Shown piece by piece: positions 1 through 64,000 of a stretch of DNA of 64,000 bases (the stretch's first letter is position 1; each line of letters begins with the position of its first letter). This DNA is from Okeania sp. KiyG1 (GTDB lineage Bacteria; Cyanobacteriota; Cyanobacteriia; Cyanobacteriales; Microcoleaceae): contig NZ_BLZO01000058.1 in the NCBI RefSeq assembly GCF_014132355.1, forward strand, positions 124,001 through 188,000, in the 5' to 3' direction. The position numbers were made by a program, and so were the translations under genes. Under the pieces are notes generated by a model. That model saw only the letters and a list, made by a program, of their open reading frames with translations, had not been told where the DNA came from and ran no database searches.

Positions 1-91
1 TAGGGAATCGGAAATAGAGAATAGGGGGAAATAACTGATAATTTCTGTACGATAATTGATTTTATTTTTGATTTTTGGAGATGTCTATTAG
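1..91. repeat. M7 MITE copy, right part, cut by window edge
   Basis: The stretch ends in GGAGATGTCTATT and contains GATAATTGATTTTAT next to a GGGAATA-type heptamer run. The same arrangement, or its reverse complement, recurs at 9003-9132, 15822-15915, 27418-27542 and 35780-35912. The outer ends AATAGACATCTCC and GGAGATGTCTATT are inverted copies, so this is read as one end of a non-autonomous element. Confidence 0.55.
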
Positions 92-174
92 TGGTGAAAA
101 AAATCATCTTCTCACTTCAACGGCAAATCTCTTTTCCTTCTTCTTTCTTCCTTCTTCCTTCTTACTTCTTCCTA

Positions 175-810
175 ATGAATACACCAAGTCATGCCATTAT
201 TAATCTAGCTCTTCTTGCTAAACCACAATTACCGCAAGCTAATCTTGCTATTGTCATAGGTGGAGTTTTACCAGATATTCCAATCTTTATTTTCTACTTT
301 TGGGCAAAATTTATTGTCCGGTTACCAGAAGCAAAAATTTGGTCAGAAGCCTATTATCAACCATTAATACAAAATTTTGTTGCTACTTTTCATTCTATCC
401 CTTTAGCGATAATTTTATTACTAATTTCTTACTATTTTGGCTGGGAAATTATGCAAGTTATTTGTATTAGTTTAGTGCTTCATTCTCTGGGTGATTTACC
501 AGTACATAATAATGATGCTCATAGACATTTTTTCCCTTTAAGTAACTATCGATTTATTAGCCCTATTTCTTATTGGGACCCAAAACATTATGGAACAATT
601 GTTGCCTTGATAGAAATTTTACTGGTGTTCTTAGCAACTTTGTGGATATTTCCTAGTATTAATTCTGGAATAGGAAAAGTATTGATAGTTCTAGTTAATA
701 TTTTTATGGTAGTAGTTATATTTATTTTTATCTTCGTTCTTAAACTTTCACCTAAAAATTTTAGTCTGAAGCCTCCTTTTTTAACCCACATTCGGCAGCA
801 CAAAATATAG
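175..810 (+). CDS. Membrane protein, YdjM/DUF457-like metal-dependent hydrolase family
   Basis: This is a 211-residue membrane protein. The frame is open from 91, but the first 28 codons read through a CTTCTTC heptamer array, so the ATG at 175 (MNTPSHAIINLALL) is the likely start. The N-terminal T-P-S-H followed by a hydrophobic helix, and a conserved histidine/aspartate patch HSLGDLPVHNNDAHRHFFP in the middle, fit the YdjM/DUF457 family of inner-membrane proteins, whose histidines are thought to bind metal. About four or five hydrophobic segments are visible. The substrate is unknown. It is a monocistronic gene facing prmA, separated by repeats. Confidence 0.6.
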   Translation: MNTPSHAIINLALLAKPQLPQANLAIVIGGVLPDIPIFIFYFWAKFIVRLPEAKIWSEAYYQPLIQNFVATFHSIPLAIILLLISYYFGWEIMQVICISLVLHSLGDLPVHNNDAHRHFFPLSNYRFISPISYWDPKHYGTIVALIEILLVFLATLWIFPSINSGIGKVLIVLVNIFMVVVIFIFIFVLKLSPKNFSLKPPFLTHIRQHKI

Positions 811-823
811 CATAAAAATATTA

Positions 824-1142
824 AGTCAAAAGTTAAAAGTTAAAAGTTAAAAGTTAAAAGTTAAAAGTTAAAAGTTAAAAGTCAAAAGTCAAAAGTCAGA
901 AAAAAATTATAGTGGTTAATCGGAGTCAACCATTCAGTCATTTCAGTTAACTGATAACTGATAACTAAATATAATTCAAAAGTAAAAAGTAAAAAGTAAA
1001 AAGTAAAAAGTAAAAAAAATTTATAGTGGTTAACCGAAGTCAACCATTCAGTCATTTCAGTTAACTGATAACTGAATTTTCTTGCCTCCTGATTGCAGAA
1101 ATACTGATAACTGATAACTGATAACTGATAACTGATAACTGA
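824..1142. repeat. Heptamer arrays between convergent genes
   Basis: No gene is seen. AAAAGTT-type heptamers occupy about 830-898, AAAAAGT heptamers 980-1015, and CTGATAA heptamers 1105-1141. A roughly 60-base segment (GTGGTTAAYCGRAGTCAACC followed by ATTCAGTCATTTCAG) occurs twice, at about 910 and 1025. All tandem periods here are 7 bases. Confidence 0.8.
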
Positions 1143-2036
1143 TTAAGAACGTCGAATATTAAAACAACACCACTCTCCTCGTTTCCAAAGAGTGGCCACA
1201 ACCCAACCATTTTCTTCCAAAGTATCAGCAATTGATTTAGATTGTTCTAATAAAATCCCACTCAAAACACCCCAAGTTTTAGGTTTAGCGATCGCTTCCA
1301 TACGCGGAATTATATCAATAATTACTTCAGCTAAAATATTACAAACTATACCATCTACCGGACCAGAAGCTAACTTAATTAAATGCTCAATATCCCCATG
1401 TTCAACAATTAATTTTTCAGCCGTTATATCATTTAATTTCCGATTACCAATAGTGGATCTAATTGCTAGTGGGTCAATATCAACTGCATATATCTGACGT
1501 ACTCCTAATAATGCTGCACCAATGGACAAAATACCACTACCACAACCAATATCAGCAATAATAGCTTCTGGGTTAGGTTCCAACCCCAAACGCATTTCCA
1601 ATGACTCCAAACATAACTCTGTAGTAGGATGAGTTCCTGTACCAAAAGCCGCTCCTGGGTCTAAACGAAGAATAATTCTATCTATATTTTCTGGTATATC
1701 TAGCCAAGCAGGATGAATCAGAAAGCGATCGCCAATTTCTTGAGGTTGCCAATATTGTTTCCAACTACTTGCCCAGTCTTCTTCCTCAATTAAATCCCAA
1801 TCTACTGCTGGAATTTGTAAATTCATACATAGGGCATCCTGACGTAAATTTATAGCCAAAGCTGACAAGTCCAACATTTGAGCCTGTTCTTCTGGTATAT
1901 AGGCCAATATCAAACACTGATTATCTTTGACCTGACTTGCAGTACCCCGGCAACCAAAAGTATCTAGACGCCAAGAAATGACTTCCTCCAGATTTGGGTG
2001 ACACAATACTCTAATTTCCCACCAGTTATATGCCAT
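1143..2036 (-). CDS. prmA: Ribosomal protein L11 methyltransferase PrmA
   Basis: This enzyme transfers methyl groups from S-adenosylmethionine to ribosomal protein L11 in the cytoplasm. The 297-residue length matches the family. The C-terminal Rossmann domain carries the SAM-binding motif [14 protein letters not shown] (about residue 163) and the acidic AVDID loop. A PrmA-type NILAEVI motif follows near residue 231. A small N-terminal substrate domain precedes them ([12 protein letters not shown]). The start is the only plausible ATG. Just upstream, at 2143-2227, lies a near-perfect second copy of the first 24 codons plus the start codon. There is no operon partner; serA follows on the same strand behind 326 bases of repeats. 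Confidence 0.93.
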
Positions 2037-2362
2037 AAAAATAGAATTTAGAATTTAAAATGTAGAATTTAGAATTAAAGGTAATTTAGAATGTAGAATT
2101 TAGAATTTAGAATTTAGAATTAAAGGTAATTGAAATTTAGAATCTAGACGCCAAGAAATGACTTCCTCGAGACTTGGGTGACACAATACTCTAATTTCCC
2201 ACCAGTTATATGCCATAAAAATAGAATGTAGAATTTAGAATTAAAGGTAATTGAAATTTAAAATTTAGAATTTAGAGGAATTAAAGGTAAATTTACCAAT
2301 TCTGAATTCTGATATAAAGGTAAATTTACCAATTCTAAATTCTAAATTCTAAATTCTAAATT
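2037..2362. repeat. TAGAATT heptamers plus partial copy of the prmA 5' end
   Basis: The gap between prmA and serA is almost entirely TAGAATT/TTCTAAA heptamers and AATTAAAGGTAA blocks. Inside it, 2143-2227 repeats 1963-2047 (the first 24 codons of prmA and about 11 upstream bases) with only two substitutions near 2160-2175. The offset is 180 bases, so the decoy start is in frame with prmA, but the reading frame hits a stop in the heptamers. Confidence 0.85.
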
Positions 2363-3946
2363 CTACAGAGCAACTGTATAAGCATCCCTAATTCCTGGTT
2401 CTTTGAGAATTTCAGTTAATATTCCTTCCGGCAATGGGTCATCAATACTTAATACCATCACTGCATCACCCCGGACAATTTTACGACCTACTTGCATACT
2501 GGCAATATTGACATTAAAACTACCCAGGAGCGAACCTATTTTACCAATAATTCCCGGCAGATCTCGGTGCAGAGTCAATAACATATAAGGACTTGGAGGG
2601 ACATTAATTGGAAATCCATCAATATTAGTAATCCGAATCTCATCTTCTCCAAGTAAAGCACCTCTAACAATATGGTCGCCCAGAGAACCCTTTGCTTCCA
2701 ACTCTAACGAACCAGTATAGTCTCGGACTGAAGCATCCCTAGTTTCCACTACTCGAATACCTCTTTCCTTAGCTTCAATTGAAGCATTTACATAGTTTAC
2801 ACGCTCTCGCAGAGCTTGAGAGAGTAAACCTTTGAGAGCTGCCACTACTACTGGTTTACTATCTCCAGTGGCCAAATCTCCTTGAAGACGGACATTCAGA
2901 AAATCAATTCGTCCACCTGCCAATTGACTAACTAAATTACCAAGAGTTTCAGCCAATAACAAATAGGGCTTAAGTTTTTCTAATGTGTCTGGATACATAC
3001 CAGGGATATTAACTGCCGATCTAGCAGGTAACCCCAACAACACATCTCGAATTTGTTCCGCAACATCTATTGCCACATTAACCTGAGCTTCAGCAGTAGA
3101 AGCACCCAAGTGAGGAGTCATCACAATTTTTTGTCCTAGCTCTCGTAGTGGGGACTCAGCTTCTAGAGGTTCATTTTCGTACACATCTATAGCAGCACCA
3201 GCAATTTTTCCTTCTTTTAAAGCTTCAGCTAAAGCAACTTCATCAATAATGCCACCTCTAGCACAGTTAATAATACGAGCTGTGGGCTTCATTTTTGCGA
3301 AAGTTTCAGCATTAATAGAATGATAAGTTTCATCAGTTTTAGGTATGTGGAGAGTAATGTAGTCCGACTCTTGGATCAATAAATCCATATCTACCAAATT
3401 ACAACCCAATTGGTCTGCCCTTTCTTTAGAGATAAATGGGTCATAGGCCAGAATTTTCATACCCATAGCTTTCGCCACTTTAGCTACATGGGAACCAATT
3501 TTACCTAGACCAACAACACCAAGAGTTTTTTTGTAGACCTCTACCCCAATAAACTTTTTACGGTCCCACTTACCACTAACAACTGACTGGTTAGCCTCTG
3601 CAACATGGCGAGACATAGATAACATCATCGCCAGGGCGTGTTCTGCTGCGGCAATTGTATTTCCTTCTGGGGAATTAACGACTACAATACCTTTGCGGGT
3701 TGCTGCTGTTACATCTACATTGTCTACCCCTACTCCAGCACGACCAATAATTTTTAGTTGAGTAGCAGCTTCAATAATTTCTTTAGTAACTTTAGTACCA
3801 GAGCGAATCATTAAAGCATCATATTCTGGTATAATTTTCACCAATTCTTCTGTGGGTAGACCTGTTTTGACATCTACCTGAGCTACTTGGGAGATAATAT
3901 CAATTCCAGTTTTATCTATTGAATCGGATACAAGAACTTTTGGCAT
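2363..3946 (-). CDS. serA: D-3-phosphoglycerate dehydrogenase
   Basis: It catalyses NAD-dependent oxidation of 3-phosphoglycerate to 3-phosphohydroxypyruvate, the first step of phosphorylated serine synthesis. The protein is 527 residues, the long bacterial/plastid type. It starts MPKVLVSDSIDKTGI. The nucleotide-binding motif VVGLGKIGSHVA is at about residue 143, the catalytic Arg is in NCARGGIIDE, and the catalytic His is in PHLGASTAEAQ. A central serine-binding intervening domain and a C-terminal ACT domain (from about residue 450, LTLHRDLPGIIGKIG) allow allosteric control by serine. It stands alone, with 3947-4184 holding no repeat or clear promoter. Confidence 0.95.
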   Translation of the reverse strand: MPKVLVSDSIDKTGIDIISQVAQVDVKTGLPTEELVKIIPEYDALMIRSGTKVTKEIIEAATQLKIIGRAGVGVDNVDVTAATRKGIVVVNSPEGNTIAAAEHALAMMLSMSRHVAEANQSVVSGKWDRKKFIGVEVYKKTLGVVGLGKIGSHVAKVAKAMGMKILAYDPFISKERADQLGCNLVDMDLLIQESDYITLHIPKTDETYHSINAETFAKMKPTARIINCARGGIIDEVALAEALKEGKIAGAAIDVYENEPLEAESPLRELGQKIVMTPHLGASTAEAQVNVAIDVAEQIRDVLLGLPARSAVNIPGMYPDTLEKLKPYLLLAETLGNLVSQLAGGRIDFLNVRLQGDLATGDSKPVVVAALKGLLSQALRERVNYVNASIEAKERGIRVVETRDASVRDYTGSLELEAKGSLGDHIVRGALLGEDEIRITNIDGFPINVPPSPYMLLTLHRDLPGIIGKIGSLLGSFNVNIASMQVGRKIVRGDAVMVLSIDDPLPEGILTEILKEPGIRDAYTVAL

Positions 3947-4184
3947 AGGAAATTAGTTGAATAATTAAGTTATTTGACTGTTTAACCCACTGAAACTTTC
4001 GCTTCAGTTTTATTTTTTAGTTTCTGAAATAGCAGGGTATTTTGTCAGACTATCATTGTGATTAGTCATGTTTATTTAGCAAAAACATTAGCTGCTGACT
4101 TAACCTTAACCTTCAGAGTACCAGTTATGGGCCTATAATTTTATTGATTGTCAGAAATATTTTAGATTGCCTTGACCGAATTTT

Positions 4185-4697
4185 ATGAATTATCTAGTTG
4201 CTGTATTACCAGACCGCATTCAAGCTGAAGCTGCCTATTCTGCTTTGGAAAAAGAAGACTTGCCAATGGAGCAAGTGGCAATATTGGGCCGGGGCTATAA
4301 AACTGCTGATGAATATGGCCTAATCGATCCTAATGAGCAGGCCCGTAAACAAGCAAAACAAATGGTTACTTGGCTTGCACCTTTTGGCTTTGCTGCTGGT
4401 GTTACTTTTAGTCTCATTACGGGATTGAATACTTTTGCCTGGGCTGGGGAATTTGGTAATCATTTTATTGGTGGTATATTGGGGGCTATTTCTGGTGCAA
4501 TGGGTGGAACTTTTGTTGGTGGTGGAGTGGGTTTGATTTTTGGTGGTGGTGATGCTCTGCCTTATCGTAACCGCCTTAATGCTGGTAAGTATTTGATTGT
4601 TGTTCGGGGTTCAGAAGCTCTGATTCGTCTAGCAACTCGCACTTTATATCAGTTTAAACCAGAAAATATCCAAGGATATTCTGCATCGGAAAGTTAA
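4185..4697 (+). CDS. Conserved cyanobacterial glycine-rich membrane protein
   Basis: This 170-residue protein begins with a small alpha/beta segment (MNYLVAVLPDRIQAEAAYSAL), which resembles the N-terminal fold of general-stress/DUF1269-like proteins that handle an aspartate-free nucleotide-like site. The middle holds two glycine-rich hydrophobic stretches (for example GGILGAISGAMGGTFVGGG) able to span a membrane as glycine-zipper helices. The C-terminus (YLIVVRGSEALIRLATRTL) returns to soluble character. No catalytic motif is visible. Family recognition is from memory, and function is unknown. Confidence 0.55.
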   Translation: MNYLVAVLPDRIQAEAAYSALEKEDLPMEQVAILGRGYKTADEYGLIDPNEQARKQAKQMVTWLAPFGFAAGVTFSLITGLNTFAWAGEFGNHFIGGILGAISGAMGGTFVGGGVGLIFGGGDALPYRNRLNAGKYLIVVRGSEALIRLATRTLYQFKPENIQGYSASES

Positions 4698-4858
4698 AAT
4701 TCAGTTATCACCGTTAACTAAAGGAATGGAGTCCTAAAGTCTTGACAAAATTTATAGAACCCCTAACCGTATCTTTTAACTCTCTTCAGAAAAGAGGGAG
4801 TAGGGAGTAGGGAGTAGGGAGTAGGGGGGAAATAATTGATGATTTATCTACAATAGAG

Positions 4859-7288
4859 GTGACTATTTTGGACAAAATTTTTGACCGAGAATCTAGCATC
4901 TTTGGGTCAGAATTTACAGACCCAATATTAGTTGGGATAAACGAGGCCAATGTCAATAAGGAACTACGATTGGCTAGTAGTATTGAGTCAAATAGCGAGA
5001 CTGGTGAACTACAAGTTCCAGAACTAAATGAAGGGGAGAACGAACTATTACTACCCCTTCAGAGACCGGAAGTGTTGGAGGTAGGTTTATATGTTTCAAA
5101 TTCTCCATCAGGGGAGGAAGACCTAATAATAGGTGAGGAGAACGAACCAACAATAGAAGAAAATGACAGTTTGACAAATCACAACAATCCTAAAACTAGA
5201 ACTCAACGTCGAGCAGGCAATACTTTGAGCACAGCTCGCAATATAGGTCGTCTCAGTGGTAGTCGTGATTTTGAGGACTTTGTGGGAGGAACAGATAGAA
5301 ATGACTATTACCGCTTTACTCTAGATAACAGAAGCGAACTCGACCTGGACTTGGATGATTTAAGCGCTAATGCCAACCTACAATTGCTGCGGAACAATGG
5401 GAGTGTAATCAGCACGAGTCGTCGTGGTGGCAGTAATGAGGAAAGCATTAGTGAAACTTTGAATGCCGGAACATATTTTGTGAGAGTATTTTCTGTGGGA
5501 AATGCCAATACAGATTATGACCTGGATCTGAGTGTGGAAGTAGTGGGTGCCCCCGATTTGGCAGGGAACAACAGGGGTAATGCTCGCAATATAGGTCGTC
5601 TCAGTGGTAGTCGTGATTTTGAGGACTTTGTGGGAGGAACAGATAGAAATGACTATTACCGTTTTACTCTAGATAACAGAAGCGAACTCGACCTGGACTT
5701 GGACGATTTAAGCGCTAATGCCAACCTACAATTGCTCCGGAACAATGGGAGTGTAATCAGCACGAGTCGTCGTGGTGGCAGTAATGAGGAAAGCATTAGT
5801 GAAACTTTGAATGCCGGAACATATTTTGTGAGAGTATTTTCTGTGGGAAATGCCAATACAGATTATGACCTGGATCTGAGTGTGGAAGTAGTGGGTGCCC
5901 CCGATTTGGCAGGGAACAACAGGGGTAATGCTCGCAATATAGGTCGTCTCAGTGGTAGTCGTGATTTTGAGGACTTTGTGGGAGGAACAGATAGAAATGA
6001 CTATTACCGTTTTACTCTAGATAACAGAAGCGAACTCGACCTGGACTTGGACGATTTAAGCGCTAATGCCAACCTACAATTGCTCCGGAACAATGGGAGT
6101 GTAATCAGCACGAGTCGTCGTGGTGGCAGTAATGAGGAAAGCATTAGTGAAACTTTGAATGCCGGAACATATTTTGTGAGAGTATTTTCTGTGGGAAATG
6201 CCAATACAGATTATGACCTGGATCTGAGTGTGGAAGTAGTGGGTGCCCCCGATTTGGCAGGGAACAACAGGGGTAATGCTCGCAATATAGGTCGTCTCAG
6301 TGGTAGTCGTGATTTTGAGGACTTTGTGGGAGAAACAGATAGAAATGACTATTACCGTTTTACTCTAGATAACAGAAGCGAACTCGACCTGGACTTGGAC
6401 GATTTAAGCGCTAATGCCAACCTACAATTGCTCCGGAACAATGGGAGTGTAATCAGCACGAGTCGTCGTGGTGGCAGTAATGAGGAAAGCATTAGTGAAA
6501 CTTTGAATGCCGGAACATATTTTGTGAGAGTATTTTCTGTGGGAAATGCCAATACAGATTATGACCTGGATCTGAGTGTGGAAGTAGTGGGTGCCCCCGA
6601 TTTGGCAGGGAACAACAGGGGTAATGCTCGCAATATAGGTCGTCTCAGTGGTAGTCGTGATTTTGAGGACTTTGTGGGAGAAACAGATAGAAATGACTAT
6701 TACCGTTTTACTCTAGATAACAGAAGCGAACTCGACCTGGACTTGGACGATTTAAGCGCTAATGCCAACCTACAATTGCTCCGGAACAATGGGAGTGTAA
6801 TCAGCACGAGTCGTCGTGGTGGCAGTAATGAGGAAAGCATTAGTGAAACTTTGAATGCCGGAACATATTTTGTGAGAGTATTTTCTGTGGGAAATGCCAA
6901 TACAGATTATGACCTGGATCTGAGTGTGGAAGTAGTGGGTGCCCCCGATTTGGCAGGGAACAACAGGGGTAATGCTCGCAATATAGGTCGTCTCAGTGGT
7001 AGTCGTGATTTTGAGGACTTTGTGGGAGAAACAGATAGAAATGACTATTACCGTTTTACTCTAGATAACAGAAGCGAACTCGACCTGGACTTGGACGATT
7101 TAAGCGCTAATGCCAACCTACAATTGCTCCGGAACAATGGGAGTGTAATCAGCACGAGTCGTCGTGGTGGCAGTAATGAGGAAAGCATTAGTCAAACTTT
7201 GAATGCCGGAACATATTTTGTGAGAGTATTTTCTGTGGGAAATGCTAATACAGATTATGACCTGGATCTGAGTGTGGAAGTAGTGTGA
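4859..7288 (+). CDS. Protein with six near-identical tandem PPC domains
   Basis: This is an 809-residue acidic protein with a GTG start, preceded by a GGGAGTA heptamer array that is part of a partial M7 element. About 125 N-terminal residues without a signal peptide are followed by six 116-residue units (348 bases each, starting near 5234, 5582, 5930, 6278, 6626 and 6974). Each unit reads as a bacterial pre-peptidase C-terminal domain: RNDYYRFTL, then LDLDLDDLSANANLQLL, then AGTYFVRVFS and DYDLDLSVEV. The last unit lacks the linker VGAPDLAGNNRGN. PPC domains are usually appended to secreted proteases or surface proteins, but no catalytic domain is present. Units differ by only a few bases; units 4-6 share a G-to-E change. 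Export by a type I-like route is an inference. Confidence 0.8.
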   Translation: MTILDKIFDRESSIFGSEFTDPILVGINEANVNKELRLASSIESNSETGELQVPELNEGENELLLPLQRPEVLEVGLYVSNSPSGEEDLIIGEENEPTIEENDSLTNHNNPKTRTQRRAGNTLSTARNIGRLSGSRDFEDFVGGTDRNDYYRFTLDNRSELDLDLDDLSANANLQLLRNNGSVISTSRRGGSNEESISETLNAGTYFVRVFSVGNANTDYDLDLSVEVVGAPDLAGNNRGNARNIGRLSGSRDFEDFVGGTDRNDYYRFTLDNRSELDLDLDDLSANANLQLLRNNGSVISTSRRGGSNEESISETLNAGTYFVRVFSVGNANTDYDLDLSVEVVGAPDLAGNNRGNARNIGRLSGSRDFEDFVGGTDRNDYYRFTLDNRSELDLDLDDLSANANLQLLRNNGSVISTSRRGGSNEESISETLNAGTYFVRVFSVGNANTDYDLDLSVEVVGAPDLAGNNRGNARNIGRLSGSRDFEDFVGETDRNDYYRFTLDNRSELDLDLDDLSANANLQLLRNNGSVISTSRRGGSNEESISETLNAGTYFVRVFSVGNANTDYDLDLSVEVVGAPDLAGNNRGNARNIGRLSGSRDFEDFVGETDRNDYYRFTLDNRSELDLDLDDLSANANLQLLRNNGSVISTSRRGGSNEESISETLNAGTYFVRVFSVGNANTDYDLDLSVEVVGAPDLAGNNRGNARNIGRLSGSRDFEDFVGETDRNDYYRFTLDNRSELDLDLDDLSANANLQLLRNNGSVISTSRRGGSNEESISQTLNAGTYFVRVFSVGNANTDYDLDLSVEVV
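5234..7288 (+). repeat. Six tandem 348-base units encoding PPC domains
   Basis: The units repeat every 348 bases exactly. Differences are confined to single bases: CGC/CGT and GAT/GAC in unit 1, GGAGGAACAG versus GGAGAAACAG between units 1-3 and 4-6, and GAA-to-CAA plus AATGCTAAT in unit 6. Synonymous positions are as conserved as others, which indicates very recent amplification or gene conversion. Confidence 0.95.
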
Positions 7289-7477
7289 ACACTGGTATAA
7301 AGCATTTACTTTCTAAAGGTTTTAGTCTTTTTTCTGGTCAGAAATACCTGGTTTTCAGCTCTTCATGGTCAAGCATGGAGCACATAAAAGGCAAGAGTTA
7401 GGCAAAAAAATTACTCCCCTACTCCTAAAAAAGACTTTTTCAGCCAACCCTAGTTAGCTTCTAAAGGTAGACAGAGA

Positions 7478-7526
7478 GCGATCGCTCTTTCAGAACCAAC
7501 CAGGTTTGAAGAGCGATTGCTTTTTT
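7478..7526 (+). terminator. Rho-independent terminator downstream of PPC gene
   Basis: GCGATCGCTCTT (7478-7489) pairs with AAGAGCGATTGC (7509-7520) with one mismatch and is followed directly by six T. The stem contains a HIP1 site. It lies about 190 bases after the PPC gene stop. Confidence 0.65.
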
Positions 7527-7568
7527 CGTTCTACTAACAAAGCTAAACATTTTCTGAAATTTGTGTGA

Positions 7569-8061
7569 TACCAAGCGTGATAAATGTTTCAGGACTTACG
7601 CTGAGACTCTACATATAGCAAGGGCGCCATTCGGAGCTTTGCGGAACGCAAATGCCATTTCCTAAGGTCATGCTCCGCAAACGCTCCTACGGATGGTGGT
7701 TTAACAGTCAATTTGCGTAAGTCCTGTGTTTGTTACAAATGGTAGAAGTAAGGAAGAAGGAAGAGGGAAGAAGGAAGAAGGAATAAATATTTTAAAAAAT
7801 GGAAAAACGATATAAATAACTATCTAAAATGAACTAGACTAGCTATTTTTAAGCATATAGCGTTTCTCAAATTGGTGAGATACAGTTTTAGATCCCCCCT
7901 AACCCCCCTTAGTAAGGGGGGAACTTAAAAAGGGAGGAGGTTTCAAAGTCCCCCTTTTTAAGGGGGATGCGCGGGGGATCGTAAATGTATCTCATCTTTA
8001 TGAGAAATGCTATATCCGATCAAGGTCTACTTTTTTGTAGCATTCTTTTTTCAAATTGGTA
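7569..8061. mobile_element. Triple-nested MITE: M1 containing M6 and M2
   Basis: The outer M1 element runs from TACCAAGCG (7569) to CAAATTGGTA (8061) and is flanked by TGA on both sides. Inside it, M6 (7590-7726; ends CAGGACTTACGC and GCGTAAGTCCTG) is flanked by TGTTT on both sides, exactly where the intact M1 copies read ATGTTTGTTAC. Further in, M2 (7860-8010; ends GCGTTTCTCA and TGAGAAATGC) is flanked by TA. A GGAAGAA heptamer array sits at about 7750-7783. No transposase is encoded. Confidence 0.85.
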
Positions 8062-8150
8062 TGATAAAATAATAGCCAAATGCTTATCGAAAAATTGAGG
8101 TAATTATTAATTATTAATTATTAATTATTGAACTGCCTAAATAAAAAATT

Positions 8151-8930
8151 ATGTTACCAAAAGAAGAACTACTTAAAGGAATCGAAAATCGCGATACTAT
8201 TACCAGAATAATAGACTTAGCTGAACAAGCTATCAGAACTTGGGAAATTACTCAGAGTGATTTTTTATCACCGCCAGAAATATTTGAGTCGGAAAGAATT
8301 TTTCAAAAGTTGACAGAAGTAGAATTAGTTTCCTGGGGTGGTTATCCTCAAGCGGAACGAAAAAGATTAGCGATCGCTCGTTCAGATTTACCTATTGATA
8401 CTTCGAGTGTGGAATTACAAGCTATTAATATTGAGGGAAATTTTCTGTTTGATACTGCGACTCACCGAGACTTTCTTGGTTCGATGTTGGGTACGGGAAT
8501 TGTCAGAGAAAAAACTGGGGATATTATTGTTTTGGGAGAACGTGGTGCTCAGGTAATAGTAGTGCCTGAATTGGTGGAATATTTAGAAATGAATCTGCAA
8601 CAAGTTCGGTCTGTTCCTGTTAAAGTTAAACCTCTAGAATTGAGTGATTTAAGAATAAGAGAACCGAAAAAGAAAGAGTTAACAACTGTGGAAGCTTCGA
8701 TGAGATTAGATGCTGTTGCTTCTGCTGGTTTTGGAATGTCTCGCAGTAAAATGGTTAATTTTATTGAAGGGGGAGATGTGCGGGTAAATTGGAAAGAAAT
8801 TAGTCAGGCAAGTTATACGGTGAAAACTGGAGATTTAATTGCTATTCGGGGTAAAGGGAGGTTAGAAGTAGGAGATGTTGCGATTACGAAAAAAGAACGT
8901 TATCGGGTTAATTTGACGCGATATGTTTAG
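8151..8930 (+). CDS. Photosystem II S4 domain protein
   Basis: This 259-residue protein belongs to the cyanobacterial/plastid branch of the YlmH family, annotated as photosystem II S4 domain protein. It has an N-terminal YlmH-like domain (MLPKEELLKGIENRD through GTGIVREKTGDIIVLGERGAQ) and an S4 RNA-binding domain at about residues 180-240 (RLDAVASAGFGMSRSKMV, then DVRVNW). The family is linked to photosystem II accumulation or ribosome-associated RNA binding; the exact role is not settled. The start follows a heptamer run (ATTAATT) and an AT-rich leader. The gene overlaps no neighbour. Confidence 0.85.
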   Translation: MLPKEELLKGIENRDTITRIIDLAEQAIRTWEITQSDFLSPPEIFESERIFQKLTEVELVSWGGYPQAERKRLAIARSDLPIDTSSVELQAINIEGNFLFDTATHRDFLGSMLGTGIVREKTGDIIVLGERGAQVIVVPELVEYLEMNLQQVRSVPVKVKPLELSDLRIREPKKKELTTVEASMRLDAVASAGFGMSRSKMVNFIEGGDVRVNWKEISQASYTVKTGDLIAIRGKGRLEVGDVAITKKERYRVNLTRYV

Positions 8931-9274
8931 AAGAAGGAGTCAGGAGACAGGAGTAGATTTATGTTGCGCGGATTGCTATATATTTACTCCTTTTTCCTTT
9001 ATTAGATATCTCCAAAAATCCAAAATAAAATCAATTATTATCCATAGATTATCAATTATTATTCCCTGTTTCCTGTTCCCTATTTTCTATTCCCTATTCC
9101 CTATTCCCTCTTTTGTAGGAGATGTCTATTATGAAAATTATTTACCGAAAAATTCAGGTATAAAGCCTCTCCATTCATGGAGAAAAAAAATCCTTTGATC
9201 CAATCCTCTTATTTATAAGAAGAGGTAATTCTAAATTCTAAATTCTAAATTCTAAATTCTAAATTCTAATTATC
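8931..9274. repeat. M7 and M3 MITEs with heptamer arrays
   Basis: 9003-9132 is an M7 copy (GATATCTCCAAAAATC at one end, GGAGATGTCTATT at the other) with CCCTATT heptamers inside. 9142-9230 is an M3 copy (TTACCGAAAAATT to AGAGGTAATT) containing two small hairpins. It continues straight into six TTCTAAA heptamers up to about 9268, where the xisH remnant begins. A short open frame crossing this stretch is composed of repeats and is not counted as a gene. Confidence 0.8.
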
Positions 9275-9355
9275 CAACGTTCTCTGAAACGTTTTCAAGT
9301 CAAACTTATTATTTATAATCCTAAATTGGAGGTGATTTCTCAATGGATAAATTAG
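9275..9355 (+). pseudogene. xisH: xisH 3' remnant (last 26 codons)
   Basis: The frame reads QRSLKRFQVKLIIYNPKLE, then VISQWIN and a stop at 9353-9355, overlapping the xisI start by 13 bases. This matches the C-terminal tail typical of XisH proteins, which normally sit directly upstream of xisI. Upstream, the frame runs into a TTCTAAA heptamer array and a stop, so the first roughly 110 codons are gone. The deletion boundary coincides with the heptamer tail of an M3 element. Confidence 0.7.
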
Positions 9356-9678
9356 AACAATATCGACAATTTGTTCAGGAAATTTTGAGTTCACACGCAG
9401 AAATAGCAAATACCAATAATACAGTAAAAGATGAATTAATATTTGATACAGAACGTGACCATTATCAACTAGCTTATGTAGGTTGGCGAGGAGATAAAAG
9501 AGTATTTGGTCCTGTGATGCACTTTGATATTATAGATGGCAAAATTTGGATTCAATATAATGGTACCGAAGAGTCTGTTGCTGAGAGATTAGAGCAGATG
9601 GGTGTACCTACTTCAGATATAGTTATCGGTTTTCATTCTGCTTTTAAGCGTCAATTTTCTCGTTATGGGAAAAACTGA
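9343..9678 (+). CDS. xisI: XisI-like fdxN-element excision controlling factor
   Basis: The protein has 111 residues, the usual XisI length. It begins MDKLEQYRQFVQEIL and carries the conserved FDTERDHYQLAYVGW, IWIQYNGTE and FHSAFKR blocks. XisI was named for a role in excision of the nif fdxN element in Anabaena and is usually encoded with XisH, a predicted PD-(D/E)XK-type nuclease. Here the partner is reduced to a 26-codon remnant whose last codons contain the xisI ribosome-binding site (GGAGGTGA, 8 bases before the ATG). The gene itself looks intact. A second, divergent xisI is at 13142. Confidence 0.85.
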   Translation: MDKLEQYRQFVQEILSSHAEIANTNNTVKDELIFDTERDHYQLAYVGWRGDKRVFGPVMHFDIIDGKIWIQYNGTEESVAERLEQMGVPTSDIVIGFHSAFKRQFSRYGKN

Positions 9679-9712
9679 AGGTAAGCATTTAGCTATTATT
9701 TATAATTATAAC

Positions 9713-9811
9713 GGGACTTACGCAAATTAACGTTGAAAACGCCATATGTAGGGGCGTTTGCGGAGCATTCCGTCAGGAAATGCCATTCGCCCTTTTCCTG
9801 CGTAAGTCCTG
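9713..9811. mobile_element. M6 MITE copy
   Basis: It begins GGGACTTACGC and ends GCGTAAGTCCTG, enclosing GGGGCGTTTGCGGAGC and GCCATTCGCCC, as in the copy at 7590-7726. No clear target duplication remains. Confidence 0.7.
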
Positions 9812-9822
9812 TCTTTTATACT

Positions 9823-10758
9823 TTACTGGCGCTTTAGCAATCCCAAAATTCCCAGTGCTAATAGGCTAAAAGTTATGCTAGGTTCGGGAATAGGTTTTCC
9901 TGGAAATTCTTCTGATTTTGCCAGGAGTTCTACTGTATAAGTAAATGCAAGATCGGTATCTTCTAACCAATCATCATTATCTTCTAACCATAGGGGATAG
10001 AACTCAGAATATAAATCGAAGGTTATAAAAGCAGGATCTTGGGACCAATCAATGGATGAATTGATATCGGCAATGGTAAATTCTTTAACTGCTTCACTGG
10101 TGGAGGAATTTAAGTCTATACTTTGGCTATTTGAAACCAGTGTTGAGGTAACTTGAGTTGTAGAATTTTCTGTCAGGATGGTAAAAAGATTTTCCTCTGT
10201 ATTTGGGGTTGGTAAAATAATACGATCAAACGAAAAATCCGATGTCATGGTGTAGCGAAAACCTTCTACTTTTCCCTGGTTGTATTCCTGGGTTTTGGGA
10301 ACAAAAAAGTTTAAGGGGGCGATACCACTGTAGTTAGTCACATAATTTGAGAATTTATTTTGTTCTGTATCAAATTCCCATTGATAATGACTTGCCAAAC
10401 GTTCGATTCCATAATCACTAGCGTGGTAAATCCATTTTTGTGTTTCGCTTTCTACAGTGACAACCCAACCAGGAACTATTGCCAATGTGCAAACTCCCGG
10501 AAATCTGAATCCCATACAACCATCAGTCCAAATAAATCTTTCATAATCGACAACCTCAAGTTCTTCTGTTCCTAAACCTGATAGTTCGGAGGTATTTTGT
10601 AGTACTGAATTGGTAATTGATTCTGGTAAAAATATGTTATCCGACTCTTCATCATAAGCATCGTGAAAATTGTAAAAAGCTTGGGCGGGGGTTGCTATAT
10701 TTATGCCTGCTATTAGGGCGATAGTTGTGATAGTAGAGCGGATTATTTGTTTATTCAT
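9823..10758 (-). CDS. PEP-CTERM sorted secreted protein
   Basis: This 311-residue protein has an N-terminal signal peptide (LIAGINIATPAQAF, cleavage likely after AQA) and a C-terminal PEP-CTERM signal: PIPEPSITF, a hydrophobic helix LLALGILGLL and a terminal KRQ. Such proteins are exported and processed by an exosortase in the envelope. The body is acidic, contains one Cys pair (DGCMGF and GVCTL) and no enzyme motif. An M6 element lies directly behind the gene. Function is unknown. Confidence 0.8.
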   Translation of the reverse strand: MNKQIIRSTITTIALIAGINIATPAQAFYNFHDAYDEESDNIFLPESITNSVLQNTSELSGLGTEELEVVDYERFIWTDGCMGFRFPGVCTLAIVPGWVVTVESETQKWIYHASDYGIERLASHYQWEFDTEQNKFSNYVTNYSGIAPLNFFVPKTQEYNQGKVEGFRYTMTSDFSFDRIILPTPNTEENLFTILTENSTTQVTSTLVSNSQSIDLNSSTSEAVKEFTIADINSSIDWSQDPAFITFDLYSEFYPLWLEDNDDWLEDTDLAFTYTVELLAKSEEFPGKPIPEPSITFSLLALGILGLLKRQ

Positions 10759-11382
10759 AGGTTTTTTTCTCTTAAGTGAATTTGTTCTTGATTTATGAAA
10801 GTTTCTTGCTGGGGAAATTACTTAGATTATAATTCTAGTTGAGAGAAAATTTAATTTTAACTATTAATTTAATGCTAAGGCTACTTGGTACTAAATATTT
10901 AAGAAAAGCTATGATGTAATAACTTTTATTAACTTTACTTCTGTTGTATTCAGGACTTACGCATGAACACTAAATCCAGTGAGGGCGTTAGCGGAGCTTG
11001 ACGTTAGTCAATGCCATTCGCCCCTACTTTTGTACCTTTGAGTTTTGAGCCTAAAAAATCTGACTTTTGACTTTTGACTTTTGACTTATTTGGTGAGGTA
11101 AATTCATCGCGGGCAAGATGCCCGCACTACAAAAATTTAATTTTTAATCTTTGTACTTTATAATACTTGGAATATGCTTTCAACAATGAATAATGAATAA
11201 TGAATAATGAATAATTACCTCTCCTTGAAAAGAAGAGGATTGACAAAGAGATGAAAATTTTTCTTTATTATCCCCTTAAAATGGGAGGCTTTAAACCACA
11301 ATTTTTCGGTAAATTTTAACTTTTTACTTCCCTATAAAATCTCACTTTTTACTTTTAACTTTTTACTTTTGACTTATCAATT
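10759..11382. repeat. Repeat-filled gap: partial M6, REP-like palindrome, M3, heptamers
   Basis: 10951 starts CAGGACTTACGCATG, one end of an M6 element without a matching second end. 11108-11130 is a short palindrome GCGGGCAAGATGCCCGC. 11190-11212 holds AATGAAT heptamers abutting an M3 copy (11213-11315, AATTACCTCTCC to TTTTCGGTAAATT). 11320-11380 holds ACTTTTA/CTTTTTA heptamers. No gene is seen. Confidence 0.75.
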
Positions 11383-11935
11383 ATGAAAAAATCTACAGAT
11401 AAATCCAACAAATTTATTACTGTCGGAGACTAAGCAGAAACAAAAGATAAACTTGGTTTTACTCCTTATGTAATAGCTATGGCTGAATTTTTAACTAATG
11501 AAAATACAAAACCTCCACTAACTATTTCTATCGAAGGTGAATGGGGTAGTGGTAAATCTTCTTTTATGAAACAGTTGGAAAAGGAGATTCTTAAGAAGTC
11601 TGAAGAATTAGATAAAAAAGATTTAGCAGAGGTTTGGCAGAAAATTAAAGAAGACCAGATTATTTTCAGCAATCTATCAGACATTTTTAAATTTATCAGA
11701 TTAGGATTAAAGCAAAAAACACAAACAGTTTGGTTTAATGCTTGGCGACATGAAAAATCTGAGTCACTTTGGGCGACTTTTGTTCTTTCTTTTTAGAATA
11801 ATTATCTAAAAATCGTAATACTCCTGATTTTTTCTATAATTTATACAGTCGGTTTCAGCTACTCAGGAATCGTTTTGATTTTCAAGATAAACCGTTTAAA
11901 GCTATTCAGACTTTGGTGATGGTTTAGTTGATTTC
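11383..11935 (+). pseudogene. KAP-family P-loop NTPase, N-terminal fragment, decayed
   Basis: From the ATG at 11383 the frame reads MKKSTDKSNKFITVGD, meets an in-frame TAA at 11431 and continues to 11796. It contains the Walker A loop GEWGSGKSSFMKQL at about residue 50 and the KAP-typical VWFNAWRHEKSESLWATF. After a stop at 11794-11796 a shifted frame continues (TPDFFYNLYSRFQLLRN) to about 11930. KAP NTPases act in phage defence and signalling and are normally much longer with inserted membrane helices, so only the first quarter remains. An internal start at 11479 would exclude the stop but still leaves a truncated protein. Confidence 0.7.
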
Positions 11936-12065
11936 GAGTATTACTTAGGAAGTGTGGAAAAAATTACCGAATAATTAATAATTATTAATTAAGTAATCCA
12001 GATTAAAAGCCTCCCCTTTCAAGGGGAAAAAAGAAATAATATTTCTCTAGTTTTAAGCCTAATAA

Positions 12066-12806
12066 TTAGAAGTATTTTTTGACGAACTCTTGATAAATAG
12101 ATACTTTTTCTACCGCCTCTGATACAGAAATATCATAGATTGTTGCCATCGTGGCTATTAACTGCCTATCAACACCTTCAACAAACTTCAGATTTTCCTC
12201 AAACTCACTAGCTGCCGACAACCAAAATTTCTCACGAGCTTTGAATAAAACTTCATAGTCATAATCCTCGTCCTCATTAATAAATTTAATAAATTCTACT
12301 GCAGGAATAATGACAAACCTATCCTTAATATTATTAAATTTTGCGTCCTTCCAAATATATTCCTTGGTAGACAAAATCTTTGGACACCCTACATCAAACT
12401 CATACTTCTTTTTAGGCGTAAAAACTTTTCCTGTAGAATTAACACCGACCTTTAGCATTTCAAATAATTCTTCTTTTTTCTTCTTTCCAAGTGCTTTTGT
12501 TTGTACGTCAGGCACAGGAATAAGAATATCGCGTTTTTCAGCAATATAATTTCGGATGCCTGCATAACTAGAAAGTATAGATGAATGCCAAGTAACATTA
12601 TACAATTTTGAAGCCAGCAAAGTTATATTATTTGTCGCATCAGAATCATTTCCGTAAACAACTGTAATTAGATAATTTGTAGTCAGTGTAGAAGGTATCA
12701 ACATACTAGAGATTAGTATAGGAAGTGTCACTTCTTCATTCTCTAGCTTAGTTGTTTGTTTTACCAAGTATTCAAGTTGTTGCGTTAAAAACATTTTTGT
12801 TGCCAT
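12066..12806 (-). CDS. Hypothetical protein, unrecognised
   Basis: This 246-residue protein has no family I recognise. It starts MATKMFLTQQLEYLVKQT. A lysine-rich stretch (TKALGKKKKEELFEMLK) lies near residue 108, followed by an aromatic/acidic C-terminal half rich in FEENLKF and EFVKKYF helices. No signal peptide or membrane segment is seen. It lies in decayed accessory DNA between a KAP fragment and xisI, which suggests a mobile or defence-type cargo, but nothing in the sequence proves it. The short body and unbroken frame argue for a real gene. Confidence 0.55.
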   Translation of the reverse strand: MATKMFLTQQLEYLVKQTTKLENEEVTLPILISSMLIPSTLTTNYLITVVYGNDSDATNNITLLASKLYNVTWHSSILSSYAGIRNYIAEKRDILIPVPDVQTKALGKKKKEELFEMLKVGVNSTGKVFTPKKKYEFDVGCPKILSTKEYIWKDAKFNNIKDRFVIIPAVEFIKFINEDEDYDYEVLFKAREKFWLSAASEFEENLKFVEGVDRQLIATMATIYDISVSEAVEKVSIYQEFVKKYF

Positions 12807-12831
12807 TATTCGTTTCCTTCCATACTATACT

Positions 12832-13074
12832 ACAATAAATAAAAGTTTATACTTTGAAAATTTTCATCAATCAAACCTTTGTCTAGAAAGACTTTATTTT
12901 TTAGATAACCCCTCATCGCAGGTTAACATATTTTACCCTAAAACAAAGGTATCCCTCGGACAAATTCCTTTACCTTTTTTGATAGAAAAAATTCTTTTGA
13001 TAGAAATTCCAGGTATTGCGGAAACGGCCATAAATTTTATCAAAGCAAACCGTTATTCCTTTTATTCTGAATAA
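12832..13074 (+). pseudogene. Possible 3' remnant of an unknown gene
   Basis: A frame without an ATG is open for about 80 codons and reads protein-like: NLCLERLYFLDNPSSQ, VNIFYPKTKVSLGQIPLPF, EIPGIAETAINFIKANRY, then TAA at 13072. I do not recognise it. Flanking genes run the other way. It may be the tail of a gene whose front has been lost. Confidence 0.3.
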
Positions 13075-13141
13075 GGTGTGGTTTATATAAAATCAATTAA
13101 TTATTCCCTACTCTCTACTCCCTACTCCCTACTACCTCTTT

Positions 13142-13477
13142 TTACGACACAGCAAAACCTGTATATTTCCGTTTATAAGGTGCATGAAAAGCCAGAATAA
13201 TATTAGATGAAGGCACACCTAAATCTACTAATTCACCAGCAATACCAATTTCCGTACCATCATGTTGTATCCAGATTTTTTCATTTTTAATATCTATTTG
13301 TAAAACACAACCTCGTATTCTTTCATTGCCATCCCAACCAACATTGAAAAGTTGATAATGGTCGCGTTCCCTGTCGAAAATTGTTTGTACTTCCACCTCT
13401 CCATAAGATGGTTTATATAGTCCGTATTCTTTAATTATTTGCTCAATATAATTTCTGTATTTTTCTAACTTTTCCAT
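13142..13477 (-). CDS. xisI: XisI-like fdxN-element excision controlling factor (second copy)
   Basis: This 111-residue protein begins MEKLEKYRNYIEQII and has FDRERDHYQLFNVGWDG, IWIQHDGTE and FHAPYKRKYTG, the same conserved blocks as the gene at 9343 but clearly divergent in sequence, so the two are not a recent duplicate. Upstream, in the overlapping frame, only the last 22 codons of xisH remain. The gene is intact and faces a CTACTCC heptamer array on its 3' side (13100-13137). With no nuclease partner its present role is unclear. Confidence 0.85.
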   Translation of the reverse strand: MEKLEKYRNYIEQIIKEYGLYKPSYGEVEVQTIFDRERDHYQLFNVGWDGNERIRGCVLQIDIKNEKIWIQHDGTEIGIAGELVDLGVPSSNIILAFHAPYKRKYTGFAVS

Positions 13478-13533
13478 TCTATAATTACCTCTTGCTCTAC
13501 GTTATAAATAATTAGTTTAAGACGTTGTTCTGC
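13465..13533 (-). pseudogene. xisH: xisH 3' remnant (last 22 codons)
   Basis: Read on the minus strand, AEQRLKLIIYNVEQEVIIEW is followed by KS and a stop, overlapping the xisI start by 13 bases. It matches the remnant at 9275-9355 in position and sequence (LKLIIYN, then VI-x-x-W). Upstream the sequence changes at once into the GGTAATT end of an M3 element (13534-13633), so M3 sits precisely at the breakpoint. Confidence 0.7.
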
Positions 13534-14214
13534 AATTACCGAAATATTGTGGTTTAAAGCCTCCCCTTTTAAGGGGATAATAAATAAAAATTTTCCTTTT
13601 AGTCAATCCTCTCCTTGAAAAGAAGAGGTAATTCTAAATTCTAAATTCTAAATTCTAAATTCTTGAATCCTTGAGTAAATAGTAACCTAAAAAAAGTTTT
13701 AGATCCCCCCATCCTCCCTAACCCCCTTAGTAAGGGGGAAGCGCTAAAAAGGGGGAGTCTTTCAAAGTCCCCCTTTTAAGGGGGATTTAGGGGGATCGTA
13801 AATGTACCTCATAACTGTAGGAATTGCTATAAGTTATTGATTTTTGAATGAAACTTTTGATTTATACAGCAATTTTTTCCCCATTCTTACAGCGAATTTT
13901 ATACTAAAAATTATTGACACTTTGTAGGTTGGGTTTCCGTAAACGTCAGCCTAATATTATAGCTTGGTGTTGGGTTGCGCTGCCGCTTAACCCAACCTAC
14001 GGTTCTACGGTTCGATCGCTACTTAGTATTTTATACAGTGACAAGAGAGTTCTTATTACCTCTAGTCTAATTAATGAGACTTGAGATGAGGAATAAATCA
14101 GTATTTTTACAGATGTTTTTGCTCCTAAATAATTAAGTAAAATTCATATTTTTTATGATGATTTAACAATTAATTTCGGTTAAACTAGAAATAATGATAC
14201 ACTGGAGATAAATT
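13534..14214. repeat. M3 MITE, partial M2, and a TAGGTTGGG palindrome
   Basis: 13534-13633 is M3, followed by TTCTAAA heptamers to about 13663. 13695-13832 is related to M2 (GTTTTAGATCCCCCC, then GGGGGATCGTAAATGTACCTCA and AATTGCTATA) but lacks the left terminal repeat. 13924-14005 is a palindromic element, GTAGGTTGGGTT at one end and AACCCAACCTAC at the other. 14006-14214 has no recognised feature except the leader of the next gene. Confidence 0.7.
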
Positions 14215-15552
14215 ATGCCACGTCTCTATAATTATGCTTACGAAATATTAAGCGAAGAAATCAAGAAATTATCCAAAGAAGATTTAACAGGGGAAATAGG
14301 CCAGAAAATCGTAATGAAACGATTAGAAAAATTACGGATGCAGTCTGGCGAACCTGTTAAATTAGAAGAATTACGACCATTGATTATAGACCAATATCCC
14401 ACTTTTAGCGAAAAAGTTCTCAAACAAGCTGTAAAAGAAAACCATCCCGCAGGAAAAACAATATTATTTCAGTTAGGAGGTTTAGCTGCTTTGGGAGTAG
14501 CTGGTTTAGTTTGGGTAGCAAATTTACCTTATCCCATGATTCGTAGACCAGTCGCAAGTGTGGCACCAATGGTGTTATTACCTAGCTATATCAGTATGGA
14601 TCGTAACTATCGAGAGGCGATCGCTAAAACTGAACAAGCAGACCAATTGATAAATAAGGCAACTTCTAGTGCCGATATTAATTTGGGGTCAGAGAGAGTT
14701 GCTGAAGCGCAAAAACACCTTGATGGTTTACCAGTATGGTTTTTGGGCTACTATCCCCAACGATATTGCACCTTTTTTAGTTGTTCTTGGCAATTTACTG
14801 TAGATGAATTTGAAAGAGCGAGAAAAAGAGTGGGGCAAATAGAAGCAAGGGCGTTTCAAGAGAAAAATGCTCAAAAATTGTTGACAGAAGCAGAGAAAAC
14901 TATTACTACTGCTAAACAACAATATGAACAAGCGACAACGCCAACAGATAAACAACAAGCGATCGCTGACTGGCAAGCGGCAATAGATAAGTTAGAGCAA
15001 ATTCCTCCCACTACTCTCGCTGGAAAAATGGTGAAACCAAAGTTAGCAGCGACAAAGCGAGATTTTCAAAAAGAGGCAGGTTTAGCTGAGGGAAGCAAAC
15101 GCAGTTTCACTTTTATGCAAGTGGCAAAACAATTTGGTATGCAAGCGGCTATAGCTGCCCAAAATGGACCCCATCCAGAACAACAATGGCAAGTGGTAGC
15201 GAGTTTATGGGAGCAAGCAATTAATCAATTAAAGAAAATACCAGGAGATAATCCAGCTTATTTGGAAGCACAGACTAAACTAGGAGAATATCAGGTTAAT
15301 TTAGCTAATGTCAAAATGCGACTGCAAGCACAAAAAGAGTCAAAAATAGCTTTTAAGGAGGCTAAAAATTTAATTGCAGATTGGCAAAGATATGCTGTTG
15401 ATGATACTTCTAATCGTGGTATACTGGCTAATAAAATTCAATTAATTATTAATCAGTTAGAGAATATTAAACCAGGAACAACTTATTATAAAGAAGCTCA
15501 AGAGTTGTTGATATTTGCTAAGAATAAACAGAAAAGTTTTTCAGGAATTTAG
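14215..15552 (+). CDS. Conserved cyanobacterial membrane-anchored coiled-coil protein
   Basis: This 445-residue protein has a helical cytoplasmic N-terminus (MPRLYNYAYEILSEEIKK), one or two hydrophobic segments at about residues 80-125 (LFQLGGLAALGVAGLVWVA and SVAPMVLLPSYI), and a long alanine/glutamine-rich helical region with repeated WxxAIxxLxxIP modules (DWQAAIDKLEQIPPTT, LWEQAINQLKKIPGDNP), which looks TPR-like. A FFSCSW Cys motif lies near residue 187. Similar proteins occur across filamentous cyanobacteria as hypotheticals. The DNA follows an ATG preceded by GGAGATAA. The TPR-like repeats suggest protein binding on the outer side of the membrane. Confidence 0.6.
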   Translation: MPRLYNYAYEILSEEIKKLSKEDLTGEIGQKIVMKRLEKLRMQSGEPVKLEELRPLIIDQYPTFSEKVLKQAVKENHPAGKTILFQLGGLAALGVAGLVWVANLPYPMIRRPVASVAPMVLLPSYISMDRNYREAIAKTEQADQLINKATSSADINLGSERVAEAQKHLDGLPVWFLGYYPQRYCTFFSCSWQFTVDEFERARKRVGQIEARAFQEKNAQKLLTEAEKTITTAKQQYEQATTPTDKQQAIADWQAAIDKLEQIPPTTLAGKMVKPKLAATKRDFQKEAGLAEGSKRSFTFMQVAKQFGMQAAIAAQNGPHPEQQWQVVASLWEQAINQLKKIPGDNPAYLEAQTKLGEYQVNLANVKMRLQAQKESKIAFKEAKNLIADWQRYAVDDTSNRGILANKIQLIINQLENIKPGTTYYKEAQELLIFAKNKQKSFSGI

Positions 15553-16054
15553 AATTTAGAATTTAGAATTTAGAATTACCTCTCCTTATAAAATAAGAGG
15601 ATTGACTCAAAGGAAAATTTTTCTTTTTATCCTCTTAAAAGAGGAGGCTTTAAACCGCAATTTTTCGGTAATTTATAGCAGGGAACAGGGAAAAAAAGGC
15701 ATTGCTTAACGAAGTCAGAAGTCAAAAGTTAGAAGTCAGAAGTTATTTTTGTAACCTTAAAAGGCGGGCTTGCGCAACCCAATCCTGTTTGATAAATGCG
15801 GGATGATTTTAATAGTTTTGTGGAATAGACATCTGGTGGAAATTCAAAATAAAATCAATTATTATCCATAAATTGTCAATTATTTCTCCCTGTTCCCTCT
15901 TTTCTGGATATTTATAATGGGCATCTTGCCCGTTCCTTTGCTACCAGACATGATATAAAACACAATTCTTAACAGACAATTCTTGTTATAATGTGTTACA
16001 AGAAGAATTAAAATACTACAAAAAAATCTATAGCTATTAGGAGCATAGAAATTC
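15553..16054. repeat. TAGAATT heptamers, M3, and M7-like segment
   Basis: 15553-15572 continues a TAGAATT array that begins at the end of the preceding gene. 15574-15673 is an M3 copy. 15739-15805 is a reverse copy of a segment also seen at 22323-22420 and 25650-25750 (TTTGTAAC and CCCAATCCTGTTTGATAAA). 15822-15915 is M7-like (TAGACATCT through TCAATTATTTC). 15917-15935 is the palindrome GGGCATCTTGCCC. The last 120 bases are the leader of the next gene; no promoter could be assigned. Confidence 0.65.
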
Positions 16055-18760
16055 ATGTCTGTAACCATACCAACTATAACAGGATTATACATTCTATCCT
16101 CAGAAGAGAAACTGACTTTTCCGCTCAAACACACGGAAGTTAAAGCAAAAATAGCGGGCAACCTATCTAGAGTAGAAGTTACTCAACAATTTGAAAACCC
16201 ATTCACCGAACCCCTAGAAGCAACTTACGTCTTCCCACTACCAGACGAAGCAGCAGTCGATGACATGGAAATCAAAATAGGCGATCGCTTAATCAAAGGC
16301 AATATCAAAAAACGAGAAGAAGCAAAAAAAATCTATCAACAAGCTAAACAACAAGGTCGCACCGCAGGGTTACTCGAACAACAGCGCGATAATATTTTCA
16401 CTCAGTCCCTGGCAAATATTAAACCAGGGGAACAAATAGATGTAATTATTCGCTATACAGACTCCCTCAAATTTGAAGGTGGGGACTATGAATTTGTGTT
16501 TCCGATGGTTGTGGGAGAGCGTTATATTCCCGGAACACCTATAGATGGAAGCGGCGATACAGACCAAGTTCCCGATGCTAGTCAAATTACACCACCAATA
16601 GTTCCACCTGCGACTCGTTCAGGACATGATATTGGTATGACAGTAGAAATAGACTGTGGGATGCCAATTTTTCAGGTGAATTCCACATCCCACCAAATTC
16701 AAACATCCGAGCGAAGAGAAATTGTTACAGTTAAATTAGGAAATGAAGACACCATACCAAACAAAGACTTCATTCTCCGCTATCAAGTTGCTAGCGATCG
16801 TACCAAAGCAACGGTATTAACTCAAGCAGACCAACGTGGCGGATATTTTGCCGTTTATCTAATTCCCGCTTTACAATATCGCAGTGATGAAATTGTGCCG
16901 AAAGATGTTGTTTTCCTGATGGATACTTCCGGTTCCCAAAGGGGAGAACCCTTGCTCAAATGCAAAGAATTGATGCGCCGTTTTATTCACGGACTTAACC
17001 CCAACGATACTTTCACAATTATCGACTTTGCCAATACTGCCAGAAAACTGTCAGAACAACCTCTACCGAATACGCCTAAAAACATTGCCACTGCAATTAA
17101 CTATATCAACAGATTAAATGCAAATGGTGGCACTGAATTACTTAATGGCATCCAGGAAGTTTTGAATTTTCCGCCTCCACCTGCAGGAAGACTACGGAGT
17201 ATTGTAATGTTGACCGATGGTTATATTGGTAATGAAAAAGCAGTATTGGCAGAAGTGCAAGACCAACTCCAACCAGGAAACCGACTTTATAGTTTTGGTG
17301 TCGGTAGTTCGGTAAATCGATATTTAATTAACCGTTTAGCAGAAATTGGGCGGGGTATTGCCAGAGTTGTGCGACACGATGAACCCACTCAGGAAGTAGC
17401 AGAGAAATTTTTTCAGCAAATTAATAATCCAGTATTGACTCAAATTGAGGTTGAGTGGAATGGTTGGGGTGAAATACCAGAAATTTATCCGGTGACAACT
17501 CCAGATTTGTTTGCGGAACAACCTTTGGTTTTATTTGGGCACAAACAGGATGCTGTGGGAGGTGAGTTACAGGTTAATGGTATTGCTGCTGGTGGGGAAA
17601 TTTATCAGCAGACTTTCGATATTCATTTTGCTGAGAGTGGTAATGTAGCAGTTGCTCAAATTTGGGCTAGGCAAAAAATTAAGCATTTGATGAATCAGAT
17701 GTTTGATTATGATAAGAAGTCGATGGTAAAAGAGGTGACGGAAACAGCTTTAAGTTATCAATTGTTGTCAGAATATACGGCATTTGTTGCGGTGAGTCAA
17801 GAGGTGCGAGTTGAACCTGGTGGTAAGAGTATTTCGATGGAAGTTCCTGTGGAAATGCCAGAGGGATTGAGTTATAAGGGGTTCGGTGCTGCACCTGAAA
17901 GATTTCGAGTAGACAACTTTGCAGCTAAGGGTATGGTAGCTTATTCAGCACCACTAAATGCGCGGAGTCGAAGTAGAAAATTCGCAGCATTTCAAGCAAC
18001 AGATTTGGGTTGTGATGCAACAGATAAGATACACCAATGTTTTACAGATGAGGAAGAATTTAATGAGATGAATCTATCGACAGATTCGGCACCTCAAACA
18101 ACAGATTGGATGGAGCAAGGAGAAGATATAGGGTTTTCGGGTACTAAGAAAGGAATTTCGAGGTTCTTGAAACAAGGCAAACTAGAGGAAACTGTTTCTA
18201 CTAAAGAAGTAAGGATGCGCTACAACATTTCGGATAATGATTATCAAGTACGACTTTCTCATATAGAGCGCTTTCTCAAAACTAACGATAAGGTTGTAGT
18301 TACCATAGCAATTCATGCTCAGAAAGTTCCGACTTCCGAGCAAGGCGAGCAATTCCTCAAACGTATAGCTACTGACTTACAAGAAGTTGCCGATATGGAG
18401 TCAGCTCCTAAATTAGAAGGAAAATTTATGGGTATGGTGCTTTCTCTTAAACAAAAAGATTCTGCAAAACTAACTCGTAATACTTTGCAAGTTATCCAAA
18501 TTATCGGGTTAGATGCAGTAGCGCAGGAAAGTCTTAAGCAGCATCTACAGAATGTTAATTTACCACCAAATATTCATGGTGAAATAGTTTTGGAATTGCA
18601 GGTAAAAGGCGATCGCGTACTTCGGGTAATTTTAGATGATGAAGTTTCCAGTTTGAAGGATAAAAAAATTATAGAGGAAATTAAGCGATCGCTCCTAAAA
18701 TGGCACGTTCCTTCTAGTGTTGCAGATCGGATTCAGATTACAATCAAAGTTAGTTCGTAA
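16055..18760 (+). CDS. VIT/vWA domain protein with C-terminal IF-3-like domain
   Basis: This 901-residue protein has four parts. Residues about 8-125 form a VIT domain (LPLKHTEVKAKIAG type, YVFPLPDEAAVDDMEIKIG). Residues about 283-440 form a vWA domain with the MIDAS motif DTSGSQ at 288 and the DGYIGNE loop. Residues about 715-802 resemble the C-terminal domain of translation initiation factor IF-3: KEVRMRYNISDNDYQVRL, then RFLKTNDKVVVTI, GEQFLKRIATDL and PKLEGKFMGMVLS. Residues about 820-901 form a tail like that of other cyanobacterial VIT proteins (GEIVLELQVKGDRVLRV, LLKWHVPSSVA). VIT/vWA proteins in bacteria are adhesion- or chaperone-like and metal-dependent. There is no signal peptide. 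The last 29 codons are duplicated in tandem downstream. Confidence 0.85.
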   Translation: MSVTIPTITGLYILSSEEKLTFPLKHTEVKAKIAGNLSRVEVTQQFENPFTEPLEATYVFPLPDEAAVDDMEIKIGDRLIKGNIKKREEAKKIYQQAKQQGRTAGLLEQQRDNIFTQSLANIKPGEQIDVIIRYTDSLKFEGGDYEFVFPMVVGERYIPGTPIDGSGDTDQVPDASQITPPIVPPATRSGHDIGMTVEIDCGMPIFQVNSTSHQIQTSERREIVTVKLGNEDTIPNKDFILRYQVASDRTKATVLTQADQRGGYFAVYLIPALQYRSDEIVPKDVVFLMDTSGSQRGEPLLKCKELMRRFIHGLNPNDTFTIIDFANTARKLSEQPLPNTPKNIATAINYINRLNANGGTELLNGIQEVLNFPPPPAGRLRSIVMLTDGYIGNEKAVLAEVQDQLQPGNRLYSFGVGSSVNRYLINRLAEIGRGIARVVRHDEPTQEVAEKFFQQINNPVLTQIEVEWNGWGEIPEIYPVTTPDLFAEQPLVLFGHKQDAVGGELQVNGIAAGGEIYQQTFDIHFAESGNVAVAQIWARQKIKHLMNQMFDYDKKSMVKEVTETALSYQLLSEYTAFVAVSQEVRVEPGGKSISMEVPVEMPEGLSYKGFGAAPERFRVDNFAAKGMVAYSAPLNARSRSRKFAAFQATDLGCDATDKIHQCFTDEEEFNEMNLSTDSAPQTTDWMEQGEDIGFSGTKKGISRFLKQGKLEETVSTKEVRMRYNISDNDYQVRLSHIERFLKTNDKVVVTIAIHAQKVPTSEQGEQFLKRIATDLQEVADMESAPKLEGKFMGMVLSLKQKDSAKLTRNTLQVIQIIGLDAVAQESLKQHLQNVNLPPNIHGEIVLELQVKGDRVLRVILDDEVSSLKDKKIIEEIKRSLLKWHVPSSVADRIQITIKVSS

Positions 18761-19023
18761 TATTCAGGAATTGGGGATATAGAACAAAGTCTATTCCCCA
18801 ATGAAGAGATAATTCTAAATTCTAAATTCTAAATTCTAAATTCTTGAAGAGGAAATTAAGCGATCGCTCCTAAAATGGCACGTTCCTTCTAGTGTTGCAG
18901 ATCGGATTCAGATTACAATCAAAGTTAGTTCGTAATATTCAGGAATTGGGGATATAGAACAAAGTCTATTCCCCAATGAAGAGATAATTCTAAATTCTAA
19001 ATTCTAAATTCTAAATTCTTGAA
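18674..19023. repeat. Two tandem 175-base copies of the VIT-gene 3' end
   Basis: 18674-18848 (last 29 codons, the stop and 88 bases of 3' flank ending in TTCTAAA heptamers) is repeated immediately at 18849-19023. I find no difference between copies. The junction lies in the heptamer array, which points to unequal exchange or slippage between arrays. Confidence 0.9.
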
Positions 19024-19340
19024 TCTGGCAATATCTCAGTAATAGTTTCATAAAAATTAGTTTCTGGTGGTTTAGCAAATAAATGTGACATTTGTTCCAA
19101 TGCCGCTTTATAAGCATCAGTTTGATTAGCATCCATATCTTCAACCCCTTCCCAAAAAATTACAGCAATACCTTTATCTGTTCCTGGCAACTGCAATAAA
19201 TAAGCTCCCTTAAAACCTTCGTTATAGGTAGCAACTGCCTTTTCATAAAGTTCTCTTGCTTCTTCAAATTTTCCTGGTTTAAATTCTCCCAAGGCAACAT
19301 AAGCATATTTATGCTTCAAAAAATCCATAAAATCCGACAT
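19011..19340 (-). CDS. Small alpha/beta-barrel protein, ABM-like
   Basis: This 109-residue protein (MSDFMDFLKHKYAYVALGEF, then GKFEEARELYEKAVATYNEG, then GIAVIFWEGVEDMD) resembles the dimeric alpha/beta-barrel fold of antibiotic-biosynthesis-monooxygenase-like and stress-responsive A/B barrel proteins. No catalytic residues can be assigned. The stop codon and the last two residues (RI) are supplied by the TTCTAAA heptamer array at the end of the duplicated segment, so the natural C-terminus may have been altered. Confidence 0.6.
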   Translation of the reverse strand: MSDFMDFLKHKYAYVALGEFKPGKFEEARELYEKAVATYNEGFKGAYLLQLPGTDKGIAVIFWEGVEDMDANQTDAYKAALEQMSHLFAKPPETNFYETITEILPDSRI

Positions 19341-19764
19341 TTTTTCTCCTGATAGATAGGGTTTAATAGCAAATCAAAAGTTAAAAATAAGACTTCTTAA
19401 CTTGATTAAAAGAATGTTTGTCAAATAAATATTAAATCATCTAGTAGACTATTTCATCTTAAATGTTGCATTAGATTCAATTCAAAAGTCAAAACTCAAA
19501 ACTCAAAAGTAAGAATTTTCAAGTTAAAAGCTAATGCACAGTTTTAGCTGTGTCAGTCTACTACTCCCCTACTGGACCGACATAGCTAATTTTATGCATT
19601 AGATTATTGGGGCGGGGGCGGGTTTACTCAGTCGTGGGTAACACCATTAACTTAACGCGGAACCCGCCCCTACTAATGCACCATTTTGGGTGTGCCACTC
19701 CACTATTCCCCACTCCCTTACTCCCCCACTCCCCCACTCCCCTACTCCCCTACTCCCCTACTCC
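19341..19764. repeat. Gap with heptamer arrays; no gene seen
   Basis: AAAACTC/AAAAGTC heptamers lie at 19480-19510 and CCCACTC/CCCTACT heptamers at about 19705-19790, the latter running into the 3' end of the next gene. A GGCGGGGGCGGGTTT block at 19610 is GC-rich but shows no clear hairpin. Confidence 0.6.
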
Positions 19765-22038
19765 CTACTCCCTACTCCCTGAAATAATATCCTCAGACAA
19801 AGATTCCCAGAAAGGATTATTCTTTCCTAAACGAGTTGTATTTGTCGCATCATGGATACTTCCCCTGAGATTCTGATAATATTTATCGTCCATAAAATTA
19901 ATATTTAAACTAGCATCAGCTACTAACCTACGGAATTTTTCCTGAGTATAATCTCTACCATTAATTAATGCTCCTACGGGATTTGAAACTAACAATTCTC
20001 CGTTAACTACCACCGAATTTACCATATTCGGCCACCAAGAATAACCGCTATATCCAAACATAGCTGGCACTTGAATAATCTGGTCATCACTTAAATTAAA
20101 TTCCCGCTTCAACTTTTCAATTAATGGGTCTAATTTTTCCCGCTGCAAATAAAGATTATGCTGAATTAACTTCTGATTTTTTAGCGCTGCTCGTACCGTT
20201 GTTTGAGTACTTAAACCACGATTTATTGCCGCTTGTCCATATCCTTGTAGACTCAATTCTTCTAATAGTTTTACCCCTGCTTCTGGACTAACAATTAACA
20301 TTAAAGGTTTGCCAAATTTACTAGGAATAAAAGTAATAATTTCATCTACATGACGAATCATTAACCAAGAAGTATCAATAGCTACTGGCGGACCCTGAAT
20401 CTTTTGCGCTTTAATAAAATCAATGATTTCAGGATTCATTCCTACTTCACCTGCCTTACCATAATAAATTCTTCCAAGCTCATATCCTGGTAGAGGTGGT
20501 GTCACTTCTAGGTTGCCATAAGCATCAGCCCATCTATTTAAAGGATCGAGTTGTCTGGGTTTACCTACTTCAAACCAGCCAAAATCTTCTTTGAGCAGAC
20601 TTCTAGCGTATTGATCATTTTCCCCAGGACGGTTAGCTTTGAGTACCACATTCATATTATGGGTTTGACCTTGAGAAGGAAATTGCACATAACCTATTTC
20701 TTTAGTATCTTGCATCCAGGTAGTACCGCCGGAATTAATTTGAGCTTTAGCACCTGTTCTTTCGACGATCTGTTTGATTTTGGCGACAAATTCTTGATTG
20801 CCAAAACCACGTTCGCTAACATGAAGTTCTTTGACTGGAGCAGTATTCGGAGACATTAACCAAGGAACTACACCTATTTGAATACTATCAGAAGCAATTT
20901 GTCTGCCATTTTTTTCAGCGATCGCTGTTAATTTAACAACTCCTTTCCAGTTGCGATCGGCAAACTGTTTAGCTTCCACCCCCAATACTACTTTCTCTCT
21001 AGATATTAATGCTTCAGTACCAGAAATATCTACTGGTTGCCATCCGTCTTCTGTTTTTTGGAATACATTAATATAGTCACTAGCATCTGTATCTGTTGAA
21101 ATATAGATTTGAGCATCTTGATAATTTTCTGCGACTTGAATATTCACCAGCGCCAAGTCTGCTTCATCTGTTTTGCCATTAACTTCTCGATCGCGCCAGT
21201 CTGGTATTAGATCGCCATTATCATCATCGCTATTAAATAACATCAATGCACCTTCTGATAAAGACCACTTTTCTCTATCCGATCTATCAGCTTCATCTAA
21301 CTCTCCATCTCTGTTGGTGTCGCCATACATGGTGAAACCGGGAGATAAACTATATGCAATGGGTGAATAATTGCTTGTATTACTGTTTGTGTCGTCTTCT
21401 ACATTTTCTACCCATCTTCTTGCTGCTATTACTTTTTCATAGGAGGCAACTGCTAGATATCCCTGATATTCGATCATTTTTTCGATCGCTTTATCTGTCA
21501 TGAAGGAATTTTGGGGAATTTGACGCAGGTTAGAAATTGCCTCTAACCAAAGATTTTCTGCTTCTTGCCAAGTTTGGTAATTTGCCTGAGTTATTTTTCC
21601 TTTTTCTACTGCCTTAGTTGCTTTAGCGATCGCTTGCTTCCAGCTTTGGAGCGCTTTTTCTTCTTTAATAATATTAGCTTCTACGTTACGGAAGTTTTTC
21701 AGGGTTTTTTCATATTGCTGTAAGTGGAATTTGTATTGCCAGGGTTCTTCTACTTCTTGGAGACTTGGCCTTTGAGAGACTCTATTCAGTTCAGCTTTTA
21801 TTTCGTCTCTAAGCTGGTAAAGTTCTGATAGTGAATTTACTTTTCTTGTAATTTTTAAGTTGTTGTTTACTGACTCAAGGGTTTCTAAGGGCGAAACTAC
21901 TGAATTTCCTTGTTCTAGAAGGGAAGGTTGTGCCACTGCTTGAGGAACGGGCACCCAAATAATTGCTACTAATGCTCCAATGGTATTAACTAGAGCTATT
22001 TTGACATATCTAATCCAACACATAGTATATATCCTCAT
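19765..22038 (-). CDS. Secreted protein-arginine-deiminase homologue lacking the catalytic Cys
   Basis: This 757-residue protein has an N-terminal signal peptide (IIWVPVPQAVAQ) and a coiled-coil segment to about residue 210. Two calcium-binding-like motifs follow (DTNRDGELDEAD near 235 and NSDDDNGDLIPDW near 265), then a PAD-type catalytic domain. Three of the four PAD active-site residues are visible with the expected spacing: Asp444 in WMQDTKEIGY, His561 and Asp563 in RHVDEIITFIP. The nucleophile should follow in a GxxHCGTN motif, but the gene reads GSIHDATN (Asp730-Ala731). PADs convert protein arginine to citrulline, using calcium. The only Cys in the protein is in the signal peptide, so this is probably a pseudoenzyme or uses different chemistry. 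The frame is otherwise intact. Confidence 0.8.
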   Translation of the reverse strand: MRIYTMCWIRYVKIALVNTIGALVAIIWVPVPQAVAQPSLLEQGNSVVSPLETLESVNNNLKITRKVNSLSELYQLRDEIKAELNRVSQRPSLQEVEEPWQYKFHLQQYEKTLKNFRNVEANIIKEEKALQSWKQAIAKATKAVEKGKITQANYQTWQEAENLWLEAISNLRQIPQNSFMTDKAIEKMIEYQGYLAVASYEKVIAARRWVENVEDDTNSNTSNYSPIAYSLSPGFTMYGDTNRDGELDEADRSDREKWSLSEGALMLFNSDDDNGDLIPDWRDREVNGKTDEADLALVNIQVAENYQDAQIYISTDTDASDYINVFQKTEDGWQPVDISGTEALISREKVVLGVEAKQFADRNWKGVVKLTAIAEKNGRQIASDSIQIGVVPWLMSPNTAPVKELHVSERGFGNQEFVAKIKQIVERTGAKAQINSGGTTWMQDTKEIGYVQFPSQGQTHNMNVVLKANRPGENDQYARSLLKEDFGWFEVGKPRQLDPLNRWADAYGNLEVTPPLPGYELGRIYYGKAGEVGMNPEIIDFIKAQKIQGPPVAIDTSWLMIRHVDEIITFIPSKFGKPLMLIVSPEAGVKLLEELSLQGYGQAAINRGLSTQTTVRAALKNQKLIQHNLYLQREKLDPLIEKLKREFNLSDDQIIQVPAMFGYSGYSWWPNMVNSVVVNGELLVSNPVGALINGRDYTQEKFRRLVADASLNINFMDDKYYQNLRGSIHDATNTTRLGKNNPFWESLSEDIISGSRE

Positions 22039-22691
22039 ATATAGTAATGGATTTTACCGGATTTTTGGCACTCAGAGGGCTAATTTCCGATCTTCTCAAT
22101 ATTGACTCTACAGGAGTCACGCTGAATAATTATTTCTTCACCGAAAACTCAATTAATACCAAATTCATTTCTAAGTTGCATAGAATAATATTGAATATTG
22201 CGATCAGGGTTGACTTTAGATCGAGATAGGCAAATTAATGAATTTCTTCAAGAAAGAAGGACTGAAGTTGGAAAAAGGAAAAAATAATTCTGTGTCGCTT
22301 CAGATAAAATTTGTATAAAACCTTAATTTATCAAACAGGATTGGGTCGCACCACCTCGCCTTTTCAGGCGAAATATTTTTGGAGGGAGGCTCAAATCCCC
22401 GTTACAAAAATAACTTCTGTACGGGCGCCATTCGGCAGCTTTGCCTCAGCAAACGGCCGAAAGCTTGCCCATAACTATCGTTAACGCCCCTACTTCCCCC
22501 TCCCCTCCACCGGAGGGGTTAGGGGTGGGTTGGGAGGGGGAGGGGCGAGGGGTGGGTTGACTTCTGACTTCTGACGCGCGTTAAATTTCCGGTTGAGAGA
22601 TTGTAACTTGTCAGGTATTACAGAATTTTGAAATATCTCTATATAGTTCAGTTTTTGTACCTAAATTATAATTTTTCAACCGGAAATTATT
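22039..22691. repeat. Gap with a recurrent TTTATCAAACAGGATTGGG element
   Basis: 22323-22420 (TTTATCAAACAGGATTGGGTC, then GTTACAAAAATAACTTCTG) recurs in degenerate form at 25650-25750 and in reverse at 15739-15805. 22430-22495 holds GGCGCCATTCGGCAGC and a GTTAACGCCCCTAC end shared with 52895-52945. A GC-rich tract of GGGGAGGG type follows to 22560. The frame open at 22047-22229 is not supported by any motif. Confidence 0.55.
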
Positions 22692-23468
22692 TTAAGGTTC
22701 TCGAACCCATTCCTGATTTGGTTTTGCCCAGTCAGATGTTTCCACATTATTAGCACTGGAGCTATTACTAGGTAACTCTAAGCAGTAACCAGCACCGTAT
22801 ACTGTTTTAATATAACGAGGATGGCGAGGGTCTGGTTCCATCTTCGTTCTCAGATGCCTAATATGGACTCGAATCGTCTCAATATCATCATCTGGGTCGT
22901 ACCCCCAGACTTCCTTGAGAATTTCACTCGGGGATACTGTCTGGCCATGTCGTTGCAGTAAACAATGGAGTAACTCAAATTCTAAATGAGTTAGTTTTAC
23001 TGTCTGCTCAAACCAAATAGCCTCGAACCTTTCAGGAACAAGAGTCAGAGGACCATAATTCAGGATTTCGCTATGTTTTGCTGCTTGTGGGATTCGATCT
23101 GTCCGTCGCAGCAGAGCACGCACTCGTGCCAGCATTTCTTCTACTTCAAAGGGTTTTGTTAGATAATCATCTGCTCCAGCATTGAAGCCTTCTACTTTAT
23201 TTTGAGTTTGACTTAAAGCAGTTAACATCAGTACGGGAATATCGGCTGTCCGTTCATCACGACGCAGACGTTGACAAATTGTAAACCCATCAACCTTTGG
23301 CAGCATTAAGTCTAATACTATCAGGTCTGGTAGTAGTTGCAGGGCTAGAGCTTGCCCTTTTATGCCATCTTCTGCTTGGCTAACTTCATAGCCAGCCATT
23401 TCTAGGTTAACAGCAACGAGTTCTGCGATCGCAGGATCGTCGTCAATTACGAGTATTCTAGGCATCAT
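22692..23468 (-). CDS. rpaA: Circadian output response regulator RpaA
   Basis: This 258-residue OmpR-family regulator has a receiver domain ([17 protein letters not shown], phospho-acceptor Asp53 in VLDLMLP, Lys in YLTKPF) and a C-terminal winged helix with the conserved [17 protein letters not shown] and [15 protein letters not shown]. The linker [20 protein letters not shown] is diagnostic of RpaA rather than RpaB. RpaA is phosphorylated by SasA/CikA signalling downstream of the KaiABC clock and controls night/day gene expression. The upstream 180 bases are AT-rich and contain no MITE. The extra first Met suggests that either of two adjacent ATGs can serve. Confidence 0.93.
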
Positions 23469-23679
23469 TTGCTACACTTACCTATAATTTTTTTTATTGT
23501 AATGTTTAATTAAGATTTTAAGTTTTTTCTAACATTCTTTCATTTAATGTTACACTTAATTTTTCAATACATAGCCCTTTTTTGTGTTATTGTTCTACCC
23601 TTCTATAACACAATTTTACCTTTTTGTCAAGTAACGCAATCATAGGGATGGAATCTAAGTCGTACTCTAACTAGATGTC

Positions 23680-23892
23680 AGCTATCAGCTTGGGTAGACC
23701 ACAGTAGAGACGTTTCATGGAACGTCCCTACAACGTTTTGTTTGTGAAGATGTGGTTCATCAATTTGAAAAGCGCTGTAAAATTCAGACAACGTAAGTAC
23801 TTTTCCTTCTTCCTTCTTCCTTCTTCCTTCTTCCTTCTTCCTTCTTCCTTCTTCCTTCTTCCTTCTTCCTTCTTCCTTCTTCCTTCTACTAA
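23680..23892. repeat. GGGTAGACCACAGTAG element and CCTTCTT array
   Basis: 23691-23780 (GGGTAGACCACAGTAG, GTTTCATGGAACGTCCC, GAAAAGCGCTGT) is also present at 60541-60647. There the outer ends ACAGCGGTTTTC and GCAAAAGCGCTGT form an inverted repeat. Here the left end is degraded. It is followed by twelve or so CCTTCTT heptamers (about 23802-23887). Confidence 0.7.
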
Positions 23893-23902
23893 AACTTTGT
23901 GT

Positions 23903-24441
23903 TTAAAATCTAGGAATTATAGGTAAAAATTGTGCTTGTTCTTTAAAATATTTCCATGGAATTGATTCCGGATCTTTTTGACTACTCCATTCTCCAAAAT
24001 CAGGTTTTGTTTTCCGTTTACTGATAGTACTAGCATGAACATTGAGCCTAATTGCTAATTCTTTTTGGGTAAGAGGAGAAACTATTTCAGTAGCAGATTG
24101 AAGTTGGGAATTTTCTGGAATATCTTCAGGGCAATCTTTTAGATGAGAATTTAGTTGGGAATTATTTGGCAGTTGAACCTCATAATTTGAAACTTTCGAG
24201 ATTAACTGAGTATTGTTTTCTAAAGTTTTATCCGTTGTTCTTCCAACTAGAGATACAGCAGTAGGAAAATAATATAATAAACCCCCTCTTGTGTAATTTC
24301 TAATTCAGCACCAAATTCTTTGGCTTGTTCATCAAGAAACTCTTGGACTATTTTTCCCGATAGTTGGGAATTTATGGCTAAGTCTAAGGCTGTAATATAT
24401 CCATTATTTTCCTGAATTAACTGATAAAATATAATATTCAA
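23903..24441 (-). pseudogene. Frameshifted HTH-domain gene
   Basis: The first frame reads MNIIFYQLIQENNGYITALD through EITQEGVYYI and stops at 24247. Reading one base back in the run ATATTATTTTCC opens a second frame: FPTAVSLVGRTTDKTLEN, then SPLTQKELAIRLNVHASTIS, SKRKTKPDFGEWSSQKDPES, ending IPRF at 23903. The whole would be about 178 residues with a C-terminal helix-turn-helix of the LTQKELAxRLNVHxSTIS type. A one-base loss in the T run, a sequencing error or a programmed shift would all explain it. It overlaps the upstream small membrane gene by 4 bases (ATGA), so the two were co-translated. Confidence 0.65.
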
Positions 24442-24680
24442 ATAATCTTTTGTTGTTTTTGTTTTTCCTGATAACGTTTGACTAACCAGGTAACTCCAGA
24501 AGCAATAGTAATGACTGTGAATATACGCCAGGATAAACCTAGCATTAGCAATGCTAATCCCAAAGAAATTACAATGGGAAAATTATTTGTGGATTTATTA
24601 TTATTGTTAAGGTTTCTTGGTTGTTCGGGCATTTTAATATTCTTGAGCCAACTTTTATACTTATGAGGTATCACCAACAT
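24438..24680 (-). CDS. Small membrane protein upstream of the HTH gene
   Basis: This protein has up to 80 residues. An inner ATG at about 24630 (MPEQPRNLNNNNKS) would give about 64 residues and is as likely a start. One hydrophobic segment (FPIVISLGLALLMLGLSW and IFTVITIASGVTWLV) forms one or two membrane helices. The tail is basic (KRYQEKQKQQK). Its stop overlaps the start of the downstream HTH frame by 4 bases. Function is unknown. Confidence 0.55.
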   Translation of the reverse strand: MLVIPHKYKSWLKNIKMPEQPRNLNNNNKSTNNFPIVISLGLALLMLGLSWRIFTVITIASGVTWLVKRYQEKQKQQKII

Positions 24681-24779
24681 TTACTGCTAATATAGCTAAA
24701 TATAGACAAAATTTGTCGATACTTTTAGCGGATTTTTAATAAATAATGGTGTAGTTGGGATAAATTTTGCCAATAATTA

Positions 24780-25384
24780 GGGTTTGCTGAAAAAGTATTT
24801 TAGTAGGGGTAGGAGACAGGATACAGGAGACAGGATACAGGATAAATGGGAATAAGCGAGGAGGTAGGAATAAGAATTGTCCCAATATTGTTCTGCCCAA
24901 CTATGCGCCTAAAGTAATAACTTTTTGAGCGTTTTAGACTGAAACAGGCGCACTTTTTCAAGGCCCAAAAAAGGCTAAAGTCTTTATATGCCAATGCTTT
25001 TAGATTAGATCGGTAAGCCCTAATTAGGGTTTGCTGATTAAATCTCAAAGCACTGAAATATAAAGGTTGAGCGCATTTTTTAGTTAAAAAAAGTCCAAGC
25101 TTAATGGTCATAATGGTTCAAAAAATTAGCATTTTAGGCGGCTTTGTTGCGCAGAATAATCAAGGGATTATTCTTCCTCCTACCTCCTAATTAATTCTCA
25201 TTTCTCCTGTTTTCCCCTCCCTGGAGGAGAGGGTTAGGGGTGGGTTGGGAGGGGGGAGGCGAGGGGTGGGTTGTCTCCTGTCTTCCCCTCCCTGGAGGGA
25301 GGGGTTAGGGGTGGGTTGGGAGGGGGAGGGGCGAGGGGTGGGTTGTCTCCCTACCCTTACCCATAAGACTTTTTCAGCGAACCC
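24780..25384. mobile_element. Two tandem M4 MITEs sharing a TSD
   Basis: The first copy, 24780-25020, begins GGGTTTGCTGAAAAAG and ends GGTAAGCCC. The second, 25027-25384, begins GGGTTTGCTGATT and ends TTTTTCAGCGAACCC. TAATTA occurs before, between and after them (24774, 25021, 25385), a 6-base target duplication shared by both. ACAGGAT/ACAGGAG heptamers lie close to the left end. The second copy contains two GGGGAGGG-type tracts. Confidence 0.85.
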
Positions 25385-25390
25385 TAATTA

Positions 25391-25814
25391 AGAGTGTATC
25401 TATAAAATAAAAAATTAAGCCTTGATGTAGGGTGGGTTTTGCTAACGCAGAGCTTCTGCTAAATGGCTGTCGCCGATCTAAAATGGTGGCAATAATTTCA
25501 AAAAACAAAATATTTCATGCTGTCGCCTAACCCATCGAATACTAGGTATTTGAAGCACGTCTTTAAGATTGATTTTACAGATACTTTTTAATCCAGAATG
25601 AAAAAACCGATCCTCTCGCTTCAACAGCATCTTCCTGCTAGCTTAATTTATCAAAATAATTGGGTCTAAAACTCCACTTTTAAGGCCAAATATTTTGAGA
25701 GTTTTGGTCAAAATTCCTGTGACAAAAATAACTTTCGTTAAAAGTATTTAACCTGACATGATATAACTATGTTTTTATAAAGTATACCTGCTGAAGTTTG
25801 CAAGATTTTAAACA
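25391..25814. repeat. Gap with inverted-repeat segment
   Basis: AGTGTATCTATAAAA at 25392 and TTTTACAGATACTTTT at 25573 form an imperfect inverted repeat enclosing GTAGGGTGGGTTTTGC, suggesting one more degenerate MITE. 25650-25750 is the TTTATCAAA/GTGACAAAAATAAC element. The last 60 bases precede the lipoprotein start. Confidence 0.5.
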
Positions 25815-26279
25815 ATGTTTCGTAAATTAAAAATTATTGGTGGCACTATTCTAGTCTATTTATCCATCGCTGGTTGTGGCCCTAGCAAAGTTTCTCAGTG
25901 TAATGAATTGATTGTTACTATTAACAAGGGAAATACTCTTGTCAATGCTGAAAATTCCTTTGATGCTGCTACAACTAATCAACTAGGAGGAGATTTAGAA
26001 GCAATTTCTCAGGAGTTAGAAGCTCTCAAACTTGAGGATGAAACTCTTCAGCAGTTTCAAAAAGACTTAACTCAAACATTTAAAGAACTTTCTCAAGCTT
26101 TTGTTCAGATGAGTTTAGCTCTGCAAACTAGCACACAAGTTGAAGCTTCATTAGAGGGTAGAAAAAAATTTAATCAGGCTAAAAATCAACTCACTCAAGC
26201 AGGCCAGCAGGCCAATAAGGTTGCTACAGAAAAAGATATTTTGTTAGATAAGCTGGTTACTTATTGTCAAAATCAATAA
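25815..26279 (+). CDS. Putative lipoprotein
   Basis: This 154-residue protein has a type II signal peptide (MFRKLKIIGGTILVYLSIAGC) in which the lipobox LSIAGC places the acylated Cys at residue 21. The mature part is almost fully helical, with heptad-like Leu/Gln spacing (LEAISQELEALKLEDETLQQF) and two further Cys residues (SQCNEL and TYCQNQ) that could pair. It is probably anchored in the plasma or outer membrane facing the periplasm. No partner gene is adjacent; function is unknown. Confidence 0.75.
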   Translation: MFRKLKIIGGTILVYLSIAGCGPSKVSQCNELIVTINKGNTLVNAENSFDAATTNQLGGDLEAISQELEALKLEDETLQQFQKDLTQTFKELSQAFVQMSLALQTSTQVEASLEGRKKFNQAKNQLTQAGQQANKVATEKDILLDKLVTYCQNQ

Positions 26280-26399
26280 ATTTATAGCACTTTACAAAAA
26301 AAATATGCAGTTGAAAGCCAAGTGGTTTTAGCCCTTGGATGAAAACAAGTTGTGGGAATTTATTCCCAAGTATCCCAAAATGTGGGATAATATCAATGA

Positions 26400-26766
26400 A
26401 TGCGAGTAGGAACAAGGTTTGTCCCATAGACTCAATGCTTGTAGGGGTGAAACTCCTGTCGGAAAGAAACTATTAGCATAGTTCTACCAAGACGCTCGGC
26501 ACAGATAAACACCTCAGCAAGGATAGGGATTTATAGCTCACTCATAAGTGTAAAACCACTCTGAAAGTGAGACAAAAGTAAGGGCGATGTATGTGGCATT
26601 CGGAGTCAGCATACTTTGAGTCTGTAGGTGGTATATGAGCTACCACCACTGGAAAAAACTAATCATGTCCAGTGACAGCTAGTAGCCTTTCAGAATCGCG
26701 TTTTTAAACCGATTTGGAACAACTACTTAGAATCACCCGTACTTCAGTCGGGTGAGAAGTCAAACG
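26400..26766 (+). ncRNA. Highly structured RNA candidate, HEARO/omega-RNA-like
   Basis: The stretch has no frame but an unusual density of hairpins: AGGGGTGAAACTCCT, ACTATTAGCATAGT, CTCACT with AGTGAG, GTATG with CATAC, GGTGGTA with TACCACC (26630-26650), ACTGG with CCAGT, and a terminal CACCCG with CGGGTG hairpin (26725-26750). It ends in GAGAAGTCAA. This layout resembles the omega-RNA (HEARO) of IscB/IS200-IS605-type elements, in which the guide precedes the nuclease gene, but no iscB follows. The assignment is by memory and inference. Confidence 0.4.
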
Positions 26767-26847
26767 CAAATCAATAATTTCTATGAATGTTAAGTTTGAG
26801 ATAGTTGTTTTTAGGCCAAATATTGATTGGTCGATTAAATTAAACTA

Positions 26848-27342
26848 TTAGTGATGGATTTCTAACTCTAGTACATAATGTCCCATGCGTAACTGCTGAG
26901 ACCATAGTTCATATTCTAAGCGCAGATAATCTGGAACTGGTTTTCCCTGAACTACTAGGTTACGGGTAAAGTTACGCATTCGTAGCTGATAATGTAAATT
27001 GAATGACTCGTCTTGAAGCCAATAACGACAGATGCCATATACTCCTCTTTCCCAGATATTACGGTAACAATATTTACCGCTTCCTTGCATAGTCATAATA
27101 ACTCGGGAAGGGGCAACTTCTAACCATAAAAGTCTTGGCTTTAAGACAGTTGGCAATATTGATGGGTCATCTATGTTTGTACATGATGTTTCTCTATCTG
27201 TAATTGCAGGTTCATGTAATAGTATATGAAATTGATCGCGGTCTTTATGATATAGAGTGGCCGCTGTTTCAACTATGGACCAAATGGGCAAGTCTGTTGA
27301 TATTAATGACAGACTTACGGGTTTGCGTTGATAAGTTAGCAT
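26848..27342 (-). CDS. Conserved cyanobacterial hypothetical protein
   Basis: This 164-residue protein is rich in aromatic and basic residues (IWERGVYGICRYWLQDESF, YELWSQQLRMGHYVLELEI). No signal peptide, membrane helix or catalytic motif is visible. The pattern is that of single-domain hypotheticals widespread in filamentous cyanobacteria. It starts MLTYQRKPVSLSLI behind a short AT-rich leader. It has no operon partner; an M7 MITE lies upstream (27418-27542). Confidence 0.55.
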   Translation of the reverse strand: MLTYQRKPVSLSLISTDLPIWSIVETAATLYHKDRDQFHILLHEPAITDRETSCTNIDDPSILPTVLKPRLLWLEVAPSRVIMTMQGSGKYCYRNIWERGVYGICRYWLQDESFNLHYQLRMRNFTRNLVVQGKPVPDYLRLEYELWSQQLRMGHYVLELEIHH

Positions 27343-27417
27343 ATATTTTCTTAGGGTAAGTTGTAATTATTTAATGGTTGTTAGTTCTACAAAGATCAAA
27401 AATATTACTCTTGGTTA

Positions 27418-27542
27418 ATAGACATCTCCTCCAAAAGAGGGAGTAGGGAGTAGGGAGTAGGGAGCAGAGAGTAGAGGGAAATAATTGATGAATAAGAGTA
27501 CGATAATTGATTTGATTTTTTATTATTGGAGATGTTTAATAG
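27418..27542. mobile_element. M7 MITE copy with GGGAGTA array
   Basis: It begins AATAGACATCTCC and ends GGAGATGTTTAATAG. Inside, four GGGAGTA-type heptamers follow CCAAAAGAG, and ATAATTGATG is followed by ACGATAATTGATTTGATT. This is the most complete M7 copy in the window. Confidence 0.75.
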
Positions 27543-28595
27543 CTTTTTCTTTCCCACGCAACCTTGCTCAAACTCTAATTTAGATTTCACTCTATTTTGA
27601 CTCAGAATTTAAACTATCGGTATATACAGGACTTTTAAAGTAAGTGAGGTACACCCACCGGTCCATCGTTATTGGATAATTATGTACTTCATAAATTTGT
27701 AATATATTTTATATATGTAGTTTGTTATTTATAGGTTTTAGGGAACTCATACATCGAATGGGTAATCATGATATTTCTATTAGGTAATCATGAGATTTCT
27801 ATTTCTTGGGGAAACGCTACACAAACATCATATTAGGACGCACTCAATATAGTCAAAAAAAAGATGCCTTTGCCTGAAGACTTTAAGATGACACAATAAT
27901 TTCAAACAATTACTTCATGTAAAGTGGTGTTAAATTATTGGAGTTAATTGTCTAACTAACTCTCCCCAGTTGGCATCACTGATTGCTCTTGCTCATGGGT
28001 TATTAACTTACCTAACTCACCTCAAGATATTAACAGAGTAGCATATTTATATGGTTGGACACAAGGGATAGTTTAGATCAAAAAAATTTGAATATTGTTT
28101 ATACTAAAATTTTGCTAGTGACAAGTCTAAGTAAATTTATTGATTTTAATTATATCTTTATTTACTTTTGTTACATTTTTTTAACTAAATACATCAAGCG
28201 ATCGCTTGATGAGTTAAATTTTACGGCTTTAAAGAATCATAAAAATCAAAAGCGCTCGGAGAGTTGTTTGTCAGAAAATAATAAATTGCTAGTGTTTTAA
28301 AGTTGATTTATTAACGCTATAGTCGGGATTAAAATTTTAAGTTAAACAGTAAGTAGGATAGTTATAATTGAAATCTATAAATCTAAAATAAAGATTCTTT
28401 TGAGCGGACTTACTTTTGGTTTAATAATTAACTATACAGAAAATTATCACATTAAACTTAGATAGAATTATTTGTATATTTACTTGTTCTTACTGATAGC
28501 AAACAATTCGATAGAACAATTTTACAAAGTAAGGTTAATGATATAAATACTGTTTTTTTATGTTTGTCAAAGTGCAATACCAAATTAATCTTCAA
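27543..28595. other. Gene-poor AT-rich stretch
   Basis: No gene is supported. GGTAATCATGATATTTCTATT and GGTAATCATGAGATTTCTATT (27760-27802) are direct repeats. Frames at 28055-28300 start well but show only AT-driven composition. A HIP1 site lies at 28198. Confidence 0.5.
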
Positions 28596-29570
28596 AATTT
28601 GTCTCACAGCTATACCTACTTCACAAATTAAACAAGTTAATCTAGTCCCTAAACTTAACCATTATGTAATTGAGGTCATTTATGAAGCGACGGAAAAACA
28701 ATACTAACTAGAGAAAAATTGTTGTGCAAGTATTAACCTTGGATTAAACAACTTATACCAATTTGATAAGTGTTTGTTACAAATAGTTGCATGCAAAGTC
28801 CGTACGAAAGAAGGAAGAAGGAAGAAGGAAGAAGAAGGAAAAATTGAAAAAAGGTAAAAACAATATAAATAACTATCTAAAATCCACGATAATCACTATT
28901 TTTAAGCATATATGATAGAGTGGCACTTTTCATAGCATTCTTTTTTCAAATTGGTATTAGCTACATTAACCTTTAATCAAGCCAGCATCAAACCCAATAG
29001 TAATAAATTGCAGACCATTAAAATCAATCAATCAATCAATCAATACTATAATAAAGTTAGAGGCAGTATTCAAGCTCTGTTCAGAGAAAATCTATCGAAC
29101 CTGAGACTGAAAAAGCTTTCTAATAAAAGAGAATTTGCTCATAAATGACTATCTTGCGTATTGCATCTCATTTGATTATTGATACCCTGATTAATGAGAA
29201 AATACGATCATTGATAATTGGGCACAATGAAAACTGGAAGCAGAAGATTAATTTAGGAAAAAGAAACATTTCATATTTTGTCTGTGTTCCCTATAACAGG
29301 TTAATAGAAATGTTATCTTATAAAGCCAAGATGGTAGGGATAGATGTAATTCTTACAGAAGAATCTTATAGGTCAAAAGCAAGTTTTATAGATAATGATT
29401 TGATTCCAGTTTACAAGAAAGGTCAGAATAATCAAGTCACTTTCTCAGGAAAAAGAATCATGCATAGGTTTGTATCGTACCGCAAGCATTGGATTAATCA
29501 ATGAGGTGCGTGAACGGTTCTTTGAACCAATGCGAGAAAAGCAGCTCCCTTTTGTCTTTGACAACTGACA
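28596..29570 (+). pseudogene. tnpB: IS200/IS605-family tnpB, broken
   Basis: Frames join to a TnpB (RNA-guided transposon nuclease): IPTSQIKQVNLVPKLNHYVI, EVIYE, an in-frame TAA at about 28708, then NLGLNNL. At NNL/A a 201-base M1 MITE is inserted (28756-28956, TTA duplicated), after which ATLTFNQASIKPNSN and SINQYYNK continue. A frameshift near 29140 leads to LRIASHLIIDTLI, then GHNENWKQKINLGKRN and IDVILTEESYRSKASF, the RuvC region. A second shift near 29460 gives GLYRTASIGLINE. The zinc-finger region is only partly preserved. The N-terminal third was not found. Confidence 0.8.
28756..28956. mobile_element. M1 MITE inserted in tnpB
   Basis: The ends TACCAATTTGATAAG and CTTTTTTCAAATTGGTA are inverted copies, and TTA is duplicated on both sides (28753-28755, 28957-28959). 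GGAAGAA heptamers lie at about 28808-28838. Removing the element and one TTA restores the frame NNLAT of TnpB. Confidence 0.9.
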
Positions 29571-29789
29571 ACTGATAACTGATAACTGATAACTGAAATG
29601 ACCATGGGATAGAGGAGCAAGTGCACCCTTGCGGGTCCCCCGACTTAAAGCAACTGGCGTGGTGTTGTGGTGCCTCCTTTGGAGGAGCTTGACCTTTGTC
29701 ATGCTACGCAAACGCTAACACGAGCGTCAAGGTAACACCTTCGATCCGAAGGATATGTCTTATGTGACTATATTTTTATGAACTATTTA
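29571..29789. repeat. CTGATAA heptamers and IS-tail-like palindromes
   Basis: 29560-29595 holds GATAACT heptamers. 29600-29760 is GC-richer and holds small hairpins such as CTTCGATCCGAAG, resembling the 3' end region of the tnpB element. No gene. Confidence 0.45.
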
Positions 29790-30292
29790 GGGTTCGCTGA
29801 ATAAAGCTAAAAGTCAGGATAACTTACGGTAATGGAGCTTTTTATATTCAGTTTATCTCCTAGTTTATGGCTCTTATTGGCATCAATTTACTGAAATTTT
29901 CTGCTGAAATTCAAGAAAATTTCTTCACATAAAATGGCCGAAACCGTTGTCTGTTCCCCACATCTGGTGCGTCCCCGTGTCTGGTGCGTCCCCGTGTCCT
30001 ACCCCCACCAACAAATTTTTGGTAGTGCGTCAAGGAAGTGTGGGAAGGGTGGGAAGTTGGTTCCTGTGGGAAGACGCTCGAAAGTAGGAGGAATAATTGT
30101 ACCTGTATCTTTTTGGGAAGTGTCTCTCACCCGTCCTAACTTTTTAGTCTTAAAGGCTGAAAAATTTGCACCCCCTTCGCGACAAAAATGCGCTCAACCT
30201 TGATATCTCAGTGCTTTTAGATTATATTGGCCAGCACTACTTACTTATCCCACACTTTACGCTCTGCACAACCAAATTTTTTCAGCAGACCC
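29790..30292. mobile_element. M4 MITE upstream of aroA
   Basis: It begins GGGTTCGCTGAATAAAG and ends TTTTTTCAGCAGACCC, with TATTTA on each side (29784-29789, 30293-30298), a 6-base duplication as at the other M4 copies. Its right end lies 66 bases before the aroA start, so it may carry or displace the aroA promoter. The internal frames contain no recognisable protein. Confidence 0.85.
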
Positions 30293-30358
30293 TATTTAGC
30301 TCCTCACTCTTCCCAGACTCCTATAAAATTGTGGCTGTGCAAATTTATAGTTAATTTT

Positions 30359-31708
30359 ATGATAGCTGCTGTAATTACTACAAAAATTACAAATAGTCAA
30401 GAAGTTTTGATAATTCAAAGACCACCATCGGGTCTGTCCCTCAAAGGTAACATTTCAATTCCTGGAGATAAATCAATTTCTCATCGGTCTCTTATGCTGG
30501 GAGCGATCGCTCAAGGGAAAACTACTATAAAAGGCTTACTCTTAGGGGAAGATCCCCGCAGCACTGCTCAATGTTTTTCACTACTTGGGGCCAATATTTC
30601 TCAACTGAATACAGACTTGGTGGAAGTTCAGGGGGTGGGACTAGATAATCTCACAGAACCATCTCAGGTTTTAGACTGTGGTAATTCTGGCACTACAATG
30701 CGACTAATGTTGGGGATTTTGGCGTCCCATCCCGAACGTTTTTTTACTGTTACTGGAGATAGTTCCCTGGTTCAGCGTCCCATGTCCCGTGTGATTGGAC
30801 CTCTGACACAAATGGGGGCTCAAATCTGGGGTAGAAAAGGTGGCTCTTTAGCCCCACTGGCAATTCAGGGACAAAAGTTACGACCGATCCATTATCATTC
30901 TCCCATTGCTTCAGCTCAGGTAAAATCTTGTATTTTGTTTGCTGGTTTAATGACGGAGGGGAAAACTACGGTGACAGAACCTGCTCTTTCACGAGACCAT
31001 AGTGAAAGAATGTTGCAAGCTTTTGGCGCTCAAGTTAGTATTGATCCAGAAACAAATAGTGTTACTGTGAATGGCCCAGCTAAATTGCGGGGTCAGGATG
31101 TGGTTGTGCCTGGTGATATTAGTTCGGCAGCTTTTTGGTTAGTTGCAGGAGCTATTGTGCCTGGATCGGAATTGGTAATTGAAAATGTTGGTGTTAACCC
31201 TACTCGTACAGGTATATTAGAAGCTTTGGAAATGATGGAGGCTAATATTATACAGGAAAATCAGCGAGTTGTTGCAGGAGAACCTGTGGCTGATTTACGA
31301 GTATGTTACAGTCCTTTGAAAGCTTGTGAAATTTCTGGTGCGATAATTCCACGACTAATTGATGAAATTCCTATTTTGGCAGTTGCTGCTATGTTTGCTG
31401 AGGGGACGACTGTGATTAAGGATGCGGCTGAGTTGCGGGTAAAAGAAAGCGATCGCTTGATGGCTATGGCCACTCAACTCCAAAAACTGGGAGCTAAGGT
31501 GACAGAATTACCTGATGGGTTGGAAATTACTGGTGGTGTGGCCTTGACTGGTGCAGATGTTGAGAGTTATGGGGATCATAGAGTTGCTATGAGTTTGGCG
31601 ATCGCTGCTCTTAATGCTACTGGTACTACCAATATTCATCAGGCTGAAGCTGCAAGCATTTCTTATCCTAATTTTACTGCTACTATGCAACAAATTTGTA
31701 GTTCATAA
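30359..31708 (+). CDS. aroA: 3-phosphoshikimate 1-carboxyvinyltransferase (EPSP synthase)
   Basis: It joins phosphoenolpyruvate to shikimate-3-phosphate in the sixth step of aromatic amino-acid synthesis. The ATG at 30359 ([18 protein letters not shown]) gives 449 residues; the frame is open 44 codons further upstream, but those codons lie in the M4 MITE terminal repeat and its flank, so the later start is preferred. Active-site motifs are [31 protein letters not shown], the RPMSR loop, [13 protein letters not shown] and [14 protein letters not shown]. The C-terminus is complete. A strong hairpin follows at 31724. Confidence 0.95.
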
Positions 31709-31723
31709 AAGCAGCTAAAATTT

Positions 31724-31775
31724 AGACATTGGTTAATTTATTTAAAATGAATTTTCAAATTATTAACCAATGTCT
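31724..31775. terminator. Long hairpin between convergent aroA and CAAD gene
   Basis: AGACATTGGTTAAT (31724-31737) pairs perfectly with ATTAACCAATGTCT (31762-31775). The hairpin separates two genes that point at each other and is followed by GACTTTTTTATTT on the + strand, so it may stop transcription from either side. Confidence 0.65.
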
Positions 31776-31791
31776 AGTGGTTGAGACTTTT

Positions 31792-32226
31792 TTATTTACT
31801 TGATGATTTATCTCCTAAAAGTTGTTCTTTCCAAGCTTGAAGCTCTACTGATAACTCCTGGCGGTTAGAAGCACGAAGTAGATAGCGATATATAAACCAG
31901 CCAGAATAGATAATACCAATTAACTCAAAAGTTGGAGCTAGCAGTGGGATGTCATTTAATGATTCAATTACTGCCAACATTACTTTTAGAGTAACAATGA
32001 GTCCTAAAATCAAACCGAGAGTAACTATCGGTTTCTGATATTGTGCAAAGAAGCCAGAGATAATAGCTGGTAGTTCTGATAAAATTTCCAAGATTTGGTT
32101 TTTAATACCTTGGAATTGATCGGATGTTTCTTCAGGCTCAGGATTAGATACTGTAGTTAGAGAACCTGGTTCTGTAGGATTTACTCCTACTTCTACTTCT
32201 TTTGTAGTATCTTTTTCTTGTTGCAT
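31792..32226 (-). CDS. CAAD-domain thylakoid membrane protein
   Basis: This 144-residue protein has an acidic, Pro/Glu-rich N-terminus (TTVSNPEPEETSDQF) and a CAAD domain with two membrane helices (PIVTLGLILGLIVTLKVML and FELIGIIYSGWFIYRYLLRA) followed by an amphipathic tail. CAAD domains are cyanobacterial, occur fused to some aminoacyl-tRNA synthetases and are related to the CURT1/CurT proteins that bend thylakoid membranes. Here the domain is free-standing. Whether it is the CurT orthologue cannot be decided from sequence alone. Confidence 0.75.
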   Translation of the reverse strand: MQQEKDTTKEVEVGVNPTEPGSLTTVSNPEPEETSDQFQGIKNQILEILSELPAIISGFFAQYQKPIVTLGLILGLIVTLKVMLAVIESLNDIPLLAPTFELIGIIYSGWFIYRYLLRASNRQELSVELQAWKEQLLGDKSSSK

Positions 32227-33519
32227 AATTTAATGATGTCCCTTCAATTATTTATGATAAGCGTTTGAGTGGATATTACGGTCAGTATTCCAGAGTTTTA
32301 GAGGATATGACCTACTCTTAACTCAAAGTTAGTTATCTTGATTTTTCAAACATGGACCATTACCAGAAAATCTGACATTGCAAGAATAATAATATATGGA
32401 TTTTGCATATTTAGAGGTCTATAATTATTTCTACAAATCTTCAATCCTAAATTTCGCATAAGGAAATGTAACACACCAAGTTATAAAAATTTAAGAGTAA
32501 GTATTGAAAGTAAAGAAAAAAAGTTCTAACACTCCTATGTTAGAGAATAATATTGGAGAAGAAGCCTGAGTAGTCCATATTCTTAAGGCCATTAGTATCG
32601 AGTCTGAGTCACAAAAAATAGGTTTGATACTTTTATTTTCTTAGCTTCAGGATTTTTTTAAATATCTACGCCAAATATCTTTTATGCAGAGTTCTATTGA
32701 AGTAAGATTTGTTCAAAATTTACTATTTCTTTTCCACAACTATTTTCTGTTTTAATTTGAGCTACTTATTTAACTTCTAAAATTATATTCATAGTTTTCA
32801 TATATTAAATAGTTGGTAGTGGTACATTGTCATGATGTCGGTAACGATGTGGTGAATGTTTTAGTCCCTATACTCTATTACTATACAGGATGGTAGTGGT
32901 GCATAGTAATGGTAAAGAAAGCACGGGGAGTGTGGGCAAATGGGGACCCACCCCTAATACCAATTTGATAAATGTTTACTACATTTTCGCATTGCGGGGG
33001 AGTAGGGGAGTGGGTAGGGACGTTGCATAAGGGCGTCCGTACAGGGAGAGTTCAATAATTGATAATTGATAATGGATAATTGATAATTACCTCTCCCTAA
33101 AAGGAAGAGGATTGAATCAAAGGAAAATTTTTCTTGTTTCTCCTTAAAAGGAGAGGCTTTAAACCTTAATTATTCGGTAAAAATAAGAATAATTAACAAT
33201 AACTGGCTAATAATTATCAAAAAAATATTCAGTCTGTGTTAATTACTTAATAATTGAAGTGTCATTTAAATATAGCATTCTTTTTTAAATTGGTATAACC
33301 CTCCCAGGAGGGGAATTTGGGGAGTGTGGGAGAAATTAAAACATATATATCCTTGTTCTTCTTCATCTTGCTCAACATTAAATTTAGATGAACCGACCCG
33401 AGACCCCACCCCAATGACCTAAAATTAGTGATAATTTCTGAATGATTTTGATGGAAGTATTTAACAATTACTAAACACTAATTTAGATGTTTCAGTTCTC
33501 TATAAGATTGATATGAAAG
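32227..33519. repeat. Gap with an M1 MITE that contains M3
   Basis: 32227-32950 shows no gene; TGGTAGTGGTACATTGTC and TGGTAGTGGTGCATAGTA are direct repeats (32814, 32891). 32958-33295 is an M1 copy (TACCAATTTGATAAATG to TTTAAATTGGTA, TAA on both sides) holding a GGGGAGTA-type array, AATTGAT/GGATAAT heptamers and an M3 copy (33085-33180). 33300-33519 holds nothing recognised. Confidence 0.7.
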
Positions 33520-35058
33520 TTATAATTTTGAGACTAAAGATTTGAGATTTTCGATAGCTTCTTCATATCTATGTTTAGCTAAAGTAATTTGTTCTCCATC
33601 TGGCATTTTAAATTTTTGCCCTTGAGCAGGAAGTTGATGTAAAGGAGTGCCAAGAGATGCAGAGACTTTTCCTGAAGAATGAAAATCTTTGACATCGGTA
33701 ACATAGGCATTTTGCCATGTAATGAGAGAATCTAATGAATTATCATTCTTAGTAAAATATTGAGGAAAACTTTGATATTGTTCATAGCAAAAATTGATTA
33801 ATTCTTGTTTGATAGAATTATAAGCATTAGCTACACCTTTATTGCTCGTGTAATTGTTAAAAACAAATTGTTTGATTTTAGGTGATTTAAGCTCGAATTG
33901 CTTAACTTGTTTATTAAAGGTGATAATATTACTTGCATATCTTTTGAGAAATTCTGAAGGATATTGTTCATAAAGCAGCATTAAAATTCCTTTAATTCCT
34001 TCTAATGAAGTAAAATCAGCCATCATAGGAATTATTAAATAATCAGAAGAAAGTAACGCCATCTGTGTATAGATGGAAAAACTAGGGTGACAATCTATGA
34101 AAACAACTAATTTTTTATATTTTTCTTTGTTTTTTATATTGTCAAACTCACTTTGACATAATCTTTTAATTGCTGTCATATGATTTTTCCATGCAGTAAT
34201 ATTTGCTGGATTAAGTACAGAATAATTAAGAGCTAAGGACAAAGATTATAAAAAAGAATCACCAGCGATTAAATACAGATTTTCTGGAATAGAGTCATTA
34301 TAGAGTGAAGCTTTTACTGTATAACTAGAATTTTTGGTAATGATTTAAATTCAGAATTACCTTTCAAAATCCAATCAACAAATCCTACTACATTACGTCT
34401 TGAGTAAGCTACTTAGGGTTTGGTGAAAAAGTATTTTAGTAGGGGTAGGAAACAGGAGAAAGCAGACAGGATAAATGGGAATTTAGAGGAGTTCATTAAT
34501 GGATAATCGATAATGGATAATGGATAATTACCTCTGGTTAAAACCGTTCTTGATTGAATATAAGGAAATATTATTTATTCTCTTGGTCGATTAGATATGG
34601 CGAGGAGACCTCGCCATCTCTCGACCGCTTTTTTCCCTTGAAAGGGGAGGCTTTTAACCAGAATTATTTAATTAATAATTAATAATTATTAATTCTTCGG
34701 TAAGAGTAAGAATTGTACCTTTATTTTTCTGCCCAACTCTTGCGTAAAATACTAATTTTTTGGGCGTTTTAGACTGAAACAGGCGCACTTTTTTCGACCA
34801 TAAAAAGGCACTTGTCTTTATATGTAAATGCTTTTAGATTTAATCAGCAAGCCCTACTTACAAATTTTGATTATTCTCATATCCTTTTTTTCCACCTCCA
34901 AGTAAAAATTGATAAATGTTAGCTTGAGGACACATATCAATAACTAAAATTTGTGCCTCTGGATTATTTTCAGCATACAATATTGAAGCATTAGAACATA
35001 AAGTTGTTTTACCAACACCACCTTTATTATTATAAAAAGCATAAACTTTTATCGACAT
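33520..35058 (-). pseudogene. parA: ParA/MinD-type partition ATPase, disrupted
   Basis: The N-terminal piece (35058-34858) reads MSIKVYAFYNNKGGVGKTTL with an intact Walker A, then ILVIDMCPQANIYQFLLGGG. It is cut by an M4 MITE (34416-34854). The middle (34410-34245) reads VGFVDWILKGNSEFKSLP, a frame break, then NLYLIAGDSFL, an in-frame TAA, and joins the long 3' part (34242-33520) with KLVVFIDCHPSFSIYTQMAL (Walker B-like) and YLIIPMMADFTSLEGI. The complete protein would be about 360 residues. No parB or replication gene is near, so this may be a plasmid-derived relic. Confidence 0.8.
34416..34854. mobile_element. M4 MITE inserted in parA, with M3 inside
   Basis: It begins GGGTTTGGTGAAAAAG and ends AATCAGCAAGCCC, flanked by TACTTA on both sides (34410-34415, 34855-34860). 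Internal GGATAAT heptamers and an M3-type element (34526 to about 34700, AATTACCTCTGG to TTCTTCGGTAA) are nested in it. Confidence 0.85.
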
Positions 35059-35930
35059 AAATACTTGCTCGTCAATTTATACTAAATCAGTACCGTATAC
35101 TATAAAAAATAATAGATATTTTGGCAAATTAAGCTCTAAAAACCTTGAAATTCTTTCAAAATTTTCATTGCCGAATAATTAAGGTTTAAAGCTTCTCCTT
35201 TCAAGGAGAAACAAGCGGTTGAGGGATGGCGCCATTCGGAGCGGCTCTGTCAAGAGCGGGTTTCCTCGCCATATCCAATCGACCAAGAGAGAAAAAATTT
35301 CCTTAAGCGTAAATCCTCCCCTTGAAAATAAGAGGTAATTATTAATTATTAATTATTAATTGTTGAAACTACTATATTTCTATAGAACCCCTAACCGTAT
35401 CTTTACAAAGGTAGGGGTTTTTGACTAATAATTCAGAAGTCATAAGTTATACCAATTTATAAAATATTGCTACTGGACCGACACAGCTAAAACTGTGCAA
35501 TAGATTTTTGTTTCTAGGTGTCTTTATCTCCCAATCTCCCCATCCCCCCATCCCCCATCTAATGTGTGTCAGTCTACTACAGTGAAGACACAGGGAACAG
35601 GGAACAGGGAACAGGGAAAGAAAAACATAAATATTAAAGAGGAAAAAAGGTGGAAATTTTATAATTTATGGGATTTATAATTTTTCTTTTAGGAATAAAT
35701 CAGAAATTAAGATGTAACTGCCTTTTTTGAATTTGGTATTAGGATATTGATATTTAATTTATATAGTATAGTTATAGATATTTCCAATAATCAAAAATAA
35801 AATAAATTATTGCACTATTATTCATCAATTCTTTCCCCTCCTGGGAGGGGTTAGGGGTGGGTTCCCTACTCCCTACTCCCTACTCCCTATGCATGAAGGA
35901 GATGCTTAATAGAACCCATTTAGGATCTAT
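35059..35930. repeat. M3 long form, M1 and M7 elements
   Basis: 35168-35340 is an M3 copy enlarged by a GGCGCCATTCGGAGCGG segment, followed by ATTAATT heptamers. 35450-35738 is an M1-type element (TACCAATTTATAA to GAATTTGGTA, TTA on both sides) with GGGAACA heptamers. 35780-35912 is an M7 copy with CTACTCC heptamers. No gene is seen. Confidence 0.75.
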
Positions 35931-38207
35931 CTATAGATTAACTTTGGGTCTAAACTTCCTTAAACGCAAAGCATTACTTACTACAGAAACCGAACTAAAA
36001 GCCATAGCTGCTCCAGCAATCATTGGATTTAATAACCAACCAAAAAAGGGATATAAAATACCTGCAGCAATAGGAATACTCAAAACATTATAAATATAAG
36101 CAAAAAATAGATTTTGACGAATATTTTTCATGGTGGCATGACTGAGTTGAATTGCCGTAACAATTCCCCATAAATCTCCAGAAATTAAAGTTAAATCGCT
36201 AGCTGACATTGCCACATCTGTACCTGTACCAATAGCAATTCCTACATCTGCTTGAGCTAATGCTGGAGCATCATTAATTCCATCTCCTACCATCGCGACG
36301 ATTTTATGTTTTTGTTTTGAACTATTTCTTTCTTGTTGAATAGATTGAATAATACTAGCTTTTTGGTCAGGACGTACTTCAGCAAAAATTCTTTTAATAC
36401 CAACTTCAGAGGCGATCGCTTCTGCTGTTTTTTGATTATCTCCTGTTAACATTACTACTTCTAATCCCATTTTTTGTAGAGCTTTAACTGCATCCCCAGA
36501 AGATGGTTTAATTGCATCAGCAATTCCAATTAAGCCTTCAATTTTTCCATTAATAGCTATTAAGGCAGTAGTTTTTGCTTCACTTTCCCATTGTTGAAGA
36601 TTTGATTGTAAAGTTTGAGTATCAATTTTCAACTCATCCATCCATCTTTGTGTACCAATTTGTACCAACTTTCCTGATACATTTCCCTGTACTCCCATTC
36701 CTGCTACAGCTTCAAAATTAGTCACTTCAGCCAGAGGATTTTGTACTCCTTGAGATTGAGCATAATTAACTACAGCTTCCGCTAAAGGATGTTCTGAATT
36801 TTTTTCTAAAGCAGCAGCTATTGCTAATAGTTCAATTTCATTATTATTAGTGACACCTTTAACCGTAATATAGTTAGTAACACTAGGTTTGCCTTGGGTA
36901 ATTGTTCCAGTTTTATCACAAACAATAGTAGTTAATTTATGTGCTAATTCTAAGCTATCTGCACCTTTAATTAAAACTCCATTTTCTGCTCCTTTCCCAG
37001 TACCAACCATAATTGAAGTGGGAGTAGCTAAACCCAGGGCACAAGGACAAGCAATAATTAAAACCCCTACCGTAGTAATCATGGCAAAAGTCATATTTCC
37101 TATAGTAGTAAACCAAATAATAAAGGTAAAAATAGCAATAGCAATTACTACAGGCACAAACCATCCAGTTATTTTATCTGCTAATTTTTGAATAGGTGCC
37201 TTACTGCCTTGAGCATCTTTTACTAACTGTACAATTTGGGCTAATACTGTATCTTTACCAATTTTTGTGGCTTGAAATTTGAAACTTCCTGTTTTATTAA
37301 TTGTGGCTCCAATTACCTCATCTCCTACTTGTTTTTTCACAGGAATAGGTTCACCTGTCACCATAGATTCATCAATAGAAGATTCTCCTTCTACAACTGC
37401 TCCATCTACAGGAATTTTTTCCCCAGGGCGGACTAAAATTACATCTCCTACTACAACTTGTTGAATGGGAATATCGCTTTCTTTTCCACTACGAATAACT
37501 CTAGCGGTTTTTGCTTGTAAACCCATTAATTTATGAATAGCTTCTGAAGTTTTTCCCCTAGCACGATTTTCCAATAATTTTCCTAACAGGAGAAGGGTAA
37601 TAATAACTGATGAAGCTTCATAATATACTTCGGGTTTTAAGCCTTGAGTAATAAAGAAGTTCGAGTTAAAAGTAGCAAATAAAGAATATAAATAAGCAGC
37701 ACCTGTTCCTAAAGCAACTAAAGTATTCATATCCGCAGTCTGATGTTTAAATGCTTTAAATGCTCCGACAAAAAAGCTTTTACCGCACCATAACTGTACA
37801 GGTAAACTTAAAAATAATTGTAGCCAATAATTATGCAGCCAACTAGGAAGAAAAGGAATATGTAATCCTGTCATGGCAGGTAGGGAACCAATAAATAAAA
37901 AACTACTAATAATTCCCCCCAAAATAACTTTACGGGTTAACTCTTTTTCTTCAGCTTCCCTAGCTTTTTTTTCAGTATCTTCTTCTTGTTCAGATTCGGC
38001 AAAAGCATAATAACCAGCTTCTCTTACAGATTCTTGAATATAAGTTAAATTAGTTTTTTGAGAATTATAAGAAACTGTAGCTTGAGAGAGGGCAAAATTA
38101 ACATTACATTCAATGACTCCTGATACTTCTTTAATGGCTTTTTCAACTCTATTGGCACAAGAAGCGCAACTCATTCCCTGTAGACGAATACGAATAGTTT
38201 CCATCAC
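35931..38207 (-). CDS. copA: Copper-translocating P-type ATPase
   Basis: This 758-residue P1B-1 ATPase moves Cu(I) across a membrane using ATP. It has an N-terminal metal-binding domain ([15 protein letters not shown], CxxC), a transmembrane metal site CPC in [12 protein letters not shown] (about residue 386), the phosphorylation motif DKTGT (about 428), TGEPIPV in the actuator, [10 protein letters not shown] in the hinge, and the Cu(I)-specific YNVLSIP and MAFSSVSVV motifs in the last two helices. Cyanobacteria use such pumps at the plasma membrane (CtaA) and thylakoid (PacS); the sequence does not say which this is. The last bases overlap nothing. Confidence 0.92.
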
Positions 38208-38977
38208 AACAGCCTCAATATTTGTAAGGGAGATTAACTCTTTTATCTAATGTTATACAGTTCAAACTTATAGAGCGTTAAAATTCTTCTGATTTTCTTT
38301 TCTTTCTAGTGGGTTAATTATCTGATGAAGATTTATAGTCCGATTATTACCCAATTATTAATTATTAATAATTAAATAATTCGCGCCTTGAAGCCTCCTT
38401 TACTAATGGATAATTGACAATTGATAATTGATAATTAAAGAGTTAGAGAGGCGCGAGAATTATTTCATTATCCATTATCTACTATCCATTATCCATTAAT
38501 ACTATTTCCTTATATTCAATTCCGTAACGGTTAAAACCCGAGGTAATTATCAATTATCCATTATCCATTATCCATTAATACTATTTCCTTATATTCAATT
38601 CCGTAACGGTTAAAACCCGAGGTAATTATCAATTATCCATTATCAATTATCCATTAATACTATTTCCTTATATTCAATTCCGTAACGGTTAAAACCCGAG
38701 GTAATTATCAATTATCCATTAATGAACCAGTTTACCTCTTGAATAAAAAATACTCATCATTTTCTGTTTTGTTCAAGGGTGATATTTGCCATAATTTTTG
38801 CATTTTTCCATGATTTTTTAGGGCAATTTCTATGTTTTCTAATATTTTTGTATTCTCTAACATATTGATATTACCACTTACAATATAAATTTAATATGAA
38901 ATCAGTTGGCTAAAATATAGAACAAGGTATTGAAAAATTTTTACTACAAAATTTACATAAAATTAGAGTCGGTAATC
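38208..38977. repeat. Three 79-base tandem repeats and GATAATT heptamers
   Basis: A 79-base unit containing TACTATTTCCTTATATTC, CCGTAACGGTTAAAACCCGA and GGTAATTATCAATTATCC is repeated three times (starting near 38497, 38576 and 38655). Its ends are heptamers ATTATCC/ATTATCA. The unit resembles the M3 right end. 38740-38977 shows nothing else. Confidence 0.8.
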
Positions 38978-39436
38978 AATTACCGAAAATTGTGCTATAA
39001 AGCCTCCCCTTTTAAGCTATCCCTTATAAGGAACTCCTCAGACACGAGGACACGGAGACGCACCAGACACGGGGATACGGAGAGAAGGGGAGAAGGGGAG
39101 CAGGGGAGAAGGGAGAAATAGTCATAGTATCTAAGTAAAACTATTTAAATATTCAAAATTAATGTACTTTTAAATACATTTTCTCTCTAGAAAAAGACTT
39201 TTAAAGTCTCGAACATAATTTGTCTATAATGTCTACGTTTTGTGTTAAGAAAGATGTTTATAAAGCATAGTCTTTTAAGGGGAAAAAAGCGGTCGTAGCG
39301 CAGTTTCCCGTAGGGTGGGATGGCGCAATTCGGAGCGGCTCTGATAAGAGCGGGTTTCCTCGCTGTCCGACCATCGACCAAGAGAAGAAAAAATTTCCTT
39401 TGAGTCAATCCTATCCGTTTTAAAGGAAAGGTAATT
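38978..39436. mobile_element. M3 MITE interrupted by M5
   Basis: M3 runs from AATTACCG (38978) to GGTAATT (39436). M5 (39016-39271; GCTATCCCTTATAAGG to TTATAAAGCATAGT) lies inside it, flanked by CTTTTAA on both sides. The insertion point is the centre of the M3 hairpin CCCCTTTTAAGGGG. M5 carries AAGGGGAG-type repeats near its left end. The short frame at 39187-39408 is not coding. Confidence 0.85.
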
Positions 39437-40295
39437 CTAAACTGGAGAGTACAAAGTTATGCAAAAAAATGATTTGTTTTGAAGACTGAAAGTCTTACTG
39501 GAAAAGGCTTGCAGTACTTACAGCTATGAATAAAGAGTTTTTAACCTTTAGATCGCTGAAAGTGTTAGCTAGCAATAGTTATTCCAAGAACTTTGCACTG
39601 TCTAGTTCTAAATTCTTAATTCTTAATTCTTAATTCTTGAATTTGTAATATCAAATTCAAAAAGATAGTTACATCTTAATTTGTGATTTATTACTAAAAT
39701 AAAAAAAATTAAATTTCATAAATTCTAAAAATTAAACCTTTTTTCTCTTTTTATTATGTTTTTATTTCCCTGTTCCCTGTTCCCTGTGTTGTGACTGTAG
39801 CAGTATTTTATGAAATTGGTATAACTACTTCTATTTGATAGTCAGTTTATAGGTAGAAAAAACTATTTTTATGTTCACTGCTAAAATACACAAATATATT
39901 GATTTTATATTCCCTAAATAACGTAAGCATTCAGCTATTAGCAGTCAGCTATTCGGTGCATAATGCTACACAAACAGCAATAAAAATGAATAAATAAAGT
40001 ATTTTATTTAACTTCTAGTGCATTTTTAAACAAAGAATTTAAACACAAGAAAAACGAGCTTAAATTGTCCACCAAAGGTAATAAAGCTGACTGCTGAATG
40101 CTTACTAAGTAACAGAAATTAATCTAAAAATAAAATAGTATTTTACTATTATAAAAAAATGTTCTAAATACTTACCTTCAGAATGGTGATCGCTACTCCC
40201 ACTTCACACAAAGAAGCATTTTTATTCCATAAAAATCATTGAGATTTATGTTAGACTTAAAAAAGTAATAAAGCACCATAAGATTAGGACTTGAT
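39437..40295. repeat. M1-type element and AT-rich DNA upstream of the ABC gene
   Basis: 39605-39640 holds TTCTTAA heptamers. 39649-39821 is an M1-type element (TATCAAATTC to GAAATTGGTA, TAA on both sides), in the opposite orientation to 35450-35738, with CCCTGTT heptamers. 39822-40295 shows no gene; ATTTATGTTAGACTTAAAAAAG lies ahead of the ABC start. Confidence 0.7.
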
Positions 40296-41060
40296 ATGAA
40301 TAATACTAATAATCCTGCTATTTCCTTTCATAATGTAAATAAGATTTATCCTAATCAAACTATTGCTTTGCAAGACATAAGCTTTACAATTAATCATGGT
40401 AAATTTGTAACTTTTGTTGGTCCCTCTGGCTGTGGAAAAAGTACAGTATTGCGATTAATATCACAATTAAGCGAAGTTAGTTCAGGAAAAATTGAATCAA
40501 ATATAGACCGGAATAAAAATGAATTAGCTTTTGTATTTCAAGAACCAGCTTTAATACCTTGGTCTAACGTTATTGATAACGTACATTTACCTCTAAAATT
40601 AACAGGAAAATCTCTCAGAAAATCTCGAACAATAGTACAAGAAGCAATTAATTTAGTAGGATTAGATGGTTTTGAACATTCTTATCCACGACAATTATCA
40701 GGTGGCATGAAGATGCGAGTTTCTATTGCTAGAGCATTAGTAACTAAGCCAAGAATTGTTTTGATGGATGAACCTTTTGGAGCTTTAGATGAAATAACTC
40801 GCAGTAAACTGAATAGCGATCTATTAAGATTATGGCAAGAACGAAATTGGACTGTAGTTTTTGTCACTCACAATATTTATGAAGCGGTGTATTTATCTCA
40901 ACGAGTAATTGTTATGGCTGCCCGCCCTGGTAGGATAGTAGCAGATGTTAATATTGATGTAACTTATCCTCGTAGTGAAGATTTCCGAATGTCGCAGTTA
41001 TGTAATGATTATTGTCGGGAAATTTCTAATTATTTGGAGATGGGAGTATCAGATTATTAA
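40296..41060 (+). CDS. ABC transporter ATP-binding protein, NitT/TauT (SsuB) family, orphan
   Basis: This 254-residue ATPase has Walker A GPSGCGKST (about residue 46), Q-loop VFQEPALIPW, signature LSGGMKMRVSIARAL (Met in place of the usual Gln), Walker B IVLMDEPFGALDE and the H-loop VTHN. The PALIPW and ARPGRI motifs place it with nitrate/sulfonate/taurine importers. No permease or solute-binding protein gene is present on either side, so the substrate cannot be read and it must work with components encoded elsewhere, or is a relic of a broken operon. The frame is intact. Confidence 0.85.
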   Translation: MNNTNNPAISFHNVNKIYPNQTIALQDISFTINHGKFVTFVGPSGCGKSTVLRLISQLSEVSSGKIESNIDRNKNELAFVFQEPALIPWSNVIDNVHLPLKLTGKSLRKSRTIVQEAINLVGLDGFEHSYPRQLSGGMKMRVSIARALVTKPRIVLMDEPFGALDEITRSKLNSDLLRLWQERNWTVVFVTHNIYEAVYLSQRVIVMAARPGRIVADVNIDVTYPRSEDFRMSQLCNDYCREISNYLEMGVSDY

Positions 41061-41738
41061 GGTCATTTCAGTTATCAATTATAAGTTATTAGTTGTCAGT
41101 AACTCCGGCTAAAGTTAGAGGCAAGAATAATCGAATTTTATATCAAGTCCCTACTCCCGTGATGGTGAAGATATATATTAGAGTCGTTGCAGAATAAAGG
41201 AAAAAATCGCTCTAACCTAGACAGAGCAATAATTCCAAGCATTTTTGTCTTCAAATGGCTACAATCCTTACAGAACAAGGTTTTTGGGGATTTTTTAAGT
41301 TATAAAGCGACAAGTCTATTTTTTAATTTCTGACCACACTCATCACACTTCCCCTCCTGGGATGCCAGAGCTGATTTATAAGCTGAATTGTTAAAAAATA
41401 GTTAAAAAATTATTAAATTGGGATAAAGAAACTAACACTTAAGATTAAAGTATCTACAACGCGCACCCCAAAGAAAAGAAATCAAAAAAGTCAAAAAACA
41501 ATGATACTCGGCTCAAGAAAAGCCGAATCAAATTTGGGCGTTGCTGAATTGAAGTATGAATGCGCGATTTTTTGGTTCTGGCCAAGCCCCCGCGCATCCC
41601 CCAATTTTGGGGGACTTTTAGAGTTTTATTCCCCCCAATTTTGGGGGGCTAGGGAAGCTTACATAATACCCAGAATCAGCAACGCCCAAATTTGTACTGA
41701 TTATTTATTAATTACTCAACAAGAAAACCAGAGCAAAT
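41061..41738. mobile_element. Gap with palindromic MITE just upstream of gene A
   Basis: 41061-41528 shows no gene. 41529-41694 is a MITE-like element with near-perfect terminal repeats (CAAATTTGGGCGTTGCTGA and TCAGCAACGCCCAAATTTG) enclosing CCCCCAATTTTGGGGG hairpins. It ends 44 bases before the start of gene A and probably provides its leader. No flanking duplication was seen. Confidence 0.7.
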
Positions 41739-44700
41739 ATGACCAAAACCCTACTTGTCCCCATCCATGTTGATGCCCTATGTCTAGACAGTGATCGACC
41801 TGCCCTCACAACAATGGCTGATTATAGACTATTACCATATATTTATCAAAATGATACTCATGGTTCGGGACAAGATAATCTCAGTGAACAGATTCTTGCC
41901 CCCTTATTTAACCAAAATTTTCAGCTTAAAGCAGGAATTCATCTCCATTGGTCATTACCAGATACCCTAACCAATGGACAACATGATGAAACTGGAACTA
42001 TTTTTCCTCGCGTACCTAACCGTTGGTTAGTTTTACGCCAAGGTGGTAATAAAGGAAATAAGCAATGGATTATTGAAAGTGACTATCTCTATCCTGAACT
42101 TGACCCGGACGATCGTACAACTCCTGATGCTATTAATATTCTCATAGAACCGCCAGATTTGGCTAATGTTAATCCTGAAGATCCTAGCACTTATCAATAC
42201 CAACGTTATCGCCACATGGGACGTACTTGGGAATTAGGAGAATGGCAGTCAGAAGAAGAAACTAAGGAATATGCATCTGCATTAACTGCTATTGGGAATA
42301 AGGCAAAAATACCCATATTTGATGAAGTTAAAGCTACCTTTGCCGCATTTTATCCCAATTGTTACAGCGTTTTTGGGTTGGTGGATTCGGAATATACCAC
42401 TAATGCTCCTCCTTCTGGGTTGCAATATGACATAATTGGTTATTACAGTGATGAGCAACAGGATTTTTTACAATTATTCTTAGCAGAAAATGATGGTAAA
42501 ACTAATGAAGAATTACTGGAATTATTGCAAGAAGAGTTTAATTGGACTTTAGATTTAGAGCAAGTAGAGCCAGGTTTTCCTGAAAGAACGCTGTATCATT
42601 CTAGAGTAACTTTTAGTGGTTCAGGTAATTCTGCAATAGATGGGGTAAACAGTTTATCCAATCCAACTATTGCGGTAGCTGATTCTGCTCCAGAAGCTCT
42701 TGCTGCTTATTTAGCTCATTCTTTCAACCCTGAAAACAATGAGACAGGAAAGAACATCCGCAAAGAAGTTGAAGACAAAATACAAGCCTTGCAACTATTA
42801 GAAAAGTTGCAGTCACGCAAACTTGATGTTAGTCCTAAATTTTTAGAAGGACAACATGAATTGGGATTTGGGACTCAAAACGATGGCCATCTTTGGACTA
42901 TCCTGCCTGAAGTTTCTCAAGAAAGGAAACTGATTTCCAAGAAACCCAGTCAACAGAGAATACCGACAGAACTGGCTCAAGCACTCAATGAACTAAATAG
43001 TCTTCAAGAGCAATATCATCAGGCTTGGCTAGATATAGAATCTATGCGTCGCCAGTTGTATAGCCAGTGGTATGACTTTATGCAGAATGATAAGAGTGAA
43101 AATTTCTACGAAACTATCAATATAACCAGTCTTATCCCTTTAAGGACAGCGATCGCCAAAGCAGGAGAATTAGAATTTACCCAAAATAAAGATGAAAATG
43201 GCATAGTAACAATTACAGTAACGGCAAAAGCTTTACCTTTTGGTATTTTATCTCAGTTAAATGATGCCTATTCTGAGAAATATTTCAGTTATTACGTCGA
43301 TCTCATTCAAGCAGCAGCTGCTGATGAAAATTATGACTGGGGTGATATAAAGGTTGAATTTGACAACTGTGGGGTGAAATTATCTGATAATGCGACTGTT
43401 ACAACTATTACTGAAGGTGAAGCTTGGCAAATAGAAGATTCAGGTCAAATTTATGACGTTAAAGTAGAAGGGGGTATTTTTAATATTTATATTCCTCCCA
43501 CTGACTCTCAAATTGCCGTTCAAGTCACCAATGCTATTCATAATTTAAGTGAAGCGATCGCCACTAACAACAGCCAAAAACTAACTACTAAATATAATCT
43601 CAGACCATTTGTCAGTCAAAATTACTGGCGTGCCAACGAACCAGCAATTTTATTAACTGGAGATGCAGCCAAAGCCCCTCTGCGGTTTGGGCAAGATGGA
43701 CGGTTAAATCAAAATGATTACTTAGAATGTCAACCTTTAGATTTTGATGTCAAGACAATTATTGATAATTTAGAGCAACTTAAAGAGCAAATTGATAATC
43801 TCCAACCTGAAGGAGAGGGAGAATCAATTAACTTTATCACTTGGAATGAACAACCTTGGAATCCTTTTGCTTTCCATTGGTTAGTTCTCTTTTATCCTTG
43901 TCGTGATCAAGAAGAGGGTGAAGTCCAAGATTATCACCCCAATCAAATTATTGATAACTATAGTTTAGAACCAAATGCCATAGACTTACAGCTTAAGGCA
44001 GGAAAGCAAAGCAGTTTTATTGAAAGTGGCAATACTTATAGTGGTTTTAGCCTATTAAGCCCTACTGTAGGTAGTGACTTGAGCGAACGAATCATCTATT
44101 ATCTGAACGAAGAACTACTTCCTAACTACTATTTTGCTAATAGCATTCCTGAAGCAGATAAAACTTCAGATTATTTGACTAAGAATTTTGATGCAGTTAG
44201 GGATTGGTATTATGCAGAAACAGGTATAGGAGATCGGCTTCCAGAAGAACAAGTTCAAGACCCTATCTTTGTAGCCTTATGGGCATACGAGGAAATGGAA
44301 GACCTACAATGTATGGCTCAGTGTATAGGTGGTGTAAATGATACTCTCCTGCTAGCTCAACCAACTCTACAACTAGAAGTGGATGATCCTCTGACTAACG
44401 ATCCAGTGGCAAAAATCTTCCATGAACAAGTACGTTGGACTTTGGGTAATAGTTTACAATACAAATTCCTCACTGGAGACATTTTCAATCCTATCCGTAG
44501 TGGGGCGATGTCTATTGGCAAATTGTGGTTAGTTGATAGTTTTGGACAACACAAAAAAGTGGTAGAAGCGAATGATGTAATTACTGAGGTTGTCACCACT
44601 TACCGTATGGACCCTCCTAATACTGGTGCTGATAATAAATTTTTATTATCGCCTCGTTTGGCTCAACCTGCCCGTCTTAACTTCCACTGGTTAGCTGCGG

Positions 44701-45767
44701 ATGCCCTTCAAGAGGTAGAAATGACCAAGGCACCAGCGAGAACGCCTGTTTGTGGTTGGATTCTTCCTAATAATCTTGATAGTAACCTAGCAATTTATGA
44801 CCATCAAGGTTTCAGTTTGGGAACAATTGATGTGGATGGAAAGTGGCGTGATGCTCCAGAGGTAACTATAGAGAGTGATGCCCATGACCGTCCTCTTTTA
44901 TCTAATCATCATTTACGCAAACTGGTTCACTATATTTTAGAACAAAGGGAGGAATTTCAACAAGATTTTCTTTCGACTCTGGATAATTCTCTAGCTACCA
45001 TCGATCCTGAAAGCTTTGCTGAACATACTACTTTAGCTTTGTTAGTGGGACGACCTATTGCTGTGGTGAGGGCAACTTTTAGTTTAGAAGTTAAAGGTTT
45101 ACCTGCGATCGACCCTACAGTTAAAATTGAAAGTACGGAACAAGCACCAGCTAATTATGGGTTTACAGAGGTTAAAATTCCGATCCGTTTAGGAGACTAT
45201 CAACAACTCAATGATGGTTTAGTGGGATATTGGCGAGAAAAACCTGTAGGTGATGAGGGAGATTATGAATATGAGGGCAATATGTTTTATGCACCCCAAA
45301 GTCGTATTGCCAATCATCCCCTGATTCAAACTGAAAAAGAAGGGTTAGTATATTTTGAGCAAACGGTAGATGCACCTCCTCAAGGGGTGACAATGTTAAT
45401 CGATCCGAGGGGGGTAGTTCATGCTACTTGTGGAGTTTTACCTAATCAGGAATTACGTTTACCTGCGGAAAATTATAATCATGCTTTACAGGCGATCGAG
45501 GTTAATTTCCTTTCTACTCCTATTTTATCCGATCGCAGAGATAGGACTATTGCTAATAGCGATCGACTAGGCCACTTTAATCGAATTGCTATTCCTTTAC
45601 CTGAAGAACCTGGTAGTACTTGGTCTTGGTTGACTTTACAGAACGAAAAATGGTCAGAGAAAGAAAAGATTAAACCTGTTAATTTCAAGGCCACTTTTTA
45701 TCGATCGCAGGAGGCTTCTGAAGGTTGGTTACAACTAAGTCAAATTTATGATCAAGAAGATTCTTAG
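41739..45767 (+). CDS. Giant protein A of the A-B-C-D cluster, unknown function
   Basis: This 1342-residue protein starts MTKTLLVPIHVDALCLDSD. No signal peptide, membrane helix or enzyme domain is visible. The N-terminal third has FQLKAGIHLHWSLPDTL and FPRVPNRWLVLRQG, blocks I recall in large hypotheticals of actinomycetes, myxobacteria and cyanobacteria with no assigned role. The centre contains a coiled coil (about residues 345-450) and further Trp-rich segments (EQPWNPFAFHWLVLFYP). The C-terminus (LATIDPESFAEHTTLALLVG, RPIAVVRATFSLEV) suggests a beta-rich module. B, C and D on the same strand, of comparable size and also signal-free, suggest a complex. GC and HIP1 content match the surroundings. 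Confidence 0.75.
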   Translation: MTKTLLVPIHVDALCLDSDRPALTTMADYRLLPYIYQNDTHGSGQDNLSEQILAPLFNQNFQLKAGIHLHWSLPDTLTNGQHDETGTIFPRVPNRWLVLRQGGNKGNKQWIIESDYLYPELDPDDRTTPDAINILIEPPDLANVNPEDPSTYQYQRYRHMGRTWELGEWQSEEETKEYASALTAIGNKAKIPIFDEVKATFAAFYPNCYSVFGLVDSEYTTNAPPSGLQYDIIGYYSDEQQDFLQLFLAENDGKTNEELLELLQEEFNWTLDLEQVEPGFPERTLYHSRVTFSGSGNSAIDGVNSLSNPTIAVADSAPEALAAYLAHSFNPENNETGKNIRKEVEDKIQALQLLEKLQSRKLDVSPKFLEGQHELGFGTQNDGHLWTILPEVSQERKLISKKPSQQRIPTELAQALNELNSLQEQYHQAWLDIESMRRQLYSQWYDFMQNDKSENFYETINITSLIPLRTAIAKAGELEFTQNKDENGIVTITVTAKALPFGILSQLNDAYSEKYFSYYVDLIQAAAADENYDWGDIKVEFDNCGVKLSDNATVTTITEGEAWQIEDSGQIYDVKVEGGIFNIYIPPTDSQIAVQVTNAIHNLSEAIATNNSQKLTTKYNLRPFVSQNYWRANEPAILLTGDAAKAPLRFGQDGRLNQNDYLECQPLDFDVKTIIDNLEQLKEQIDNLQPEGEGESINFITWNEQPWNPFAFHWLVLFYPCRDQEEGEVQDYHPNQIIDNYSLEPNAIDLQLKAGKQSSFIESGNTYSGFSLLSPTVGSDLSERIIYYLNEELLPNYYFANSIPEADKTSDYLTKNFDAVRDWYYAETGIGDRLPEEQVQDPIFVALWAYEEMEDLQCMAQCIGGVNDTLLLAQPTLQLEVDDPLTNDPVAKIFHEQVRWTLGNSLQYKFLTGDIFNPIRSGAMSIGKLWLVDSFGQHKKVVEANDVITEVVTTYRMDPPNTGADNKFLLSPRLAQPARLNFHWLAADALQEVEMTKAPARTPVCGWILPNNLDSNLAIYDHQGFSLGTIDVDGKWRDAPEVTIESDAHDRPLLSNHHLRKLVHYILEQREEFQQDFLSTLDNSLATIDPESFAEHTTLALLVGRPIAVVRATFSLEVKGLPAIDPTVKIESTEQAPANYGFTEVKIPIRLGDYQQLNDGLVGYWREKPVGDEGDYEYEGNMFYAPQSRIANHPLIQTEKEGLVYFEQTVDAPPQGVTMLIDPRGVVHATCGVLPNQELRLPAENYNHALQAIEVNFLSTPILSDRRDRTIANSDRLGHFNRIAIPLPEEPGSTWSWLTLQNEKWSEKEKIKPVNFKATFYRSQEASEGWLQLSQIYDQEDS

Positions 45768-46159
45768 CTCTTATGAGATAGCTCTTGTGTGATAGCTCTT
45801 GTGGGATAGCTCTTGTGGGATAGCTCTTGTGGGATAGCCCTCTGGGCTGTCCATTCCTATAGATAACAATTGAAGTCTAAGAATCTTGCTAACTCTTATC
45901 AATTAACTCTTGTGAATTAGCTTTTGTAAGTTAACTCTTGTGAGATGGTCCCTATTTGAGATAAAAACACAGACAATCACAGACAATCACAGACAATCAC
46001 AGACAATTACAGACAATCACAGACAATCACAGACAATCACAGACAATTACAGACAATCACAGACAATTACAGACAATCACAGACAATTACAGACAATCAC
46101 AGACAATCACAGATATAATCACAAACACACACATAGACACACACACAGGCTGGAAGCCT
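45768..46159. repeat. 14-mer and 10-mer tandem arrays ahead of the REP transposase
   Basis: GATAGCTCTTGTGG 14-mers run at 45772-45846 and reappear degenerately at 45896-45950. ACAGACAATC 10-mers (about 14 copies, some ACAGACAATT) fill 45967-46111. Unlike almost every other array in the window these are not heptamers. The frame across them has no protein-like content. A REP palindrome starts at 46146. Confidence 0.85.
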
Positions 46160-46165
46160 ATGCCA
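46146..46165. repeat. REP palindrome left of the RAYT gene
   Basis: CAGGCTGGAAGCCTATGCCA is a palindromic REP (AGGCT/AGCCT arms). The common form elsewhere (46703, 50530, 50668) continues GTTCCACA. Here GTT has become ATG, forming the transposase start codon. Confidence 0.75.
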
Positions 46166-46645
46166 CAAGAAGAACTCAAGATTACACAAAGAGATTTACC
46201 TCACTGGGAATTTGATGGAGCTGTATATTTCATCACTTTTAAAACCTGGAACAGACTTGAATTGACTCCGGCAGCTAGACAAATTGTTTTAGATGCTTGT
46301 CTTTTCTTTCATAGAAAGCGATATGATGTTTTTGTTTTAGTTGTTATGCCAGATCATGTTCATATTTTAATACATCCTCTAGTTAAAGAGGAGTCAGAAG
46401 AGGAATATTGGTCTGTTAGTAGTATTATGCACAGCATCAAAAGTTATAGTGCTAAACAAATTCTGAAAATAATGACCAACATTGGTCAAGTTTGGCAATC
46501 AGAAAGATACGATCGCATTGTCAGAAATGACTTAGAATTAACAAATATGTGGGAGTATATTCGCCAAAATTCTGTTAAAGCAGGACTGTCTGATTCTCCA
46601 GAAGATTACCCTTTTTTCTGGCAAGAGACAGATTTACAAATTTGA
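46160..46645 (+). CDS. REP-associated tyrosine transposase (RAYT)
   Basis: This 161-residue Y1 HUH transposase of the IS200-like family has the HUH pair in VMPDHVHILIHPL, the tyrosine in WEYIRQNSVKAGL and a typical FITFKTWNR start. RAYTs are single-copy enzymes that mobilise REP palindromes. The gene is flanked by REPs: CAGGCTGGAAGCCT at 46146, which overlaps its start codon, and at 46703. The start ATG was created by GTT-to-ATG in the REP tail. It is intact and may drive spread of the half-REP array found at 50001. Confidence 0.85.
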   Translation: MPQEELKITQRDLPHWEFDGAVYFITFKTWNRLELTPAARQIVLDACLFFHRKRYDVFVLVVMPDHVHILIHPLVKEESEEEYWSVSSIMHSIKSYSAKQILKIMTNIGQVWQSERYDRIVRNDLELTNMWEYIRQNSVKAGLSDSPEDYPFFWQETDLQI

Positions 46646-46702
46646 GAGGAATTATAGTAATTACATTAATTAAATTAATCACAAATCACAAATCACAAAT
46701 CA

Positions 46703-46726
46703 CAGGCTGGAAGCCTGTTCCACAAG
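46703..46726. repeat. REP palindrome right of the RAYT gene
   Basis: CAGGCTGGAAGCCTGTTCC followed by ACAAG, the complete REP form, in the same orientation as the left REP and about 55 bases before the start of gene B. Confidence 0.8.
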
Positions 46727-46778
46727 AAAAAGTTAACTTGTTAAATAATCAATAAACAATTTATTTGGAGTTAAAAAA

Positions 46779-49700
46779 ATGAGCATTTCAGATATTACTG
46801 GCCCTAATGATATTACTGTCGATTTAGTAGAAAGTTTGACTACAATAGAGGACTTTATTAACTTAATCATCGACGCATTTGGCATCTCAGAGGATGATGT
46901 AAATTTAACTACTCTTGATATCTTTACTCTGACAGAAGCTACTGTAGAAATCGACTCAGTGAAAGGTAATTATGAATTTACTGTAGGAGTTACCATAGAT
47001 ATTAATCAAGATGATGAGGGAAATGCCACTAAACAATTAAGTGGTAGCCTCAAGATTGACATACAATACAACAATTTGGCATACACTGGTGAATATGGTG
47101 GTTCCTTATCTATTCCTCTGTCAGATGGTACTAATCTCATCTTTGATTTATATTATCAAACTAAAAATGATCCATCGGGCGATAATGTTAAATTAGTTAT
47201 TGGACAGCTAAATATTCAAGAAGAACAAGATATAGGAAATGTTAATTTAGCCAGTTTAGTTGGGGAAATTTGTCCGAGTTTAGAATCATTATTCCCTGAA
47301 GAACTTGTAGAGGCATTTAATCTTCAGGAAAATGTTCTTTTTGGAATTTATAGCACTGTAAATAATCAGGGAATTACTAGGAAGAAAATGCTGTTTAGCA
47401 TTGGTTTTAATGCCAATATTAATTTCAGTCGAATTCCTTTAGTGGGAGATTTCTTACCTCAAGAAATGTACTCCAGTCAGTTCGCTTTTGAATTTTTAGT
47501 GTCATTACAAAAATACACCCAAAAAGAACTAAGAATTCTCAATGGTTTGCTAGAAGAACTCAATACCCCATTAAAAATCAAACCTCCTTCTACCACTATT
47601 AATGAGTTAGATAGGGGAGCAAGTATTATTGCTTATTTTGATATTCTGGGTTACATAAAAGCATGGTTATTAAACTTAAAACGTACTAAAAGTAGTGGCA
47701 GTGGTACAAGGCCGGGAGGTCGCAGTGCCAGCATAACAGTACAAAGTGAAAAATCCTCCCTGGTTGCTTCTTCTACAACTACCACTCCTACTCCAAGCGA
47801 TGATAATCTAATTACCCTAGCTGATAATGGTGTCTGGTTAGAAATTCATAAATCCTTTGGGCCAATTCGCTTTGAAAAAGTGGGCTTGGTTTACAAAAAA
47901 GGACAAATACACCTCACCCCTGAATTTCTAATTCAAGATTCTTCCTTATTGCTCTCTGTCAATACCCTTTCTATCAGTTCTCCTTTAACTACCTTTAATC
48001 CTGAGTTTAATCTTGATGGTTTTGGTTTACAGGTAATTTGCCGAGGCTTAGAAATTTCAGGAGCATTCCTGGCTAAGGAAGGGAGCAATTATGATGAATA
48101 TCTAGGCACGGCTACAGTAGCATTTACCAGGGGTAAAGGGGGTAAATCTGCCTTATCTCTCTCTGCTATTGGCGGTTTTGCTGATTATACTGATAGTGGA
48201 GAATTTTCTCTGTTTATCTACTTAGCAGGTGATTTTCCGATTGGTGGACCGCCTTTCTTCTTCATCACTGGTATTTCTGGAGGATTAGGCTACAACTACG
48301 ATTTAATTGTCCCTCCTCTGGAAAAATTAGAGGAATTTCCTTTTGTGTATCAAGCAATGGAGGGACCAGATCCTATAGATCCTAGTCAAACTGAGGCGAT
48401 CGTTACTGAACAATTAGAGCTTTTGGACAAATATATACCTCCTCTCAAAGGAAGTGGTTGGGGTGCTGTGGGTCTTGATTTTACCTGCTTCAAAATTATT
48501 GATTGCTTTGGTTTAGTGACTTTTGCTATTAGTCAGAGTGATTTTGAACTGTGTTTAATCGGTATTGGACTTTTACAACTTCCTACTACTCTTGGTCGCT
48601 TTGAGCCTATTGCTCAAGCGGAAGTAGCTCTAGAAGCACGTTTTGCTCCTATGGATGGAGAGTTGATGGTTCGTGGACAACTTACCCCCAATTCTTATAT
48701 CTTTAGTCGCAATTGCGTTTTAACAGGGGGTTTTGCTTATGGTTTATGGTTTGCAGGTTCTCGTGCTGGTGATTTTATCTTTAGCCAAGGAGGCTATCAT
48801 CCCCGATTTCAACGTCCTCCTCACTATCCTGATGTGCCACACATTGGCATGACTTGGCAAATTGATAATCATGCTTTTACTACTGCCCAAATTTATTATA
48901 GTCTCTGCGGTCATGGTATAATGGCAGGGGGATTATTTGCTATTGCCTATAAAGCAGGTAGCGTGTGGGCTAGTTTTGATGCGGGGGCTGATTTTTTGCT
49001 TGGTTGGGCACCTTATCATTATGATATTGACCTCCATGCTCATGTTCGTGCAGGAATCGGAAATGTTAGTGTGGGTTTAGGCATCGGCATTCATTTTTGG
49101 GGTCCTGATTTTGGTTGTAAGTTTAAGATCCGAATTTTAATAATTCCTATTACTATCAAAATTGGGGATCAAAGTTCTATTTATCCTAATCCTATTCCAT
49201 GGAGCGAATTTGAGGAGACATTTTTACCAGAGCCAGAGGATGTTTGCAGTATTACTGCTATTGATGGTTTGTTGAAACAAATTGTGGTAGGGGAAGGAGC
49301 AGAGGAAAAAGAAGTGTGGGTTATTAATCCAAAATCCTTTGAAATGTCAACAGATAGCTTGGTTCCATCAAAACAGGTTTTTGCAGGGGATGAAGAAAAA
49401 TCCTTTGATACTAATATCGCATTTGGTATTAATTCTATGGGTATTAGCAGTAGTCAATTGAAAACGACTCATAAGGTAACTCTTGTTAAAGATTTAGCAG
49501 GGGATCGTGAGGAAAATGTGGAATACAAATTTACATTTGAAGCTATTCCCAAACTAGCCTCAACAGCTACTTGGGGAATACCCCGTATGTCAGAGGGTCG
49601 TATAAGACCCCCAGAAGTTAATGCAGAGCAATTCATTGAGAATGTGTTCTATGGTTTGCGTATTACTCCTGCTGAACCTCCTAAACCAGGCAAAACCCAT

Positions 49701-49958
49701 GTAATCGGCGTGGAACATTTACTTTATGATACTGTACTTGTTGACGATCGCTATATTTGGGAAACTTTAGATCCATTTGTGCCTAATTCTGCTTATAATA
49801 CAGATGAGGAAAAACTTGAACGTGTTGAGGAAACTTTAAGAAATAATTCTCAAAGAGATGAAATTTTGCAATCTTTAGGGTACGATTTAAGTGAAGTGGA
49901 TATTGAGGATACTGAGGCGATCGCTGATGGTTTTGTTTTTGCCCCTCTGGTTAAATAA
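46779..49958 (+). CDS. Giant protein B, DUF6603-like
   Basis: This 1059-residue protein starts MSISDITGPNDITVDLVE behind a TTTGGAG ribosome-binding site. It has an N-terminal alpha/beta region (to about 290), a Ser/Thr-rich linker (about 312-350) and a large glycine-rich, beta-strand-dominated region (about 400-810) with FFFITGISGGLGYNY, GGYHPRFQRPPHYPDVP and GSVWASFDAGADFLLGW. These are the landmarks I associate with DUF6603, a long domain of unknown function found in bacteria and fungi. A C-terminal tail (about 840-1059) is acidic. No signal peptide. Size and strand link it to A and C; function unknown. Confidence 0.7.
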   Translation: MSISDITGPNDITVDLVESLTTIEDFINLIIDAFGISEDDVNLTTLDIFTLTEATVEIDSVKGNYEFTVGVTIDINQDDEGNATKQLSGSLKIDIQYNNLAYTGEYGGSLSIPLSDGTNLIFDLYYQTKNDPSGDNVKLVIGQLNIQEEQDIGNVNLASLVGEICPSLESLFPEELVEAFNLQENVLFGIYSTVNNQGITRKKMLFSIGFNANINFSRIPLVGDFLPQEMYSSQFAFEFLVSLQKYTQKELRILNGLLEELNTPLKIKPPSTTINELDRGASIIAYFDILGYIKAWLLNLKRTKSSGSGTRPGGRSASITVQSEKSSLVASSTTTTPTPSDDNLITLADNGVWLEIHKSFGPIRFEKVGLVYKKGQIHLTPEFLIQDSSLLLSVNTLSISSPLTTFNPEFNLDGFGLQVICRGLEISGAFLAKEGSNYDEYLGTATVAFTRGKGGKSALSLSAIGGFADYTDSGEFSLFIYLAGDFPIGGPPFFFITGISGGLGYNYDLIVPPLEKLEEFPFVYQAMEGPDPIDPSQTEAIVTEQLELLDKYIPPLKGSGWGAVGLDFTCFKIIDCFGLVTFAISQSDFELCLIGIGLLQLPTTLGRFEPIAQAEVALEARFAPMDGELMVRGQLTPNSYIFSRNCVLTGGFAYGLWFAGSRAGDFIFSQGGYHPRFQRPPHYPDVPHIGMTWQIDNHAFTTAQIYYSLCGHGIMAGGLFAIAYKAGSVWASFDAGADFLLGWAPYHYDIDLHAHVRAGIGNVSVGLGIGIHFWGPDFGCKFKIRILIIPITIKIGDQSSIYPNPIPWSEFEETFLPEPEDVCSITAIDGLLKQIVVGEGAEEKEVWVINPKSFEMSTDSLVPSKQVFAGDEEKSFDTNIAFGINSMGISSSQLKTTHKVTLVKDLAGDREENVEYKFTFEAIPKLASTATWGIPRMSEGRIRPPEVNAEQFIENVFYGLRITPAEPPKPGKTHVIGVEHLLYDTVLVDDRYIWETLDPFVPNSAYNTDEEKLERVEETLRNNSQRDEILQSLGYDLSEVDIEDTEAIADGFVFAPLVK

Positions 49959-50767
49959 AAGTCCATCAAAAACTATTCATTGTGGAATTAAAAATACCGT
50001 GGAACAGGCTTCTAGCCTGTTCAAAAAACACAGGCTGGAAGTTCCAAAAAACACAGACTGGAAGTTGAAAAAAACACAGGCTAGAAGTTGAAAAAAACAC
50101 AGGCTGGAAGTTGAAAAAAACACAGGCTGGAAGTTGAAAAAAACACAGGCTGGAAGTTGAAAAAAACACAGACTGGAAGTTCCAAAAACACAGGCTGGAA
50201 GTTCCAAAAACACAGACTGGAAGTTCCAAAAACACAGGCTGGAAGTTCCAAAAACACAGGCTGGAAGTTCCAAAAAACACAGGCTGGAAGTTCCAAAAAC
50301 ACAGGCTGGAAGTTCCAAAAAACACAGGCTGGAAGTTCCAAAAACACAGGCTGGAAGTTCCAAAAACACAGGCTGGAAGTTCCAAAAACACAGGCTGGAA
50401 GTTCCAAAAAACACAGGCTGGAAGTTCCAAAAAACACAGGCTGGAAGTTCCAAAAAACACAGGCTGGAAGTTCCAAAAAACACAGGCTGGAAGTTCCAAA
50501 AAACACAGGCTGGAAGTTCCAAAAAACACAGGCTGGAAGCCTGTTCCACAATCACAATCACAATCACAATCACAATCACAATCACAATCACAATCACAAT
50601 CACAATCACAATTACAATCACATCAAAATATGAGGATGAAGCAAACACTGTTCCCTCTTAAAAAAAACACAGGCTAGAAGCCTGTTCCACAGGAAGATTA
50701 ATAATTCCTTAAATTAAAAGCAAGAAAGTTAAACAGGTATAATTGTTTTCAATAGGAGCAAACTCAA
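49959..50767. repeat. Half-REP array and AATCAC array between B and C
   Basis: 50001-50022 is a full REP-type palindrome (GGAACAGGCTTCTAGCCTGT). From 50023, 22 direct units of 22-24 bases (AAAAAACACAGGCTGGAAGT with TCC or TGA) follow, ending in a complete palindrome at 50530-50545. Most units carry only one arm, so they are half-REPs. Their length varies in the A run. Then about 12 AATCAC hexamers (50548-50624) and another REP (50668-50692). Long frames on both strands through the array are artefacts. The last 70 bases hold the AGGAGC ribosome-binding site of gene C. Confidence 0.9.
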
Positions 50768-52714
50768 ATGGCAGAAGAAGAAAAAGAAATGCCTTTTAGG
50801 TTTCGTTGGTGCTATGAAGATGAGGAAGAAGGGGAAATATGTCAGGTTTTACTATTGGGTAAAACTGATGCTGTTCCACCTCTTCATATTGATATCGCCA
50901 ATGACCTCAAAGATAAAAATATCTCTATCTATCCCATTGATGGAGTAACCGAAGCCGACTCAAGCAATTATCACTTTAAATTGGCTTTTAATCCTGGTAT
51001 CTTAGTTGAGCCACAAAGTATTAGCCTTGAAAGTGAAAATTGGTCAATTAGTTCCGAGGGTGATGCTAATGCTGTCAGTCTTTATCTGCTTTGGACAGGT
51101 GATGAAACTATCCTCAGACCTAATGAGGCTATGGAAATTATTTTAACTGGTGTAGCTGCTCAAACATTGACAGATGGCACAACTAGATCCCTGGCAAGAA
51201 CAAGGGCAGCAGGCACCGCGACTACTGATGTTACCATTAGTTGGCAGTTGGAAGAGGGAATTATTGAGATTGGCGATCCTAGCGATATAACTAGGAGACT
51301 CCCTGGACAAGAAGACGAATATGCAAAATCTACTACATTAACACTAAATATGGTACAAGCAACTGGAAAATCTAATATCCCTCTCTTTGTTGGTTTTGTA
51401 AACTGTAACAAGGTTCTCAATACTAATAATGAATTGAGTAATTTGCAACTACGGATTACTAATACTAACCTTCCTGGCACCCTTAGCACTACAAATTTTT
51501 CCTCTAGCTCACGTTTGGCTTCTCCCCCTTTTGAAGGTCCAGGTCCAAATCCAGCCTCTCCACATCCTCCTGATTATTATCCTCCTGATTATCATCCTGA
51601 ACCACCACCATCTACTCCTGAGCCTCCTGACATTACTAGCGATCCAAAACTTAATATCGTTTTTCAATACGATCTTGATATCACTCTTTCTTCTCAATTA
51701 GTAGTGATGTTAGAAGTGGGAACTGTACAAGCGGCTCCTTGGGCATTGGCAACTGAAGATCAACTTAACGATATTTCAGTTGAAATTGAAGGGGGGCAAT
51801 GGCGACAAAACGGGGTGCAAACAATAGAAGTAGGAGGTATAACAAAAGCAATACAATGGAGTTTTATCCCTCAAAATGCTGATGTGATATTAACTGCTCA
51901 AGAAACAATGTTAATTAATTTAAGCAACATTGTTACGAATCACCCCACAGGGGAAACTAACCTCTACTTATATTATAAAAGGGTTAAAGATTATAAGGAT
52001 GGGAAGTTTACTTGTCAAATTGAAAAAGGTCCTTTGACTTTATTCGATCAGGAAGTGCGTATTGGCAATACAGCTGAAATTAAGAATGCGGGTCCTTTGG
52101 TCTTCCGTTCTGATGTAGATAAAACTCGCGATCAATCATCAGTTCAATTTTTCGTAAAAGATGAAAGTAGTCCTTTGATGAACTTAGATTCAGATGCGGA
52201 TCTTAAGGTAGTAGATACATTAACTGCCTACAGAATTAAAGGAGATGGTGCTGTTTTTACTGGCATGATTTTGATGTGGTCGGGAATGGAAGATGACATT
52301 CCCTTTGGTTGGAAGCTATGTGATGGTCAGAATGGAAGACCGGATTTAAGAGGTCGATTTATAGTCGGTGTAGGACAGAATGAAGAAAGAACTAACTATC
52401 AATTCCAAGAACAAGGGGGAGCAGATAGTGTTACTTTAACTATCGAGCAAATGCCCTCACATAGTCATGGTGTTACAGATGATGGTCATAGTCATCAATT
52501 CTCTTCACCTAAAATGCGATTCACCCAGGCAGGTCATGGTTCTGGTATCTCTGACGACCAGTTCGAGACAAAGTATACTGTAAGTAATACAACAGGTATT
52601 AGTATTGATGAGGCAGGAGATGATCAATCATTTGACAACAGACCTTGTTATTATGCCTTGTGCTTCATTATGAAAGTAGATGTAAGTGAGTACAAAACAT
52701 TAAGTAGTTTATAG
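50768..52714 (+). CDS. Protein C with phage tail-collar domain
   Basis: This 648-residue protein has three parts. Residues 1-250 form a beta-rich N-terminus (MAEEEKEMPFRFRWCYEDEE). Residues 253-290 are a Pro-rich linker (SPPFEGPGPNPASPHPPDYY). Residues 498-645 form a phage tail-collar/fibre-type domain: GMILMWSGMEDDIPFGWKLC, DGQNGRPDLRGRFIVG, EQMPSHSHGVTDDGHSH and DNRPCYYALCFIMKV. Collar domains occur at the ends of phage tail fibres and in microcystin-type adhesins. Lacking a signal peptide, it is likely released as part of a particle or injectisome-like assembly, or by a non-classical route. Confidence 0.8.
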   Translation: MAEEEKEMPFRFRWCYEDEEEGEICQVLLLGKTDAVPPLHIDIANDLKDKNISIYPIDGVTEADSSNYHFKLAFNPGILVEPQSISLESENWSISSEGDANAVSLYLLWTGDETILRPNEAMEIILTGVAAQTLTDGTTRSLARTRAAGTATTDVTISWQLEEGIIEIGDPSDITRRLPGQEDEYAKSTTLTLNMVQATGKSNIPLFVGFVNCNKVLNTNNELSNLQLRITNTNLPGTLSTTNFSSSSRLASPPFEGPGPNPASPHPPDYYPPDYHPEPPPSTPEPPDITSDPKLNIVFQYDLDITLSSQLVVMLEVGTVQAAPWALATEDQLNDISVEIEGGQWRQNGVQTIEVGGITKAIQWSFIPQNADVILTAQETMLINLSNIVTNHPTGETNLYLYYKRVKDYKDGKFTCQIEKGPLTLFDQEVRIGNTAEIKNAGPLVFRSDVDKTRDQSSVQFFVKDESSPLMNLDSDADLKVVDTLTAYRIKGDGAVFTGMILMWSGMEDDIPFGWKLCDGQNGRPDLRGRFIVGVGQNEERTNYQFQEQGGADSVTLTIEQMPSHSHGVTDDGHSHQFSSPKMRFTQAGHGSGISDDQFETKYTVSNTTGISIDEAGDDQSFDNRPCYYALCFIMKVDVSEYKTLSSL

Positions 52715-52830
52715 GTTGAGTTGAGGCAACAAAACTCAACACCCCAGTAAATTTGTGTAGGGTTTGGCGATCTCTGTGACGGCACATACTACTATTACTG
52801 CTCTATAAAACTGATACAAAGGGTCACATA

Positions 52831-52992
52831 ATATCAAATCCGGTGGCTACGGTTCCCGAGAAATCAGAGTAATATAATTCTACCGTCAGTAGGGGCTTTC
52901 CGGCCGTTAGCTTACGCATAACTATCGTTAACGCCCCTACAATATTAATTTTTCCTAATTCTGAATTATACCAATGCTACCGGATTTGATAT
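52831..52992. mobile_element. M8 MITE-like element
   Basis: ATATCAAATCCGGTGGC at the left and GCTACCGGATTTGATAT at the right are inverted copies. Inside is GTTAACGCCCCTAC, shared with 22480-22495. It lies between convergent genes C and the FG-GAP gene. Confidence 0.75.
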
Positions 52993-53010
52993 AACGTGAC
53001 AAATTGACGT

Positions 53011-56000
53011 TTATTCACCTGTTGGTTCATTGACATACACCTCGTTGCCTCCGAACATAGCAAAGATAGCATCTAAATCACCATCCCCATCTAAATCTCC
53101 TAAACTCACTCCATAGCTATAGTTTGAGCCTAAAGAGTTACCAATGTAGGTGAAATTCCCATTGCCATCATTGAGATACACTTGGTTGGATTGAGCAATA
53201 TTAGCAAAGACAGCATCTAAATCACCATCTGAGTCTAAATCTCCCAAACTCACTCCATGGCTATAGTTTGAGTATGAGCCTAAAGAGTTACCACTGTCGG
53301 TGAATTTCCCATTGCCATCATTGAGATACACTTGGTTGGGTCGATCATTAGCAAAGACAGCATCTAAATCACCATCCCCATCCACATCTCCTAAACTTAC
53401 TTCATAGCTATAGTGTGAGCCTAAAAAGTTACGACTGTCGGTGAAGTTCCCATTGCCATCATTGAGATACACTTGGTTGGGTTCAACAACATTAGCAAAG
53501 ACAGCATCTAAATCACCATCCCCATCCACATCTCCTAAACTTACTTCATAGCTATAGTGTGAGCCTAAAGAGTTACCACTGTCGGTGAACTGCCCATTGC
53601 CATCATTGAGATACACTCGGTTGCCTTGATGGTCATAATTAGCGAAGACAGCATCTAAATCACCATCCCCATCCACATCTCCTAAACTCACTCCATAGTT
53701 ACCGTTTAAGCCTAAAGAGTTACCTCTGTGGATGAACTTCCCATTACCATCATTGAAATACACACCACTAGCAGCAAAGACAGCATCTAAATCACCATCC
53801 CCATCTAAATCTCCTAAACTCACTCCATAGTTACCGTTTGAGCCTAAAGAGTGACCACTGTCGGTGAACTTTCCATTGCCATTATTGAGATACACTCGGC
53901 TGGGTTCAAAAGAATTAGCAAAGACAGCATCTAAATCACCATCCCCATCCACATCTCCTAAACTCACTGCCCAGCTATCGTTTGAACCTAAAGAATTAGA
54001 GAAGATGAAGTTAGCATAACCTTTTGCTACTTCAGTTCGGTATTGAAATACATAAGGGTTAACTGCTGGTCCTTGATCGCTTTCTAAGCCATCAGTAACG
54101 GTTACTTCTACTAATTCACCTGGCTTAAAGTCAGCTTCAGGATTTATGGTTACATTGCTACCACTTTCTGTTACTACCGTGTCATTGCTTGGGGAAGTCT
54201 GACTGGTATGTAAAACTACATTTTCATTGGTAGCCGTAGCAGTGTTTAAATTACCGTCAAAGGCAAGGGTAATATCGCTATTAACAGCACTATCGTTACT
54301 GTTGGCTGTAGGATTAGTTGCTTGTACTTCAAGAGGAATTGGTTGACTGAGATACACGCTGTTGGCTTGAGCATAATTAGCAAAGACAGCATCTAAATAA
54401 CCATCTGAGTTCACACCTCCTAAACTCACTCCATAGCTATCGTTTGACCCTAAAGAGTAATCCGTGGGGGTGAAATTCCCATTGCCCTCATTGAGATACA
54501 CGCTGTTGTCTCCGTTATTAGCAAAGACAGCATCTAAATCACCATCCCCATCTAAATCTCCTAAACTCACTCCATAGCTATCGTTTGAGCCTAAAGATTT
54601 AGGGGTGTCGGGGAAATTCCCACTGCCATCATTGAGATACACGGTGTTGGCACCATCCAAATTAGCAAAGACAGCATCTAAATCACCATCCCCATCCACA
54701 TCTCCTAAACTCACTCCATGGCTATACTTTGAGCCTAAAGATTGAGAGGTGGTGTCGGGGAAATTCCCATTGCCATCATTGAGATACACGCTGTTGCCTC
54801 CGTTATTAGCAAAGACAGCATCCAAATCACCATCCCCATCCACATCTCCTAAACTCACTCCATGGCTATACTTTGAGCCTAAAGATTGAGAGGTGGTGTC
54901 GGGGAAATTCCCACTGCCATCATTGAGATACACGGTGTTGGCACCATCCAAATTAGCAAAGACAGCATCTAAATAACCATCCCCATCTACATCTGCTAAA
55001 CTCACTCCCATGCTATCGTTTGAGCCTAAAGAGTTACCATTGTCGGTGAAATTCCCACTGCCATCATTGAGATACACGGTGTTGCCTTGAGCATAATTAG
55101 CGAAGACAGCATCTAAATAACCATCCCCATCTACATCTGCTAAACTCACTCCCCTGCTATCGTTTGAGCCTAAAGAGTTACCATTGTCGGTGAAATTCCC
55201 ACTGCCATCACCGAGATACACTTGGTTGGCTTGACCAAAATCATTAGCGAAGACAGCATCTAAATAACCATCTGAGTTCACATCTCCCAAACTCACTCCA
55301 ATGCTATTGAAATTGCCGAAAGAGTTAGTGGTGATGTTTGTGAACTGAGAAGGACCTTTTGCTACTTCAGTCCGGTATTGGAATACATAAGGGTTAGCTG
55401 CTAGTCCTTCTTCACTTTCTAAGCCTTCAGTAACGGTTACTTCTACTAATTCACCGGGCTTAAAGTCGGCTTCAGGATCTATGGTTACACTGCGATCACT
55501 TGCTGTTACTTCCGTGTCATTACTTGGGGAAGTCTGACTGGTATGTAAAACTACATTTTCATTGGTAGCCGTAGTAGTGTTTAAAGTACGGTCAAAGGTA
55601 ACGGTAATATCGTTATTAACGGCACTATCGTTACTGTTAGCTGTAGGATTAGTTTCTTGTACTGTAGTCGATCCGACGTCGGAAACGTAATTCCGCGAAA
55701 CAGATGGGTAGTCAACGATAAATTCTGCCCTGTCGCCACAGATGTTTGTCCACACTGCACCCATAGAGTCAGATGCCTCTAGATCGATGCTAGCTTTGTC
55801 ATTACAGGGCATGGAGATGCTACCAGCAAAAGTAGCAGGTTGAAGGGCAAAAAACCCCACAATGACTACTGCAAATAGAGCCATCAATAAAGACTTTGGT
55901 ATCCTTTCAGAGAATCCTAATACTCTTCTGGCTATCACCATAGCGGCGGCGGTGACTGAATTTAACCGATAACAGGGCATATATTTAATCATACCAATCT

Positions 56001-56058
56001 CTGATGTGGCGAATGGATTCTTAAATATTGCCTCGATATCATATTTTTTTCTGGTCAA
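53011..56058 (-). CDS. FG-GAP repeat surface protein with duplicated modules
   Basis: This 1015-residue protein has an N-terminal hydrophobic anchor (SLLMALFAVVIVGFFALQP, about residues 57-75), which acts as a signal or membrane anchor; the ATGs at 24 or 28 could be the real start. Two equal halves follow. Each has one SbsA/Big_5-like Ig domain (NPTANSNDSAVNNDITVTF to ADFKPGELVEVTVT) then seven FG-GAP/VCBS repeats (GVSLGDVDGDGDLDAVFAN), fourteen in all. Each repeat carries a DxDxDG calcium loop. Such proteins are calcium-stabilised surface adhesins or beta-propellers. It is on the strand opposite to A-D, so it looks inserted between C and D. Confidence 0.8.
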   Translation of the reverse strand: MTRKKYDIEAIFKNPFATSEIGMIKYMPCYRLNSVTAAAMVIARRVLGFSERIPKSLLMALFAVVIVGFFALQPATFAGSISMPCNDKASIDLEASDSMGAVWTNICGDRAEFIVDYPSVSRNYVSDVGSTTVQETNPTANSNDSAVNNDITVTFDRTLNTTTATNENVVLHTSQTSPSNDTEVTASDRSVTIDPEADFKPGELVEVTVTEGLESEEGLAANPYVFQYRTEVAKGPSQFTNITTNSFGNFNSIGVSLGDVNSDGYLDAVFANDFGQANQVYLGDGSGNFTDNGNSLGSNDSRGVSLADVDGDGYLDAVFANYAQGNTVYLNDGSGNFTDNGNSLGSNDSMGVSLADVDGDGYLDAVFANLDGANTVYLNDGSGNFPDTTSQSLGSKYSHGVSLGDVDGDGDLDAVFANNGGNSVYLNDGNGNFPDTTSQSLGSKYSHGVSLGDVDGDGDLDAVFANLDGANTVYLNDGSGNFPDTPKSLGSNDSYGVSLGDLDGDGDLDAVFANNGDNSVYLNEGNGNFTPTDYSLGSNDSYGVSLGGVNSDGYLDAVFANYAQANSVYLSQPIPLEVQATNPTANSNDSAVNSDITLAFDGNLNTATATNENVVLHTSQTSPSNDTVVTESGSNVTINPEADFKPGELVEVTVTDGLESDQGPAVNPYVFQYRTEVAKGYANFIFSNSLGSNDSWAVSLGDVDGDGDLDAVFANSFEPSRVYLNNGNGKFTDSGHSLGSNGNYGVSLGDLDGDGDLDAVFAASGVYFNDGNGKFIHRGNSLGLNGNYGVSLGDVDGDGDLDAVFANYDHQGNRVYLNDGNGQFTDSGNSLGSHYSYEVSLGDVDGDGDLDAVFANVVEPNQVYLNDGNGNFTDSRNFLGSHYSYEVSLGDVDGDGDLDAVFANDRPNQVYLNDGNGKFTDSGNSLGSYSNYSHGVSLGDLDSDGDLDAVFANIAQSNQVYLNDGNGNFTYIGNSLGSNYSYGVSLGDLDGDGDLDAIFAMFGGNEVYVNEPTGE

Positions 56059-56567
56059 TTTTTGATAGAGAGATTTTTTCGTTTCACCTTTTTTTCCATA
56101 AATACGTCCTCAACATTTTAGCACATAATTGTTAGATTCTGCTTCATTTATTTTTTGGTTTAGTTATTTTTATACTGAGATATTGCATCATTAATGATAA
56201 AACAGAATAAAATCAATTTTGATATAGTTTAAGTAAATTATTACCCTAATTTACTCATTACTCATTACCGAAAAATTGTGCTTTAAAGCCTCCCCTTTTA
56301 AGGGGATAATAAAGAAAAATTTTCATTATTAGTCAATCCTCTTCTTTTCAAGGAGAGGTAATTATTCATTATTCATTATTCATTATTCATTGTTGAACTC
56401 CCTTTATTATTATTTACATTGTGTTAACATAATCTTAGATAGATTCATATAATTTAACAAGTATTAATGCCGATGGCGTGATAAGTTATGAAACTAACAT
56501 TGAACAGTAATTAAACGCGCGAGGAGTCACCGATAAGCCTCAATACCTGATCATTTAACTAGATATA
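56059..56567. repeat. Gap with M3 and ATTCATT heptamers
   Basis: 56264-56363 is M3, followed by ATTCATT heptamers to 56393. 56400-56567 shows no gene. This lies upstream of the FG-GAP gene and just before the nested element that starts at 56568. Confidence 0.65.
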
Positions 56568-56894
56568 GCAGTTTTCAGCCTGGCGAGGTACATTAATGAT
56601 CCCCCGCGCATCCCCCTTAAAAAGCTATCCCTTATAAGGAACTCCTGAAAACCTTGTGTGGAGTAGGGGAGTAGGGGAGTAGGGAGCAGGGGAGAAGGGA
56701 GAAAGAATCAATATGGAATAGGAAAAACTACTTAAGTTATCAAGAAAAATCTACTTTTTAATACACTTTTTCTCTGGCAAAAATCTTTGAAAGGCTAGTA
56801 CATAACTTGTCGATTGTGTCAAGTTTTATGTTAAGAAAGATGTTTATAAAGCATAGCTTAAAAAGGGGGACTTCCAGTTCCCCCCTTGAGAAGG

Positions 56895-58335
56895 GCAGGG
56901 CTAATTCATTGTCGCCAGAGAAAAATATTGAGGAGTACAATGATTGTTGTCAAGTATTGAGTTAAGCTAACTATTCTCAATATTAGGGCTTAGATAGAAA
57001 TGAACTTATTACAAATATTGGCCCAATTACCAGATTTTCGAGCTGCTAGAGGGAGACGTTATCCATTATGGTTAGTATTACTGTTAGTAATTATGGGTAC
57101 AATGAGCGGTTGTTTCTCCTATTGTGCCCTAGAAGATTTTGCTCGTCGTCATCATCTGGCATTACAGCAACAACTAGAGCTATCGCCTTTGAGTTTTCCA
57201 ACTGAAGTCTACATTTCGGCGAATTATGACCAGAATTGATTTTGCTCAATTAGCTCAAGTATTCAATCAATGGGCTCAACACCAAATAACAATTCAAGAG
57301 GCCGAATGGTTAGCAGTGGACGGTAAGAGTATTAGGTCTACTGTCAGTGACTGTTATGGTTCTTACCAAGACTTTGTCAATGTTGTTTCTGTGTTCAGTA
57401 ATTGTCAAGGAGTACCTGTAGCCATAGAACAATTTCACGTGGGAAGAAAGTAGTGAAATTGCTGTTGTCCAAGCCATATTGGCTAGTTTAAACCTTGAAG
57501 GAGTAGTTTTTAGTTGCGATGCTTTACATTGTCAAAAAAAAACCGTCAAGTTAATCATTGACAGAGGTAACCATTACACAATAGCAGTCAAGGGTAATCA
57601 AAAAAAAACTGTACCAGCAAGTACAACTAACAACTGAACAAACACAACCAAGTAGTGTTGATATATCAGAAGATAGATCTAGAAATCGTGTGGTTTGTAG
57701 AACAGTGTCTGTGTTTAATAATCTGTTGGGAATTAGCTCTGAGTGGGAAGGAATTAAGTCTGTGATTAGAGTTGAGCGTCAGGGTACACGAGCAAGTGTT
57801 GACTATTATCAAACAGCTTACTACATTAGCAGTCTGAAATTAAGTGCAGCAGAATTTGCAGTAGGAATTCAGGGACATTGGGGAATTGAGAATCGACTAC
57901 ATTGGGTTAAAGATGTAGTGTTTCGAGAGGACACAAGTCTAATTCGGCACTCTCAAGCTGCTGCTAATTTTTCTGTGATTCGTCAGTTGGCGATCGCTAT
58001 CTGTCGCCTTCATGGTTATTCTTCCCTCACTACTGCGATTCGTACCATTGCTCACGATTTGGAGCAGATTTTTCTGATGATTATAAATCTAGAACTGTAG
58101 TCATTGAGAATTGAAATTGGCCCATACACAGAACCTCACTCCCCCCTAGTTTTCGATTTCAATAGTTCTGGTATTGGCGATCGCGACTGATATTAGCGAT
58201 CGCGACTGAGTCTGTGACATAAATTTTTCCTGTATAAGTATGATAATTTAGGGGAAAAGACTATGAAATACTTGACAATATGGCCAAACTTGTACTCCTC
58301 AATATTTTTCTCTGGCGACAATGAATTAGCCCTGC
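56895..58335 (+). mobile_element. ISAs1-family insertion sequence
   Basis: The 1441-base element has terminal inverted repeats of about 46 bases (GCAGGGCTAATTCATTGTC at the left, its reverse complement at the right end) and a 10-base duplication CTTGAGAAGG, as expected for ISAs1. The transposase is broken. It lies in an M2 MITE. Confidence 0.9.
57000..58100 (+). pseudogene. ISAs1 transposase, two frameshifts
   Basis: Three frames join to one transposase: MNLLQILAQLPDFRAARG with CALEDFARRHH, then ITIQEAEWLAVDGKSIRST (first DDE Asp in AVDGKS) and FVNVVSVFSNCQGVPVAIEQ, then FNNLLGISSEWEGIKSVIR to HWGIENRLHWVKDVVFRED (the conserved HWxIEN-LHW-D segment) and ATIRTIAHDL-like tail. Breaks lie near 57235 and between 57453 and 57690. 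The remnant cannot make a working enzyme, though full ends would allow mobilisation by a related transposase. Confidence 0.85.
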
Positions 58336-58433
58336 CTTGAGAAGGGGGGTTAGGGGGGATCTCCATAGCTGTACCTCACGCTTCTTGGGAAATGCTATAT
58401 TGTTAGATTTTGATAGGAAAAAAGAAGGTGTCA

Positions 58434-60410
58434 ATGACCAATATAATTAAACGAGTGAATTCCATGATAGCTAAAGAAAAAGACCAAGTTCAATTTATTC
58501 AATTCCATCAACCTGCTTTAGAAAGTGGAGACTATCACCTAAAAGTTGAGCAGACTCTTGATTATAATGGTACAGACAAAGACCTAAAAATTTATGAACG
58601 AGAACTAACTTTTACCGTACAAGGAGAACGTTTTGAACCCCTATCTCCTAACTCTATTTATGCAGTTTTTCCTCCCTCAGAAAGCTTAGGAGATCATTCT
58701 AACGTTCTGCCTCATATTACGGTTAAAAGAAGTACCCTACCTTGGGAACGTTATCCTGGATTTGAAGATGAAAATCTCTCTTGGTTAATTTTACTTTTAT
58801 TTCGAGATTCAGATTTTGAAGATGAGGCAGATAAACCCAAACCAAAAAATATTACTCTTGGAGAATTATTAGAGGGAGAAGACAACATCTTTTTTCCCAA
58901 AGATACAGAATTGCAACTAGGGCAAAAACCCAAAGATTTAGTAACAGTAATTGATGTTAAAAAGAAATATGTAAAAGATATTTTACCCAGTCATAATGAC
59001 CTAGCTTATCTTGCTCATGTTCGGAAAGCATCATCATCCGATCCAATATTAGAAAAAGAATTTCTACCTTTTCGTAATGAATATGCCACTATTATTTCTA
59101 ATCGTTTGCCCGAACCTAATGGTCGAAGTATAGTTCATTTAGTTTCCATAGAAGGACGGTATACTGAGGATGGTTTTGATTTTCTAGGAGCAGGAGATGA
59201 AGATTTAATCCGCTTTGTTAGTTTAGCAAGTTGGAGTTTTGATTGTGTCGATCCTAATCAGACTTTTACCCAATTATTACAAAGACTAAACCATCAACCT
59301 TCTACTCCAAGACTACCAGAAAATAACAATCCCCAAACAGAAGAATATTTAGCAAATGGTTATATAACCGTACCTCATGGTTTGCGAAAAGGAAGTAAAA
59401 CAATTTCTTGGTATCGAGGTCCTTTAAATACTGGTTATAATACAGAAACTTATCAATTTCCTGTCAAAGCAGCAGACGAATTATTACGTTATGATTCTGA
59501 AATTGCCATGTTTGATATATCCTATGCTGCTGCTTGGCAATTAGGACGAATGTTAATGTTAGAAAATAAACGTTTAGCCATAGAGTTATATAATTGGAAA
59601 CGACAACATTCCCAAAATTTGAAACGGTTAGAACAACTGGTATCAAACCTACCTCTAATTTCCCGACGAGAAGATAAACCCATCAATTTCATCCCCCCGA
59701 ACTTAAAAGAATGGTTTCGTGGAGTGGAATTATTGAAAGGAATACCCTTTAATTATTTAGTTCCTGATGAACGTTTACTACCACCAGAATCAATTCGTTT
59801 TTTCTGGGTAGATCCTCTATGGATAGACTGTTTACAAGATGGTACTTTTAGTATTGGTAGGGTGACAAATGCAGATGTAGAAGATGACCACAAAATTCGT
59901 TCTAATAAAGAATTTAATCTTAATGAAGAGCGAAAAATTACCGGAATTATTATGCGATCGAAAGTAGTTTCTGGATGGCCTGGGTTAATTGTTGATGGTT
60001 ACGATCGAGCAGTGGCAGATTTAGATTCTATAGATGAAACGGAGGGTAATATTTTATCTTTATTAAGAATGGAAACTTTAGCCGAAGATGTGTTAATTTG
60101 TTTATTTCAAGGAGAAGTGAAAACCGTTGATATTCACCTCGAACCAGAGTCTATGCACTTTGGTTTAGATGCACCTACAGTAGAATCTCCCGAATGGTCA
60201 AAAAATTTACGGCATGAGAATGGCGAACTTATGGATGAATTTTTAATTTCACCTATACCTTGGCATAATCAAGATAAAGAAGTAGTTAATTTAGAAGAAT
60301 TAACTCAACAAATGAATGAATATTTAAAATTAGATGAGTTTACTTCTGCTCAATTTGGGTTACAAATGATAGAAGGAGTTCAAAAAGTTAGGTTTGTTTA
60401 TCAACAATAA
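58434..60410 (+). CDS. Protein D of the A-B-C-D cluster, unknown function
   Basis: The ATG at 58434 gives 658 residues (MTNIIKRVNSMIAKEKDQ) and has an AGAAGGTG ribosome-binding site; the TTG at 58410 lies upstream in the same frame but is less likely. The N-terminal 150 residues hold FIQFHQPALESGDYHLKV and LPHITVKRSTLPWERYPG, blocks I recall in large hypotheticals of other bacteria, where genes like A may occur nearby. The central part is Trp/Pro-rich (ESIRFFWVDPLWIDCLQDG), the C-terminus charged. No signal peptide or enzyme motif. An M2 end lies 39 bases upstream. It sits about 5.7 kb downstream of C, past the FG-GAP gene and the ISAs1 insertion. Confidence 0.7.
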   Translation: MTNIIKRVNSMIAKEKDQVQFIQFHQPALESGDYHLKVEQTLDYNGTDKDLKIYERELTFTVQGERFEPLSPNSIYAVFPPSESLGDHSNVLPHITVKRSTLPWERYPGFEDENLSWLILLLFRDSDFEDEADKPKPKNITLGELLEGEDNIFFPKDTELQLGQKPKDLVTVIDVKKKYVKDILPSHNDLAYLAHVRKASSSDPILEKEFLPFRNEYATIISNRLPEPNGRSIVHLVSIEGRYTEDGFDFLGAGDEDLIRFVSLASWSFDCVDPNQTFTQLLQRLNHQPSTPRLPENNNPQTEEYLANGYITVPHGLRKGSKTISWYRGPLNTGYNTETYQFPVKAADELLRYDSEIAMFDISYAAAWQLGRMLMLENKRLAIELYNWKRQHSQNLKRLEQLVSNLPLISRREDKPINFIPPNLKEWFRGVELLKGIPFNYLVPDERLLPPESIRFFWVDPLWIDCLQDGTFSIGRVTNADVEDDHKIRSNKEFNLNEERKITGIIMRSKVVSGWPGLIVDGYDRAVADLDSIDETEGNILSLLRMETLAEDVLICLFQGEVKTVDIHLEPESMHFGLDAPTVESPEWSKNLRHENGELMDEFLISPIPWHNQDKEVVNLEELTQQMNEYLKLDEFTSAQFGLQMIEGVQKVRFVYQQ

Positions 60411-60675
60411 TAAGTAGTAATAATAAGTGGGGCAGGCATCCTGCCTGCCCACAAATATAAGGAACGGGCAAGATGCCCATTCCACAAAACATCCTGCCCG
60501 CCCACAAATATGTGGAAAAAACATTTCCCTGTCTCACGGTTGACAGCGGTTTTCATTTGGGTAGACCACAGTAGTGACGTTCCATAGAACGTCCCCACAA
60601 AGTTTTGCTTGTGAAGATGTGTTTCATCAATGAGCAAAAGCGCTGTATAAGTATTCAACCGGACATGATATTACT
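60411..60675. repeat. REP-like palindromes and GGGTAGACCACAGTAG element
   Basis: GGCAGGCATCCTGCCTGCC (60432) and GGGCAAGATGCCCATTCC (60466) are REP-like palindromes of the kind also at 11108 and 15917. 60541-60647 is the second copy of the element at 23680, here with both ends (ACAGCGGTTTTC and GCAAAAGCGCTGT). Confidence 0.7.
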
Positions 60676-61155
60676 CTATTTTTCAATCAACACATTAGAC
60701 AAGCGACTCCACTCATTCCACGAACCATCATAGTTCCGAACTTTGGGATAACCGAGTAAATACTTCAAAACAAACCAGATGTACCCCGATCGCCCACCCA
60801 CTGCACAGTAAGGAAACACTTCCCGGTCTGAAGTAATGCCATGACTACTGTAGAGCATCTGTAACTCATCAAATGATTTAAAAGTTCCATCTTCATTAAG
60901 CGTCAGTATATGTTCGACATGAATAGAGCTGGGAATATGTCCTGCACGTTCCGAATCTTCTGGTGGCTTCATTAAAAAGTGTTCGCCTTGGTATTCTTGA
61001 ATAGTACGAACATCTAGTATGACTGTATCGGGACGACCAATTGATAACTGAACCTCCTCATGCAATACTCGTAAATTTTTATCAATTGGTTTTGCCTTGT
61101 ATTCAGTCGGAGCGAAGCTAGATAATTCTGTTGTGACTGGACGACCTTCTGACAT
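60676..61155 (-). pseudogene. Thiosulfate sulfurtransferase, C-terminal domain only
   Basis: This 159-residue frame corresponds to the second rhodanese domain of a two-domain thiosulfate/mercaptopyruvate sulfurtransferase: MSEGRPVTTELSSFAPTEYK, then VILDVRTIQEYQGEH and the catalytic Cys in FPYCAVGGRSGYIWFVLKY. A full protein has about 280 residues. A KKW tripeptide, normally preceding this point, is still readable before the ATG. Upstream the frame meets M3-type sequence (61155-61195), so the first domain has been lost there. It might still be translated from the ATG at 61155 as a stand-alone domain. Confidence 0.7.
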
Positions 61156-61732
61156 CCACTTCTTTTCAAGGAGAGGCTTTAAACTTTAATTATTAAGTAA
61201 GTCAGAATTCCAAATTCAGAAGTTAGAAGTAATCCCTGATGCTCGTTTGAGTGTTTATAATTGCCCTAATACCAGTTTGATATGAGGTTGCATAGAATGA
61301 TGAAATTCATTAAATTTATCTATCTTTATCTAAGCTTACCTGCGGTCAATTATGCTTGAAATATTATTCTATGCAGCTTCATTTCAATTTTATAGTTATT
61401 CTGAATAAGAATGGGGCACTTTTTCAGCTTAAACCCTTTCACAGCAAGAAAAACTCGTCTCAATCTAAACCAGAATGACTATATATAACCTATTTGCGTA
61501 GTGCTATATAGCAAAAACTCATACCATTGCTCAAAAACTTTTCTACATTTTATTGAGCAAAGGAGTAGGGGAGTGGGAGAGAAGTAAACATCAGAATAAT
61601 TAACATTAACTCGGCTCAAATTAGCAAAAAAAACTTAAATGAATTCTAAACACTAAATATTTAAAACAAACTGTATAGTTTTTGTTCACTATATATCTAT
61701 ATATATAGTTTAGTTTCTTTGCATAAGTCCTG
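61156..61732. other. Gap with partial M3 and AT-rich DNA
   Basis: 61155-61195 is M3-type. The rest has no gene. CTATATATCTATATATATAG (61688-61709) is a palindromic AT-rich block that may be the promoter region of the LuxR gene. GCATAAGTCCTG at 61721 resembles the end of M6, next to the start at 61733. Confidence 0.45.
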
Positions 61733-62433
61733 ATGGAAATTTCTTTGTCAGCTTTATTCCAAGCGATCGCTCAAGCGGAGAATGAGCAAGAACTAAGGCA
61801 ACCAATTGTGGCCAAAATAGGCAATTATTTTGCTGCCAAACGTTGGGGGCTAACTTTTTAGACCAGCTTCCTGCCATTGATGAACATACCCCAGCCATGA
61901 TTAAACTAGCTTTGTCGCTAGACCATAATCCCGTTTTGCGATATGTGGTTCAACGCCATGCTGCTGTCCATGACGAAGTAATATTACCTCCTGGAGTTTG
62001 GCAGAGGATTTGTCCTCGCACAGATCATGGACACGTTATGCTTGGTCCAATTGTCAGTGATGGTCAACTTGTGGGTGGCATTGCCTTTACGCGTTATCGT
62101 TATGACCAGGCTTTTAATGCAGATAATCTGGCAGATTTAAATGCGCTTTGTCTCCATCTTTCTACAAGACTAGCGGTGCTACGCTCGAAACCTTTTATGT
62201 TTCAGATGAATTGCTCCAACATAACGCCACGGGAAGTACAAATTGCAGAATTGGTCGCTAGAGGATTTACCAATGCAAAGATTGGAGAAACTCTATGGAT
62301 TACAGAAAATTCAGTAAAACAAGCTTTGAAGCGGATGTTTCGTAAACTTGGGGTTTCGTCACGAGCTGAAATGGTAGCAAAACTTTGCTTAAGAGAGGAT
62401 AAGGAACAGGGGGCGGAAAATATTCCTGAGTAG
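61733..62433 (+). pseudogene. LuxR-family regulator with one frameshift
   Basis: From the ATG at 61733 the first frame reads MEISLSALFQAIAQAENEQ to NYFAAKRWGLTF and stops at 61859. Starting in the overlapping frame at 61843 the rest continues: FLDQLPAIDEHTPAMIKL, a GAF-like sensor half, and a C-terminal LuxR helix-turn-helix (ITPREVQIAELVARGFTN, ENSVKQALKRMFRKLGV). One T or G added in GGGGGCTAACTTTTTAG would repair it. It could be a sequencing error, and the 196-residue remainder may be made from the TTG at 61843. The regulator would be about 233 residues. Its 3' end is the founder of the adjacent repeats. Confidence 0.7.
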
Positions 62434-64000
62434 TATATATATTACCCACCTTCGGTATCTCAATAACTTATGACTAAAAGTAGTCAGGAACAGAAACTTC
62501 CTTTTTCTTACTTTACTTTGTGGATATTCAACAGAAATTAGAGATTTTTTCAGGGGAAACACTATATTTAGCGTGGCACTATAGTTTTTTATCCAGACAT
62601 ATAGCATTTTTGCCTCATAAGAGCTGTTTGTGGTACCCATTCAATATCTGAATTTTATTACTCCACAGAAATTAGAGATTTTTCAGGAAAAACACTATAT
62701 TTAGCATAGCACTATAGTTTTTTATCCAGACATATAGCATTTTGCCTCATAAGAGCTGCTTGTGGTACCCATTCAATATCTGAATTTTATGACTCCACAG
62801 AAATTAGAGATTTTTTCATGGTAAATACTATATTTAGCGTAGCACTATAGTTTTTTATCCAGACATATAGCATTTTTACCTCATAAGAGCTGCAAGAGAT
62901 AACAGGAAATAGGGAACGGAAAATATTTCTGAGTAGTATATATATTACCCACCTTCGGTATCTCAATAACTTATTACTAAAAGTAGTCAGGAGCAGAAAC
63001 TTTCTTTTTCCTACTTTCCTTTACAGAAATTAGAGATTTTTTCATGGTAAACACTATATTTAGCGTGGCACTATAGTTTTTTATCCAGACATATAGCATT
63101 TTTGCCTCATAAGAGCTGTTTGTGGTACCCATTCAATATCTGAATTTTATGACTCCACAGAAATTAGAGATTTTTTCAGGAAAAACACTATATTTAGCAT
63201 AGCACTATAGTTTTTTATCCAGACATATAGCATTTTTGCCTCATAAGAGCTGCTTGTGGTACCCATTCAATATCTGAATTTTATGACTCCACAGAAATTA
63301 GAGATTTTTTCATGGTAAATACTATATTTAGCGTAGCACTATAGTTTTTTATCCAGACATATAGCATTTTTACCTCATAAGAGCTGCAAGAGATAACAGG
63401 AAATAGGGAACGGAAAATATTTCTGAGTAGTATATATATTACCCACCTTCGGTATCTCAATAACTTATTACTAAAAGTAGTCAGGAGCAGAAACTTTCTT
63501 TTTCCTACTTTCCTTTACAGAAATTAGAGATTTTTTCATGGTAAACACTATATTTAGCGTGGCACTATAGTTTTTTATCCAGACATATAGCATTTTTGCC
63601 TCATAAGAGCTGTTTGTGGTACCCATTCAATATCTGAATTTTATTACTCCACAGAAATTAGAGATTTTTTCAGGAAAAACACTATATTTAGCATAGCACT
63701 ATAGTTTTTTATCCAGACATATAGCATTTTTGCCTCATAAGAGCTGCTTGTGGTACCCATTCAATATCTGAATTTTATGACTCCACAGAAATTAGAGATT
63801 TTTTCATGGTAAATACTATATTTAGCGTAGCACTATAGTTTTTTATCCAGACATATAGCATTTTTGCCTCATAAGAGCTGCAAGAGATAACAGAAAATAG
63901 GGAACGGAAAATATTTCTGAGTAGTATATATATTACCCACCTTCGGTATCTCAATAACTTATTACTAAAAGTAGTCAGGAGCAGAAACTTTCTTTTTCCT
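62431..64000. repeat. Higher-order tandem repeat array, cut by window edge
   Basis: The unit of about 494 bases starts at TAGTATATATATTACCC (62431, 62934, 63428, 63922). Each unit holds a leader (CACCTTCGGTATCTCAATAA), three subunits of about 133 bases starting ACAGAAATTAGAGATTTTTTC (62531, 62665, 62797; 63023, 63157, 63291; 63517, 63651, 63785) and a tail GGAAATAGGGAACGGAAAAT. The tail plus TTTCTGAGTAG resembles the last codons of the LuxR gene (GGGGGCGGAAAATATTCCTG, then AGTAG), so the array appears to have grown from there. No open frame. Confidence 0.9.

What the first reader, a model, noticed from the sequence alone, without database searches (positions are those of the whole stretch)
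41739..60410. Set of four giant signal-free proteins (A, B, C, D), possibly an undescribed extracellular or particle-like system
A (1342 aa), B (1059 aa), C (648 aa) and D (658 aa) lie on one strand and lack signal peptides. C ends in a phage tail-collar domain; B carries DUF6603-like landmarks; A and D carry blocks (AGIHLHWSLPDTL; LPHITVKRSTLPWER) that I recall only in uncharacterised large proteins. No sheath, baseplate, tube or ATPase gene is present, so this is not a recognisable contractile system. The set is broken up by a RAYT, a half-REP array, an opposite-strand FG-GAP gene and an ISAs1 element, so it may once have been one operon.
Basis: partly seen in the sequence, partly recalled or inferred. 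Interest (0 to 1): 0.85.

Follow-up and report, generated by a model that had tools for sequence, protein, structure and literature searches.

The report
Undescribed fibre-and-carrier gene set
Four large genes in this cyanobacterium belong to a gene set that recurs together in many kinds of bacteria; it pairs a fibre with exchangeable tips with three unfamiliar giant proteins and often an exchangeable enzyme gene, so it may be an unrecognised device that carries proteins to other cells, which has not been tested.

Summary
A, B, C and D are intact. In 386 genomes of the window's phylum, D and B (DUF6603) occur in the same 8, A in 6 of those 8 (own genome included). In 184 Myxococcota, 8 carry all three. 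Of 75 loci fetched with A, 38 show all four genes in view, on one strand, mostly as A-C-B-D; a Trichodesmium contig has A-B-C-D unbroken. A and D were not found in the phage and viral sets. A, B and D have no convincing relative among solved structures. C is phage-fibre-like with a conserved head and changing tips. New here: B has two forms. All 25 long Bs with readable sequence upstream have a gene of at least 300 aa directly before them; 0 of 18 short Bs has. Those 25 genes form 11 groups (metallo-hydrolases, lipases, deaminase, nuclease-like) and differ even between two close Okeania. I read the set as an undescribed carrier-and-fibre apparatus with exchangeable cargo; the window has the short, cargo-free form, split by mobile DNA yet under purifying selection. 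Delivery is inferred; no structure could be predicted because the queue stayed full.

The parts
41739..45767 (+). A, 1342 aa, conserved giant protein of the cassette; no known family
46160..46645 (+). REP-associated tyrosine transposase (RAYT), insertion between A and B; shared with Okeania L052, not part of the system
46779..49958 (+). B, 1059 aa, DUF6603 protein, short form (no extra N-terminal block, no cargo gene before it)
50022..50622 (.). tandem-repeat arrays (23-base and 6-base units) between B and C
50768..52714 (+). C, 648 aa, fibre-like protein: conserved head, tail-collar type tip from about residue 490
53011..56058 (-). FG-GAP/Big_5 protein on the opposite strand; matching DNA follows C in Okeania L052 too; not part of the system
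56625..58341 (.). insert with a transposase fragment (ORF 57690-58100, family not tested), absent from Okeania L127 at the same place
58410..60410 (+). D, 658-666 aa, conserved protein of the cassette; no known family

Best explanation
A, B, C and D are the conserved core of one module. C is a receptor-binding fibre, probably trimeric: its head (about residues 1-450) joins the complex, and its tip is changed to suit the target. A, D and B are large soluble carrier or scaffold proteins. In the long-B form an extra block of some 270-580 residues at B's N-terminus goes with an enzyme gene directly upstream, which I take to be cargo held or presented by B. The complex would be assembled in the cytosol, leave by lysis or an unknown route, bind a target cell through C and hand over the cargo. 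The window holds the short-B, cargo-free form: a binding or carrier particle without an enzyme of its own. Shown: co-occurrence, one strand, fibre-like C with differing tips, coupling of B's form with the upstream gene, replacement of that gene between close relatives, purifying selection. Inferred: complex formation, trimerisation of C, release, target binding, delivery.
For: Co-occurrence: plasmids, A and D hit the same 8 of 72,556 records (three of the 8 are the same S. clavuligerus plasmid). Window's phylum: D 8, DUF6603 the same 8, A 6 of those 8, of 386 genomes, own genome included (one-sided Fisher 9e-17 and 6e-12). Myxococcota: D 9, A 10, B 12 of 184, all three in the same 8. Linkage: B in 56, C in 64, D in 41 of 75 A-loci, one strand in all 75. 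C: profile hits to tail fibres and to the Bdellovibrio fibre bd2133; of 62 C proteins Laminin_G_3 in 17, Peptidase_S74 in 13, Collar in 12, B_lectin in 1. Cargo: a gene of at least 300 aa before 25 of 25 long Bs with readable sequence and 0 of 18 short Bs (Fisher 1.6e-12); short Bs start 4-36 residues before the point where long Bs already have 272-581; 11 groups among 25 slot genes, with lipase, deaminase and nuclease-type domains and MBL hydrolases; between two Okeania A is 88%, B 75%, C 60% identical while the slot genes are unrelated. B form and slot gene change in step 7 times on the tree of A. dN/dS A 0.22 and 0.25, B 0.22, D 0.13, C 0.42.
Against: No structure, expression or particle data; 26 structure-prediction requests met a full queue. 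A, B and D have no recognisable fold, so carrier or shell is a guess. No pore, spike or translocation part is recognised. The window and the other short-B cassettes examined lack a cargo gene of this kind; five of the 18 short Bs have a smaller ORF there (161-235 aa, one of them the RAYT). The slot rule and its cut-offs (300 aa, 1200 aa) were set after seeing the data; only 3 of the 7 independent pairs on the tree rest on well-supported branches, too few for significance. B's extra block is poorly conserved: each of 25 blocks finds only 0-10 of the 24 others at E 1e-3. One slot MBL resembles defence proteins (LmuA, Avs1a), which suits an intracellular role. In Myxococcota four genomes have DUF6603 alone, one D alone and two A alone (one of these is the seed genome, picked for its A).
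Confidence: 0.5

Rival explanations
1. An intracellular conflict (anti-phage) system: A, B and D form a sensor or scaffold, the fibre-like C recognises phage or self parts, and the exchangeable slot enzyme kills or arrests the infected cell.
For: No signal-like stretches in the window's A-D; variable enzyme slot with MBL, nuclease-like and deaminase types; the slot MBL of L063 matches LmuA E 1.5e-19, RT-associated MBL and Avs1a and NCBIfam Avs1a/6A-MBL below cut-offs; patchy distribution, also on plasmids.
Against: A, B, C and D match no PADLOC model at E 0.1; no NTPase family among their Pfam matches; C proteins carry lectin-type and tail-collar domains typical of binding outside a cell; short-B cassettes have no such effector gene.
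Confidence: 0.2
2. A cell-surface or secreted adhesion complex (not delivery): C is the adhesin, A, B and D anchor or export it, and the slot enzymes act outside the cell on substrates such as lipids.
For: C resembles the Bdellovibrio MAT adhesive fibres, which are shown on the predator surface (PMC10769870, passages seen); lipase and hydrolase slot genes; short-B cassettes need no cargo.
Against: No signal-like or membrane-span-like stretch in the window's A-D; deaminase and nuclease-type slot genes have no obvious substrate at a surface.
Confidence: 0.2
3. An intracellular enzyme compartment or scaffold in which B holds metabolic enzymes and C is a structural spoke.
For: Several slot genes look like enzymes; most of the proteins lack export-like signals.
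Against: C evolves faster than the rest (dN/dS 0.42 against 0.13-0.25) and its tips differ in type, unlike a structural spoke; the enzyme types share no obvious pathway.
Confidence: 0.08
4. Unrelated large proteins or prophage/tailocin remnants that happen to be neighbours.
For: C has phage-like tip domains; the window locus is cut up by mobile DNA.
Against: Co-occurrence and linkage over many phyla; no A or D relatives found in viral contigs or 50,697 phage records; purifying selection.
Confidence: 0.02

Closest known systems
Extracellular contractile injection systems / tailocins (Afp, PVC, R-tailocins)
   Same: Exchangeable fibres for target choice and effectors carried by the particle (PMC10598620, passages seen); a works-like comparison
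   Different: No sheath, tube or baseplate family matched in A-D; A, B and D have no convincing relative among solved structures
MAT fibres of Bdellovibrio (bd2133 and others)
   Same: C's profile matches bd2133 (8ond, E 7e-11); S74 and non-S74 tips and mosaic tip domains as described in PMC10769870 (passages seen)
   Different: In 64 of 75 loci C stands with A, mostly also with B and D; it has its own conserved head; whether MAT fibres have such partners was not examined
DUF6603 (PF20248)
   Same: B is a full-length member (E 2e-107)
   Different: Pfam lists it as of unknown function; here it is placed in a defined cassette and shown to have two forms tied to an upstream gene
Polymorphic toxin and Tc toxin systems (recalled, not compared by sequence)
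   Same: Constant carrier with exchangeable enzyme cargo
   Different: Cargo is a separate gene, not a C-terminal cassette; no Rhs/YD or Tc family among the matches of A-D

Membership tests
DUF6603 (PF20248) | Match over the whole model above the curated cut-off | tested here: met
   B: 360 bits against 27, positions 1-501 of 502
eCIS / tailocin | Sheath, tube and baseplate genes in the cluster | tested here: not met
   No significant match of A, B or D to such a family in Pfam or PHROGs (A to Gp18_dom_I E 0.19 is chance level; C to baseplate Gp10_C E 1.5e-4 is a fibre-tip type match under cut-off). Sheath genes exist elsewhere in the genome. The window's ORFs outside 41-62 kb were read only by eye
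Phage tail-collar / fibre proteins | C-terminal fibre-tip domain | tested here: met
   C 484-639: PHROG tail-fibre/collar families down to E 2e-26; profile hits to T4 short tail fibre 1pdi E 6.5e-8 and 1ocy E 4e-6. Pfam Collar alone E 0.02, under cut-off
MAT fibres | Trimer of beta-helix/beta-prism with adhesive tip | not testable with these tools
   Sequence profile match only; structure prediction was never started
Known anti-phage systems | Match of core proteins to PADLOC models | tested here: not met
   A, B, C, D none at E 0.1; only the slot MBL of L063
Tc toxin complex | TcA pore / TcB-TcC Rhs cocoon domains (features recalled) | tested here: not met
   No Tc or Rhs Pfam/NCBIfam family among the matches of A-D; remote fold likeness not tested

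The most novel reading that the evidence does not exclude
A widespread, non-phage-derived protein-delivery apparatus made of three unknown giant proteins plus a fibre, with two independently exchangeable ends: the target-binding tip (C) and the enzyme cargo, loaded through an extra N-terminal block of B. Some slot proteins end in basic stretches like eukaryotic nuclear signals (7 of 35 against 9 of 141 flanking ORFs, but also 8 of 55 B proteins; looked for after the fact), so eukaryotic grazers are possible targets.
Probability: 0.4. Interest if true: 0.95.

Novelty: categorically new. Interest (0 to 1): 0.82.

Why it matters
If right, this is a class of cell-to-cell delivery (or sensing) device shared by cyanobacteria, myxobacteria, actinomycetes, Bacteroidota, Chloroflexota, Bacillota and others that the family libraries searched here do not describe as a unit. 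It gives DUF6603 and two nameless giant families a context, supplies a set of candidate cargo enzymes (the slot genes) and makes a clear prediction (long B binds the upstream protein) that one pull-down can test.

Tried and rejected
Structure prediction was asked for 26 times (25 times D with A3, once B with A4) and always met 'the machine is busy: 100 jobs are waiting', so no fold evidence exists and no fold search was run.

Solved structures by sequence: B and D none at E 1; A four hits at E 0.025-0.25 to coiled-coil chains (NUP62, a designed protein), taken as chance or coiled coil. Profile comparison of A, B and D with each other gave no relation. Phage and viral origin: no relatives of A or D (B and C were not searched there). 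Nuclear-signal enrichment in slot genes is weak (p 0.02, post hoc; B proteins show 8 of 55, A 4 of 77, C 1 of 68, D 0 of 27; mean K+R content no higher than in controls). A repeat array in B's N-terminus was not found: one module of about 110 residues was seen in 25 of 27 long Bs (not L115, L124), with a further weak piece in L068, L101 and L117. A first count of the slot rule gave 18 of 22 long Bs with a slot gene and 0 of 17 short; the search was then widened to allow overlap with B's first possible start and to take B-D-A-C loci, which turned two of the four exceptions (L083, L111) into slot carriers; the other two cannot be read. I first thought the whole N-termini of long Bs alike, but that likeness includes the shared module; the extra block alone is poorly conserved. 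Literature: 'DUF6603' 0 papers, 'PF20248' 0; three descriptive searches listed 12, 5 and 1 papers, none of which describes such a cassette by title or start of abstract. The library holds open-licence papers only.

Rows dropped before counts: the slot rule used 45 of the 75 loci (one B only, complete, at least 900 bases from the locus start); the C scan used the window plus 61 of 68 C ORFs of 400 aa or more; of the other 7, four (L111, L102, L115, L126) were scanned apart and three not. In the D re-check 33 of 34 loci lacking D were given (L089 not; it shares a genome with L078, which has D).
Full report
What is there. The window (contig 58 of a 10.98 Mb, 198-contig genome) holds four large intact ORFs on the + strand: A 41739-45767, B 46779-49958, C 50768-52714, D 58410-60410. 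B is a full DUF6603 protein; C ends in a tail-fibre/collar type tip; A and D match nothing significantly. None shows a strongly hydrophobic N-terminus by a simple scan; among homologs such N-termini were seen in 5 of 65 A, 1 of 40 B, 0 of 23 C and 0 of 22 D, and a membrane-span-like stretch in 1, 2, 0 and 0 of them. The nearest relative of A is in Okeania sp. SIO3B5 (L052, best segment 86%; 92% over 800 tree columns).

Do the four belong together? (1) Plasmids: tblastn with A and with D hits the same 8 of 72,556 records; three are one S. clavuligerus plasmid. In the five viewed (ORFs) D and A lie side by side; four have B directly before D, P. sonchi L003 has no B hit. (2) Window's phylum (cyanobacteria), 386 genomes, the own one included: D in 8, DUF6603 in the same 8, A in 6 of those 8. 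(3) Phylum of an Archangium genome (Myxococcota), 184 genomes: D 9, A 10, DUF6603 12, all three in the same 8; one genome has D alone, two A alone (one is the seed genome), four DUF6603 alone. (4) 75 loci chosen only for A (best 80 of 318 relatives among 346 pattern stretches; record titles name cyanobacteria, myxobacteria, Chloroflexota, Acidobacteriota, Bacteroidota, actinomycetes, Proteobacteria, Bacillota, Verrucomicrobia and others): HMMs built from the window, genome and plasmid sequences find B in 56, C in 64 and D in 41, on A's strand in all 75. At least five of these loci (L054, L055, L071, L074, L080) repeat contigs used to build the HMMs. All four are in view in 38 loci: A-C-B-D 26, A-B-C-D 5, B-D-A-C 5, D-A-B-C and C-A-B-D once each; 37 loci miss one or more, many of them cut by a contig or locus edge. 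Where D was out of view, 27 of 32 genomes still hold it (one only weakly, E 6e-7); where B was out of view, 12 of 18 genomes hold DUF6603. A and D were not found in viral contigs or in 50,697 phage records.

State of the window copy. In Trichodesmium (L054) A-B-C-D follow one another without further ORFs; in Symploca (L053, L060) and Moorena (L056) small ORFs of 123-234 aa lie between. In the window a RAYT and short repeats lie between A and B, a 23-base tandem array between B and C, and an opposite-strand FG-GAP gene plus an insert between C and D. RAYT and FG-GAP DNA are shared with Okeania L052; the 1.7 kb insert before D is absent from the same strain's contig L127. In L052 A is split and C is short (505 aa, no tip). 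Still, dN/dS of the window against this one relative is 0.22 and 0.25 (two parts of A), 0.22 (B), 0.42 (C), 0.13 (D): the genes look kept, C evolving fastest.

C is a fibre with changing tips. A profile of 22 C proteins finds tail fibres (9qgo E 1e-21), the Bdellovibrio fibre bd2133 (8ond E 7e-11) and T4 short tail fibre. Of 62 C proteins 17 have Laminin_G_3, 13 Peptidase_S74, 12 Collar, 6 Gp10_C, 1 B_lectin; two others carry a lactonase-type propeller, and a protein in C's position in L006 a PLAT domain. Against seven close relatives, residues 301-450 of the window's C are 38-88% identical; residues 551-648 are 12-27% in L054, L056, L057 and L060, absent in L052, and 34-50% in L053 and L058, which have the same kind of tip.

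A new rule: B's form and the gene before it. Many cassettes have one more gene directly before B. In 45 loci with one complete B, 25 long Bs (1238-1675 aa) have a gene of at least 300 aa there, 0 of 18 short Bs (901-1169 aa) has, and 2 long Bs cannot be judged because the stretch is unreadable (Fisher 1.6e-12 for the 43). Five short Bs have a smaller ORF there (161-235 aa). Six further loci read by eye agree: L005, L006 and G312 long with a gene, L002, L004 and G251 short without. In the alignment of B, short ones (the window's included) start 4-36 residues before the first shared module, long ones have 272-581 residues there; short Bs show no match to that block (0 of 19), and the blocks themselves are poorly conserved, each finding 0-10 of 24 others. 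On a tree of A the two traits change 7 times, in step; only 3 of the 7 independent pairs rest on strong branches. So the association is strong, its phylogenetic replication limited, and the cut-offs were set after seeing the data.

The slot genes are exchangeable. The 25 fall into 11 groups at E 1e-3: an MBL-fold group of 11 (of these, Pfam above cut-off in L063 and L100, weak in L104; ComEC/Avs1a/LmuA-like), class-3 lipases (L066, L107), a Bd3614-like deaminase (L096), endonuclease/exonuclease/phosphatase-type proteins (L108 just over the cut-off; L124, L115 only weakly, so these two groups may be distantly one) and unknowns; L097, outside the 45, has a subtilase in the C-B gap. Two Okeania cassettes (L066, L091) share A at 88%, B at 75% and C at 60% but have unrelated slot genes.

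Reading. One constant core (A, B, D), one exchangeable binding end (C) and, in the long form, one exchangeable enzyme coupled to a special block of B: the simplest account is a carrier that binds targets through C and brings an enzyme along. It works like an injection or toxin system but shares no recognised structural protein with one except the fibre tip. The window has the short form without cargo. Main rivals are an intracellular defence system with exchangeable effectors and a surface adhesion complex. No fold could be computed, so the carrier step is inference.

Novelty. DUF6603 is named in Pfam, but no paper in the library holds the name or the accession, and three descriptive searches found no account of such a cassette (listings and starts of abstracts only). 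PMC10769870 and PMC10598620 were seen in found passages only.

Noticed in passing
window 50022-50622: 23-base tandem unit in about 23 copies at 96% match, followed by a CACAAT array; open in several frames on both strands but most likely not coding.
   Followed up: partly
window 45765-46148: Four short tandem arrays (14-, 14-, 10- and 18-base units) fill the gap between A and the RAYT.
   Followed up: no
window 4859-7288: 809-aa protein of near-identical repeats (NxGNARNIGRLSGSRDFEDFVG...), seen by eye; looks like a recent expansion.
   Followed up: no
G000 contig 43: 22345-24049: Two neighbouring phage-sheath genes in the same genome, on another contig: a possible contractile injection system.
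   Followed up: no
L080, L087, L094, L105, L110, L113, L117, L125: A recurrent slot protein, mostly 820-1,080 aa; the members scanned (L094, L117, L125) have no Pfam family above cut-off; some others end in basic stretches like nuclear signals.
   Followed up: partly
L064, L084, L099, L103: Small gene (174-215 aa; no Pfam hit for L064) just before B (L064, L084) or before A (L099, L103); L064, L084 and L099 are short-B cassettes, so it may stand in for the missing slot gene.
   Followed up: no
L071, L086, L088: Extra small genes (Uma2-like and nucleotidyltransferase-like by eye) and, in L088, a methyltransferase/TPR gene pile up after C in some cyanobacterial cassettes.
   Followed up: no
G497 (Myxococcota): DUF6603 match inside an open frame of 3194 residues near D and A: a possible fused carrier, or only a long open frame in GC-rich DNA.
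   Followed up: no
L128 (G386 contig 75): The Okeania genome has a second, divergent D match inside a 1195-residue open frame.
   Followed up: no
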